Shown: positions 1 to 64,000 of the stretch, piece by piece
Layout of the letters: each line of letters begins with the position of its first letter
Numbering within the stretch: the first letter of the stretch is position 1
DNA from: Eutreptiella sp. 'Long Island Sound 2002'
Taxonomy: Eukaryota; Euglenozoa; Euglenophyceae; Eutreptiales; Eutreptiaceae
Length of the DNA: 64,000 nt
Direction: 5' to 3'
Assembly (NCBI GenBank): GCA_964036045.1
Contig: OZ038390.1
Coordinates: 41,920,525-41,984,524 of the forward strand
The notes under the pieces: model-generated
The model's database searches: none
Seen by the model: the letters and a program-made list of their open reading frames with translations, nothing else
What the model was told of the DNA's origin: nothing
Program-made: the position numbers and the translations under genes

Positions 1-43
1 CCCCACGTCGAAACCCAAATATTGCATCTCCTCTTTCATAAAC

Positions 44-1126
44 TCACATTTTTCGAGTTTGATTCGGAGATTGTTTTCCTTGACAAACAATGAAAAATTC
101 ACAGAGGAGAAGGACATGGTCCTCTTGGGTATTAGTGCCCAAACTCACGTCGTCGATTTGGGCCTCCATTTCTGCACCCCGAGAAATCAACTCCTGTACT
201 AGAGGTCTGCGCCTCAGTATGTACAAAATTTTTTTCATTAGCACCTGGAAGAGCGCTGGGGCATTAGCGATCGCGAAAGGCATGACCTTCCACTTAAATA
301 CACGACCCTTACGGGTTACAAGGCCAGCAGCTCCTGAGCTGCGGCAGTTAGGTCTACCTGCCAGAAACCACTGCGTTTGTCCATTTTGGTCTTGTACCTG
401 CATTTGGCAATACGCTCCAGGGTATTTTCCATGTTAGGATTAGGGTTTGAAACCGGTTTTTCAGGTATTGCCAATAACCGGTACCTGTTTAGCATGGTTG
501 TTTGAAACCAATAACCGGTTTCATTTTCTGCACACAAGCCAATTAACGGTTTTGTTTTTTTGCCAAACATCCGGTATTGGCAATTAAATCATAAATAGTT
601 ACTTGGTTCTGTATTGTCCAAACCACTTGTACAACTGACAATTGGACACCCAAATTATCAATAACCGGTACCTGTTTGATACATAAGTCCAAACCAATAA
701 CCGGTTTTTAATATGATGAAAAAACCAATAACCGGTTTGGATTTTTGAAGTGAGCAACAATAACCTTTTTTTGGATGTCAAAAAAGGTTCCAAGCCTTAG
801 TTAGGAATACTCCCTCAGTGGTTCTGGTTTTTGTTGTTGACCTCACCATAGTCAACAACCAGTCGTAGGGCAGTCGACCCTGGTTTAGCAACCAGGAAAC
901 AGGGACTGCAGTGGTGGGGGTAGTCCCCCTTCTTATATTCCTCCACGAGACCAGCATCAATACATTCCTGGATCTGGCGCTCGATTTCCTCAACCTGTTC
1001 CTGTGGAGCGGGATAGGGACGACGCCTCACTCGCGTCTTTTCAAATTCAGGTTTCAGTTTCAGGTCCATCTGAACCAGTTTTTTACAATAGAGGGGGGGG
1101 CGGCAAGGCGCCGAACACCTCCTCAT
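44..1126 (-). pseudogene. reverse transcriptase domain of the Ty3/gypsy element, broken
   Basis: Three fragments in different frames together cover a Ty3/gypsy reverse transcriptase. The N-terminal part (815-1,126) contains HCSPCFLVAKPGS and LVVDYGEVN. The middle part (ending near 316) contains KMDKRSGFWQVDLT, which holds the first catalytic aspartate. The C-terminal part (44-403) contains KWKVMPFAIANAPALFQ and a QIDD box in place of the usual YxDD, followed by SLGTNTQEDH. The fragments are separated by the insert at 440-799, an in-frame TGA at 815-817 and a frameshift near 320. At the N-terminal side a run of C residues (minus strand) near 1,100 shifts the frame relative to the upstream linker. 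The family assignment is secure from motif order; the copy is not functional. Confidence 0.85.
440..799. mobile_element. 360-bp MITE-like insertion in the reverse transcriptase
   Basis: The insert is flanked by a perfect 7-bp direct repeat GTTAGGA at 433-439 and 800-806. Removing it and one repeat rejoins the reverse transcriptase motifs before and after it. Its ends are imperfect inverted repeats: TTAGGGTTTGAAACC at the left against TAAGGCTTGGAACC read inward from the right. The interior is AT-rich and repeats a short ACCGGTT palindrome (AATAACCGGT) many times. It has no coding capacity, so it would need a transposase supplied from elsewhere. The superfamily is unknown. Confidence 0.75.
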
Positions 1127-2309
1127 AGGTTAGGAGCAGTTTCTTCAGTCGGGGGTCAAGGTTAAGACTCTCGATTTCCAGCAGGGGATCCTCCTCAGCA
1201 TGGAGGTTGCTCTTTCCATGTTCTTTCTTTTTCTGCCGATTAGCAGTTTCGGCAGGTACAGAACCATCGTCCCACTCAGGGGAACTTTGCTGCCCATATC
1301 GCAAAGAATACACTAGCGGTATCTCAGGATCAGGCAGCGTATAGGAATCATCGTCCTCCTCAGACCAGATGGAGGATTTCCAGGTCTGTCTGAGGTATTG
1401 CAGCCGCTCGTGACGCTCAATACCTTCGGCCTTCAGGTACAACAGCCGTCTGAGTTCCTGAGTGTCATGCTCAGACAGTGGCATGTTATTAGAAGCAGGC
1501 CGCGCTAGAGCATCAGGACTCCGGGCCACGGGTTCACCTGTGTGCATAGGCTGCATGTGTAGCACCGGTTTCCCAACAGGGGAAGTGGGTCCTGAGGTTG
1601 ACTCTAGATCTACCTCCTCCAGCAACAGCTGGGCTAGGAAGGCACTGTGTTTTAGATCAACACAGTTGGGATCAACAGGAGGGATAGTGCTGGCGATCTC
1701 AGACAGTTGGTCGTCAGCATCCTCCTTAACAGCTGCAGGTTCCAGATAGCCATCAGGAGTTTCACACCCTGTAAGTGTGGCAGATAGGTGCTCAGGAGAT
1801 CGATTTTTGAGATCAGAAGGAGTCAGGCCACGATTTTCGGCCATGACCTCTTTCAGTAGCACCTGGTCTAGGTCACACAGGGGTACATGATTGAGAGATC
1901 CATCGACGATGGATAAGAAACTGGCCCACTCAGGGGCCTGCATAGCTGTGTCTGAGTCCTCAGGCACATAGATGGGACCGTCGGGGAGTTGCACTCTTCC
2001 CACGGTCATTCGATCTAGCATACGGCGCCAGTAAGCGTGTTCACCAGAGCAGCCCTAGTCAGGGGTGCACATGACAACCCTTCCTCCCTCATAAGCGATT
2101 TTGGTTGGAACCTTCGCGAGCAGGGAGAAGGGAGGGTTAGCATACGCTAGGCCCATTGCTTTCCAGAAGAAACGGAAAGCGTTGTTCAAATGTTTCGAGC
2201 AGTACAACTGCATGATGTGCTGTTGTTGGCTCGCAAACAATTCCACCTGGATCTGATCCAGGTTTACCTGAAGGGCCGCCAGTCCATTTTCAAGAACATG
2301 ACGGGCCAA
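1083..2309 (-). pseudogene. protease-to-RT linker region of the pol polyprotein
   Basis: Two open stretches, 2,055-2,309 and 1,083-2,021, share one frame and are separated by a TAG at 2,055-2,057. The C-terminal end contains LKKLLLTYEEVFGALPPP, the typical lead-in to a Ty3/gypsy reverse transcriptase. It then loses frame in a run of eight C residues (minus strand) near 1,100. Most of the stretch is low-complexity, acidic and proline-rich with no recognised domain, as expected for a spacer in a polyprotein. It lies between the protease (2,453-2,737) and the reverse transcriptase (44-1,126). It was probably translated as part of gag-pro-pol, not as a separate protein. Confidence 0.7.
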
Positions 2310-2452
2310 TTGGTAGTTTCCAGTACGATAGTTAGTCTTGGATGCGTAGCGCAGCCCAGACTCCTTTCATCCTGACAGCTCCAAAGGTACGGAGAAGAGC
2401 CCACTGCCAAAGTCGCAGTGCAAAGAATAGGGGCACTGGGGAGACAGCATTT

Positions 2453-2737
2453 TTACCTGGGGTTTCTTTGTAGGAAGTCGGTACCAATGACGATGTCAAA
2501 GGCGTCGGTGTCCAACACTCTGCAGTGTTGGGTCACAGTTTCGTCGTCCAGGCATATACTCACATCGAACCCCCCCAAGGAATGGATGGTACGCCCATCC
2601 CCTACTCTTATGGCCACGGTCTTAGTTTTCTTGAAAGTCTTTAGCAGGCGCCGCGCCACTATAGAAAGTGTTGCACCGGTGTCAAGCACCGCTCGAAAAA
2701 CCTGATCCCCGATTTTCACGAGGATCGGAAAAACCAA
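2453..2737 (-). CDS. retropepsin-like aspartic protease of the Ty3/gypsy element
   Basis: The 94-codon open stretch contains the catalytic motif AVLDTGATLSIV (the DTG/A active site of retroviral-type aspartic proteases), a GDGRTIHSLGGF flap-like stretch, and the C-terminal DIVIGTDFL motif that corresponds to the hydrophobic ILG triad. The length of about 90 residues fits one monomer of a homodimeric retropepsin. It follows the gag zinc-knuckle region directly but in another frame, so expression from an intact element would have needed a ribosomal frameshift or similar device. Its function would be to cleave the gag-pol polyprotein during particle maturation. The active-site residues are intact although the rest of the element is dead. 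Confidence 0.85.
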   Translation of the reverse strand: MVFPILVKIGDQVFRAVLDTGATLSIVARRLLKTFKKTKTVAIRVGDGRTIHSLGGFDVSICLDDETVTQHCRVLDTDAFDIVIGTDFLQRNPR

Positions 2738-2761
2738 GTCCTCCTCTTCGGAGCCGCCCCC

Positions 2762-3337
2762 CTACTCCTCACCAGGGAACTTGACATCCACCCCTGCAGC
2801 CATGAGGGACTTGGCCATCCAGGCCAGTCGCCTCTTCTTGGAGTTTTTCCCCTCAGGGGAAGCGTTATCTCCCTGTGGGCGCTTCTTGGGGTCACCTTCG
2901 GCAGGAGGGGGAGTTGCAGCGGGCGCTGATGAGCGCCTCTGGGGGTTAGGGGGTCCACCTTTGCCACCCCCCTTGCCATCTCCTTTACCACCTTTATCCA
3001 CATTCTGGGGGCTTTTGGTGGGTGTTTGGGTCTTCTGGCGTTCAGCTTCCTGCCGCTTGAGTTTATCACTCTCGCGTTTCTTTATGTGACATTCGTCCTC
3101 GTAGAGACGATGTTTGCCACAATAGCCACAGGTGATGGTACACCTGAAATGATCCTGATGGGTCACAGCTTTCCCATCCTTGGAATGCTCCTGTCGTTTC
3201 ATCTGCAGCATACAGCCACTGCGGTGGTCGCAGTCAGGGGCATGACAAGGTCCCCCCTTGTCAATGACAGGTTTACAGTAGAACAGAGGGGGTGTACCTG
3301 CATCAGGTTTAACCTCATTCTTAGGCGGGTCAAGTTG
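2762..3337 (-). CDS. C-terminal gag segment with zinc knuckle
   Basis: This is the downstream half of gag, cut from its N-terminal half by the 5.6-kb insertion at 3,338-8,984. It contains one CCHC-like knuckle, CGYCGKHRLYEDEC (C-x2-C-x3-H-x6-C), and a second cysteine/histidine-rich stretch, CHAPDCDHRSGC. A lysine/glycine-rich tail with PKKRP and KNSKKRR follows and would bind nucleic acid. The stop is the TAG at 2,762-2,764. The open frame continues rightward to 3,472, but those residues are translated from the inserted element's terminal repeat and are not gag. Confidence 0.75.
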   Translation of the reverse strand, partial: QLDPPKNEVKPDAGTPPLFYCKPVIDKGGPCHAPDCDHRSGCMLQMKRQEHSKDGKAVTHQDHFRCTITCGYCGKHRLYEDECHIKKRESDKLKRQEAERQKTQTPTKSPQNVDKGGKGDGKGGGKGGPPNPQRRSSAPAATPPPAEGDPKKRPQGDNASPEGKNSKKRRLAWMAKSLMAAGVDVKFPGEE

Positions 3338-3864
3338 CTTAGGCGGCTCAAGTTGCATGGTCAAAATGTGCCCAAAACTGCCTCTCCACGGGACTGCAAA
3401 AAAATAGTCCCTTTGGGGGGGACCTAAAACACGAGAACCAAAAATCCTGTGAAAAGCAATTAACTGGTCCATTTTCCTTTCTTTTCAACAAAACCGACTG
3501 CCCGGGAAAATGATTTATTTCCACAAAAATGAAGTTCTTTTTTGGGAAAACCACGGCTTTTTGTTTCCTATACCACTTATGCTTTGCAATAAAAACACCC
3601 ATGAGCTTTCGATCTTTTGGAAAACCAGTTTTCGAAAACCATGCTGCACGCTGCACGACAAGAAGCATTTTTTGGGACCCCTTCTTTGCGCGAGGCCTCG
3701 CGCAAACACCAACACAACAGCGCAATAAAATGCATCACTGAGAGAAATGTGCCGCACAAGGTGACAGCATAAAGGTCGTCGAAGAGGAATGCATAGCGCG
3801 AGGCCTCGCGCATAATATATCAGAACAAGCGAAGAAATTACTTTTTCTTCGGAACAGTTTGCAT
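3338..3864 (+). repeat. left 527-bp terminal inverted repeat
   Basis: It is the inverted counterpart of 8,458-8,984. It begins CTTAGGCGGCTCAAG and ends at GTTTGCAT. It contains two copies of the GCGCGAGGCCTCGCGC palindrome, at 3,685-3,706 and 3,796-3,811. The outermost 18 bp match the adjacent target sequence 3,320-3,337 at 17 of 18 positions in direct orientation. Confidence 0.9.
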
Positions 3865-3899
3865 ACAGCGCACCTTCGCTGAAGGAGAAGCCCGCAGTC

Positions 3900-5467
3900 A
3901 GGTTACAGACTACATGGAAAAAAATACACCAACAGTGGGTTGTGTTGTGGATGGACAATTGGTACAACAAACAGTTTACCACAAATCCTGACAAGAACGA
4001 CAAAAGCCTGAACGCAACAGCGTTGGCTGTGTTGCTACTGAAGGATGCACCGCATACTGGCATGGTCATCCTAGCCTGGAAGAGCTTGAGCGGCGTGTTC
4101 CTGTTGTTGCACGCATGCTGGGGAACACCGAGAGAACATTTGCACGTATCCAGCGTGATCTAGGATTTGCAAGCACGCGACCTGTTGTTCGAAACATTAG
4201 GGCACCGCTTGACATTATTCGCCCTGTACCTGCCAAGAGACCACATTGGCGACCCCTTTGTCTAAGCCAAGAAAAGGTGAGCGGCAACGTCTCGCTGCTT
4301 AATCTATTGCAATTCACTAGGGACGTGGCGCAGCACACTCGACCAGTCGTGCCTGTTTTATGTGATGAGAACATCCATTACCGCATTTGTAAGATGATGT
4401 ACGGTGAAAAAACAACGGGTTGGAATGTCCGGCTTTTCTTGCGGTCACACCCTGTATTGTATGGTTTCTGGCACGCGTACAAGTTTTGCGTTACACAAAC
4501 ATTTCGCTCATTTTGGCCGATCATGACTTTCTTCTGTAAAGGTTTGTTGCGCAGCGGTGACACAGTCCCCTTTTTTCCCAAGCTGATCACAATGGAGATA
4601 ACTGTTGGCGCACTGCTGTGGGGTATGGGCCCCCACATACGGCGCCTTAACGGAAAATGTCATTCCCTTGGGCTGGCACGTCCTGTAAGTCGGCGAGGAC
4701 GCCTCCGTTACGCTGTGTGTAAGGCCATACAGGTTCTGTTAACACAATACTGTCCTATGTTACTATACCTAGGTTACCTCGTTAGACAGTGCAGTTGGGC
4801 CGGGGAGACGGCCAACACGGGTGTTTTTGCTTCTGAGGGATTGCAGGTTGTTATGTGTCTGTTAGACCGTTTGAACATGGGGGACACACTTTTAAAATAC
4901 GAACACACTGTTGCAACTGCGCTATTGTGCCACACTGGATGGCACACAGCCATGCCTGGACAGGCTTTTGCCGAGGAGTTTTGTGAAAGTCTGCTTTCCA
5001 GCCTTGTGACAAAGAAGGGCCAAAACAGAGGTGCAGTAACCATTGAAGATGTTGACGATCTGTATCATCTCATCACCATCTGCAAAGAAGGTCACAGGGT
5101 GACCGTCTGCAAAATCCCCAATTCCTTTGTCAATTCCGTGCGTCAGCGATTAACTGCTTACTTGAACGCAGAGCGTGTATATGTGCCTTGGGTTAGGTGG
5201 TGTGCTGAGCCTACTTGTACAATTCAGGCGCATTGGCTGCGCAGGGGTGTACCTAACTTTCCACCATCTCTTCTAATTCCAAAGGGTTCTACCCACTACA
5301 AACAAGTCCTTGTGTCTGTGTTGTTGGTGCTAACGCAGCAGGGGCCGCTTAAGGCTGGTTTTAAGCGAAAACTGTCGGAGCTGATCCCCCAACGCAGTGT
5401 GTTGGAGGAACAGAGAGAGGCCGACACGCTGCGAAACGTTCGAAGAAGATTGGAGAACATGCAGTGA
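3900..5467 (+). CDS. element gene 1: unknown protein, candidate transposase
   Basis: The 450-codon open frame 4,115-5,467 ends in TGA. It is preceded, in a second frame from about 3,900, by coding-like sequence containing WVVLWMDNWYNKQF and SLNATALAV. The frame then changes near 4,030-4,045 and continues as GHPSLEELERRVPVVARM into the long frame, so the gene has one frame break. Within the 450 codons, PVLCDENIHYR (about residues 80-90) and HPVLYGFWHAYKFCV (about 112-126) look like conserved cores. The acidic residues in MDNW and CDEN could be catalytic aspartates of a DDE-type enzyme, but this is inference. No known domain is recognised. It is the first gene inside the long inverted-repeat element, which makes a transposition role the simplest guess. 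Confidence 0.6.
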
Positions 5468-6033
5468 TGCGCGAGGCCTCGCGCAAACAGCATGAAAAAA
5501 CAGGTTAGTACACCCCCTCTCTTGCGCGAGGCCTCGCGCAAGGTTAACAGTCAAAAACAGTGCCGAGCCCCTTCAGTTTTGCATTCTCAACCATACTGTA
5601 CTCGTATTCGCTAAAAGCGCCTCACATATGCATTATCGACGACGATTTTAACCCTTTTCAATGTTATGTTTCCTTCAATACAGGCTTTCTCCTTATCGCA
5701 GAATGGCAAGCCCCGCCAAAAAAACAGCTGAGGAACGAGAAGATACCAACTATGACCCTGGGACCTCAGGATCGGAGGCTGGAACACCAAAGAAGGGGCG
5801 TAAGAAGAAGGAAAAACCAGATCCTGGCTTAACCTTGGGTACTGACATCGAGGACCACCTGAAACCGGATGGGAGGCGGGTGGAGGTTGAGCTGGACAAC
5901 GTGAGAATCGACCAGGAGAAGACAAAGGGGCAGATTAGACGGAAAGATACGAAGTTACTGCAGAAGCGTATTGAGTCACTCGAAGCAGCACCGTCCACAG
6001 GCCCATTACACGTCGTTCTCTGGGAAGATAATA

Positions 6034-6106
6034 GTATGTTGCCAACCGACTGTTCGCTCTTCTCGTTGCGCGAGCCCTCGCGCATAGACGTGTCTCATAT
6101 TTGCAG
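6034..6106 (+). other. intron 1 of element gene 2, with central palindrome
   Basis: This 73-bp intron has donor GTATGTT and acceptor TTTGCAG. It joins phase 1 to phase 1 and restores an open frame across the GQHS motif. The palindrome variant GCGCGAGCCCTCGCGC occupies 6,068-6,083. Confidence 0.7.
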
Positions 6107-6468
6107 ATGGCGATTATTGGTGTGTATCTGGACAGCACAGCGTGGAAGCGATTGCGAAGATTCGGGAGAAGCGACGCACAGCGTGTCTGGATCTGCAGCA
6201 GTGGCATACTACATGCAATGCCGATCTTCTGAAGCCTACGACACCGTGGGCCTTCCGTGCAAAGCTGGTGGGACAAGCACAAGGAAGCGCACAAGACGTT
6301 GAGCCAATACCGCTGTATGAGGCAGCAGATAACCTCATTTGATGTGTTGAAGATCAGCGGCGGAGAGGCCTGGCTGACACGTACAGCAATCTCAAGATCG
6401 CCATTGTGGATGCTGTGCAGATGAGTGCCCTGGTTCCAACCGCTGAGCTGAAGCAGCCTGGTCAATTC

Positions 6469-6539
6469 GTATGTTCATTAATCGTTGTTTCGATGCTGTT
6501 CGTTGCGCAAGGCCTCGCGCATAACGTTGTCACTTTCAG
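6469..6539 (+). other. intron 2 of element gene 2, with central palindrome
   Basis: This 71-bp intron has donor GTATGTT and acceptor CTTTCAG. The palindrome variant TGCGCAAGGCCTCGCGCA lies at 6,504-6,521. The exon that follows needs one extra base near 6,552 to stay in frame, which I take as a decay mutation. Confidence 0.65.
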
Positions 6540-6836
6540 GACAAAACGTATAAATTGTGAAAGATTTTATGACGTTTGCCTACTATGCTGGTCCGGAAGC
6601 TGTGAAAGGTCTGCAGAAGTTCCACAACAAAGGAGAGAAAGTCACGAAGAACGCGCTGAAGAAACCGAACGGGATCCTGTTGCCGGAGTTCTACAAGAAA
6701 GTGGCAGAAGTGATGCAGGAAGAAAAAACAACCCTTACATCCTTGCCGAATTCGATTGACGACATCATCCTTGACCAGTGGGTCTCAATGCATCTGGACC
6801 ACCTGCACAACGGCCAGTACGTTCGACCTGAGAAAG

Positions 6837-6910
6837 GTGTGTACCATCGACGCGACGTGGGTTCCGCTTCTGCATTGGTGCGCCGCACTTTCTCCATTTC
6901 TCTTCTTTAG
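6837..6910 (+). other. intron 3 of element gene 2, without the palindrome
   Basis: This 74-bp intron has donor GTGTGTA and acceptor TTCTTTAG. It joins an exon ending ...RPEK to one starting KDMRTRKEVAALG with matching phase 1. It is the only one of the four introns lacking the GC-rich palindrome. Confidence 0.6.
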
Positions 6911-7610
6911 CCAAAGACATGCGGACCCGCAAAGAGGTTGCTGCACTTGGAAGGCCTGCCCTGAAGGTGACTCTTGGTACATGGGGCTATTGGCGGGAAC
7001 CTGAAGGCAAAAGTCGCGGTCCATGGCCGGCATGGAAATCCATGATTCGCGCACCACTGTGGCAGGTGGCAGAGAAAGGCAAACCCGCCTCCCTGAAAAT
7101 CCTCAACGTCCAAAACTCCTGGGTCAAGAGCCTACCAAGAGCCGTGTGGTCCCCCCAGCTGCTGGCGTTACTGGTGACTTCAAGACAGTGGAACAGCAGG
7201 ATCCATTACTGTCAAGTCAAACTATCACAATTAAGGCGACCCGAATTGCAGCGTTGGCCCACGATCCCCCGAGGCGGTGTATTGAGATTGACAAGAACCT
7301 GATTGTTATCAACGGCGACATATTTGAACATCTTGCTCCTGAGATGATGTGCCCAGCCTGGCTGTATGAAGAGATGGCGCGTGCCGATACCCTTATCTGC
7401 GGCTCTCAAACTGTTGTTGACAACATGTTCGACGTGCTGGAGACGGAAACAGATAGGCGTCTCAACGATGATTTCAACGCGCCGCGCATGGCTAACATGT
7501 TGCGTGTTCCCATCTTCAGTTGGCCAGTCAAACCGAAGCCTGCAGGGGATCCTACAACGTTTGACGTTCGCTGATTGCTGATTTCGTCACCGGATAGCTG
7601 GTCGAGACAG

Positions 7611-7674
7611 GTATAATTCCCTCATTACGTCCGTTCTTTGCGCGGGGCCTCGCGCAATAACTTCTCCCTTGCAG
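7611..7674 (+). other. intron 4 of element gene 2, with central palindrome
   Basis: This 64-bp intron has donor GTATAATT and acceptor CCTTGCAG, phase 0. The palindrome variant TTGCGCGGGGCCTCGCGCAA fills 7,638-7,657, about a third of the intron. Confidence 0.65.
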
Positions 7675-8457
7675 ATTCCGAATTATCTGACGTTTGGACC
7701 TACTCAAGTAGAGGAGATGGATCCTGTTGAATTTTGCGGTCACCTTCCGATAACGACGGTTATGTGGTATTTCGACACTCACCTCTTTTACCTGAAGCAG
7801 GATAAGAGCTTCAAGCCTGCGTTTGTGTTCATTGATCATCAGCCGGATCTGGTGTGCAAGATCGCGTCCATCGAGCCGGATTCTCGCATGTACCTTCTTG
7901 GTGTTACCTCCGACAATCTCTCCGATTGGGTCAACAGAGTGCAGACTCAGTTGAACCACGTATTGACACAAGGGTCGAGACTGGACGCGTCTGGTGATTA
8001 GGACCAGCAGGCCAACTGGTCAAACCGTGGTATTCCCCTTTGGGTTCACGATGACAAGGTGGGTTCTGATGCGTTGTCGCTGAAGGAGGAAGAGACTGTT
8101 GAGAAAGGTCAAGCTGCAGAAGCACTGGCCCCTGCAAAGCGGAAGTCTACTGGTGGGGAACCAGCCCCCAAGAAGAAGAAGACTGCCTCCAAGCCTCAGG
8201 CAGCGAAGACGGTTACCGGTGCAGAATCCGACGAGAGCGATGGGGATGAAGAGGAGGAGAGCGAGGAAGAAGAGGAGGAGGAAGCGCAGGTCTCCCAGGG
8301 CAAGGCAGCGAAGAAAGTGGCAGCGAAGCCGAGGTCCGAGGAAACCGGGGCCCGAGCTCCATTCAAGCAGCCAGCCTGTCAGTCCCAACCAAGAAGCGAG
8401 CCCGCAAAGCCACCGCCTAAGGGTAAGACGCCCGTTGCTAAGGCATCGGGTTCTAAG

Positions 8458-8984
8458 ATGCAAACTGTTCCGAAGAAAAAGTAATTTCTTCGCTTGTTCT
8501 GATATATTATGCGCGAGGGCTCGCGCTATGCATTCCTCTTCGACGACCTTTATGCTGTCACCTTGTGCGGCACATTTTTCTCTGTGATGCATTTTATTGC
8601 GCTGTTGTGTTGGTGTTTGCGCGAGGCCTCGCGCAAAGAAGGGGTCCCAAAAAATGCTTCTTGTCGTGCAGCGTGCAACATGGTTTTCAAAAACTGGTTT
8701 TCCAAAAGATTGAAAGCTCATGGGTGTTTTTATTGCAAAGCATAAGTGGTATAGGAAACAAAAAGTCGTGGTTTTCCCAAAAAAGAACTTCATTTTTGTG
8801 GAAATAAATCATTTTCCCGGGCAGTCGGTTTTGTTGAAAATAAAGGGAAATGGACCAGTTAATTGCTTTTCACAGGACTTTTGGTTCTTGTGTTTTAGGT
8901 CCCCCCCAAAGGGACTATTTTTTTGCAGTGCTGTGGAGAGGCAGTTTTGGGCGCATTTTGACCATGCAACTTGAGCCGCCTAAG
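8458..8984 (-). repeat. right 527-bp terminal inverted repeat
   Basis: It is the inverted counterpart of 3,338-3,864. Its inner end overlaps the last codons and stop of the element's second gene (stop 8,482-8,484), so the repeat includes coding sequence. Palindromes lie at 8,511-8,526 (one mismatch in the core) and 8,616-8,637. Confidence 0.9.
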
Positions 8985-10636
8985 TCATTCATGGCACGTA
9001 GGTTACCCCTTCCTTTGCCACCTCCCTGGTTGGCGTTAGTGGGATTTTTACGCCCTTTCCCTTTGCCACATTCGGGGGTAAGGGTACCACCTCGGCCCAA
9101 GTGCTTCTTGAGGAATTTCCCCATGTGGGAGTCATTCTCCCTCTCAAGAGCTAGCTCAATCAGCAGTTCCAACAGTTCATCGTACGAGTGGGTCCGGCTC
9201 TTCCTCTCAGAGGTAGCGCGGCAATCATCCCACGTACGTTGGCGGATCTTACTCATGAGCCACAGCTGGGGCTCAGTGGCTCAGTAGGAGCCCACGTTCA
9301 TCCGTGAAAACAGATACTCTAGGTCGCACACGTATTCAGAGACTCGCGCAGCGGATGGAAACTCAGGGAGCATAGGTAGCTCCTCTATCTGTGTGCGCAC
9401 ACTGAGGTTAGTCTCATAGACTGGGAATGTTTTCTCCAGTCTGTGGAGTACCTCTACCCAGGTGGAACAGGTTTTCACAATCTGTTTCACCTGTTTTTGC
9501 AAAAAGATCTTTTTGCAGGAGCGTTTCAGCAGTGAGCATTTGGTGGCCACATCAACATGGGATTGGCCAGTGAGCAAAAGAAATTCAGCAAATTCTTCTG
9601 CCCATTTGGGCAGATTTCTCGGGTTGAACTCCGGCAGTTCTAGCTGGATGTTTGCCTGGGCAATAGGTCTGCCCATCTTCCCACCCCCCGGGGTTAGGCC
9701 AGAAGGAGAAGGAGATACGCCGGCAAGAGGTGCCAGGGCTGACAGCCCTCTTTTCTCAGTCTCAGTCACCGGCACGTCCTGTAGTTCAGCAATTGGGACC
9801 GTCCTGGCGCGAGGATGAAAAGGGCTGGGGCAAGTGACCTTGGGTAGCAACCTGGACACTCTTGATCTTTTGAGATCATCAGCCAACGTGCTCAATCCGG
9901 GTGAAGGTGAGAGTAGTGCTGGCTTGGGTAAGGGTTCAGTGATACCCAATTTAGCCTTGACAGCCTCTGACAGAGCTGTCACATCCGGGTCTTCCGATCC
10001 GGATAGAAGTTTGGCCAAAAGTTCGGGCGTCCGATCCAGAGCCCCATAGGTGGGCTCTGGGCGAAGAGGATCCAGATTCTTTTCAGGAGCCATTGAATTT
10101 ATCGGCAGGTCTGGATGCCATGCTCTCGGGTGCTTGTGTACTCTTGGTCGTCTCGGTAGTGATACTGTGTCCGCCACGTCTGTAGATTGCCCCGAATAAA
10201 GGAAGGAGCCCATCTCAGTTTGGGGCGGCGACCCGAGGGCATCAAGAGGTATTTCTCCAACTTCTCCTACGGTGGACTTGTGGTACTCCTCGTGGAGCAT
10301 AAACTCGTCAATCCTCCTTCGTAGGTCCTCTTGTTCTTCAGGACCACCTCCAAGAACAGTAGAAAAAGAGGCCGGACAGGCCGGCCGGGCGATGGAGGCT
10401 TCGACACGCCTGCGGAGCCTTTGCAGGCTGTCCTCACCATGGGCCGCTAAGGTCTCCATGGTTAATGGTGTTGTTCTGGGCGGATTTAGATTCGCCCTTC
10501 TGTGCTCTGGATCTTCCTGGGACCCAGATGCTGCTCTGAGTGGCGGTTCACTCTTTGGGTGGGCTACACTGCCAAGTTGTACTTGTACACTTCTGATCGG
10601 CCAGGTTCGGGAAGACAGTTGTGTGGACATGTTCAA
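8985..10636 (-). pseudogene. N-terminal gag segment of the Ty3/gypsy element
   Basis: An open frame of 451 codons (9,281-10,636) ends in an in-frame TGA after FSRMNVGSY. The same frame then continues to 8,985 (ATEPQLWLMSKIRQRTW). The first 250 residues are low-complexity. The region LELPEFNPRNLPKWAEEF through EYVCDLEYLFSRM resembles the helical capsid part of retrotransposon gag. The segment ends with a glycine/lysine-rich stretch at the insertion site of the 5.6-kb element. Its continuation, with the zinc knuckle, is at 2,762-3,337. Capsid assembly is the expected role in an intact element. Confidence 0.75.
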
Positions 10637-13584
10637 TGTGCTTTTCAGTGTGCTTTTCTTGTGCTTCTGCTCAGAGTCGGTTCGAAAGGTACTCAGGGTT
10701 TGCCTCTGCTACCGGAAAGATGTCCTTGATTAGTGCCCTATAGATTTTGATGAAATCCTGCACGTTCTTGATGGTGAAATCCCAAAACCAAAGGAGCAAG
10801 TAGAGCAAGAACAGGATGTGGATCGAATCAATGAATGGTTTGAAATCCAGTGTAACACAGAAGGGCTGCAGATAGACAATGCAGGTATAGATACAAAGAT
10901 TCAATCACAAATGGATTAAACAAAAGATTTTATGAGAAAACTGGCCCGACTCTAGCCTCCAAGTTAGCATCAAGCGCTTCATGTGCACTCTTTTGGGTGA
11001 AATGGTGTTGGTTAGGAATATGGGGCAAAGGAGTTAGGCCAGACACAGATTATGACTTGGCCAAGGAACTGAATTCAGAAACAGTTAAAAAGCAGAACCA
11101 CAATAAGTGGTAGAAACAATTGAGTATAGGGGTCTTGGGGTGGGAGACCACTAGGCTTAACCTCCAAGGCCTAAGGCATGAAATGCCTATTTTTTTTCGG
11201 GATATATCCTCTATGAAGGAAGATACCTCCGCTCAGTTGAGTGGTAGGGGTGAACTTCATGGGGGGCTAGGGTTATAACCCTAGTTACTTTGAGAAAGTG
11301 TACTAAAAGCTTCACAAGAGTAATAAAAATACTTAAGTTAGTCTTAGCATCAACAAAAGGGTTTTAAGGGGTGCTTGGCCTGGATCAAGCCCTCCAAGAA
11401 AGACATGGCAGTGACTTTTTCTTACTACCTCCAAGAACAGTAGAAGAAGAGGCCGGACAGGCCGACCGGGCGATGGAGGCTTCGACTCGCCTGCGGAGCC
11501 TTTGCAGGCTGTCCTCACCACGGGCCGCTAAGGTCTCCATGGTTAAAGGGGTTTTCTGGGCGGATTTTGATTCGCCCTTCTGTGCTCTGGATCTTCTTGA
11601 GACCCAGATGCTGCTCTGAGTGGCGGTTCACTCTTTGGGTGGGCTACACTGCCAAGTTGGACTTGTACACTTCTGATCGGCCAGGTTCGGGAGGATAGTT
11701 GAGTGGACATGTTCAACGTGCTTTTCAGTGTGCTTTTCTTGTGCTTCTGTTCAGAGTCGGTTCGAAAGGTACTCAGGGTTTGCCTCTGCTACCGGAAAGA
11801 TGTCCTTGATTAGTGCCCTATAGATTTTGATGAAATCCTGCAGGTTTTTGATGGTGAAATCCCAAAACCAAAGGAGCAAGTAGAGCAAGAACATGATGTG
11901 GATCGAATCAATGAATGGTTTGAAATCCAGTGTAACACAGAAGGGCTGCAGATAGACAATGCAGGTATAGATACAAAGATTCAATCACAAATGGATTAAA
12001 CAAAAGATTTTATGAGAAAACTGGCCTGACTCTAGCCTCCAAGTTAGCATCAAGCGCTTCATGTGCACTCTTTTGGGTGAAATGGTGTTGGTTAGGAATA
12101 TGGGGCAAAGGAGTTAGGCCAGACACAGATTATGACTTGGCCAAGCAACTGAATTCAGAAACAGTTAAAAAGCAGAACCACAATAAGTGGTAGAAACAAT
12201 TGAGTATAGGGGTCTTGGGGTGGGAGACCACTAGGCTTAACCTCCAAGGCCTAAGGCATGAAATGCCTATTTTTTTTCGGGATATATCCTCTATGAAGGA
12301 AGATACCTCCGCTCAGTTGAGTGGTAGGGGTGAACTTCATGGGGGGCTAGGGTTATAACCCTAGTTACTTTGAGAAAGTGTACTAAAAGCTTCACAAGAG
12401 TAATAAAAATACTTAAGTTAGTCTTAGCATCAACAAAAGGGTTTTAAGGGGTGCTTGGCCTGGATCAAGCCCTCCAAGAAAGACATGGCAGTGACTTTTT
12501 CTTACTACCTCCAAGAACAGTAGAAGAAGAGGCCGGACAGGCCGACCGGGCGATGGAGGCTTCGACTCGCCTGCGGAGCCTTTGCAGGCTGTCCTCACCA
12601 CGGGCCGCTAAGGTCTCCATGGTTAAAGGGGTTTTCTGGGCGGATTTTGATTCGCCCTTCTGTGCTCTGGATCTTCTTGAGACCCAGATGCTGCTCTGAG
12701 TGGCGGTTCACTCTTTGGGTGGGCTACACTGCCAAGTTGGACTTGTACACTTCTGATCGGCCAGGTTCGGGAGGATAGTTGAGTGGACATGTTCAACGTG
12801 CTTTTCAGTGTGCTTTTCTTGTGCTTCTGTTCAGAGTCGGTTCGAAAGGTACTCAGGGTTTGCCTCTGCTACCGGAAAGATGTCCTTGATTAGTGCCCTA
12901 TAGATTTTGATGAAATCCTGCAGGTTTTTGATGGTGAAATCCCAAAACCAAAGGAGCAAGTAGAGCAAGAACATGATGTGGATCGAATCAATGAATGGTT
13001 TGAAATCCAGTGTAACACAGAAGGGCTGCAGATAGACAATGCAGGTATAGATACAAAGATTCAATCACAAATGGATTAAACAAAAGATTTTATGAGAAAA
13101 CTGGCCTGACTCTAGCCTCCAAGTTAGCATCAAGCGCTTCATGTGCACTCTTTTGGATGAAATGGAGTTGGTTAGGAATATGGGGCAAAGGAGTTAGGCC
13201 AGACACAGATTATGACTTGGCCAAGCAACTAAATTCAGAAACAGTTAAAAAGTAGAACCACAATAAGTGGTAGAAACAATTGAGTATAGGGGTCTTGGGG
13301 TGGGAGACCACTAGGCTTAACCTCCAAGGCCTAAGGCATGAAATGCCTATTTTATTTCGGTATATCCTCCATGAAGGAAGGTACCTCCCCTCAGTTGAGT
13401 GGTAGGGGTGAACTTCATGGGGGGGCTAGGGTTACAACCCTAGTTACTTTGAGAAAGTGTACTTAGAGCTTCAAAAGAGGGATAAAAATACTTAAGTAAG
13501 TCTTAGCATCAACAAAAGGGTTTTAAGGGGGGCTTGGCCTGGATCAAGCCCTCCAAGAAAGACATGGCAGTGACGTTTTCTTAC
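10346..13584 (-). repeat. three tandem copies of a ~1,080-bp unit covering the gag 5' end and leader
   Basis: Unit 1 starts at 10,346, unit 2 at about 11,427 and unit 3 at about 12,507, ending near 13,584. Each contains the first ~290 bp of gag coding sequence (in reverse) plus about 800 bp of leader or LTR-type sequence. Units 2 and 3 are nearly identical over most of their length; unit 1 differs by scattered substitutions and a small indel, as does the right edge of unit 3. Only unit 1 joins a full gag. The repeat begins exactly inside gag, so it arose after insertion or by unequal exchange, not as ordinary LTRs. No TG...CA LTR ends were found. Confidence 0.85.
10671..10904 (-). CDS. 77-codon hydrophobic ORF just upstream of gag, repeated three times
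   Basis: The ORF ends 34 bp before the gag start and recurs at 11,751-11,984 and 12,831-13,064 within the tandem units. Its product would contain a hydrophobic segment FLLYLLLWFWDF. Copies differ at only two residues, but the units are young, so conservation says little. It may be a chance frame in the leader. Confidence 0.25.
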   Translation of the reverse strand: MNLCIYTCIVYLQPFCVTLDFKPFIDSIHILFLLYLLLWFWDFTIKNVQDFIKIYRALIKDIFPVAEANPEYLSNRL

Positions 13585-15150
13585 TCAATCACTACGACAT
13601 CAATTTGTGGACCACTGAAGTATGATAAATTTCTTTGAAAATCCTTGACCAAATTGCATGTTTTTTTGCATATTCGCTTCGGTGAATTCCTCACCTATCG
13701 GATCGTGTGGTGAAAATGCGTACGGCAAAACTATTTGTTGATCGTACGTGTGACAGGCACGGGCCCCCGTTTTGCAAAAGCTTCTAAATGGCTTATAATA
13801 TATTCGAAAAGTCAAAAAATTGCCGGAACGGAAAAATCATCATGAAAAGATGTTATCATCAAATTGGATGTGATTTGGCATGTTTGCATTCCAATATGTT
13901 CTTAAATTGTAAATGAAGCGGGACCAACACATTTGACGGCTGCAAATACAAGCTCAAACCAAAAGTTTCCTCAAACAGAAAAACAAAATCACCAGTTTCT
14001 ATGCTACCTAAAGATTGAAACAAATTTTCAACGAATATCCAGATATTTACCGTTGTTACAAGAGTTTTAGAGCATGTTATACACCAAGATACAAGCAATA
14101 CCTGTTTGTTTCACCATTGCTTCATGCTACGCTATGCGATTTTTTTGAAAAATTACTCCGTTTCACAACAGAATTTTCGCATCAAAAATGATGTTTTTTT
14201 TCCAAAATTTTAAGACAACATTCGGAAATCTCTCGTGAGAGGGAAGAATGGTATTTGGCGCCGATCAAAATTTTACAGTTTTATTCACCCTAAACCATGT
14301 CATTATTACCCTACATAGCTCTTTGTTTTATTTGGTCAATGAAATGTCTATTTTCGGTACCAGTTAGTAAACAGGTGGTCTATAAAATCTAGCAATGAGT
14401 TCAAAGTGCTTTTACGTCATAAATGGTCATATGCCTATTGCTGAATGCCTTCTTATCATTGTCCATGGGGGGTTAGGTTTCAAATCTGGAATATGCGCAA
14501 GCCGATTTTAAAATATAGGCAAGTACAAAATGGCGAAAAGAACATTGTTGCACATTCGGGAACGACAAATCCATCCTTTTATGTACAAAAAAGGTCCCTT
14601 TTTGTAAACCCAATGTCTTGGACAATGGGCTCCATACAATTGGCCCCTCCACCTTCTCGTCGCTCCTAGGCGTTACATAGATATTACAAGAAAATTGAAG
14701 AAAAACAAGTTTATAAATGATGTCGGACAACATTATTTTCACTATGAAGTATCATCATAACATTCTACTTGAAAACATCATTCTTCTGCAAAAAGTTTCC
14801 AAGATCGATTATCTGGTACAAAAATTGATGAATGGTAAAGAAACTGGTGGTATTGCTTTAGTTTAGTCTTTAGTGAATCCATTTGCTGCATCAAATCGCT
14901 TTCAAATTCTGCTGCTGACTACCGAGGAGAAAACTAAGCAGCTTTATGACACCAAACCGGGCAGTTTGTGGTGTAGAAATATGAAATAAGTCCGCCAAAC
15001 CCATGGTTTCTTCGGCCGGGGTCCTTGGAAAAATTGGTGTTCCATTTATGTTTCACGGATTGGAATTTGTCTTCCTTTCGAGTGGTCGGTTTTTGGCAAT
15101 CAATAGGTTTCCATGCTCATGCATAAAAATATTCTTTCTCGTGCCGTTTT
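13585..15150. other. AT-rich unique sequence, no gene recognised
   Basis: Base composition shifts to AT-rich immediately right of the tandem units. Open frames are short (up to about 90 codons) and show no motif. No tRNA, repeat array or inverted repeat was seen. It is probably the original insertion environment of the retrotransposon. Confidence 0.6.
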
Positions 15151-15159
15151 GCCTCATGT

Positions 15160-15850
15160 TCGATTTGTCACCTTGCCCTTAACCTCGTCCCTAACTCCTT
15201 CAACGTTGCCTGTCACAAACCGCATCCCAATTCCCATTTGAAACTTGCCCCATTGCAATCCCGAACGGCGCAACACACATTGCAAACCTTGTCCCAAATC
15301 CTCTTCCCAAATTTGGGCCGAATCCCTGCATTCAATCCCATCCCACACACCGTCTAGCATCCCATCACAAACACCATAGAAAAAGCAAGCCCACAACCCA
15401 TTCTGCAAATGTACCCACATCCAAACCCATACCAATCCCTATGCCAAACCATTTGCTAGCCCTATGCCAAACAATTCTTGCGGCACTGTCCCCAAACCCT
15501 ATCTGAGCATTTTTTGTAACCGGCCCGAAATCTTTTGCCAAACCCTACCCTAAAATTGTGTTCAAAAATTTCTCCCCAGCTTGATTGATGTGCAGACATG
15601 TCTCCGGGCCTAGTGTATCCCCAACGTCCCCGCACAGCACATCATAAAGCGTGTCCCCAAACCTCAGCCTAGTCCCGCCCCTCTGCAAACGTGTCCCAAG
15701 CTGCACACCAATGATTGTCCCAAAATCTTTTCCCAAAACCGTGGGCCTCGGCCTACCTCAGACCCTGTCCAAAACCTTGTACCAGACCCCCTCAAACATC
15801 TCAACCGCTCCCAAGCAGCTATCTTAAACCAGGGCCTTTAGCCCTCTCAA
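15160..15850. repeat. degenerate C-rich short repeat
   Basis: Variants of CCCAAACCCTATGCC and TTGTCCCAAATCC recur irregularly over about 690 bp with no fixed period. This looks like an old, eroded minisatellite. The open frames on both strands here are low-complexity by-products. From 15,851 to 16,209 I see nothing further. Confidence 0.5.
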
Positions 15851-16209
15851 AATTGGTATGAAACCACAACCCCATGCCTATTCCCAACCTGAAAAGAACC
15901 ATCAACCAAAACAACAAAAGCTGACAACCCAGGCCATGTTTCTATCTTTGTCTTCCATATTACAGGTTTATCCCAAAATCCTGTGCCAAACCCTGGACAG
16001 AATAATTATTTTTTGTGTAGCCCTACACAACAAACGAAACAAGCCCCCAAAGCAGCAAAGGCTACACATCAAGCATGCTATTGTGTGTTATAAACAATCT
16101 TGCACAATGTTAACGTCATTGGGGGGTGCATCACCTTGAAAAAAGCATGACATTTTGAATGCGTCGTTCACGAAGGTGCAAATGGATTCACGCCACGTTA
16201 CTGGATAAT

Positions 16210-16495
16210 TTACGTTGTGGTTGTGCTTGTAAAACCACCCCCACAGGGGTGATAAAAACATGCCCCACCCCTTTTTTGGCCAGTTTGGGCCCCTGGGGCT
16301 TAAGGGACCCCTCGGGGTGGTTTTATCACCCCCTTTAGCAAAGTGACTTTGTCAGCTGCTTGGGGTGGTTTCATCACCCCGCTGGGGAGGGGCAATGGCT
16401 GCAATGGTGGTGGGTTTAATACCTCCTTGTTTTGTGGTGTGGGGGATTAATGACTTATTTGGGGTGCTTCTATCACCCCAAAGACTTTCATGCCC
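16210..16495. repeat. repeats of GGGGTGRTTTYATCACCCC
   Basis: The motif GGGGTGGTTTTATCACCCC and variants occur several times, each an imperfect dyad (GGGGTG...CACCCC). They are spaced irregularly and separated by G-rich spacers. No gene is seen. Confidence 0.6.
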
Positions 16496-16499
16496 CATT

Positions 16500-18290
16500 T
16501 CCATTAGAACCACAAACCAGTGTACCAGTGTATGGTTTTGGTGACCCAGACATCAACAGTACAGGCCGATGATGCACAGCCGCAATTGCTTACGCTTTGC
16601 TTTTTGATCTTTCCTTTTTCTTTTCAGTTCAACCATTTGTTTTCCGACATTTGTCAGAAACATTCCTTTGAATCATAAAAACATACGCAAAACATCAAAA
16701 CATCCAGCCATGCAGCTTAAATGCATAGAATGCATAGAAATTGCGGAAGGAGCACATTGAAGTGGTGCTGCACTCTCTGTGTGGCAAATGCAGGTGGAAG
16801 CACAGACATAAGGTTGCCACGACCCTGGCTAGCATCGGTACCGCGTCACTGCTATTGTTGTTGGCGATCGGTGTCCAAAGGCACATGCAGATCGGAGTGG
16901 TGGCGGAAGTGGTGTTGGGACACTCTCTGTGTGGCAGGTGCAGAAGCATTGGATCGAGTACCAAAATTTTCAAGCCACAGCTCATGGGTAGGAACCATAT
17001 TCGAACCCATGTGCAATTTGTGCCATACAAAAATTTCACATCTTTCTCACAAGAACACACTTGGCATAAACCTAAACTGCAGCTGATTTGCAACAGCACC
17101 CTCCGTTGCGGCGTGCAGCTCTTACCAGCACGTTCAGAAGAGGTGAGATTACAATCCTGCAGCTTTTCCCCACTTTGTTGACAGGAAGAGCAACATTGGT
17201 CTGCCACCACCGGCAAAAACTTGTGATTGCACCATGCTTTCTGAATCAGGACTCACTGCAAAAGTGTTGCTTCACTGGTCTTCCACCACACTGCCATGGG
17301 CCCACCTGCACCCCATTTTGGCCTGCCACAAGAGTGCCGAGACACCCACCAGGCAAAAATTCTGCAATCACTCACCCCTGCACTGCAGGCCAACCACCAA
17401 ACACAACCGAAATACCAGCACCTAATTGTCAGCAATCTGGATTCATAAATTTGGCTTACAAAGCCCTGTACATATGGGTTACAACCCTTGCAAATGATGA
17501 TGACCAAAATATGAAACGAACATGGGAAGACTTGTTTGCACCTGCACCAATGATGTGCATAGAAATGCTGGCTTATAAATTGGTTTGCTCTAACCTGGTG
17601 TCATGATCATGGCAAAGAAACTCAAAAATGGTGTGCCCAAACACTCATGCAACAAGCTGCATGCACAATTGTGGTTTCCAGGCCAATTAAATGGTGGTTG
17701 TGGACAGCTACCATAATGGTGGTGTGGGGCATACTCCCCCCCCCCAAAGGTCATACCCCCCCCCCTTTGGGACAAATCCCCTGCCCTTGCGACGACAACA
17801 ACGGCGACGACGAAGACAAAAACAACAATCGTCACCAGTTTATCCTACCCCCCACCCCCCACCCAATGCGTTAACCCTCACCCCCCCCCCCTTCCCCTTG
17901 TGCTGAGTGATGGCAAGGAGAGGGTATGGCAAGAGTCAAGCTTGGTGGTAGCCAAAGAGGAATATTCCAGGGATGCCACCTGGCGCTGAGTGAGGAGGGG
18001 GAAGGGGAGATGGCCGGGATGAGGGTGGTGCCAGGCTCTGATATATGAAGCAGGGCCGGACCCTTATTCAGCGCAAGAAGCATGTGTTGGATGTGGTGGA
18101 CAGTGGTGGCAGCTACAAATGACACAGGGCTGAATAACCATGAACCCAATGATATGAATCATATATTGGTGTGTGCACCAGGCACACACAATGCAACTGA
18201 ACTTCGCGCATCAATTCAAGCACGTCCTCTTCCATTAAAAATGTGCAAGAAAATGCAAATAACGCAGTTGGTTTTCACACGCTTTGCTAT
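16500..18290. other. no gene recognised; C-tracts at 17,730-17,900
   Basis: Open frames up to 173 codons exist (16,695-17,216 minus; 17,088-17,606 plus) but carry no motif and overlap one another on both strands. A short direct repeat (CACTCTCTGTGTGGCA) occurs near 16,770 and 16,920. Long C runs begin near 17,730. Confidence 0.5.
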
Positions 18291-18299
18291 TTCCTTGTT

Positions 18300-18600
18300 T
18301 TGGGGCCACCCAAAAAACAGTGTGGATTGTGGTTACATATCCCGTCCCATACCAGGACCACACCCAAAAATGGTGTGAGTTTTGGCTCCATATCCCATGT
18401 CCTATGAGGGCCACAATCAAAACTGGTGTGGATTGTGGCTTTGTATGCCCTGCCGAATGGGGGCCACCCCCAAACATTGTGTGGATTTTGGCGATGTATC
18501 CTGGGCTGTATCAGGGCCATACCCCAAAACTGTGTGGATTTTGGCCGCATACCCACTGCCGCATCGGGGCAAAACCGAAAAACCAGGGATGGACATAAGA
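18300..18600. repeat. ~53-bp minisatellite, cluster 1
   Basis: About five to six copies of a unit starting GTGTGGATTGTGG/TTTTGG and containing TATCCC and GGGCCACACCC-type blocks. Spacing between GTGTGGATT starts is 53-54 bp (for example 18,426, 18,480, 18,533). Confidence 0.75.
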
Positions 18601-18929
18601 GGGGGGCCCGTTGATAATTTACGATTTACCAAGCGCAGGACCCCTAAACCTGAACCGACATGGCGCCGGAGAGGACCCGGACCCCAAATTTCAGCACAAA
18701 TGAAAATGGTGTTTTTGGAGTCAGCACAATGAGGGGGTCCAGAAAATCATCATGTGCCTTGTAATCAGTGAAATTTGTTTCCAAGAGTTTTTGACTCCCC
18801 AAAAGTGTTTCTTGACACCTTTGACAGCCCATTTCATAAATTGTAAAGCGCAATTCTACCCTCCTCCAGAGCCCCCCAGCCCCACCCCCATCAATTCAAT
18901 ACACATTTATTCTATCCATCCCTGCCAAA

Positions 18930-19150
18930 AACGGTGTGCCGTACTCGGCCCACACCCAAAAACTTTGTATATTGCGGCTATGTATCCACGGTCGTATCAG
19001 GGCCGCACCCAATAACTGTGGGTCGGCATTTTGGCTACATATCCCCTGCCGTGTCGGTTGTGGTATCCCCAGCCATATTGGGGCCACACCCCAAAGCTGT
19101 GCGGATTGTGGCTATGCATCCCCTGCCATATTGGGCCTACGATAGGGGCT
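18930..19150. repeat. ~53-bp minisatellite, cluster 2
   Basis: Three to four more diverged copies of the cluster 1 unit (for example GTGCGGATTGTGGCTATG), separated from it by about 330 bp of non-repetitive sequence. This implies that one older array was interrupted or duplicated. Confidence 0.65.
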
Positions 19151-19195
19151 ACACCAAAAATGGGTCATAATCCCCCCCCCTTTCGGGACGTAACC

Positions 19196-19410
19196 CCCCT
19201 AAAGGGGGCATAACGCCCCCCCCCCCCCCCCCACAAAAAGGGCCCTAAAGGGGGCATAACGCTCCCCCCCCCCACAAAAAGGGCCCTAAAGGGGGCATAA
19301 CGCTCCCCCCCCCCACAAAAAGGGCCCTAAAGGGGGCATAACGCTCCCCCCCCACACACAAAAAGGGCCCTAAAGGGGGCATAACGCTCCCCCCCCCCCA
19401 CACAAAAAGG
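19196..19410. repeat. 41-43-bp minisatellite with C-tracts
   Basis: The segment GGGCCCTAAAGGGGGCATAA recurs at about 19,240, 19,281, 19,322 and 19,365, each followed by CGCTC or CGCC and a long C run. GGGCCC and the opposed C and G tracts make it strongly structure-prone. Short stretches of the same type occur near 17,740. Confidence 0.75.
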
Positions 19411-19992
19411 GGGGACGAAAAAACCCAAGGACACAAAACACCCCACCCGGGGTAGTAAAATGGTCAAACAGGGGTGGGGGGGTTTCATGACCCCCAAAAG
19501 GATGGGTTTGATGTCCATGTCCAGATTACATGGCAGAGTCGTCGTGCATGGGCATTACCAAACAAGATCTGATGTCACCACATTCTTCACACGCGGCAAA
19601 ATCACACAACTTCTGCTGCGCAGAGACTGACCTCAGAACCAGGGTTGCTCTCAACAATATTTTCGTCTTTACCTCCGCCGAAATTCATTCCTTCAACACA
19701 CTGCTCCAGAGATCAACAACACAGCAATGAACACAACTGCGTGGGTCAGTACCTGGGAACAATGTCCGGTTAACTGCACGGTTATTTGTGTCGGCCTGGA
19801 GCGAACATCTCAACATCCCATACACCCCAAAAGGCCCCCGCCAAAACCACGAAATTGCATTTGTCTGAACTGCCCAAGTCAGCCTTAATGCTGCACCTGC
19901 CACTTTTCGACAGCCCGTCAGCACCATATGTCCTTCCAGGGGAATAGCAAAAGACCCAACCACTCTTCGAGCGCCGCTGTGATGGGTTGGCC
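19411..19992. other. region downstream of the oxygenase stop codon
   Basis: This stretch would include the 3' untranslated region of the minus-strand oxygenase gene. I see no further exon-like sequence and no confident polyadenylation signal. Confidence 0.4.
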
Positions 19993-20104
19993 TCACAACA
20001 AGTAGTGTGTGATTTGCACTTCGGTGCCTTTATCACTGTAATCACCTTCAAATCGCTTGGAGCGGAACTCGCCCCAATTCACAGGCCGATACTTCGGCGC
20101 AACG
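19993..20104 (-). CDS. oxygenase exon 10 (C-terminus)
   Basis: Acceptor TTTTGCAG. It encodes VAPKYRPVNWGEFRSKRF, then EGDYSDKGTEVQITHYLL and a TGA at 19,993-19,995. This is the conserved C-terminal block of the family. Confidence 0.92.
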
Positions 20105-23100
20105 CTGCAAAACAGTGCGGTCAGAATACAGGAGACCCAATGTGCGGTCCCTGAATGACAGGAATCGTATTCCGATATGGACTGTACGCATGCATATGCC
20201 TTTGTGGTTGGCAATTGCACAATGGTCAGGAGTGCTTTTTCTTTATGCTTTGTCGAGTGTGGCGTATATTTAGTAGTCTCAGCTGGATTTTATCAAGAGT
20301 GGCGCCATACCCTATTTCTACTCTTTCTACTCCTTCATTCCCTCTGTTCGGCCCCCAAGCTATCTACAATCCCTCTAAAACAAGGTTTGCCTTGACGCCA
20401 TAATAGAGGGCTTTCTCTTCACTTGTCTTCCAAAAGCCCACCAAGTACCCTAACCCTTAGGGAGAAACAGAGGTCCTCTCCTCTTTAACCTAGCGAATAA
20501 CGACAACAGGCAAGCAAAGAACAACAAATCATCGGACTTGTGTGGATAACTCCACCCAACTTGCTCCGCTTTTGCTTTCTTGTACATGGACATGCACCCT
20601 TTCCCAATTTAGGGTCCTTGGCGCCGAAATGGGTAGATACCCTGCATAAACGGCCCACTTTTTCATGCACCCTTAAACCGGAAGCAAATATATGTAGAAC
20701 AAAGCAGGTGTTTTAATACCTTTTTTTTCAAAGATCCCTTTTGTTGTTGCTTCCCCTCCGTATCTGGCACCGCATCTACACCACCTAAGAGCCTATGCAG
20801 AACCACCTCGACGAGCATTTGGCGGTACCTACTCGGAATTGGAACTGCGTCTGCATCGTAATTCGGGTTGTAGAAGAAGGGCATGGAAATGCGATCCTTC
20901 GATGTGTTGCTCAGCACCCGGTGTAGCGGCGCCAAATAGACGTCATTGCTCATCACCTACGGCAGCCGATGGGGACTGTATGGAAGTGGCCACAGGGGTA
21001 CAAGGGTACACAGGGGTACAGGGTTGGATTGTCTACAATCCTTTGCAACCCTCCACAACCGTGTACATATGCTCATTACTCCACAAACCTGGCCTTGCCC
21101 ACCTTGATGACCTCAGCCAACAAACCTTCAACAGTGATTGACCCGCGTCAACATTACACACCACAGTCTTCACTACCCTCCCCTCTTCATTACACCCCCC
21201 AAATTTCTCCCGTCTCCAACCCTCCACAACCCCAAACAAAATAATCTTAATGGCCGAGCATGTGTTTGGAGCCCATGGGCAGCTCAAAAAAATGCTGCTG
21301 CATGCATGGCCGCTGAAGGCAGATCACTCAGCCCTGCGAAACAACTGCTCACCGGTTGCAGACTGAGCCATGCAAATGAAGAGCGTCATTGCAATACACC
21401 ACCGGAGCATGCCACACGTGTCGAGCCATGCAGACCTCCATGAGAAGTGGCAGAGCAGCACCAGCAGAGCAGCTGAAGCAGAGGCAGAGGCAGTGGCAGA
21501 GGCCAAGGCGGAGGCAGTGGCAAAGACTGGGGCAGAGGCAAAGAGTGGGGCACGAGCAGAACAAAGGCAAAGACTGGGGCAAAAGCAGAGCAGAGTCAGA
21601 GGCAAGAGCAGAGCCGAAGGCTCGAGCAGAGGCAGAGGCATCGGCAGGAATGCTGCCTTGTGCATCAAGGTAATCCCGCTGATCTTGCGGTTGATCAGGT
21701 AGTTGGAACCCAGACAAAGGTGCAGCTTCCTCAAAGCAGGAGCCTGTGTGCAACACGAACCACCTCGGAAATCCCCTGCAGGATCCAAACAAACTTCTTG
21801 CACTCCTTATAAGAACCCCAACTTCCCCGATCACGGAGCAACAGTACGTGATCATGTGTCGAATCAAACACGTTGCACAATTTGGCATCAATTAGTGGGG
21901 CAGAGCCCATCAGCATTAGACTCTCAATATGGATTACCAATGCCCGATGTTGGACCGAACAACGGCTCAGAGGCAGAGGCAGAGGCAAAAGTAGAGGTCC
22001 AGCTATCCGTCGTGATTGTTACGAAATCCCACTGCAGAGGAATTTTACTACCGATCCCTTGCTCCAACAGCAATGCTCTTCAAGACCACTAAATCCCGCT
22101 CCTGTCGTCGGCAGCCTCACCATTCTCTCCTGAAAAGGTTCCTAGACACTCTCTGCCTGTCACGCAACCACCCCTCGATGTCGTTCTTCACCGATTACGT
22201 TTCGGCTTCATGCCTCTCCGCAATCGCACAGCTGACCTTGCTGTTGTCAGGCCGGCATGGGTTGAGTGAAAAACCGCTACACTGGGGCGACGCCCGACGA
22301 CCCTAAGGCCGCCTTGGGCCAGGCTTGGGCCATCCTTTGGCGATACTACAAGACATGTGCTTGTAGCCGTGCGCGCACCGTTGCGCACAACGTGGGCGCA
22401 CGCTTGCACCTCATTTTCCCGCACGGCGGTAACCACATGACTGGCACAGCACATGGGGGTCTTTTGCACCAAAACGAGCAAAATGAGCGCCGGTCGCTGG
22501 CCCCACCCAATCCTCATGCTGATGCACAGCTGACCCCATCCGATCAGACCTGACACATATCCCCAACGTTGATGATGAAGGCGCCGGGCTCCGGTTGTAC
22601 ATTGATCCATTCGCCATCATGGAATACCTGAACGCATGAACAATCCAACAGGGCACCCGCGCCCTCAAGCAGACACGCCTACAGCCAAAGCTTTCAGCCA
22701 AAAGAGGGCACCATCGGTGCCGATTCCTTTCCCCTGAGGGGGCCATTGCTTGGTGAGTCCCAGTCAACCCCGGCCCACCCACCCACCCACATCAGAAAAC
22801 CTTTCCTTGGGGATATAGAACTTACTCAAGGGGCAAATCATTTCTGGCCTCACCCCGCCCCCCTACCCCAGGGACTTGCTTGAGCGCGATGGGGGCGTGG
22901 GGGGCAGGAGGCAGCGCGTAGTAGGGCAGGGCGCCCACAGCCTCGGCCGCCGTACCTCGCCGGGCGCGGCTGGTGCCCCATGCAAGCGCATGTCCGGTCC
23001 TGGGGCGGGGGGCAGGGGTGCTGGACGGCGGGGGGCGAATCCATAAAGGCCGAACGGGGGCTGTGTAGTACAATTGGTGTCTTTTGTGTGACCCGCTTTT

Positions 23101-26100
23101 GTTGGTCGACCCCCCCCCCCCGCCGCCGCACACGTCGGGGGCCCTTATATGCGTAGGCCGGCTGAGCCGCCGAGGGATCAGAGGAGCTGACGCCAGGCCA
23201 ATACTCAAAACCTGAAATTCGAAGTTCTGGAGGCCAAATTTGCACCGACCGTCAGATACAAAAGGTCGTGGCGGTGGATGCAACCGCAGTTCCCTCAACG
23301 CCCCACGAAAGGGGGGGCTTGCGAGTCTCTGGGATTTTCTCTTGGTCAATGGGTCTGCAACGTGAGCTACGTTCAGTAGCTGGGGTTCCACACCCGTTCA
23401 GGTCTATGGCCGACGGAGGGGCAGCAACACCGCGGGCGCGGGGGGGGGGGGGGGTGGGCACTGCACAGTGCGCGCGCTTTGCAGCCGGCATGCCATGTTA
23501 CAATGTGCTATTTGATACATCCAATTCGCAAACTCGTACTATGATTTCGCGGTTTGGGACCCAGAATCTCCCGCATGTAGCGCATGTGAGGCGCGTGCAG
23601 AGTTCTCCTTAAGGAGGGGGTTTGGGGGGGGGGGGGGTTCCTGGAACCCAAAAGTCCACAAGTTTGTGTACCAAAAACAGCCAAATTGATTCTTTCCTTT
23701 TGCGAAGTTTCGTTTTTTCCCACTATGAAATCCGGGCCCGAAGGGGGGGGGGGTGTTAGCCCCCCCCCCCCCCCGCAGGAGACGCTGAGTTGTCAAGCAA
23801 AACTCTGGGCGCGTGCTGATTGTCAGTGCACCATGCAGTGATGTGGTCGGGTCAGCTCTTCTGCAACGCGGCCATGGGCCATGGACCGGGGAGGCAGACG
23901 CCCCATGCGAAACCGCAGTCTGTGTACAGTCCTCATGTCCATTTCCCGAAAAGAGCTCTTCGGGCGCCTTCGGTGCGAACACTCAATGTAGGCCCAGGGC
24001 CTTGACGCAGCCGCACTCTGGTCACCGGGAGCACTGGACATGGCAGAGACCTGCAGGGCAGCAACCGAATCCTGACTCAGGATTGTCAGGAAACCAGCAT
24101 CTTTGTGCGGATTTACACCTGCAAACACCACAGATGTGAAGGGCATCGTGCGGTGGATAAGGGCACGGTCCCTGCCCTGACATGCCCGCACCACCCCTCC
24201 ATCAATGCCTCACTCGTAGCTCCACGTGTACACACATATGTACAGCAAATGCTACACACGCCGACATGAGGACGCCCCCAGACGCAGCACTAGAACAAGT
24301 GGAAGCGGCGAAAGCATCGCCGCTTGGTCTGTACATGGCCACAAGCCAAGCAGCTCTGCGGGATTTCAGGCGGACCCCCTCCCCCAGCCTCTGGTGAACC
24401 GGTTCTGGTGGATGGCTTTGCTAAACAAGGTCAGTCTTCCACAGGGTCGGCCCCGGTTGCCTGCCCCTTTGGACGTGTCTGCCCTGATTTGATGTAGCGC
24501 TGTGCTTTTTTTTGTGGAGGAAGGGAGGGGGCACGAGGTTGGGACTCACCTGTACCATCCCCTTATGCCCTTACTTAGAACCCCCTGCCACTGGGTCAAG
24601 CCCCCCGACCCCCCCGGCCCTGCTCCCTGTGGAGGAAGGCTTCGGCAAAAACATCTTCCGGGATAACAACCAGAATCCCCCCCCCCCCCCGCCCGCCTCG
24701 CTGCATCCCCATCTATAATCTCAGCTTCTCCAATGACTGCCGCCTGGTCAGTGCCACCCTAAACGCCCTGGTCGCCCTGACACGCCTCCGCACCACCGCC
24801 ACCATCACCAAAAGCGGCCTCGTCCACCTTCATAAGCTCCAATTCGCCTCCACGCTCCCGCTGATGCCATCTGCCAGATCTCTGTCACCGTACAGTGTTT
24901 CCACATCCATGGCCTGCTCAAGTAGTGGGCATCCCCCTATCTGCCGACATGTCCAAGCCCGGCCTTCGCTAAGCTCTCCCGTGCCCGGCATCTGCTGGCC
25001 ACCTACACCTAGCCTCATGCTCCCTCAGCCCCAGTAGGTAGGCTACGGCCGCCTATCTTGCTACGGCTGATGGTCAAGGTAGCGAACGGCCCCGCTTGCA
25101 GCATGGGGCATCCATCTTGCACGTCCAGCTGGCAATCCTACCTAACGCACACACACAAGACCTACCTGTGCAGGTGGAGGTCGACTTGTAGGCCTTGGAT
25201 GCCCTTTCCCACCTCCTCCTATCCACTGACAGTGCCCTCCATGGCTTGGTTGCCGGGGGGGCATAATGCTAGCGGGGCCTTGATGTTGGACCCCCACATG
25301 GGCTTGGATGCAGCGTACAATGCGGCTGCCGCTGCTGCCTACTTCATGGGCATCAATTGCAGCCTTCTCCGACCCTCCGCAACCGACTTCCTAGCTATGG
25401 TGGAGACCGCCACAATCCTGACACTAGCCATCAAGCGAGCCTTTGCCTACCAACTCCTCGAGTGACAGTCACCGCCTGACCGCCAATTGCTGATGGAGTG
25501 CCAACTGTGCCATGTTGTCTGGCATGATCCACATTGACACATTCGTGGATGCTGCCCTGTGGCCTTTACCCACCGCCAAAACACACCAGCCCTGTTACTC
25601 CATCATGGGCCACAAAGACTAGGGGCGCGTGTGCAGCTAGATGGCTAGCTATGGTCCCCCATGGGTTGCTAGCTTCACTGCTGCACCTTGGACGGTCTCT
25701 TCCAACACACCAATGCGCCTCCACGTGTCCTAGTCACGCTGTCCGGGCTGGCGTATGCTGGGAGGGTTGTGGCTCTGCCCCTCTACCTTCTGGGTCTGTA
25801 AGCAGGTAGTTCAACAAGTGGTGCCCCGGCCGACCTAATCCAAGGCCCCAAGGCAGTGCTGGCCCTGTGGGCCTCACTGGGCCTCACTACCTGACACTAT
25901 CAGCCCACCCCCTATCCCGCTAGGCCAACCTCTGAATATCCTGATTCTACACGCTAGCTGCTAGTAGGACTGGACCCTTAGCCTGGCCGTGTACCTGGTG
26001 TGTGGCCTGCCAGCTTGGCGGGCCGAGAGTGTGTGTGCCCTCCATCTGCCCCTCCCATGGCGGCCACAACCCTGATGTTGGCAGAGATTGAACACCTACC

Positions 26101-29100
26101 CTGGGCACTAAATCGCTTGGACCAGCCCTGCAGCGGTGCAGGGCTGCAGTGGGTACACCTGCATGGGGGCAGGGGGGGCCATGGAAGGCATTCAAGGTGC
26201 GGCATCTGTGGGGAGGGAATGGCCTCCCCACGGGGGGGCCGTCCCCTCGCTTTTAGACGCGACTCCCCCCCTAGTAGAAGTGGGCCGAAGGCCCCTAGGG
26301 GGGGGGGGGGGGGGGGGGGGGGGGGGATTGGAGGGGGGTTTCAGGGAGGGGCGATGGGGGGGGGGGGGGGCGGTCGGGAGGGTCAGTTGGGGGGGGGGGG
26401 TCCAGGTGGGGCGATTTGGGGTGGTGGGGGGGGGGGCACAGGCTCCCGTTACCTCCCCTTGGCCTCCCTCTGGGGTGAGAGCTGGGGCTAGGGTTAGGGT
26501 CACCGAGCTGGTGGAACCAGTCTTGGTTTTATAACCCTTTTTAGGGTCTAGGGTGGACCTACCAGGTTTAGCAGCAGCAGCAACAAGCAGCAAGCAGCAA
26601 CAAGCAGCACGCGCGAAATGGGGAAAAATCAGACATCCGTCGTGGTGCTTCACATTCGGCTGAAATTTTGGTGGAGATACCTATGGGTGTGAGGGACAAC
26701 CACACAAAGTTTGAGCCAGAAACTCAATGGTGGCGGCCGGGAATGGGTGTCGCAAGTGGCGGACCTCGGTTTCAAAAACTGCAATTTAGGGCCAAAAACA
26801 GCCATTTTTGGGCCAAAAGAGCCCTAGAACCCATTCAAAACGGCCAAGGAAAGGGAAAGGGTGGGTGCACTCCATGTGCGGCTTGACTTTCTTGTGTCAA
26901 CGAGCCATTTGCGGCCCTCTGACTCCACCATATGTCCCGGAAACGGCCCAAAAAGGCCCCCACAAGCCCCAAATTTTGTGCAGATTGGCTGGCGACAGCC
27001 ACAAACCAAGAATAGGCCATATCTTTGGCTACATGGCTCAAAACGCGATTCCGAGGGCACCTAATCCACCCGCAACCCCCCTCGTTTTGTGGTTTCCACC
27101 CCTCAAAATTGCCCAAATGGACGCCTAGACCCCCGTACCCAAGCCCACTAGGCTGCGGCAAGCTGCAAGCTCAAGCCCAAACAGGTGGGTGCCCAAATGG
27201 GTCAATAGGGTCCAATAGGGGCAGAAAAATGACTTTTCTCAAAAATGATCCTAGACCATGTGTGATGCTAAAACAAGTGTTTTTGGACTGTTTTGAGCTT
27301 GGGGTGGCCCATTTTGGTCCTCCGAAAATCCCAAAATGCCTTGAAGATGCGCTGTTTTGGGACCAAAAATGGGTCAAAAATGGGTCAAAAACGCATTTTT
27401 CCAAAACTCATCCTAGACCATTTGGGGTGCACAAACGGGTGAAATGAGCCTATTTTGAGCCCATTTTGGGGCATTTTGGCCCCTCACAAGTCCACAAAAG
27501 CCTTGAAAGTGGGCCTTGTGGTGAAGGGGATCACTTGCAAGCCGATTCCACCCTGTCAACGGCCTTCAATGTGTAACTCATTGGTGTCCCTCACCATTCA
27601 TATCTAATGTTCCCTCCCCCACCAGCTCGGTCCCAATATTCAGTCTTGATTAGGGTTAGGGTCACCGAGCTGGTGGAACCAGTCTTGGTTTTATAACCCT
27701 TTTTAGTGTCTAGGGTGGACCTACCAGGTTTAGCAGCAAGCAAGCAAGCAAGTAGCAAGCAGCACGCGCGAAATGGGGAAAAATCAGAACTCCATCGTGG
27801 TGCTTCAGATTCAGGTGAAATTTTGGTGGATGATACCTATGGGTGTGAAGTACAATCACACAAAGTTTGAGCAAAGAACTCAACGGTGGCGACCGGGAAC
27901 GGGATTCGCAAGTGGCGGACCTCGGTTTCAAAAACTGCAGTTTAGGGCCAAAAATAGCCATTTTTGGGCCAAAAAAGCCCTGGAACACATTCAAAACGGC
28001 CAAATGACGGGGAACGGTGGGTACAGTCCACGTGCGGCTTGACTTCCCCGTGTCAACGAGCTCTTTGCGGCCCTCTAACTCCATGATATGTCCCGGAAAC
28101 GGCCCAAAAAGCCCGCAGAAGCTGCAAATGCCGACAGCCACAAACCAAGAATAGGCCAAATCTTTGGCTACATGGCTCAAAATGCGATTCCGAGGGCACC
28201 TACTTCATCCGCAACCCCCCACGTTTTGTGGTTTCCACCCCTCAGAATTGCCCAAACGGACGCCTAGACCCCAATACCTAGGCCCACTAGGGTGCGGCAA
28301 GCTGCAAGCTCAAGCCCAAAGAGGTAGGTGCCCAAATGGGTCAACAGGGTCCAGTAGGGGCAAAAAGATGACTTTTCTCAAAAATGATCCTAGACCATGT
28401 GCGACGCTAAAACAAGTGCTTTTGGACCGTTTTGAGCTTGTGGTGGCCCATTTTGGTCCTCCGAAAATCCCAAAATGCCTTGAAAATGGGCTGTCTTGGG
28501 ACCAAAAATGGGTCAAAAATGGGTCAAAAACGCATTTTTCCAAACCTCAGCCTAGACCATTTGGGGTGCACAAACGGGTGAAATGAGCCCATTTTGAGCC
28601 CATTTTGGGGCATTTTGGCCCCTTAGAAGTCCAAAAAGCCTTGAAAGTGGGCCTTGTGGTGATGGGGTTCACTTGCAAGCTGATTTCACTTTGTCAAGAG
28701 CCATCAATGTGTGAATCATTCTTGATGTCCCTCACCAGTCATAGCCGATGTTCCCTCCCCCACCAGCTCGGTCCCAATATTCAGTCTTGATTAGGGTTAG
28801 GGTTAGGGTTAGGGTCACCGAGCTGGTGGAACCAGTCTTGGTTTTATAACCCTTTTTAGGGTCTAGGGTGGACCTACCAGGTTTAGCAGCAAGCAGCAAC
28901 AAGCAGCACGCGCGAAATGGGGAAAAATCTGACATCCGTCGTGGTGCTTCACATTCGGCTGAAATTTTGGTGGATGATACCTATGGGTGTGAGGGACAAC
29001 CACACAAAGTTTGAGCCAGAAACTCAATGGTGGCGGCCGGGAATGGGTGTCGCAAGTGGCGGACCTCAGTTTCAAAAACTGCAATTTAGGGCCAAAAACA

Positions 29101-32100
29101 GCCATTTTTGGGCCAAAAGAGCCCTAGAACCCATTCAAAACGGCCAAGGAAAGGGAAAGGGTGGATGCACTCCATGTGCGGCTTGACTTTCTTGTGTCAA
29201 CGAGCCATTTGCGGCCCTCTGACTCCACCATATGTCCCGGAAATGGCCCAAAAAGGCCCCCACAAGCCCCAAATTTTGTGCAGATTGGCTGGCGACAGCC
29301 ACAAACCAAGAATAGGCCATATCTTTGGCTACATGGCTCAAAACGCGATTCCGAGGGCACCTAATCCACCCGCAACCCCCCTCGTTTTGTGGTTTCCACC
29401 CCTCAAAATTGCCCAAATGGACGCCTAGACCCCCGTACCCAAGCCCACTAGGCTGCGGCAAGCTGCAAGCTCAAGCCCAAACAGGTGGGTGCCCAAATGG
29501 GTCAATAGGGTCCAATAGGGGCAGAAAAATGACTTTTCTCAAAAATGATCCGAGACCATGTGTGATGCTAAAACAAGTGTTTTTGGACTGTTTTGAGCTT
29601 GGGGTGGCCCATTTTGGTCCTCCGAAAATCCCAAAATGCCTTGAAGATGCGCTGTTTTGGGACCAAAAATGGGTCAAAAATGGGTCAAAAACGCATTTTT
29701 CCAAAACTCATCCTAGACCATTTGGGGTGCACAAACGGGTGAAATGAGCCTATTTTGAGCCCATTTTGGGGCATTTTGGCCCCTCACAAGTCCACAAAAG
29801 CCTTGAAAGTGGGCCTTGTGGTGAAGGGGATCACTTGCAAGCTGATTCCACCCTGTCAACGGCCTTCAATGTGTAACTCATTGGTGTCCCTCACCATTCA
29901 TATCGAATGTTCCCTCCCCCACCAGCTCGGTCCCAATATTCAGTCTTGATTAGGGTTAGGGTCACCGAGCTGGTGGAACCAGTCTTGGTTTTATAACCCT
30001 TTTTAGTGTCTAGGGTGGACCTACCAGGTTTAGCAGCAAGCAAGCAAGCAAGTAGCAAGCAGCACGCGCGAAATGGCTAAAAATCAGACCTCCATCGTGG
30101 TGCTTCAGATTCAGGTGAAATTTTGGTGGATGATACCTATGGGTGTGAAGTACAATCACACAAAGTTTGAGCAAAGAACTCAACGGTGGCGGCCGGGAAC
30201 GGGATTCGCAAGTGGCGGACCTCGGTTTCAAAAACTGCAGTTTAGGGCCAAAAATAGCCATTTTTGGGCCAAAAAAGCCCTGGAACGCATTCAAAACGGC
30301 CAAATGACGGGGAACGGTGGGTACACTCCACGTGCGGCTTGACTTCCCCGTGTCAACGAGCTCTTTGCGGCCCTCTAACTCCATGATATGTCCCGGAAAC
30401 GGCCCAAAAAGCCCGCAGAAGCTGCAAATGCCGACAGCCACAAACCAAGAATAGGCCAAATCTTTGGCTACATGGCTCAAAATGCGATTCCGAGGGCACC
30501 TACTTCATCCGCAACCCCCCACGTTTTGTGGTTTCCACCCCTCAGAATTGCCCAAACGGACGCCTAGACCCCAATACCTAGGCCCACTAGGGTGCGGCAA
30601 GCTGCAAGCTCAAGCCCAAAGAGGTAGGTGCCCAAATGGGTCAACAGGGTCCAGTAGGGGCAAAAAGATGACTTTTCTCAAAAATGATCCTAGACCATGT
30701 GCGACGCTAAAACAAGTGCTTTTGGACCGTTTTGAGCTTGTGGTGGCCCATTTTGGTCCTCCGAAAATCCCAAAATGCCTTGAAAATGGGCTGTCTTGGG
30801 ACCAAAAATGGGTCAAAAATGGGTCAAAAACGCATTTTTCCAAACCTCAGCCTAGACCATTTGGGGTGCACAAACGGGTGAAATGAGCCCATTTTGAGCC
30901 CATTTTGGGGCATTTTGGCCCCTTAGAAGTCCAAAAAGCCTTGAAAGTGGGCCTTGTGGTGATGGGGTTCACTTGCAAGCTGATTTCACTTTGTCAAGAG
31001 CCATCAATGTGTGAATCATTCTTGATGTCCCTCACCAGTCATAGCTGATGTTCCCTCCCCCAACAGCTCGGTCCCAATATTCAGTCTTGATTAGGGTTAG
31101 GGTTAGGGTTAGGGTCACCGAGCTGGTGGAACCAGTCTTGGTTTTATAACCCTTTTTAGTGTCTAGGGTGGACCTACCAGGTTTAGCAGCAAGCAAGCAA
31201 GCAAGCAGCAAGCAGCACGCGCGAAATGGCTAAAAATCAGACCTCCATCGTGGTGCTTCAGATTCAGGTGAAATTTTGGTGGATGATACCTATGGGTGTG
31301 AAGTACAATCACACAAAGTTTGAGCAAAGAACTCAACGGTGGCGGCCGGGAACGGGATTCGCAAGTGGCGGACCTCGGTTTCAAAAACTGCAGTTTAGGG
31401 CCAAAAATAGCCATTTTTGGGCCAAAAAAGCCCTGGAACACATTCAAAACGGCCAAATGACGGGGAACGGTGGGTACAGTCCACGTGCGGCTTGACTTCC
31501 CCGTGTCAACGAGCTCTTTGCGGCCCTCTAACTCCATGATATGTCCCGGAAACGGCCCAAAAAGCCCGCAGAAGCTGCAAATGCCGACAGCCACAAACCA
31601 AGAATAGGCCAAATCTTTGGCTACATGGCTCAAAATGCGATTCCGAGGGCACCTACTTCATCCGCAACCCCCCACGTTTTGTGGTTTCCACCCCTCAGAA
31701 TTGCCCAAACGGACGCCTAGACCCCAATACCTAGGCCCACTAGGGTGCGGCAAGCTGCAAGCTCAAGCCCAAAGAGGTAGGTGCCCAAATGGGTCAACAG
31801 GGTCCAGTAGGGGCAAAAAGATGACTTTTCTCAAAAATGATCCTAGACCATGTGCGACGCTAAAACAAGTGCTTTTGGACCGTTTTGAGCTTGTGGTGGC
31901 CCATTTTGGTCCTCCGAAAATCCCAAAATGCCTTGAAAATGGGCTGTCTTGGGACCAAAAATGGGTCAAAAATGGGTCAAAAACGCATTTTTCCAAACCT
32001 CAGCCTAGACCATTTGGGGTGCACAAACGGGTGAAATGAGCCCATTTTGAGCCCATTTTGGGGCATTTTGGCCCCTTAGAAGTCCAAAAAGCCTTGAAAG

Positions 32101-35100
32101 TGGGCCTTGTGGTGATGGGGTTCACTTGCAAGCTGATTTCACTTTGTCAAGAGCCATCAATGTGTGAATCATTCTTGATGTCCCTCACCAGTCATAGCTG
32201 ATGTTCCCTCCCCCAACAGCTCGGTCCCAATATTCAGTCTTGATTAGGGTTAGGGTTAGGGTTAGGGTCACCGAGCTGGTGGAACCAGTCTTGGTTTTAT
32301 AACCCTTTTTAGTGTCTAGGGTGGACCTACCAGGTTTAGCAGCAAGCAAGCAAGCAAGCAGCAAGCAGCACGCGCGAAATGGCTAAAAATCAGAACTCCA
32401 TCGTGGTGCTTCAGATTCAGGTGAAATTTTGGTGGATGATACCTATGGGTGTGAAGTACAATCACACAAAGTTTGAGCAAAGAACTCAACGGTGGCGGCC
32501 GGGAACGGGATTCGCAAGTGGCGGACCTCGGTTTCAAAAACTGCAGTTTAGGGCCAAAAATAGCCATTTTTGGGCCAAAAAAGCCCTGGAACACATTCAA
32601 AACGGCCAAATGACGGGGAACGGTGGGTACAGTCCACGTGCGGCTTGACTTCCCCGTGTCAACGAGCTCTTTGCGGCCCTCTAACTCCATGATATGTCCC
32701 GGAAACGGCCCAAAAAGGCCGCAGAAGCTGCAAATGCCGACAGCCACAAACCAAGAATAGGCCAAATCTTTGGCTACATGGCTCAAAATGCGATTCCGAG
32801 GGCACCTAGTCCACCCGCAACCCCCCACTTTTTGTGGTTTCCACCCCTCAGAATTGCCCAAACGGACGCCTAGACCCCAATACCTAGGCCCACTAGGGTG
32901 CGGCAAGCTGCAAGCTCAAGCCCAAAGAGGTGGGTGCCCAAATGGGTCTACAGGGTCCATTAGGGGCAAAAAGATGACTTTTCTCAAAAATGATCCTAGA
33001 CCATGTGCAACGCTAAAACAAGTGTTTTTGGACCGTTTTGAGCTTGTGGTGGCCCATTTTGGTCCTCCGAAAATCCCAAAATGCCTTGAAAATGGGCTGT
33101 CTTGGGACCAAAAATGGGTCAAAAATGGGTCAAAACCGCATTTTTCCAAACCTCAGCCTAGACCATTTGGGGTGCACAAACGGGTGAAATGAGCCCATTT
33201 TGAGCCCATTTTGGGGCATTTTGGCCCCTCAGAAGTCCAAAAAGCCTTGAAAGTGGGCCTTGTGGTGATGGGGTTCACTTGCAAGCTGATTTCACTTTGT
33301 CAAGAGCCATCAATGTGTGAATCATTCTTGATGTCCCTCACCAGTCATAGCCGATGTTCCCTCCCCCACCAGCTCGGTCCCAATATTCAGTCTTGATTAG
33401 GGTTAGAGTTAGGGTTAGGGTTAGGGTCATGGGTAGGGTTAGGTGTAGGGTTAGGAGCAGGCTGAGGGTTGGGGTGGGCGTTAGAGTCAAGATTGGGTTC
33501 AAGTATAGCGTTGGGGTGCTCCACCGCCTGGGCGGGGAGGGATGCTACGTGGGCAAGGGGAATGAAAAAAAAATTTTCGGGCGCCTTCGGCGCCACCATA
33601 TGTATGGTCAGTAGCCATTGACCCTTGGTAACTAAGTGGGCCCGGAGGGCCCGAATGGGGGGGGGGGGGGAGTCGCGTACCGGGACCGAGGAGACGGCCC
33701 CCCCGTGGGCCTCCCGTTGGCGCCGTTGGCACTAAGCTGGTCCAGGAGTGCCCCACCATTGGGCGCTGCACAGTGATGGCAGATAGAATTGATGATGGGC
33801 ACCTTTGCTCCCGTGCTGTATGGGCCTGGCAGTAAGTGCTGAGGCTGGGCCTCAGGGCGTGGGCGTGACCACAGGGCCAAACGCACCTGTGGCTTGGTGG
33901 GGGTTGCTGAATTGAGATGTTCCGAGGAAAGGAGCTGTTGCTGTTGGTGGTGCAGATGAGGAGGCCCTGCAGTTGAGTTGATTTGGTGGTACAACGGGGT
34001 AAGGGGAGGGTTGGGTTGGGTTGGGTTGTCTGGTCTCACAGCCGCCCAGACTGTTTAACGGTCCCTGAACCCCACCAAAGTGCTGATGGGAGGGAGATAC
34101 CGCCATGCTTGTCTGTGTTGCCTGCGTGTGTCCTTTGGGGTGGGGGGGGGAGGGCGGCAGGTGTCCAGTGCCGCTACACGTTTCTGGCTTGTGTTTTGGT
34201 CTGGCCATATCCCTCACCTGCGCCCTGCCACTTGCCAACAGGCACTGCACAATATGGATGCTGTTGCGAGTGTTGCGGAGGGAGGGGGGAGCCCGGCCCA
34301 CCTCTTTCGCTTCAACGCTTCGCCCCTGCCTGTCTTTCCAAAACAAAACCAGATGATGACATGTCCTTTGGGATCCAGCTGCAGAGCGAGCGGGTGCAGG
34401 TGACTTGGCACCTTCCCTCGAGGGACCAACATTTCTCCTGGGACCCAATGCTACCACCAACACCAGGGCTGCTGCAGCAACAGCGCAGCAGACACACCAG
34501 CACCTGAGACCAGAGTGTTTGCTTTTTACCAGAAAAAAAAAGCAAGGGGCTGTCCAGAAGTGAAACCCCCACCCCTTTGTTTCAAGCACCAAAATAATAG
34601 CAAGCATGCCAAATGTGTGGTGCTGTGGAATGTTTCAGGGCAAGGGCCGGTCCCGATGTACTCTGAGCACCCCCAAAAAGGCAGATGCACACACGTTCAT
34701 ATCCTACCCCCAAAATGCAAAACACATAAAAGCGCCTCATAATATGAGGGGAGGGGGTTTCGTCCATTCTTCTAGACAGAAAGAGAGTGGTGGTTTTGTA
34801 TTGTCGCCTATTTGGACGCTGACGACGGCCGTTTTGAGCCCCCTGTGGCAGTTGGAAAGATGACAATGGCTTCTAGGCTACCTGGGGGCAAATGTGGGGC
34901 AACCGATGGTGGCTATGTGCCAGGCGACTGCAGTTGGACCGGAAGTTTTTTCAATAACATTTTAAGAACAGCACTGTCGAGTGCACGAACAAACGCCGCC
35001 CCAGATCTTACAATTTGATTTCGTTCGCAATACACTTCCAATGTCCATCATCAGCCACCCCAGACATCACAACCATTTCCCTTGCTCACTGCGAATCAAG

Positions 35101-38100
35101 ACAGCCTCTGCCACATACCTTCCAATCCTCCTGCAACCCACGCAGCAGGGGAGCAAAACCCGGCTGCACTCTAAGGGCGTGGAAAAGAGGGGGCCCCCAG
35201 TTGCAGCTGTTACTTCTTGTGGTGGTACCCCCCTGCAGTCTAGACAAGGCTCGCTGCCCAGAAGATGACGGAAACAACGCCTGCTGTTGTTGGACAAGGG
35301 TGTTGCCTGCGCGCTACAGTGTGCACGGTGCACATATAGACATGGTGCAATATCCCGAAAACAAGGGGGTAAAACATGCCACAAATGATGTCATGCCCCA
35401 ATCACCTTCAATTGCACAAATTTCAACTGAATTCCAAAACACCACACTGCACACAGAGCGAAATCCCTCGTTTGCCAACAAGTTGCATCGCAGAAATCTA
35501 TGTTACAAAATGTGACGGAGACAACACTCGGTGCTGTTTAGACATGGGGCTTCGTTGGCCGTAAGAACAACAATGGTCGCCAACCTCAAGCCTCACACCG
35601 AGAAACATCACATCATGGAGCTGTTTGGACGTATGCTTTCAACGGGTCGCGTCACGGCCCCCATGCTACATCTCAACCTCTGCCTCCCCCCGTCAATTGC
35701 AGCACAGTCTCTGCACGGAGGAAACTCTGATGATGCCAAAACTGCATACAGAAATGGGCTGACATGTTGTAGAACTAGCACTTCAAAGCCAATGAGGTGG
35801 CACAATACAAAGATGGCCGAAAACATGCTTCACATGTGATATTGTGATCATTGCGCGGGCGCAGTACCAAAGATATCAGTGTTGGGAATTTTCGATTTCT
35901 GAGCTGTTGAGGCTGTAAACTGTCTCAGCGGTTTGACCACAATTTCATTGCAAATCCTCATCTATTGTGGGGGCCATGTCCGACAAGGGATGAACATCCG
36001 AATGTCAGCCCCTTCCTTGGGCTATGGTACCAGAACGTACCCCTCAAAAGAGGGGGGCAGGGGCATGGCGTTTCCCATATGTGCGGGCCCGCCATGTTTT
36101 GACCACACAACCTCCGGGAGGCGATGCCAAAGAGGGGGATGGACAGGGCCATGAGGCAGGTCCTCGACGGAACATGTCACGCCCGAACCTCCTGACCTCA
36201 GGAACACAAAAACAAACCCAGCGTCTTTGAGTCGGAACATGTCGGATAGTAATTCAGCCTCAGAAAACTCGTGTGCTTGTCAAACTTGTCTTTGAAGAAG
36301 GACTTGTCACCCCCTGAGGTATGCCGGTGTGCCATGCGACCGCAGTCAAGCGGAGGCGACATGGATGGGAAACGGGTATTATCGGCCACTCACGCGCGGA
36401 ATGGCTGTGGTGCGGTGCGCGGGGACCGATGCCAAGTTGCAGGAGAACCGCGTGTTCCACCCGCGAGGGTTTCTGCACCGATCGCTGAACATCGTTGTGT
36501 ACAGTTCCACACGCATGTTCTTGACAAAGCGACTGATGCACCGCGCGGCGGATTCGTGAGGCGGGGGATCAACGGCCGTGGCTGCCCTCAATATCATGAA
36601 GACCGCCGGGCACTGTTACTGCCGACAGAAGCGCCGCCGGGCACCCCTCGGCCACGAAGGCGACGAACATCTGCTGCGTCCGGAGGGGCACTGGCCCGTG
36701 GGAGGGGGGCGGGCCAACGGGGCCCGGCGGTGGTGGGAGGGTGAGCCATCGGGGCAACGGGGGGCGTAGTCACTCCACGGCTCAACCACCGAACAAGTGA
36801 CGCGGGTTGTTTGGGCCTTGGGTGGCGCTTCGCCGAACACCACAACACAACTCAATGGCCAAACAGTGGCCAAGACCATGGGCCATGCACCGGCCCCGGG
36901 GGGAGACAGACGCCCCATGCGAAACCGCAGTCCGCTCATGTCCATTTCCTGAAAAGAGCTCTTCAGGCGCCTTCGGTGCGAACACTCAATGTAGGCCCCA
37001 GGGCCTTGACGCAGCCGCACTATCCCGGGCCCCGGAGGAGCGGCGGGGCCGGGGGGGGGGGGGGGTCATGAGGTCAGGTTTGGAAAGAACCGGCGATCCT
37101 GACCTCCTGCCAGACTCACTCCGTTCAATTCAGCTCAAACAAAGTGTTTTGCCGTGCCGCTCTCGCAGCCCAAACCAGCCCAGCACCGAATGTCCCCTCG
37201 AGTGCACTGCACTGACACGGCCATCGAAACTTTCGTGGGCTGTCTGGGTCAGCTCTTCCCCCTCCGGGGGCCGGGGGAGGGGGGGGGGGGGGGTGCTTGC
37301 CTGGTCCCGGATTCCCGGTCACGAGGGCATGATCTGCAAGTACCGCCGGCCACTGCCCAGTGCCATCAGCTACTCTCCAAAACCCGTCAGTTTTCTCTCC
37401 AGCAGCCGTCACTTCCAGACGGCCGGCGCTTACCCTCTAAACCGCTGCCGGCTGGGGGGCAGAAATGGGTTCCCATAATGACGGTCCTGTCCGACAGCGC
37501 TGTGCTCTCTCTTTGAATCAGAGAATGCCTCCAAACCCCCGGGTCTCGATGCCCATTGCTGCAATGCCCCCCCCCTTCTTCGTGAGCGCGTGCAAAAAGG
37601 CAATCCCCAGATTCGGAGGGAGTGTGGGGACGACTGCGGACGAAACAGACCCAATCCGACGGCAATGATCTCCGTCAAAATGACTGCCAAATGGTGGACG
37701 GTATCGTAGTACTGCTGCAGTTGTCCCTTGAATTGCGGGGGCGTCGCAGGCCTGAAGTACAGCGGATACACAAGAGCACTTTGCGCGTGCTTTCAGAACG
37801 GCCTTGGGCCCGCTGGTCCGCTTCGGGTTTGGGCGGCAGGCGTCGGGGTGTAGTCTTCATGAGTCGCACGACACGCCCGGCACCGTCGGGCCCCTTCAGG
37901 CAGTACCTACCGGACATCCATCAACCGACGGCGGTGGGGAGGTGACTGGCACTGGCCAACGCGTCATTGATGGCGATTGGCGGTCTTCCGACGGTGCCTC
38001 GGGGCTTGGCCAACGGCGGGTACCACGAATGCAACGAGGATCGGTTGTTGACCACCGGCGGTTCAGACTTCTTTTGGGAGCATCCAGAGACGCCAACGGC

Positions 38101-41100
38101 CCCGCATGCCCCGTGGCTCAAACGGCGGTCATCGGCCTCCAGAGGGACGGCAGGCGAGTGCATACCAGCGGTTGCAGCCATCCATGCAGCGGTTGTCCGG
38201 ATGCTCGTCATCAAGTTCCGGGTGCGGCTTGTGGCCGAAATCGAAGCCTGAGTCAATTGCAATCAGCGGAATTGAAAGGGTGGGCAGACAGATGCCCCGA
38301 TACGAAGCGCATGCAATATGGCAGCTCCAATGCGACGCAGGGAAGCCCCCCCCCCCCCCCAGTCCCCTCCGCTCTGCTGCCTCGACCCCATCCAGTACCG
38401 TGGCCTGTGTTGGTCCACAGGCGAGGGCCTTCATGCAAAAGCAGGAGCAGTGTCGCCCCGTTCATCCCGTTGCCACGATGCTGCTCCCTATGCGCCATTG
38501 CGCATGTTGGAAGCAACACGGGTGCCCGACTTGTTTTGCGCTCTCAGCTGCTCTTTTTTTCCTTCGTTCATCCGCTCCCAATGCCTTGGCTTCCGTCTGG
38601 CACCATCCTCTGCCGTGCCCTGTACTGGGGGCACTAGTACATGCCTGTCACCAGCCCAGACACGTACCAGTGGTAGACACGTGCTGGTGGTAAACATGGT
38701 GAAGTCGTGCTACACAAGGAAATGTATCTCCTACTCTCACTTCTGCGGGCATCCCCGCCTCCGCCGATCCTGTTCTGCACGCGGTGGTTGACCTCCGCAG
38801 CCTCCAGATCCGACCTCGAGCTTGGCGGGTTCGCATGCGATGCGGTGTGCCATGGTCGTAGACATGTACCATGTGGAAACAGTTCCATCAACGCGCCGGG
38901 GAGGAGACAAGCAGCTGAACAGCAGCAAACGGTGCAACACAGGTCTCTCTTGCAATAAAAAAAATGGAACCATGAAATGCATGAACAGTTGCAGATGCAA
39001 CGCCTGTTGTTGTCTGATCTTCTACAACCAGTTCACGGAGCGGCACATAAGTGATATCAATGCCTTTTGTTCGCTTTGTCTTTTCTTTTCTGCTGGGTCT
39101 GGGGTGGCACCAGCGGGGAGGGGAATTAATGGGAGTGCTTCGGTCAGACCCCTGAGGGCGGTGAGTAGGAACAGGAACCCCTTTCTGTGTCGGTGTCCCC
39201 TCACCGGGGGAGCAATACTTTCTGGCACAACCAACATACTTCAATCAAAAGGCGGTTTTGCTTCCTGAAACGCCCTGAAACCCCCGGCAGAGCAGAAGGG
39301 GGGGGCAGAGGGATACCATGCTTACCCCCCCCCCGCGGGGGCATTTGGAAGGGGGGGAGGGTCTGAAGGGGTTTTCTGCTGCACAGGGGCTTCCCCAGTA
39401 TAATAGGTGAACCCCCCCCAACAAAAAACACCCGTGGGGGGGGGGGGGTTGGGGACCGAAAAGTTTGTGTACTAAAAATGGCCCGACCAGGTTTTCCCTT
39501 GTTGTAAATTTCGTTTTCTCCCACTATGGTCACTTTGGTCTGGGGATTTGGGGGTTGGGGGGATCAATGGTCGGTTCTGATAGACTGAATGTCCCCGCCA
39601 TAGACACTTTCAGGCATTAGTGGGGGGGGGGCTTTGGGGGAGGGGGGGTGGGAGACATGTCAGCCACAATCCGGGCAAAGGGACAATTCCCCCTCTGGAT
39701 TGTGTTACCGGGTAGCGAGTGCTGCGGCCTCACACTTGGACCCAAAATTTGTCTCCCAGAAAAAAAAAGCACAAAACTGAATACGACCAAGAAACAACAG
39801 TGGGGGATTGGCATCCATGCATCCAAAATCCATCTTAATCCCCCCCCCCTCCCGGGAGCAATTTCGGAAAAAGGGAGGGTTTCCCAAACCCCCGCATGGT
39901 ATCCAATATTTTAGAATTTTAGGGTTCTGCAAATGCACCGCAGTTGTCGCCAGATCCTTGACCCCGAAAAATTGGCGCTTTTGGCCAAATTTCCGTCAGA
40001 AACTGAGGGGATTGTCTGGGGCCCCATGGCCATAGGGCCACAGCGCGAGGTCGATCTTGAAAGGGTTGACAAGAGGCGCCGAAGTCACGCAGAGGCGGGC
40101 ATGGGCGGGGTCTCGAGAGGCGCTGGCGGTGCTCACGGACAAGTCCCGCATCCGGGAGCGCCGGTCCCGCATCCCCTGCCCTCGTCCATCCCCTGGAGCC
40201 GCCGCAAGTACGTACCTTCCTTCCAGTCACGCGTCTGCTTTGTGAACTCGTCGTCAAACCAGCCGCGCGCGTTGTCTTCACTGCGCTTGACCTGAACACA
40301 CCAAAGCCCTGGGCTCACTCATCACCCGGGCCTTTCACCGGATGACTTGTGCTCGGACTAGTGCATCCCGCCCAAAATTGCCGTCATCCGTCTTTTTCAA
40401 CGCATCTACCGGGGCCGAGAGGAGCCCCTCCGCCCGCCTTACAGACAACGTACCCCCCCCCCTTTGCAAGAGCAACACTAAAATTTCGAACGGAATTCCG
40501 AAATTTCGACGGAAACAGCTCCTCCTGTTGTTCTGACGAAGGGGGGGATTTATAAAGGGCAAAGTGGGAAATGGTTCCCAAAGATACGGCAACAACACTC
40601 GCTGTTTCTCTGACGAGGGTGTTGCTCTTGCAACGGGGGATAGCTCAGAAGCGAGGTGCAATGTTATCTCTGCCCCTGCCCTGAGAATGGCGATCAGAAG
40701 TCCCGGTCGCCTTCCTCGGCGTCGGTTCAGTGAGACATGGAACGCCCTCTTCGCAAAACACAGGCAAAGCGGCGCGGATGAGACCACGAAGCACAACGAA
40801 GACTGCGGGTGCGAAAATGGCAGCGTCCACGTGGGCCCCGGGCCGAGACATTCGGGTGCCGGCGGGGCACAGGGCCAGGCAGTGCGCGAGAGGGGGCCTG
40901 GACGCTCGCTGGACATCCGTTGCACACGCTCTCGTGCACTGCGCCCCGGCGCACTGCCTCGACGCCCAAGCGGACCACCTCGCCACACCGCCTGATCACA
41001 CGGCACCATCGCAGACAGGGCCCCCGCACGCAGTGCCGCTACACACGAATGCTTCGGCACACATGCCTAACATTCAGTGCGCCCTGAAGGGCGTGTGTGT

Positions 41101-44100
41101 CGGGGGGAGGGGGGCTGACCTTCCTCCTCCTGAGCACGGGCCTCCTTCGCCCTGTGTCACCCCGTCCTCGTGGTGCCTGCGGGCAATGCTCCTGATGCAC
41201 CGCAAAATCATGTGCGGAGGCACTGCGTGGCACACAACGTCGTCACTCATCCCTCATCAGAGCGTTGATTGGATCCGGTGGCACAACGACTGTACCCGTA
41301 GTCAGAGCCGCATGCGTCTGACCACTAACACACCTTTTGTTTGACATCCTTCGGCTGCAAAAAGAAGTCGCGGGTCACTGCATATGTGTCTTGAATCACT
41401 GCGTCGGGGATGCCGTGGCCCACGACCTTAAAAAAGCCCCACTCTTGGCACGCCTGTCAAACGGGACGCCGGTGTAGCACTGCACGGAGGTTGCGGAGTC
41501 AGGGCACACCATAATGCAAGGCCCAAAATGAAAAGACGGGGGGCTCGAACTCTTTGGAAAGCCTCAGCCGACCACAGCGACTATTGTTGATTGTTTCACC
41601 AACCGATCCGGTGACCATTGGCTGACGTGGCTCAGTGGCAACTGAGCGGTCCCCCCCCCCCCTGCGCAAGCACGGCCCATGTGAAGGAAAACAACGGTCA
41701 GACGGTCAGACCCGCGCTGAGACAAGGATGGGCCTACCATGCCCCCCCTTGCCAATGGCCTGGGCCAAGATTCTTCTTTCCCGGAAAGGAGGGCATTGAC
41801 AGTGGGCGTCATGACCCTTTATTCCTGGTGGGGGGGCCATTGGCATGTAGGAAGGAGGGCCATTGGCTCCGAGTATTATCAAAAAGTTTCAAAAAAAACT
41901 GGCGTGTGAGCATTTTCTCGCCCGTGCATCTTGTTGAGGCATTGTTTGGATGCATCCCTTCTAGGGCACACATCTTTTGAATGGTTGTAGGTCTCACTTC
42001 CCTCCATTTTTTAGCGACTCACCTGTCATGCATGAAAAGCACTCTCTAGTTATCAATATCCCTAGGCAGCTCCTGTATGGGAAGCAGACACGTCAGCTCG
42101 CTGGGGTTTGGAAGTCCCCAGGTCTGGGCAGCTCCTGCATGGGCAACATGCAATATGCAATATTGTTTAAACAAAGACCAAAAGCATTTCCATCCATGAT
42201 ATACTTCCCCTTCATGACCAAAATAATCTTGTGTGTCCAATGGGCAACATTTGGCAGCTCGAAAATAAACCAAAACACGGGATTCTTCAACAAAAAATCC
42301 TTCGGGGGGCCAAGATTCTTCGTTCCTAAAAGGGGGGCCATTGACACGGGGGGCCATGATTCTTCATTCTGGTTGGGGGGCCATTGGCATGGGGGGGGCA
42401 TTGGCAAGGGGGGGGGGGGGGGTGGTACTTGCGCTGAGCAGGTCTTTGGCCACAGGTTCTGACGTGAACGTCCCAATTCATTGCAGCTTGTGCAGACATG
42501 GGCTGCACTCCCAGGCGGAGGGTTGGTCTAAGCAGACATGCCATGTTGCATGCGGGACCCAGCCCCTGTCGCTGACCACGCAGCGCTCAAATCCACGTCA
42601 TCTTACATGCTCAACCACCAAAACTGTGGTCAGGAAAATGATAGGCAGATGGGGTCATCGCGCTGAGACAGCGCTGTCCAAGGCACTTTTAAAAAAATGT
42701 CTTGACACTTTGTGGGTCTGACATGCGATGCTATAACAACCGCTGGCAGATCCAAATAGGGTATGAGAATCCAGCCATACAGTGAAGCACATAGGGGAAG
42801 GCCTTGCTGTTTTAGGGGTGGGGGGGTAATCCACAAGGGCATAGGAAGGAAACTGGTATTATTACAAGCACTAGTTTCAAGCCAAAGAAGACGTGCAGGG
42901 GGAGGGTACATGCTCAATCAAAGAAGAATGACTGAAAGAACCCCAAGTCTTAAGAATGGCCCTCGTGTGAGCACCTCTGCCATCTTCCGCACCAATCATT
43001 CGTTTAAGTCCTTCCCTTTTGTCCCCTACCTCCAAAAGACACCGGTTTTTGCTGATGTTTTGGGGGCTGTCACTCCACATCACAGATCTCACCACCGCTC
43101 CAATGGGGATGGGGTACCAGCCACTGCTGTGGACATGAGCCCCCTGCCGGAGCCCAGAAATTGGCGTAAGCAGCGCGCCGTGTTGTTCAGACCACGGGGG
43201 CTACCGCAAGCCAATGTGTGACCCCGAGGGGCATGCAACCGTTTTGGGGGTTGTACGGGGGGCGCTATCATCATTCAAACTGCAACAGTTCTTGTGTTCG
43301 AGAGGATATGCTATGGACAATCTAGATGAAGCACAACGTATTCATCCGTCATAAAACTGCATCCATATCTACAATCAAACTGCAACTATCGTGCTTGTTC
43401 ACCTGATGACTTATATATCGGCATGTGCTGCCTTCATGCTACATACTGTGTGTCTTACCTCCCACTGCTACCGTGATCAAGCACTCCTTCGGCTCTCAGT
43501 TGCTGTGGTAGTCCTATGGTGTGTTCTGCCGTGTGTCTGTGTGTTCCATTGCTGTTGCTGTCTCATGGTGCTGTGGTCAGTGCATATGGCTGTAGTGCGT
43601 AGTTGGTGCGAGGGGGCCGGAGGCCCAGCCTCTCGTTTTAAATTTCTGCTTGGACGCTTCGTTCCTGTGTATTGTGGTGCAAAAGCAGGGTTTTGCGGCA
43701 AGTACCCCAGCGGCAGCGCAGCCGGCTGCCGCACTGAAGACGGGGGTTCGAATCCCCCTCAGCAGGCGAGCTGAGGGGGAATACGAGGAGGAGATGCGGT
43801 TCCGGAGCCGCAAGGTGGCACCGGTGGTGGAGCGCGCTGCTGCAGGTGTGTGGTGGCGGATGCCTTTTTGTTGCACTCTCAGGTATAACTGACACTGATC
43901 TGTGACATAACTCAGTGTGAAAAACTATGAGGACGAGACACGCCACCCGTCGCACCGGCGGTACCGGTGGTGGAGCGGGATGCTGAAGGGGGCGGTGGCG
44001 GAGGCCTCACCAACGGGCCCCTGGACGGACAGACGAACCGGGGTTCGAACCCCCGACCACGACGAGCGCCAGCCATGGCGCATACCACTAGACCATCCAT

Positions 44101-47100
44101 GTCTCTTACCCTAAATGACGCGAATTTCGCATATACCGTATACGAAAACTCTCTCAGGGGCGGGGATCGTGCCATTCATCGTGCCAAGTAGGGGCAGCAT
44201 AATACTGAGGTGCAGGGGGCCTATGCGCTAGTCTGATGGAAACAGGTGTTTACGGCGTTTCCGCCTGGGGACTGACACGTCTGTACTCGCAGAGGAGTCA
44301 GAATCACTGCCCATAGAGATAGTTTCGTCATCGGAGTCAAATCTCAGTGGGGCAACACTCGTATCTGAGCCCGTAGGCGTGGAAAAACCCTCAGGAAGGG
44401 ACCTGTCACAAGGGGTATGCAACAGCTGCAGGTCCAGTGCAGTGAGTAGCTGTGTGGCTGGGCTGGTGCCCAAGGGGATCACTCCGGGAGTGTGTGCAGG
44501 AGATGGTCGGGGGTCCCTTGTAGGCAGAACAGGCGTGGCAGGTGTAACCGGTATGTGATCAGGAGCAAAGGTGTCAAAAATTACAGGTGGTGGGGATGGC
44601 TCTGTGTCCTCTGTGTCCGATTCAGACTCAGATTCGGAATCCGAGACCACAATGTGATTGCGGTCCTGTCTGCTGGGCTCAGTGGAGCATCTCACAGCGA
44701 TACGCTGTGGTGGCACAGAGCGCCTGATATGTTGTGTCATGGGTACGCTGGACTGCATGAGTAGTGGGCTGGACAATCGGCCCGTCTCAGCAAGTGCGTC
44801 CGCCTCCTCGTTACCTACAATCCCGACATGTGACGGAACTTTGATCCACTGTATCTCTCGATCCGATTTGTCAAGCTCTGCGAGGAGCTGTTTCCAAAGT
44901 TCTACGTTGCTGAGCGGGCCATTGGAGCCCACCCAGTTATTTAGTTCCCACTTCTTGGCTTTCCCATTTGCCCCCAGAAAAACAAGAGAGGAGTCAGTGC
45001 AGATGGCGATTTTCCCTGACGGGAAAAGCTTGATAGCCTGGATTGCTGCGTAGAGTTCGGCGGTATTGTTAGTCTGTCGCAGACCTGGGGGGAGATGGGC
45101 ACCTATGGCATGCAGGCCCGGGGCATAAATGCCATATCCTCCAACATAGCCAATTTTGGCCACCTTTTCAGAAGAACCATCAGTGTAGATAATGTGAAAC
45201 CCCTGGTCCTCGAGTTCACATATGAGGGCTTCAAGTTTGGCAGAGTCTCGCATAGCTCTGTCAAGTTTGTTTTGTTGTCTTCGTTGTGCTTTCGAAATAG
45301 GGGGGGTGGGTGGGGCAGGGTTCAGATTGGGGTGAACCAGTTTCCCTTCATTCAAGAGTGAAGAGAGAGACTTTGCAAAAAGCGAAATATCATTGGGGGT
45401 TGTACGGGGGGGGAGGGGGGCTTGGTTGACCCAAACCTTGGGGGTCGGTGGGTTGGGCGGTCAGCTGCCGGGCTCCCCAGGGGTGGTCGGTGGGTACCCC
45501 AACATACATACCTCAAAATGATCCCCATGACGCGCTGATCATTTTAAATGTACACAAGTGGGATAAAATTTTTTTTCAAAAAAAATTGCCCATCAACTTA
45601 GGCTCCCATCAGCCAAGGTCCGGCCTGGAGGTCTGGTGGTGGTCAAAATCCTTTTTTGTGTTTTTCATCCATTTTTGAAATCTCCACAAAATTCTGAGTA
45701 TTTTGAGTATAGACGAATAGTGTCAAACAAAAAATTTCCCCCTGCCATATGCCTAAAACAAAATCTCCGGCGCCCACAAAACCCATTGTTCCATACAACC
45801 ATTTTGGGGTCTGTAGAGGGGTCGCCCCCCCCCCCCCCCCCCCCCCCCTTTGAGGTTGGGCCCTGGCCGGGAGCAGCCCCCGTGGTTCAGACCAGGGCGT
45901 AGTCAGTGCATCACAGCGCACATAGTGCATTGACGACAAGATGTGATGTGTTGTTCTCAAAGCGGGGCAAAACGTGCCAAAAATTTCAGCACACCCCCAT
46001 CCTCGTTCCTTGCACAAGGAAGCAGGTTGAAGGAGCTGCACCGCAGAGAGCGCAAAATCTCTGATGGCAAAAAAAAAAAGCAACGCTGAATTCCATGGCT
46101 CAGAACTTGTGGGAAACTGCACGTCGTGTTGATTGGACATGTGGGTTGCTTGGGCAAAAGGGGAGGAGGGGTCAGACTTGCACGAAAAGCAATAATCGCA
46201 ATTTAGCCTGTGCCGCCACTCAACGGCGTGACCCGCTTTGGGCCTTCTGATGTGCCATGGTCCTCGCTGGGGCTCCCGTGTCAGCCTTCGTTTTGCAGCT
46301 GAACCCCTGCCAGCCTGAGGCATCTGATTTCCAACGTGCATCACGTGCCCTACGCAGTGACCACACAGGGCCAGGCTGGTGCCGGGTAACCCTTCGGTGC
46401 CCTCCAGTGGCTGGACCCACCCGTTGAGTTCTCTCGTAGTCGTCAGGGAGACCTTCATGTTGCGCATGCCCTTTTGCCCACAGTTGAATGTTCCATATGT
46501 CAGGGGCGTAACGTCTGCCCAGTGCCGCGGGCGCCCTGGTAGAGGACGCACAGTGCCTGCACCGGGGTACGCGGACCCTCTCAGCTCTGATTGCAGGACG
46601 CACTGTTTGACATCATGGAGGGAAGTGTTGGAAAAAAAAAAGGAACAACCAATGCGCACAACGCCACGGGTGGACAAAATCAGGATTCAGCACTTATCCA
46701 GTGGCTGAGCACCGAGCAGTCGTTTGCCGGTGTCCGTAACTCACACAGATATCGAGAAGGGATTACCATGTGCAAGCATGGGCTTCTTGAAATCTGGTGG
46801 CACGGCGCTTTCACTACTTCTCAGAATTCTGTTAGTCTTATTTCGAACGAGAGATCAGCAATCGAGCAGTCTTGTGTGAATTGAAGTTAGTTTAGCAGTA
46901 CATCCAATCCAGAAAATGTCATCCAAATGCAATCTTGAGTACATGGCACTGCTCTTTATGTCCGCAACGAGATACCTACACCAGTCTTGATAGATGTGGG
47001 GGTTCCGGCTTTGTGGTTTGTGATTTGCGCCACGCATTGCGATGGACTGGTGAAGGGGTTCAGCCAAGCATTTTGCCTATCTATGGATGGGGGGGGGGAG

Positions 47101-47354
47101 GCACCGGTTGTTCGGGACCAGGCCAATCTGCGCGTCACTGGCCTGAGGCTGGGGCAATGGGCACACTTGATGGATGTCTTGTGTGACACGATTGACTTGG
47201 TCCGCATCCCCTGCTAGGGCAGACAGATCGATCGTCGGGATGTCAATGGGCCCCCCTTTGGATGTGGCCTTTGATACCTTGTTGGAGTTGGACGTGAGAC
47301 CCCAGAAATGGGCATCACGGTCGATTTCTGGGGTCGGCGTGGAGTCACTAAAAC
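19993..47354 (-). CDS. 2-oxoglutarate/Fe(II)-dependent oxygenase, isopenicillin-N-synthase-like, ten exons
   Basis: The exons are 47,167-47,354 (start uncertain), 41,334-41,453, 40,216-40,291, 38,166-38,247, 37,651-37,751, 36,218-36,313, 24,051-24,118, 22,550-22,627, 20,829-20,956 and 19,993-20,104. All nine introns are GT-AG and every phase agrees, giving about 345 codons, the usual length for the family. The N-terminal domain has IPTIDLSALAG, ACQEWGFFKVVGHGI and RDFFLQPKDVK. The catalytic double-stranded beta-helix has the iron ligands in NPHKDAGFLTILSQ (H and D) and APLHRVL (H). The 2-oxoglutarate-binding RxS sits in KDRISMPFF, and the tail is PVNWGEFRSKRFEGDY. The substrate is unknown; close relatives include flavonol-, gibberellin- and penicillin-type enzymes. 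No nonsense or frameshift is seen. The initiating Met is probably in an unseen upstream exon. Confidence 0.92.
20105..20828 (-). other. oxygenase intron 9
   Basis: 724 bp, donor GTACCG. No other feature seen. Confidence 0.85.
20829..20956 (-). CDS. oxygenase exon 9 (distal His and RxS)
   Basis: Acceptor CCGTAG. It encodes VMSNDVYLAPLHRVLSN and SKDRISMPFFYNPNYDADA, carrying the third iron ligand and the 2-oxoglutarate-binding arginine and serine. Confidence 0.92.
20957..22549 (-). other. oxygenase intron 8, with a GCAGAG-type hexamer repeat
   Basis: 1,593 bp. From about 21,470 to 21,645 the plus strand is an imperfect (GCAGAG/GCAAAG) purine-rich repeat, with a short echo at 21,970-21,990. 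Open frames there are repeat by-products. Degenerate TTGTGGAGGGTTG-type motifs occur near 21,040. Confidence 0.75.
22550..22627 (-). CDS. oxygenase exon 8
   Basis: Exactly 26 codons, phase 0 at both ends, encoding VFHDGEWINVQPEPGAF and IINVGDMCQ. This is the signature block between the HxD motif and the distal histidine. Confidence 0.92.
22628..24050 (-). other. oxygenase intron 7
   Basis: 1,423 bp, donor GTCTCT. It holds G- and C-tract hairpins (23,090-23,130, 23,435-23,460, 23,610-23,775), a ~70-bp repeat at 23,657-23,727 shared with 39,455-39,528, and a ~150-bp repeat at 23,870-24,015 shared with intron 5. Confidence 0.75.
24051..24118 (-). CDS. oxygenase exon 7 (HxD iron-binding motif)
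   Basis: 68 bp, acceptor GTTTGCAG. It encodes VNPHKDAGFLTILSQDSV and AALQ; histidine and aspartate of HKD are two iron ligands. Confidence 0.92.
24119..26220 (+). pseudogene. oxygenase intron 6, left part, with degenerate coding-like sequence on the plus strand
   Basis: This part of the 12,099-bp intron 6 (24,119-36,217) contains plus-strand stretches that read like eroded protein. NDCRLVSATLNALVALTRLR lies near 24,735, then after a one-base frame change DAICQISVTVQCFHIHGLLK ends in TAG near 24,930. Further on, AAYNAAAAAAYFMGINCSLL occurs in the 25,058-25,465 frame. I do not recognise the family. A pseudogene of a repeated element protein is the likeliest reading, with low confidence. Confidence 0.3.
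26229..33707 (+). mobile_element. hAT-like element 1, 7.5 kb, carrying a six-unit satellite array
   Basis: The left end CACGGGGGGGCCGTC matches the reverse complement of the right end at 20 of 21 positions. A perfect 8-bp duplication GGCCTCCC flanks it at 26,221-26,228 and 33,708-33,715. Eight-base duplications and CA...TG ends fit hAT elements (P, Merlin and Zisupton-type elements also make similar duplications). Subterminal blocks GCGACTCCCCC are shared by both ends. The interior is long G-tracts (26,290-26,450), then six satellite units, then degenerate TTAGGG sequence and a GGCGCCTTCGGCGCC hairpin. No transposase is present. It lies entirely within intron 6 of the oxygenase gene. Confidence 0.75.
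26502..33396 (+). repeat. satellite array 1: six ~1.15-kb units joined by TTAGGG repeats
   Basis: Units start (ACCGAGCTGGTGG) at 26,502, 27,664, 28,817, 29,964, 31,117 and 32,270, all in the same orientation. Two subtypes alternate as A-B-A-B-B-B; the A-B pair is duplicated as a ~2.3-kb block and the last B copies are almost identical. Each unit starts ACCGAGCTGGTGG and ends with its inverse CCACCAGCTCGGT, then CCCAATATTCAGTCTTGA and one to four TTAGGG repeats. Each also has an internal (CAG/CAAG)n stretch of variable length about 70 bp from the start. Open frames of 140 codons occur in many units, but A and B differ at many residues, so I do not call them genes. Confidence 0.9.
33716..36217 (-). 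other. oxygenase intron 6, right part
   Basis: About 2.5 kb between element 1 and exon 6. Overlapping open frames on both strands have no motif. Nothing recognisable was seen apart from short G-tracts. Confidence 0.6.
36218..36313 (-). CDS. oxygenase exon 6
   Basis: 96 bp, acceptor TACCTCAG, donor GTTTGT. It encodes GDKSFFKDKFDKHTSFLRL and NYYPTCSDSKTL, matching the family's SFLRLNxYP block just before the HxD motif. Confidence 0.92.
36314..37650 (-). other. oxygenase intron 5
   Basis: 1,337 bp, donor GTCTGT. It contains a ~150-bp segment (36,875-37,020) repeated in intron 7, with a GGCGCCTTCGGTGCG hairpin, and G-tracts near 37,045 and 37,270. The plus-strand frame near 36,420-36,560 has no recognised motif. 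Confidence 0.75.
37651..37751 (-). CDS. oxygenase exon 5
   Basis: 101 bp, acceptor TACTTCAG. It encodes PATPPQFKGQLQQYYDTVHH and LAVILTEIIAVGL, the helical region preceding the catalytic barrel. Confidence 0.92.
37752..38165 (-). other. oxygenase intron 4
   Basis: 414 bp, donor GTATGC. No other feature seen. Confidence 0.85.
38166..38247 (-). CDS. oxygenase exon 4
   Basis: 82 bp, acceptor GACTCAG. It encodes FDFGHKPHPELDDEHPDNR and CMDGCNR; a tryptophan codon is split across the 3' junction. Confidence 0.92.
38248..40215 (-). other. oxygenase intron 3
   Basis: 1,968 bp, donor GTACGT. It includes G- and C-tract hairpin clusters at 39,300-39,440 and a ~70-bp repeat at 39,455-39,528 shared with intron 7. 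No gene seen. Confidence 0.75.
40216..40291 (-). CDS. oxygenase exon 3
   Basis: 76 bp, acceptor GTGTTCAG. It encodes VKRSEDNARGWFDDEFTKQ and TRDWKE, the family's RGYxxxE/KEGFD region. Confidence 0.92.
40292..41333 (-). other. oxygenase intron 2
   Basis: 1,042 bp, donor GTGTGT. The 241-codon minus-strand frame over 40,335-41,060 has no motif and is interpreted as intronic. Nothing else seen. Confidence 0.75.
41334..41453 (-). CDS. oxygenase exon 2 (WGFF...HGI motif)
   Basis: Exactly 40 codons, acceptor TTTGACAG. It encodes ACQEWGFFKVVGHGIPDAVI and QDTYAVTRDFFLQPKDVKQK, the hallmark of the N-terminal domain of this oxygenase family. Confidence 0.93.
41454..43184 (-). other. oxygenase intron 1, part nearest exon 2, with a short minisatellite
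   Basis: Part of the 5,713-bp intron 1 (41,454-47,166). At 41,735-41,880 and 42,290-42,420 a related repeat with GGGGGGCCATTGGCATG and AAGATTCTTC blocks occurs two to three times each. No gene seen. Confidence 0.65.
43700..43765 (+). repeat. tRNA-like module (Pol III-type A and B boxes), likely SINE head
   Basis: A T-arm-like GGGGGTTCGAATCCCCC includes a good B box (GGTTCGAATCC), preceded at tRNA-like distance by ACCCCAGCGGCAGCGC, which resembles an A box. The acceptor stem does not form, so it is not a working tRNA. A hairpin with a perfect 10-bp stem (CCCCCTCAGC at 43,754-43,763 with GCTGAGGGGG at 43,770-43,779) overlaps the 3' side. Confidence 0.45.
44033..44103 (-). repeat. tRNA-like module, likely SINE head or tRNA pseudogene
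   Basis: Read on the minus strand it has TGGTCTAGTGGTATGCGC (A-box-like) and a perfect T-arm CGGGGGTTCGAACCCCCG. The 5' and 3' acceptor ends do not pair well, so a functional tRNA is unlikely. It lies inside element 3, 125 bp from the RNase H ORF. Confidence 0.5.
44228..45355 (-). CDS. RNase H type 1 domain protein (retroelement-derived)
   Basis: The ORF of 375 codons begins at ATG. Residues about 52-190 form an RNase HI domain with all catalytic positions: D59 in IIYTDGSS, E100 in NNTAELYAAIQAI, D121 in AICTDSSLVF, H176 in VPSHVGIVGN and D186 in NEEADALAETG. The remaining ~185 residues are low-complexity, serine/aspartate-rich, ending in a basic RRKRRKH stretch. The activity would be cleavage of RNA in RNA-DNA hybrids. 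Such domains end the polymerase of many LINE and LTR retroelements; no reverse transcriptase is found next to it here. It lies within element 3, on the same strand as the oxygenase gene whose intron it occupies. An intact, uninterrupted frame suggests recent arrival or selection. Confidence 0.85.
   Translation of the reverse strand: MNEGKLVHPNLNPAPPTPPISKAQRRQQNKLDRAMRDSAKLEALICELEDQGFHIIYTDGSSEKVAKIGYVGGYGIYAPGLHAIGAHLPPGLRQTNNTAELYAAIQAIKLFPSGKIAICTDSSLVFLGANGKAKKWELNNWVGSNGPLSNVELWKQLLAELDKSDREIQWIKVPSHVGIVGNEEADALAETGRLSSPLLMQSSVPMTQHIRRSVPPQRIAVRCSTEPSRQDRNHIVVSDSESESESDTEDTEPSPPPVIFDTFAPDHIPVTPATPVLPTRDPRPSPAHTPGVIPLGTSPATQLLTALDLQLLHTPCDRSLPEGFSTPTGSDTSVAPLRFDSDDETISMGSDSDSSASTDVSVPRRKRRKHLFPSD
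45893..47166 (-). other. oxygenase intron 1, part nearest exon 1
   Basis: A minus-strand frame of 344 codons (45,643-46,677, TTG start) crosses from here into element 3. It contains CGHCVGHVMHVGNQ and CDYCFSCKSD but matches no family I know. No other feature seen. Confidence 0.4.
47167..47354 (-). CDS. oxygenase exon 1 (as far as recognised)
   Basis: It encodes IDIPTIDLSALAGDADQ and VNRVTQDIHQ, the N-terminal signature of the family, and ends at donor GTGTGC in phase 0. Upstream the frame is open to an acceptor-like CTCCAG at about 47,355. No ATG lies in frame, so a further 5' exon with the start codon is expected to the right of this point. Confidence 0.85.
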
Positions 47355-48244
47355 CTGGAGACAAAGAGGAGGAGGCAGGCCTTTGCTTAACATTGGGGGG
47401 GGAGGGGGCAGCGGTGTGGTGCAGCTGACCAACCCACCCACCCAGCCACCCAAAATAGAGAGAAACAACCGCACCGCGCGCTCGTTCTTCATTGCTGTTT
47501 TACGCACTTCTGACGGATTTTCAGGGCGGCAGGGATGCGGTGGCCTCCTGGGTTGGCATACAACAACGGAGGCCTCCACTCTACCTCCTCACCAATGTGA
47601 TGGTGGTGGTAGCTGCTCACAACCCCTTTTGGTGGTGGGGAGGGTTGAATACAAAGAGACCTCTTCCGCACAAAAAGGGTGCCCCACACGGTGCCCAAGC
47701 CTGTGGGGCAGTCATTTCGACACGTCTCGCGCTTTGAACCTCACGGGTTGGTTATTCCCGTCAGGTGCCCCACAGCGTGCTGCGGCCTATGTTGATGTCC
47801 AGATGTTCATGTCACTCAGTTGGAGTCCTCTTCCTCATTCTCTGCATCATCCTCCTCAGCAGAAGCAAGGGACGAGCCTGAAGCTCACAACTCCACACCC
47901 ATTATCGTCAGCAAATTTTCGATTCCGCTGCCTTCCCACAAGCTCTACTTATGCGTGTGGGAGAGTGGCGCTTGTGGCCTACAGTGACGAAATGAAAAAA
48001 TAGTGCATTCATAAAATAGCGTGTGCAAAACGTGCACACCGTGCATAGTACCGGGCGCACCGCACATTTGTGTCTCTCATCGGAAAAAGTGGTGCAAAAT
48101 ATTTCAGGACAATGGAAAATATTTTTGCACAACTCTTTCTGGCTTCGCCGATGCTGATGCTGAGGCTGGGGATGTGTGTGTGCCAATTGCCAATTGCCCC
48201 CGCCATTGGGGTGTTTTCATGGCCATCAGTTCTTGCCAGTGCGT

Positions 48245-48279
<35 letters not shown>

Positions 48280-48761
48280 GGGTATTGCCATTTTTACCAG
48301 GTCTCCCGGATTAGCCCGTATGGCCACTCTGGCGTCCTCGGGTCGGGTCACTCCCATCGAAGCAGGCCCACTGCGGGCTCAGGGTGCGTCCCTGTGTTAC
48401 CCCTCGACCAGTGTGATATGCACTCTGGACCAGAACCTGGCTCGCTGCCCCAGGACCACCCTGGAAGTGAGGGTGGCAGCTCCGTGGCTTCCGCTGGGCC
48501 AGCTCCACGGTAATGGTTCAACGAGCCTGTCATGGCCATGTTGCCCCGTGTGTTGTGTGTGTGATGGGGCAATCACAGCTGGTGGTGCTCGCGGCAGCGA
48601 GGCGGCATCCATGCCTACTCATTCAGCGACTTTCCCAGAAAGGATGCCCTTGACGCACGGCTGCCGCCGCCCGCCTCCAGGCACGCCCACTCCGGGAATC
48701 GAACCCATGACCTCTCGGGTGCGAGTCCTACGCTTAGCCCGGTTGAGTTAGCCGGGGATCC

Positions 48762-48803
<42 letters not shown>

Positions 48804-50555
48804 CAAGGTATCAATCCAATCATGCTCAAACTGCGAGGTTCAACATTCCTACATCCTACCAGTACCACTACCACTACTGTGTGTATGTGTGTGTGTGATA
48901 CTCTAGTGTGTACAGTACAGTAGGCGTACATACCGTGTTGCTTTGGCGCCTTCGACAATGAGGGGCGACATGTTGACAAAGATCACACCGCACCATGAAA
49001 ACAGCGATAGACAACAACCTTTGCCCATGATTTTTTGTTTTTGATCTGCCCTCCTCCCTGGCTCTTGCCAAGGATTGGAGAGGAGGCTGGCTGGGTGGGT
49101 GGGTGTGAGAACAACATTCTCAATTTTTTTTGGCAAAATGCCAAATCTTTGCTTGAGCAAAATTTTCTGATTTGAATGGAATTTCGGGCCACATGTCTCA
49201 CCGGCAGAGAGTATTTTGCTCATATTTATGTGCAAAGTATTTCCTCCATAACGGCGCGTTCTGCACCAATATTATCGGGTGTATTTGGCATTCATCATGA
49301 ACTTCATAACAAATGCAAACATGGAACGTCAAACATTAATCCGTAGGCCACATTTGTAGCTGACAAGCTAAGGAGGGCGTACAGACCGCACACGGCGCGC
49401 ACATGACAAGGAGAAATTGGGTTTTTTTGGCTACAATTGGCAATATCCTTGCCTATACAGACCATACCTCACCCCCATTCGTCGAGAATTGGGGAGCGCT
49501 GTCAGTGTAGACGGTTTGAGAGGGCTGTAGGGGGTTTTGGTGGATTGTACGGTGTTGTTGAGTATCACAGAGGTCGGAAAAATACTGTTGAGTGGTGAAG
49601 GACGTTGTGGAGGGTTCTGGAAGAGTTGTGTATGGAAGCTTCTCAGATGAGTGTTGCGTATTTAAAGCGTTGCAGAGGGTTGTAGCTGGTTGTGGAGGAA
49701 GAGGGTCGGCGAGGATTGATCATTGCCGCAAGGCAAATAATGTCAGTGAAGGTAGAGGACATAGTGTGGACGGCGGTGATGGGGACCCTCAAACAAATTT
49801 GGGAATCAGTATTCCATGCCATTAACATGGCTGAGCATTACTTGCTTCCCAGTCGTTGGGTAAACGAGCTGATGATGTGTCTTCTGAAAACCGTCATCCC
49901 CGAAAATGTGTATAAACCTGTATCAGCTTGCGCAAACCTCCACAATGTTATGCACTTCTCTGCAACCCTTTACAACCCTTTGCAGTTCCGTGTCACTGCG
50001 AGTACTGTTGTGCTCACTGAGCATATGCTTCAACACAAAACAAGGTCGTTTGCCATCTGAAATTTTCAGGTATTCCTGCACGAGGCGATTCACCGCAGAG
50101 GGAGGCGCACTACTATGCACCAGGGGAATATGTCCTGTCGCACCGCTTCATGCTGATGCCCCTCAAAGTTGTGTGCTGCTGCGACCTCACATCTACCCCT
50201 GTCCCTCCAGCACACATACTGTTCTTCATCTGCATCCACTGATGTCGCCTACCGAATTTGTTTGAGCTCCCGCATCTCCCCACAGTCCTCATGTTTGTGG
50301 TGGTTCTCCATCTCATCCCCCATTGATGGGTGATGGGTGATTGTGCACGACCAACCGATTGCAGGGCACGGAACATAAAGCTGCAAGTGTGACGGATTGG
50401 CCTGAGGGATAGAGCAAGAACGGGGTTGCAATCCCCCCTCCTGTTCCAGCGAGACAAATGCAACGTTTCCGCGGCCGACACCGCATCTTTTTCATGGAAT
50501 TTAACGCCATACAAGGTGCAGAAAGGAGGTGGTGGTGGTCTCTTTGGTCAAAAAT
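47355..50555. other. upstream region with microsatellites, no firm gene
   Basis: It contains (GT)n at 48,247-48,275, (TG)n at 48,763-48,802 and a shorter run at 48,879-48,898, plus degenerate GGGTTGTAGAGGG-type repeats at 49,500-49,710. A 122-codon plus-strand frame at 49,692-50,060 has no known motif. The oxygenase promoter should lie here but no motif is identifiable. Confidence 0.5.
48690..48757 (-). repeat. tRNA-like module next to a (CA)n tract, likely SINE
   Basis: On the minus strand GGCTAACTCAACCGG (A-box-like) and GGGTTCGATTCCC (T-arm with B box) have tRNA-like spacing. A (CA)n run adjoins the 5' side. The acceptor stem is poor, so a SINE head is more likely than a tRNA gene. Confidence 0.5.
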
Positions 50556-50769
50556 CTATACCCCACGGGGGGGCGACTACAACCGGTCCTGATGCGACCC
50601 ACCCCCCAACTATCTTTCAAAACTCGGGGGGGGGGGGGGGGGTCCAGCCGGGGATCGGGGGGGTGTTCCTGCCGGGGGTCGGGGGGGGGGGGGTCTGGCT
50701 GGGGGTCATGGGGGTGTCCAGCCAGGGGTGAAAGGGGGGGGGGTTAGGGTTAGGGCTAGGGTTAGGGTC

Positions 50770-53700
50770 ACCGAGCTGGTGGAACCAGTCTTGGTTTTAT
50801 AACCCTTTTTAGTGTCTAGGGTGGACCTACCAGGTTTAGCAAGCAAGCAGCAAGCAGCAAGCAGCAAGCAGCAAGCAGCACGCGCGAAATGGGCCAAAAT
50901 CAGAACTCCGTCGTGGTGCTTTGGATTTGAGTGAAATTTTGGTGGATGATACCTATGGGTGTGAAGTACAATCACACAAAGTTTGAGCAAGAAACTTGAC
51001 AGTGGTGGCCGGGAACGGGATTCGCAAGTGGCGGACCTCAGTTTCAAAAACTGCATTTTAGGGCCAAAACAGCCATTTTTCGGCCAAAAAAGCCCTAGAA
51101 CACTTTCAAAACGGCCAAACGAAGGGAAACGGTGGCTACACTGCATGTGCGGCTTGACTTCCCCGAGTCAACGAGCTCTTTGCCGCCCTCTAACTCCATG
51201 ATATGTCCCGGAAACGGCCTAAAAAGGCCCCCAGAAACAAACCAAGAATAGGCCATATCTTTGGCTACATGGCTCAAAATGCGATTCCGAGGGCACCTAT
51301 TCCACCCGCAACCCCCCACTTTTTGTGGTTTCCACCCCTCAGAATTGCCCAAAGGGACGCCTAGACCCCAATGCCTAGGCCCACTAGGCTGCGGCAAGCT
51401 GCAAGCTGAAGCCCAAACAGGTGGTTGCCCAAATGGGTCAACAGGGTCCAGTAGGGGCAAAAAGATGACTTTTCTCAAAAATGATCCTAGACCATGTGCG
51501 ACGCTAAAACAAGTGTTTTTGGACCGTTTTGAGCTTGTGGTGGCCCATTTTGGTACTCCGAAAATCCCGAAATGCCTTGAAACTGGGCTGTTTTGGGACC
51601 AAAAATGGGTCAAAAATGGGTCAAAAACGCATTTTTCCAGACCTCATCCTAGACCATTTGGGGTGCACAAACGGGTGAAATAGGCCCATTTTGAGCCCAT
51701 TTCGGGGGCATTTTGGCCCCTCAGAAGTCCAAAAAGCCTTCAACGTGGGCCTCGTGGCACCCCGTAATGCGTGAAACAAGGAACATGCAACACTTGACAG
51801 GCACACAATAGCCGGATAGAGACATCAATTTTTTGGTACAGGTATGTGGCAGGAAGTACAATGCATTGTACATATGCATCGATTTGCTCATAACAAGAGA
51901 AAGAGGAACGGGATCGCGGTGAAGCGAAAGCCGAGCGCAGACGTCAACACGAAGCTTGGGGAGCACATTCATTCCGAGTGGAGTACGGGGTTAGGTTGCT
52001 CGCTTCAAGGTTAGGATGAACGTGGTCCAATGTTGGAACTCATGCAGTCGAAAATGAATGGGATCGCGGTGAAGCGAAAGCCATTTGCAAACACATAAAA
52101 GGGGAGGGGGATACGAACCAAACAGTGCAATTCGTGCAATAATGGGATCGCGGTGAAGCGAAAGCCATTTGCAAACTCAGAAGGAGGGAGGGGAAGACAA
52201 AACATTCAGTGACATTCATGCAATAATGGGATCGCGGTGAAGCGAAATCCAATTGCCAAGGCAAAAAGAGGGGAGGGATTACGGAACACACAACCACATG
52301 CATGCAACCCTCAATCGCCATCATTAACCTACAGTCAATCAATGACATACATGCAAGATCATTAACCTACCTGACGCACGGGAGCAGATATCTGGTGGTT
52401 AGGGGAACACTGAACACACAATGACACAAGGCGGACTTTTTAACTTCTCTATCTACCTATCACGCACAAGAGCAAATGTTGGAACTCATGCAGTCGAAAA
52501 TGAATGGGATCGCGGTGAAGCGAAAGCCATTTGCAAACACATAAAAGGGGAGGGGAATACAAAACAGACAGTGCAATTCGTGCAATAATGGGATCGCGGT
52601 GAAGCGAAAGCCATTTGCAAACTCAAAAGGAGGGAGGGGAAAACAAAACATGCAGTGACATTCATGCAATAATGGCATCACGATGAAGCGAAAACCAGTT
52701 GCCAATGCAAAATGAGGGGAGAGGAATACGAAACACACAACAACATGCATGCAACCCTCAATCGCCATCCCCCAACCAATTGACTTTCCTCCACCCTAGT
52801 ACGCACAGAAGCATAGGCACTACCCCACCAGCTCGGTCCCAATATTCAGTCTTCATTAGGGTCACCGAGCTGGTGGAACCAGTCTTGGTTTTATAACCCT
52901 TTTTAGTGTCTAGGGTGGACCTACCAGGTTTAGCAAGCAAGCAGCAAGCAGCAAGCAGCAAGCAGCAAGCAGCACGCGCGAAATGGGCCAAAATCAGAAC
53001 TCCGTCGTGGTGCTTCGGATTCGGGTGAAATTTTGGTGGATGATACCTATGGGTGTGAAGTACAATCACACAAAGTTTGAGCAAGAAACTCAACGGTGGC
53101 GGCCGGGAACGGGATTCGCAAGTGGCGGACCTCAGTTTCAAAAGCTGCAGTTTAGGGCCAAAAACAGCCATTTTTGGGCTTAAGAAGCCCTGGAACACAT
53201 TCAAAACGGCCAAACAAAGGGAAACGGTGGGTACACTCCACGTGCGGCTTGACTTCCCCATGTCAACGAGCTCTTTGCGGCCCTCTAACTCCATGATATG
53301 TCGTGGAAACGGCCCAAAAAGGCCCCCAGAAGCTCCAAATGCCGACAGCCACAAACCAAGAATAGGCCATATCTTTGGCTACATGGCTCAAAATGCGATT
53401 CCGAGGGCACCTACTCCACCCGCAACCCCCCACTTTTTGTGGTTTCCACCCCTCAAAATTGCCCAAATGGACGTCTAGACCCCCATACCTAGGCCCACTA
53501 GGTTGCGGCAAGCTGCGAGCTCAAGTGTCTAGGGTGGACCTACCAGGTTTAGCAAGCAAGCAGCAAGCAGCAAGCAAGCAGCACGCGCGAAATGGGCCAA
53601 AATCAGAACTCCGTCGTGGTGCTTCGGATTCGGCTGAAATTTTGGTGGATGATACCTATGGGTGTGAAGTACAATCACACAAAGTTTGAGCAAGAAACTC

Positions 53701-56700
53701 AACGGTGGCGGCCGGGAACGGGATTCGCAAGTGGCGGACCTCAGTTTCAAAAACTGCAGTTTAGGGCCAAAAACAGCCATTTTTGGGCTTAAAAAGCCCT
53801 AGAACACATTCAAAACGGCCAAACAAAGGGAAACGGTGGGTACACTCCACGCGCGGCTTGACTTCTTCATGTCAACGAGCTCTTTGCGGCCCTCTAACTC
53901 CATGATATGTCGTGGAAACGGCCCAAAAAGGCCCCCAGAAGCTCCAAATGCCGACAGCCACAAACCAAGAATAGGCCATATCTTTGGCTACATGGCTCAA
54001 AATGCGATTCCGAGGGCACCTACTCCACCCGCAACCCCCCACTTTTTGTGGTTTCCACCCCTCAAAATTGCCCAAATGGACGTCTAGACCCCCATACCTA
54101 GGCCCACTAGGTTGCGGCAAGCTGCAAGCTCAAGCCCAAACAGGTGGGTGCCCAAATGGGTCAACAGGGTCCAGTAGGGGCAAAAGAAAGACTTTTCTCA
54201 AAAATGATCCTCAACCATGTGCGACGCTAAAACAAGTGTTTTTGGACCGTTTTGAGCTTGTGGTGGCCCATTTTGGTACTCCGAAAATCCCAAAATGCCT
54301 TGGAAATGGGCTGTTTTGGGACCAAAAATGGGTAAAAAATGGGTCAAAAACGCATTTTTCCAAACCTCATCCTAGACCATTTGGGGTGCACAAACGGGTG
54401 AAATGAGCCCATTTTGAGCCCATTTTGGGGTATTTTGGCCCCTCAGAAGTCCAAAAAGCCTTGAAAGTGGGCCTCGTGGTGATGGGGTTCACTTGCAAGC
54501 CGATTCCACTTTGTCAAGAGCCATCAATGTGTGAATCATTCTTGGTGTCCCTCACCAGTCATAGCTGATGTTCCCTCCCCCACCAGCTCGGTCCCAATAT
54601 TCAGTCTTGATTAGCCCTAGGGTTAGGGTCACCGAGCTGGTGGAACCAGTCTTGGTTTTATAACCCTTTTTAGTGTCTAGGGTGGACCTACTAGGTTTAG
54701 CAGCAGCAGCAAGCAAGCAGCAGCAGCAAGCAAGCAAGCAGCACGCGCGAACTGGACAAAAATCAGAACTCCGTCGTGGTGCTTCGGATTCGGGTGAAAT
54801 TTTGGTGGATGATACCTATGGGTGTGAAGTACAATCACACAAAGTTTGAGCAAGAAACTCAACGGTGGCGGCCGGGAACGGGATTCGCAAGTGGCAAACC
54901 TCAGTTTCAAAAGCTGCAGTTTAGGGCCAAAAACAGCATTTTTGGGCCAAAAAAGCCCTGGAACACATTCAAAGCGGCCAAACGAAGGGAAACAGTGGGT
55001 ACACTCCACGTGCGGCTTGACTTCCCCGTGTCAACGAGCTCTTTGCGGCCCTCTAACGCCATGATGTGTCCCAGAAACGGCCCAAAAAGGCCCCCAGAAG
55101 CTCCAAATACCGACAGCCACAAACCAAGAATAGGCCATATCTTTGGCGACATGGCTCAAAATGCGATTCCGAGGGCACCTACTCCACCCGCAACCCCCCA
55201 CTTTTTGTGGTTTCCACCCCTCAGAATAGCCTAAACGGACGCCTAGACCCCAATACCTAGGCCCACTAGGCTGCGGCAAGCTGCAAGCTCAAGCCCAAAC
55301 AGGTGGTTGCCCAAATGGGTCTACAGGGTCCAGTAGGGGCAAAAAGATGATTTTTCTCAAAAATGATCCTAGACCATGTGCAACGCTAAAACAAGTGTTT
55401 TTGGACCGTTTTGAGCTTGTGGTGGCCCATTTTGGTCCTCCGAAAATCCCGAAATGCCTTGAAACTGGGCTGTTTTGGGACCAAAAATGGGTCAAAAATG
55501 GCTCAAAAACGCATTTTTCCAAACCTCATCCTAGACCATTTGGGGTGCACAAACGGGTGAAATGAGCCCATTTTGAGCCCATTTTGAGCCCATTTTGGGG
55601 CATTTTGGCCCCTTAGAAGTCCAAAAAGCCTTCAAAGTGGGCCTTGTGGTGATGGGGTTCACTTGCAGGCTGATTTCACTTTGTCAAGAGCCATCAATGT
55701 GTAAATCATTCTCGATGTCCCTCACTAGTCATAGCTGATGTTCCCTCCCCCACCAGCTCGGTCCCAATATTCAGTCTTGATTAGGGTCACCGAGCTGGTG
55801 GAACCAGTCTTGGTTTTATAACCCTTTTTAGTGTCTAGGGTGGACCTACCAGGTTTGGCAAGCAAGCAGCAAGCAGCAAGCAGCAGCACGCGCGAAATGG
55901 GTAAAAATCAGAATTCCGTCGTGGTGCTTCCGATTCGGGTGAAGTTTTGGTGGATGATACCTATGGGTGTGAAGTACAATCACACAAAGTTTGAGCAAGA
56001 AACTCAACGGTGGCGGCCGGGAACGGGATTCGCAAGTGGCAGACCTCAGTTTCAAAAGCTGCAGTTTAGGGCCAAAAACAGCATTTTTGGGCCAAAAAAG
56101 CCCTGGAACACATTCAAAGCGGCCAAACGAAGGGAAACAGTGGGTACACTCCACGTGCGGCTTGACTTCCCCGTGTCAACGAGCTCTTTGCGGCCCTCTA
56201 ACGCCATGATGTGTCCCAGAAACGGCCCAAAAAGGCCCCCAGAAGCTCCAAATACCGACAGCCACAAACCAAGAATAGGCCATATCTTTGGCGACATGGC
56301 TCAAAATGCGATTCCGAGGGCACCTACTCCACCCGCAACCCCCCACTTTTTGTGGTTTCCATCCCTCAGAATAGCCTAAACGGACGCCTAGACCCCAATA
56401 CCTAGGCCCACTAGGCTGCGGCAAGCTGCAAGCTCAAGCCCAAACAGGTGGTTGCCCAAATGGGTCTACAGGGTCCAGTAGGGGCAAAAAGATGATTTTT
56501 CTCAAAAATGATCCTAGACCATGTGCGACGCTAAAACAAGTGTTTTTGGACCGTTTTGAGCTTGTGGTGGCCCATTTTGGTCCTCCGAAAATCCCAAAAT
56601 GCCTTGAAAATGGGCTGTTTTGGGACAAAAAATGGGTCAAAAACGCATTTTTCCAAACCTCATCCTAGACCATTTGGGGTGCACAAACGGGTGAAATGAG

Positions 56701-59285
56701 CCCATTTTGAGCATATTTGGGGCATTTTGGCCCCTCAGAAGTCCAAAAAGCCTTGAAAGTGGGCCTCGTGGTGATGGGGTTCACTTGCAAGCTGATTTCA
56801 CTTTGTCAAGAGCCATCAATGTGTGAATCATTCTTGATGTCCCTCACCAGTCATAGCTGATGTTCCCCCCCCCACCAGCTCGGTCCCAATATTCAGTCTT
56901 GATTAGGGTTAGGGCTAGGGTTAGGGTCACCGAGCTGGTGGAACCAGTCTTGGTTTTATAACCCTTTTTAGTGTCTAGGGTGGACCTACCAGGTTTAGCA
57001 GCAGCAGCAGCAGCAGCAAGCAGCAGCAGCAAGCAGCAGCAGCAAGCAGCAAGCAGCAGCACGCGCGAAATGGGTAAAAATCAGACCTCCGTCGTGGGGG
57101 TTCAGATTCGGGTGAAATTTTGGTGGATGATACCTATGGGTGTGAAGTACAATCACACAAAGTTTGAGCAAAGAACTCAACGGTGGCGGCCGGGAACGGG
57201 ATTCGCAAGTGGCGGACCTCAGTTTCAAAAGCTGCAGTTTAGGGCCAAAAACAGCCATTGTTGGGCTTAAAAAGCCCTAGAACACATTCAAAACGGCCAA
57301 ACGAAGGGAAACGGTGGGTACACTCCACGTGCGGCTTGACTTCCCCGTGTCAACGAGCTCTTTGCGGCCCTCTAACTCCATGATATGTCCAGGAAACGGC
57401 CTAAAAAGGCCCCCAGAAGCTCCAAATGCCGACAGCCACAAACCAAGAATAGGCCATATCTTTGGCTACATGGCTCAAAATGCGATTCCGAGGGCACCTA
57501 TTCCACCCACAACCCCCCACTTTTTGTGGTTTCCACCCCTCAAAATTGCCTAAACGGACGCCTAGACCCCCGTACCTAGGCCCGGTAGGCTGCGGCAAGC
57601 TGCTAGCTCAAACCGAAATAGGTGGGTGCCCAAATGGGTCATCAGGGTCCAACAGGGGCAAAAAGATGATTTTTCTCAAAAATGATCCTAGACCATGTGC
57701 GACGCTAAAACAAGTGTTTTTGGACCGTTTTGAGCTTGTGGTGGCCCATTTTGGTACTCCGAAAATCCCAAAATGCCTTGAAAATGGGCTGTTTTGAGAC
57801 CAAAAATGGGTCAAAAATGGGTCAAAAACGCATTTTTCCAGACCTCATCCTAGACCATTTGGGGTGCACAAACGGGTGAAATAGGCCCATTTTGAGCCCA
57901 TTTTGGGGGCATTTTGGCCCCTCAGAAGTCCAACAAAAGCCTTGAAAGTGGGCCTCGTGGTGAAGGGGATCACTTGCAAGCTGATTCCACTCTGTCAACG
58001 GGCTTCACTGTGTGCCTCATTGGTGTCCCTCACCATTCATAGGTGATGTTCCCTCCCCCACCAGCTCAGTCCCAATATTCAGTCTTGATAGGGATAGGGT
58101 TAGCCCTAGGTTAGGGTTAGGGTCACCGAGTTGGTGGAACCAGTCTTGGTTTTATAACCCTTTTTAGGGTCTAGGGTGGACCTACCAGGTTTAGCAGCAG
58201 CAGCAACAAGCAGCAAGCAGCAACAAGCAGCAAGCAGCACGCGCGAAATGGGGAAAAATCAGAATTCCGTCGTGGGACTTCACATTCGGCTGAAATTTTG
58301 GTGGATGATACCTATGGGTGTGAGGGACAACCACACAAAGTTTGAGCGAGAAACTCAATGGTGGCGGCCGGGAACGGGTGTCGCAAGTGGCGGACCTCAG
58401 TTTCAAAAACTGCAATTTAGGGCCAAAAACAGCCATTTTTGGGCCAAAAGAGCCCTAGAACCCATTCAAAACGGCCAAGGAAAGGGAAAGGGTGGGTGCA
58501 CTCCATGTGCGGCTTGACTTTCTTGTGTCAACGAGCCATTTGCGGCCCTCTGACTCCACCATATGTCTCGGAAACGGCCCAAAAAGGCCCCCACAAGCCC
58601 CAAATTTTGTGCAGATTGGCTGGCGACAGCCACAAACCAAGAATAGGCCATATCTTTGGCTACATGGCTCAAAATGTGATTCCGAGGGCACCTACTACAC
58701 CCGCAACCCCCCTCGTTTTGTGGTTTCCACCCCTCAAAATTGCCCAAATGGACGCCTAGACCCCCGTACCCAAGCCCACTAGGCTGCGGCAAGCTGCAAG
58801 CTCAAGCCCAAACAGGTGGGTGCCCAAATGGGTCAATAGGGTCCAATAGGGGCAGAAAAATGACTTTTCTCAAAAATGATCCTAGACCATGTGTGATGAT
58901 CCTAGACCAAGTGTTTTTGGACTGTTTTGAGCTTGGGGTGGCCCATTTTGGTCCTCCGAAAATCCCAAAATGCCTTGAAGATGCGCTGTTTTGGGACCAA
59001 AAATGGGTCAAAAATGGGTCAAAAACGCATTTTTCCAGACCTCATCCTAGACCATTTGGGGTGCACAAACGGGTGAAATGAGCCTATTTTGAGCCCATTT
59101 TGGGGCATTTTGGCCCCTCACAAGTCCACAAAAGCCTTGAAAGTGGGCCTTGTGGTGAAGGGGATCACTTGCAAGCTGATGCCACCCTGTCAACGGCCTT
59201 CAATGTGTAACTCATTGGTGTCCCTCACCATTCATATCTAATGTTCCCTCCTCCACCAGCTCGGTCCCAATATTCAGTCTTGATT
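50770..59285 (+). repeat. satellite array 2: seven ~1.15-kb units joined by TTAGGG-type repeats
   Basis: Units start at 50,770, 52,864, 53,526, 54,631, 55,789, 56,929 and 58,124. The first is interrupted by an 84-bp repeat block, the second is truncated and fused to the third inside the unit, and the last is subtype A; most others resemble subtype B. Junctions contain TTAGGG, CTAGGG and, at 54,612 and 58,102, opposed CCCTA/GGGTTA motifs. Internal (CAG)n/(CAAG)n length varies between units. Confidence 0.9.
51757..52824. repeat. 84-bp tandem repeats in two triplets, nested in satellite unit 1 of array 2
   Basis: The motif GGATCGCGGTGAAGCGAAA starts at 52,061, 52,145 and 52,229, then at 52,507 and 52,591, with a mutated copy at 52,675; the period is 84 bp. 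A single copy lies near 51,910. The two triplets with their flanks form a ~446-bp higher-order duplication. The block replaces roughly the last 110 bp of the satellite unit before its CCACCAGCTCGGT end. Confidence 0.85.
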
Positions 59286-59963
59286 AGGGTTAGGGCTAGG
59301 GTTGTGGTTGCTGGTAGGGCCTGCAACCCTCCTGTAGCCCTCCTTCAGGTCAAAAAATGTTTCTTGTTGTTTTAACACAAATATGATTTCTCTACAAAAT
59401 TTTGAGTATTTTGAGTATAAACACATAGTATGAAAAAAAAAATTGGCGCCTTCGGCGCCATAGAGTTTTCTCTAGGGACACTTGTTGGTGGCCGACCCGG
59501 CACCACTATCTTTCAAAACCCGGGGGGGGGGGAGGGGGGGGGGCTGGGGGGGGTCGCATACAAGGACCGGGCCCGGCCGCCCCCCCGTGCTATACCCATT
59601 CAGTAGGAATTCATTTTTTTTTGGGAAGACAAATTCACACCATATGGCAATCATATGTCAGAACTGGAAGTAGTGTGGGCAAGGACTATGACCGATCCAA
59701 TTTCAAAGCGTAAGCTACAAATGCTGCATTTAGTACTAAAGTGGGGGTCCACTTTTTTGGGGTTGGTTTTTTCTCCAATTCTACACCCATTTTGATTTCT
59801 TATTGTTAAGTAAATAACAATCAACCAGCCAAAAACCACCATCCATATATGACACAGACCCTCAAGGCACCATCGACCTACAACATAGACCCTCATGACA
59901 GTCAATACGGACCAAAAGCAGGGGATTGTTGATGATGCGGTCCAATGTGTTGCCCATGACTAA

Positions 59964-60042
59964 ATATTTGCCCATTTGGGGATGCATTTGATGATATCAT
60001 CAGTCACCATTGCATAAAGACACACTGAAAATGGGCAAATAT
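59964..60042. repeat. fold-back palindrome with 14-bp arms
   Basis: ATATTTGCCCATTT at 59,964-59,977 is the exact inverse of AAATGGGCAAATAT at 60,029-60,042. Between them sits a 14-bp perfect palindrome TGATGATATCATCA (59,989-60,002). Confidence 0.75.
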
Positions 60043-62295
60043 CATCAATGATTCCGCTGTGAATGTGGGCAGCACATTTCTTGTCGTGTGTCTCAGAAAT
60101 GATGTGGGCAGATATTGTTCTCTTGATTGTGGTCTACATGTTTGCCATAACACCGGCACATCAATCGTTTGCGTTGTGCAGCCCATATTTCCCAAACTTC
60201 TTTTTTTTTGTACTCCGCCAGTCCATAGAAGGCCCCAGTAGGGGGCGGAAACATGGCAATGCCATGGTCCGTAAAGGTAGTACATGTTGGTCTGTCCGGG
60301 GCGTTTCACAAAAACAGTCCCTCGAATTCCCAGTAGTAGTACGTGCAACCATCAGGGTATGCCTTATCGGCCACGCATCCCAAAGAGACGCTGCGGGCTG
60401 AGTCTGCCCTAGTCCCTACAATGAGGGCACCTGATACTCAACTGTCATATTTCCCAAACTTCTTCACCGGTCATCCACAGCGATGTTTTTGACCTGTGGT
60501 CTATGTTTCTTCTCCTTTTCTTCCGCTTTCACTCGTTGGACATGTGTTGTAGTGTTGTTGCCAGCAACATTGGCTGCTGGTTGTGCAGATTGAGCTGCAT
60601 CAGCAACTCAGCAAGTTCAGTGGAGTTAAGAGGTTGAGCAATACATGTGGTACTCTACTGGTACTCTAGGTGACAAACTTGTTCGGTAGCACAATGTACA
60701 CCGTAAGCACAAGAGTTTCTCTTGTCAAGGTCAGGCTGCAGTTAAAATTACTCGACGGGCCGCAAATGTTCCAAATCATGCATTGTTGCCCCCTTTGACC
60801 CACAAAAGTAGACTTCAGTATGTCTGTGGGTAAATGGAGCAACAAAATGCCAAAAACTATCTGGAAAAGTTGACAAGTAATACAATTTCCTGTCTGACCG
60901 TGCTGCAATGACTGTTATGGCTTTTGACAATGTGACAAGTAAAAAAAGCAACGTTCTCGCAGAATGCTCTGGCAATTCCGGTCGCCTGGAAAGGCGGCGG
61001 GGGGGGTCGCGTAGGATCGCAAAACCTTGAATCGCATGGGGCTCTGGCGCTGTCCTTTAGAGACCGTATCAACTTTTTAATCCATTTTTTCTTGCTGTAT
61101 TGAAAGCCCAACAGCACTACAGGACCGCTTAAAGCTGACGGCGCCCGTGACGGCTGTGAGGGGTTAACCAATAGTGGTTGGGGGCGGGTCCAAAAAGACG
61201 TAGAGGCAAATCCGTGGAAGCAGACAACAACCAGTGGCACGGAGTTCCTTGCCACATTTCCGCACATGTCAGCCCCATCCCAATGTTGAGGGTCAAGACA
61301 TTGTAACTGGTGCACATGGTAGATGTAGACAGGGGTTCCCTGACAGCAGACAATGGTAAATACAGATGTGATTTCCTGACAGTAGACAGGTGTACACTAT
61401 GATTAAGTGACTAGACAGTTGTAGACAGCGATTCTCAGGCACAAATATTGTGCCGTATGTAACCAATGTGCACGTTTGTTGAAAAGGCGCAGTGATCATA
61501 TGAAATCACCTCTTGAGCTGTATTAGCATACCAGCTGCTGCAAAATATTACCGCGGAAACCCTCGTTTTTTCAAACAAGGGGCTGATCTCCCCTGTGCAT
61601 TGGCCTGTGTGTTGCCATCGGCACCCCACTCGGGAAATGCGCTGTGGGAGGGCTGCTCATTGTGCCTTCGAACCGAACGCTCCAGTGGCATAGTCCTGTA
61701 CTGTTGCTCACTGCAACCGACAGAAAAACAACTCAGGAAGCCTGAGTCACTTGTTGGCCCCCACTCCTGTTCCGAGTCTCACAGCCTATCGCTGGTTGCT
61801 GCCTGCTGGGGGAGATGAATACCCCCTGTGTGACATCCCGTCTGGTTGTTGTTCCTTTACGGGGCCCTTGACAGTTACCTGTTCCTCCCTTCGCATGTTG
61901 CGTCAGGTTGCTGCTTTCTGTCGGCCGCTGCGGCCGGTGCTCTTGCTGGTGTCGTTTCCGTGTTCGCGGAGCCCAGTAGTTGGTGTGTTGGGGCTGTGCC
62001 GGTTGTTGCCGGGGTCGTTTGACTGTTTTTGCTGTCCACGCGCCTCTGTCCACAGGCCGTCCATAGCCTGCCTCACTGTGTTTCTCTGTGCGTGAGGCCC
62101 AGGTGCCCTGTTCCTCCGGGCGCTGTCCCGGCCGTCCACCATATGTCCTTTTCCCCCTCACGGCTGGTCTGCCCCTGATGGGCTCCCGCTCCTGTTGCGC
62201 AAACAGCCCATCTGGCCATCCCCCCCCCCCCCCCAAGCCCAGTGAACAATAAAGCATAAAATATACAATCCAAACAGGAGCGTTCGTTGGACACG
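60043..62295. other. no confident gene
   Basis: Several frames of 75-260 codons occur on both strands. The longest, 61,733-62,515 minus (260 codons), is low-complexity, runs across the fold-back at 62,296-62,368 and has no motif. Exon-like stretches may be present near 60,100-60,350 (minus, NMYYLYGPWHCHVSAPYWG) and 60,750-60,975 (minus), but I cannot assign them. Confidence 0.4.
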
Positions 62296-62368
62296 CCGTT
62301 CGGTACTCAATTGATTCAGTACCGAAACCCGGTATTAATTGAGTACCGAAAAAATACCGTCCGAACGG
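62296..62368. repeat. fold-back hairpin, 73 bp
   Basis: CCGTTCGG (62,296-62,303) pairs with CCGAACGG (62,361-62,368), and CGGTACTCAATT (62,301-62,312) with AATTGAGTACCG (62,337-62,348), giving a compound hairpin that resembles a tiny fold-back transposon. Confidence 0.7.
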
Positions 62369-64000
62369 AAATGACACGGTGGGGGGGGGGTTAGTGCAAC
62401 CCTTGAACATTTGCACTCCGCCAATTTCCGATGATAGGTGCACAAAATAGCTTTGCCCCACAGACACTGGAATTTCCCAAGGGACAGTTGGGTGTCCAAA
62501 AAATTTGTTTCCCACCTGTGGAGACTTAAAACACAGTCAATTGGGAATTCAACAATTAGTAAAAAGGAAAAGAGGCCCTCACTGTACATTGTTGCACTGA
62601 GCGAATCAAAGTGCGTCCACCTGTGCAAAGTGATGAGGTACTAGTGAGGGATGTACACCTGGGAGCGCAAAACAGGATCTCATGGGCACAGGGATCGCAA
62701 AATCCACTCTTTGGTGGTAGGTGGATGGGCAGGAGCCCCGGGGTCACGGGCTTCCACCAAATATTGGAGAGCACATGGGGAAACCCATGTGCACCAACAG
62801 GTTGTTTCCCCGGCCAAGATCCTATTCATCCCCACTCCATGAACAGCACCCGAGTAGTGGTGCACTGGGGACCAGATGCCTGACCCACAAACCGCCAATC
62901 TTAAACTCCGTGCCTCCCACTGAGAACTGGGACCTCCATCAAGGACAACTCAAGACTACCGGTGTCTCCCCAATGACACAGTGGCCGTCATGGCACCTTC
63001 CCGGGCCCCTGTTGCATGAGCACCTCCTTGACCAACCAAAAGACGGCTTGACCAGGTTTGGCAGTTGGGTTTCTGTAGATGGTGTTGCACAGGACCCCCA
63101 CTGCTGGTTTCCGGACAGCACCACGACCGTTGGCACCAGGGAACCCTTGCAAGGCGTGCACTGTGCGCTACCTTTAGACTAGTGCCAAGTTCTTGCACTG
63201 TGTGCGCACTGCGTGCATACTGCGCATGCAAAGGCCAGGATACTGGCCCAAGAATACCTGTCACCTGTCTGGTAGCAAATAGGATGAAGGGGAGGGCGGT
63301 AGTGATTCTGATCGTGGACACGACACACTTGTTGATGGCGAGTGAGGACAGTGATGTGGTGGGAATGAAGGCCGTACCACAAACTCCTCAAGGTCCACGG
63401 AGATTGACATGTGTATTCTACGAACAAAGTGCAAAATACAGTAGTTTCACAGCAGACACCCTGGAGTTGTATGACCACATACCAGGCTCAGGGTGCCCGT
63501 TTGACATTTGGCAACAAACATGGGAGAGGCATGAACGCAAGGAAGGGGGCTGAGTTACAACCGTAACACCGACCGTAGGAAAGATTGGCCCGGTTTCCTC
63601 AATAGCACCGGAAGGTTGAAGGCCCAAAATAACGCTCCCTCAAAGATGCCCGGCGCGCACCCCGTGCGCTAAAGCACATGCGGGGGAGGAAATAGGGGAA
63701 AATGGTTGAAAATGGGCAAAAATGGTTGACAATTCAAATATGCCACATCCTAAATGCTTAGGAAGCTAAAAAAACTCTGGTACGAGACCAAAAACTTGTG
63801 AAAAGGGGCCGAAACTAGGATTCGAGTATTTGCTGACATCCAAAACTTCGCACTACGTGCGCACTGCGTGCATGGCATTCCCTAGACCCCTGAAGAACCG
63901 CCACACCAACCCCTCAAAATTAGGCCACCCCAACTACCCTAGCTCGACTACTAAGTACAATGTTAGATGTAGCAACTTGTGTGCATAGCTTGCATGACAT
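62369..64000 (+). other. unassigned right end; 162-codon ORF at 63,065-63,553
   Basis: The plus-strand frame 63,065-63,553 ends with FTADTLELYDHIPGSGCPFD and IWQQTWERHERKEGG, which looks protein-like, but I recognise no family and its first half is cysteine-rich low-quality sequence. From 63,560 to 64,000 nothing is seen. Confidence 0.2.

Follow-up and report, generated by a model that had tools for sequence, protein, structure and literature searches.

Three elements in a 64-kb window of a euglenid genome (the window being the whole stretch of DNA analysed) are very probably non-autonomous DNA transposons of a single family, with terminal inverted repeats (TIRs) and mobilised in trans. Two carry a satellite with TTAGGG seams, in arrays that would have been duplicated and swapped, and the remaining element contains a nested LINE. 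The coordinates, termini and three 8-bp duplications reported in the initial annotation were all reproduced exactly.

All three elements lie on the forward strand. E1 (26229–33707, 7,479 bp) has the ends CACGGGGG...CCCCCGTG and contains six satellite monomers; E2 (43193–45884, 2,692 bp) amounts to 543 bp once a nested LINE and one copy of the LINE duplication are subtracted; and E3 (50564–59589, 9,026 bp) contains seven satellite monomers, whole or partial. Each is flanked by a perfect 8-bp target-site duplication: GGCCTCCC for E1 (26221–26228 and 33708–33715), GTTCAGAC for E2 (43185–43192 and 45885–45892), and CTATACCC for E3 (50556–50563 and 59590–59597). The three 8-mers differ from one another, and the register of the duplication is unambiguous for E1 and E3. 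All six ends start with CAC, each reading CACGGGGG(GG)C. TIRs together with a duplication of fixed length at independent sites, the defining features of a TIR DNA transposon, are thus present in all three elements (8 bp in each).

Within the window, CACGGGGG occurs four times and CCCCCGTG three times, and of the four ordered pairs with a spacing of 60 to 15,000 bases, three are flanked by a perfect 8-bp duplication. Relaxing the ends to CACGG/CCGTG gave the duplication at 3 of 493 pairs, compared with about 0.0075 expected by chance (493 pairs × 4^-8), and 19 flank-shifted controls yielded none for either definition of the ends. For CACG/CGTG the duplication was present at 4 of 6,921 pairs, where shifted controls averaged 0.3 and never exceeded 2; for CAC/GTG alone the figures were 23 of 345,372 pairs and a control average of 19.7. 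The shortest ends are near the control level and the longer ones exceed it, indicating that the duplication signal resides in the longer ends. The earlier assertion that three such duplications are very unlikely to arise by chance is therefore borne out in the window.

The elements also have parts of a backbone of about 0.5 kb in common, which supports their assignment to one family. Without array or LINE, the backbones measure 567 bp (E1), 543 bp (E2), and 491 bp (E3), with boundaries as cut for alignment, and all run from a TIR through a G-rich left arm and then a right arm bearing an A-run and a GGCGCC motif to the other TIR. In E1 and E3 the TIRs extend, by way of an inner GCGACYC..CCCC motif some 30 bases from the end, to about 45 bp, imperfectly matched; in E1, the left TIR (26229–26272, forward strand) pairs with the right (33657–33707, reverse strand) through the inner GCGACTCCCCCCC motif. 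The left arms of E1 and E3 are 74.2% identical, and the right arms 65.0% (E1/E3), 62.5% (E2/E3), and 58.2% (E1/E2). None of 300 dinucleotide shuffles matched the scores of the E2/E3 right arms, the E1/E3 right arms or the E1/E3 left arms. The likeness of the E1 and E2 right arms is weak (score equalled by 3 of 300 shuffles), and that of the E2 and E3 left arms is not significant (55 of 300), so that the membership of E2 rests on its ends, its duplication, and its right arm, the latter through comparison with E3. A segment of this arm (45652–45736, forward strand) is 77.6% identical to E3 59360–59444, with the motif GAGTATTTTGAGTATA in common, and the E2/E3 BLAST match spans 85 bp (E = 1.4e-11).

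The 15-mer GGCGCCTTCGGCGCC occurs just twice in the window, as a subterminal hairpin adjoining the A-run of E1 (33580–33594) and of E3 (59445–59459); a second hairpin comes next in both, differing in sequence between them. The two subterminal GGCGCC-hairpin stretches fold better than shuffled sequences (z = -3.6 and -4.8). Hairpins formed by G and C runs within the TIRs were unconvincing (four terminal stretches folded, z = -0.99 to 1.49). Ends, duplications, and backbone together support the original proposal that these are non-autonomous DNA transposons of a single family, making 8-bp duplications and, in two members, containing satellite arrays.

The interior of E2 was previously described as a captured RNase H gene with tRNA modules. 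It is instead a later LINE insertion with its own duplication: a 5′-truncated LINE fragment comprising an RNase H domain and the 3′ part (43263–45392, reverse strand), flanked by the 19-bp direct repeat TTGGGGGTTGTACGGGGGG (43244–43262 and 45393–45411). Its C-terminal reading frame, also on the reverse strand (44228–45392), includes the RNase H domain (PF00075, E = 8.4e-25 for the frame 44228–45460). Neither ARAGORN nor Rfam detected a tRNA, and the stretch called tRNA-like belongs to the LINE copy. The inner edge of the 19-bp repeat corresponds to residue 22/23 of the RNase H frame, and clear identity to longer relatives begins, as judged by eye, at residue 23. The HSPs to these relatives begin at residues 24 (P0008), 15 (P0001), and 9 (P0002), those of P0001 and P0002 thus extending some residues beyond the inner edge of the repeat. 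Three other relatives start at residues 99 (P0003), 140 (P0005), and 196 (P0009) and all keep the C-terminus; these starts probably reflect truncations in the DNA rather than breaks in gene models. Upstream of its RNase H domain, P0001 has a hit to the reverse-transcriptase zinc motif zf-RVT under the Pfam curated cut-off (E = 2e-4); none was reported in P0002 or P0008, and none of the relatives retrieved contained an RT domain proper. The sole named organism among the 14 database matches of the RNase H frame is Eutreptiella gymnastica (46% identity), which points to a euglenid host. A variable-length duplication with 5′ truncation is characteristic of LINEs, and the 19-bp duplication and truncation seen here conform to it; together with the varied 5′ starts of its relatives, they give the E2 interior the appearance of a 5′-truncated LINE copy. 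Judged by its sequence, E2 is a 543-bp MITE-like element into which a truncated LINE inserted.

E1 and E3 hold the same satellite of about 1.15 kb, in the same place and orientation between the arms. The proposal that the cargo differs among the elements consequently stands for E2, with its nested LINE, and fails for the other two. The six monomers of the E1 array (26484–33426, forward strand) succeed one another as types A B A B B B, with linkers of 2 or 4 perfect TTAGGG units. The E3 array (50744–59295, forward strand) is bounded by TTAGGG tracts, its linkers often have fewer or degenerate units, and its first monomer includes a block foreign to the satellite (51757–52822, forward strand) with 84-bp tandem repeats in two 295-bp copies. 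All 11 monomer starts located by exact motif come after TTAGGG in one phase, and the monomers bear an inner inverted repeat, CCGAGCTGGTGG/CCACCAGCTCGG, near both ends. TTAGGG, which we take to be the euglenid telomere repeat, is concentrated in the elements: they make up 30% of the window and contain 52 of its 59 copies, along with all ten perfect runs of at least two units, each of which is in E1 or E3. One of the 13 copies of CCCTAA in the window is inside them.

Identity among the E1 monomers is 99.4% for the A copies, 98.4–99.7% for the B copies, and about 91% between A and B. Linkers track monomer type, with two units after both A copies and four after the three internal B copies; AB pairs about 99% alike with linkers tied to type indicate tandem duplication within E1. 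The last monomer of E3 (E3m7) is of type A and is 97.8–98.1% identical to the first and third of E1 (E1m1 and E1m3). Over all pairs, E1 and E3 monomers are 89.9–98.1% identical, and a monomer tree, which is unrooted and includes several partial or interrupted E3 monomers, interleaves the copies of the two elements. Because the arms are only 65–74% identical, the arrays must have undergone exchange or homogenisation since the divergence of the elements, except if the arms change far more rapidly. A duplication flanking an array does not in itself prove that the whole array was in place when the element landed.

A 143-aa reading frame is open in eight compared satellite monomers (of 13 whole or partial). 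We rejected it as a gene and treat it as non-coding, since its variable sites are spread evenly across codon positions (15/20/13), with no coding constraint in the window; codons with a single difference comprised 95 synonymous and 370 nonsynonymous cases, counted over all sequence pairs, which are not independent events. Counter to this assignment, database relatives retain the frame at 51–60% identity, which could reflect selection by gene callers among many copies.

Of 725 candidates in a protein search with the satellite frame, 716 matched; the 120 matches listed stand for 906 sequences, and 14 were inspected. A second query spanned the left border of E1, following a minus-strand frame from the first monomer out through the element edge, with words and score taken from residues 38–110 only. 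It matched 461 of 628 candidates, and the portion after the border motif was inspected in all 120 matches listed. Taken as translated DNA, these 120 comprised 41 monomer–monomer junctions, 23 left arms of E1 type, 6 arms of E3 type, 24 cases of a third flank type, 25 others, and 1 unclassified, according to patterns drawn up after inspection of the sequences and with the six E3-type ids assigned by hand. By eye, the patterns seem to have overlooked an E1-type arm in P0154 and a junction in P0210. The satellite is joined to an E1-type left arm in 22 of the 120 matches listed, or 22 of the 23 E1-type arms; P0160 was counted as such an arm, yet it has no satellite motif. Linker length varies at the database junctions, by whole 6-bp units in 36 of the 41 among the matches listed. 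Given the third flank type, not every array need sit in an element of this kind.

The element edge was reached by motif, using a pattern composed after viewing the sequences, in 8 of the 120 matches listed (7 E1-type, 1 E3-type). One of these stops at the edge and seven continue into flanks with no similarity at E ≤ 1, either mutually or to the E1 and E3 flanks. In P0135, P0140, P0141, and P0149 the best HSP ends at position 26231, two bases inside the edge, and in P0142 and P0146 it overruns the edge by 25 and 10 bases. For P0137 and P0168 the best HSPs fall short of the edge and weaker proline-rich HSPs overrun it by 32 and 40 bases, as weaker proline-rich HSPs of P0135, P0140, P0141, and P0149 likewise do; the flank-only comparison of the seven continuing matches serves as the control for these overruns. 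An element edge recurring beside unrelated neighbours is as transposition predicts, the left edge alone, and not the duplications, being visible in these matches. DNA-pattern searches of viral and genome contigs and a phage search returned no relative of the satellite, and of 12 pattern matches in a protein-guided scan of viral contigs none was confirmed as a satellite relative, own-genome records possibly being excluded from these searches. The repeats and element edges that recur in the databases suggest a mobile element dispersing satellite DNA.

These features bear on two rival readings. The 1.15-kb monomer might itself be mobile and target TTAGGG tracts, the transposon serving only as a pre-existing landing site, and several observations are in keeping with this: the single phase of all 11 motif-located monomer starts after TTAGGG, the inner inverted repeat, the variation of database linkers by whole 6-bp units in 36 of 41 junctions among the matches listed, and arrays that appear younger than the arms. 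We nevertheless consider it unlikely, as the E1 linkers follow monomer type and the AB pairs are about 99% alike, which is the outcome of tandem duplication; the E1-type arm recurs with the satellite in 22 of 120 listed matches, as inheritance rather than repeated insertion would produce; and the monomer lacks a coding signal. That G-rich palindromes merely paired by chance, with no mobile family behind them, has some appeal in a region so rich in G and C runs. Its probability is negligible given the absence of any match in 19 flank-shifted controls, the backbone common to the elements, and the recurrence of the edge, as recognised by motif, in 8 of the 120 matches listed, 7 of them with unrelated flanks.

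Within the preferred reading of a trans-mobilised TIR family, the superfamily is less certain. A narrower form of this explanation, that the family is hAT and mobilised by a hAT transposase from another locus of the genome, is plausible, although we place it just short of an even balance. The hAT terminal consensus is YARNG. The CA..TG ends of E1–E3 are compatible with hAT, but CACGG fits the consensus at four of five positions, its third base being C and not a purine, and no transposase was seen, the hAT dimerisation domain (PF05699) being absent from the 11 ORFs of the window scanned against Pfam (of 112 ORFs of at least 120 aa). The 8-bp duplications agree with the length usual for hAT (PMC12730594, cited throughout from its accessible text), but they are not peculiar to it, being described also for Merlin (PMC8101967, likewise cited from its accessible text) and Zisupton (PMC12730594). 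The duplication length given for the KDZ group (Zisupton/Dileera) is 8 bp as well (PMC12730594), as in E1–E3.

That the elements are Merlin transposons is very improbable. In favour are two Merlin families with 8-bp duplications in E. gracilis, the tandem repeats inside some Merlins of other organisms, and the accepted duplication length of 8 or 9 bp, with which E1–E3 agree; in the accessible literature, moreover, Merlin is the only DNA transposon superfamily that we met in E. gracilis (PMC8101967). Against it, the 5′ TIR begins with GG in all families that this source describes, its own and earlier ones, whereas 6 of 6 ends here begin with CAC (PMC8101967). CACTA/EnSpm (CMCT) elements have CAC..GTG ends and duplications of 2–5 bp (PMC12730594); the ends fit, but the duplication is 8 bp in 3 of 3 elements. 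Helitrons and Helentrons (HINE), defined by the lack of a duplication, are contradicted by the perfect 8-bp duplications. On the sequence features tested, Merlin, CACTA, and Helitron each fail one, leaving hAT and KDZ as candidates. Euglenid nonconventional introns, considered as a further candidate, have CCAGG at +3 to +7 according to the accessible text of PMC11170887; the CACGGGG of the element ends does not match this, and the link was rejected.

We propose that the mobile unit is a backbone of about 0.5 kb, comprising the CACGGGGG end, the G-rich left arm, the right arm with its A-run (and hairpin in two of three), and the CCCCCGTG end. A putative transposase acting in trans would cut at CAC/GTG, and insertion at an 8-bp staggered cut would leave the duplications that are observed. 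Neither a transposase nor an autonomous copy or empty site came to light in the sequences analysed. The satellite would move along with the element, by cut-and-paste with the array inside, a step supported by the recurring arm–satellite junctions. Arrays would grow and shrink through tandem duplication, as observed for the AB pairs of E1, and recombination could swap them from one element to another, crossing over most likely at the TTAGGG seams. E2 acquired a LINE insertion in place of a satellite array.

hAT non-autonomous elements and MITEs have 8-bp duplications, short TIRs, CA..TG ends, and a backbone of about 0.5 kb. E1–E3 differ from hAT MITEs in the third terminal base, and E1 and E3 in the several kilobases of satellite inside. 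Tetris elements have long foldback TIRs, in contrast to the TIRs of about 45 bp with an internal array in E1 and E3. These Drosophila foldback elements are likewise non-autonomous, with internal tandem repeats able to seed satellites (PMC7492417, cited from its accessible text). The same source describes non-autonomous Helentrons, or HINEs (oyster Cg_HINE, Drosophila DINE-1), which likewise have short flanking modules around a central satellite-like array, disperse satellite-like DNA, and include relatives with flanking or repetitive modules in common; Helentrons, however, lack target duplications, whereas E1–E3 have TIRs and perfect 8-bp duplications, and the oyster study chose monomers of 100–500 bp, compared with the TTAGGG-joined monomers of about 1.15 kb here (PMC7492417). 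Merlin elements of Euglena gracilis and dinoflagellates resemble E1–E3 in their 8-bp duplications and, for the former, in their euglenid host, and some copies of a Symbiodinium family have a 163-bp tandem repeat; their TIRs begin with GG and the families encode a transposase, whereas E1–E3 begin with CAC and none was seen in the scanned ORFs (PMC8101967). In Diplonema, also a euglenozoan, a 20-kb dispersed repeat has about eight tandem units of 2.5 kb; the likeness to E1 and E3 is by description, its ends and target duplications being undescribed in the accessible part of the source (PMC10161547).

A TIR transposon with satellite arrays of several kilobases inside it would account for the dispersal of a satellite that might otherwise be confined to blocks, and a telomere-type seam between monomers would offer a concrete route for array exchange. 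More speculatively, and with considerable doubt on our part, CACGGGGG transposons may be the main vehicle of satellite spread in the euglenid genome, and the TTAGGG tracts, as seams for array exchange between elements with long-diverged arms, may have become a working part of the transposon. No published description of this family was found in the Euglena transposon, satellite, telomere, and intron literature, as represented by the titles and abstract openings of the matches listed, mostly non-subscription. Large size, abundant repeats, and poor annotation are typical of euglenid genomes. In such assemblies, TTAGGG tracts need not signify telomeres, nor open frames genes: despite its lack of a coding signal, the frame of the satellite matches 716 database “proteins”.

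In a general scan of the window for TIRs with 8-bp duplications, 60 pairs exceeded the threshold; shifted controls gave 9 and 17. The best 12 of the 60 contained no further element beyond E1–E3, the rest reflecting satellite periodicity and one inverted repeat, which lies near 3.3–9.0 kb of the window.

The element at 3320-8984 spans 5.7 kb and carries inverted repeats of 527 bp that are 97% identical in a comparison within the window. TCATT occurs on either side, and this pair may represent a 5-bp target duplication, judging from the sequence. A Pfam scan of the four open frames within the element (491, 189, 139, and 216 aa) matched no family. By eye, the element is located within the gag-like region of a retrotransposon on the minus strand.

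A reverse-transcriptase piece and a gag-like frame are found at 44-433 and 9281-10708 on the minus strand. The reverse-transcriptase piece matched Pfam RVT_1 (E = 5e-7), and is possibly part of a single LTR retrotransposon together with the gag-like frame, interrupted by the 5.7-kb element. The gag-like frame, on the same strand, was called by eye without a supporting Pfam match. At 10343-13585 a 1.08-kb unit occurs three times in tandem, with 96-98% identity between the copies, and BLAST of this unit against the satellite shared by transposons E1 and E3 gave no match.

Examination of the database proteins matching the E1 left-border frame showed that the satellite has yet another left flank, a third type that recurs in 24 of the 120 matches listed (461 in total), including P0159, P0190, P0193, and P0194, with the protein motif ..ALTLGSG..ECWGPKWRAM. 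This flank type possibly marks a further element family bearing the same satellite. P0160 has an E1-type left arm and lacks the satellite motif, and is perhaps an element with different contents.

The first satellite monomer of E3 contains a foreign block (51757-52822) with 84-bp repeats arranged in two 295-bp copies, 94% identical; inspection of its edges by eye revealed no duplication. Read on the minus strand, E1 (33564-33594) and E3 (59433-59459) each contain a strong subterminal hairpin followed by a T-run, a terminator-like layout, at equivalent positions.
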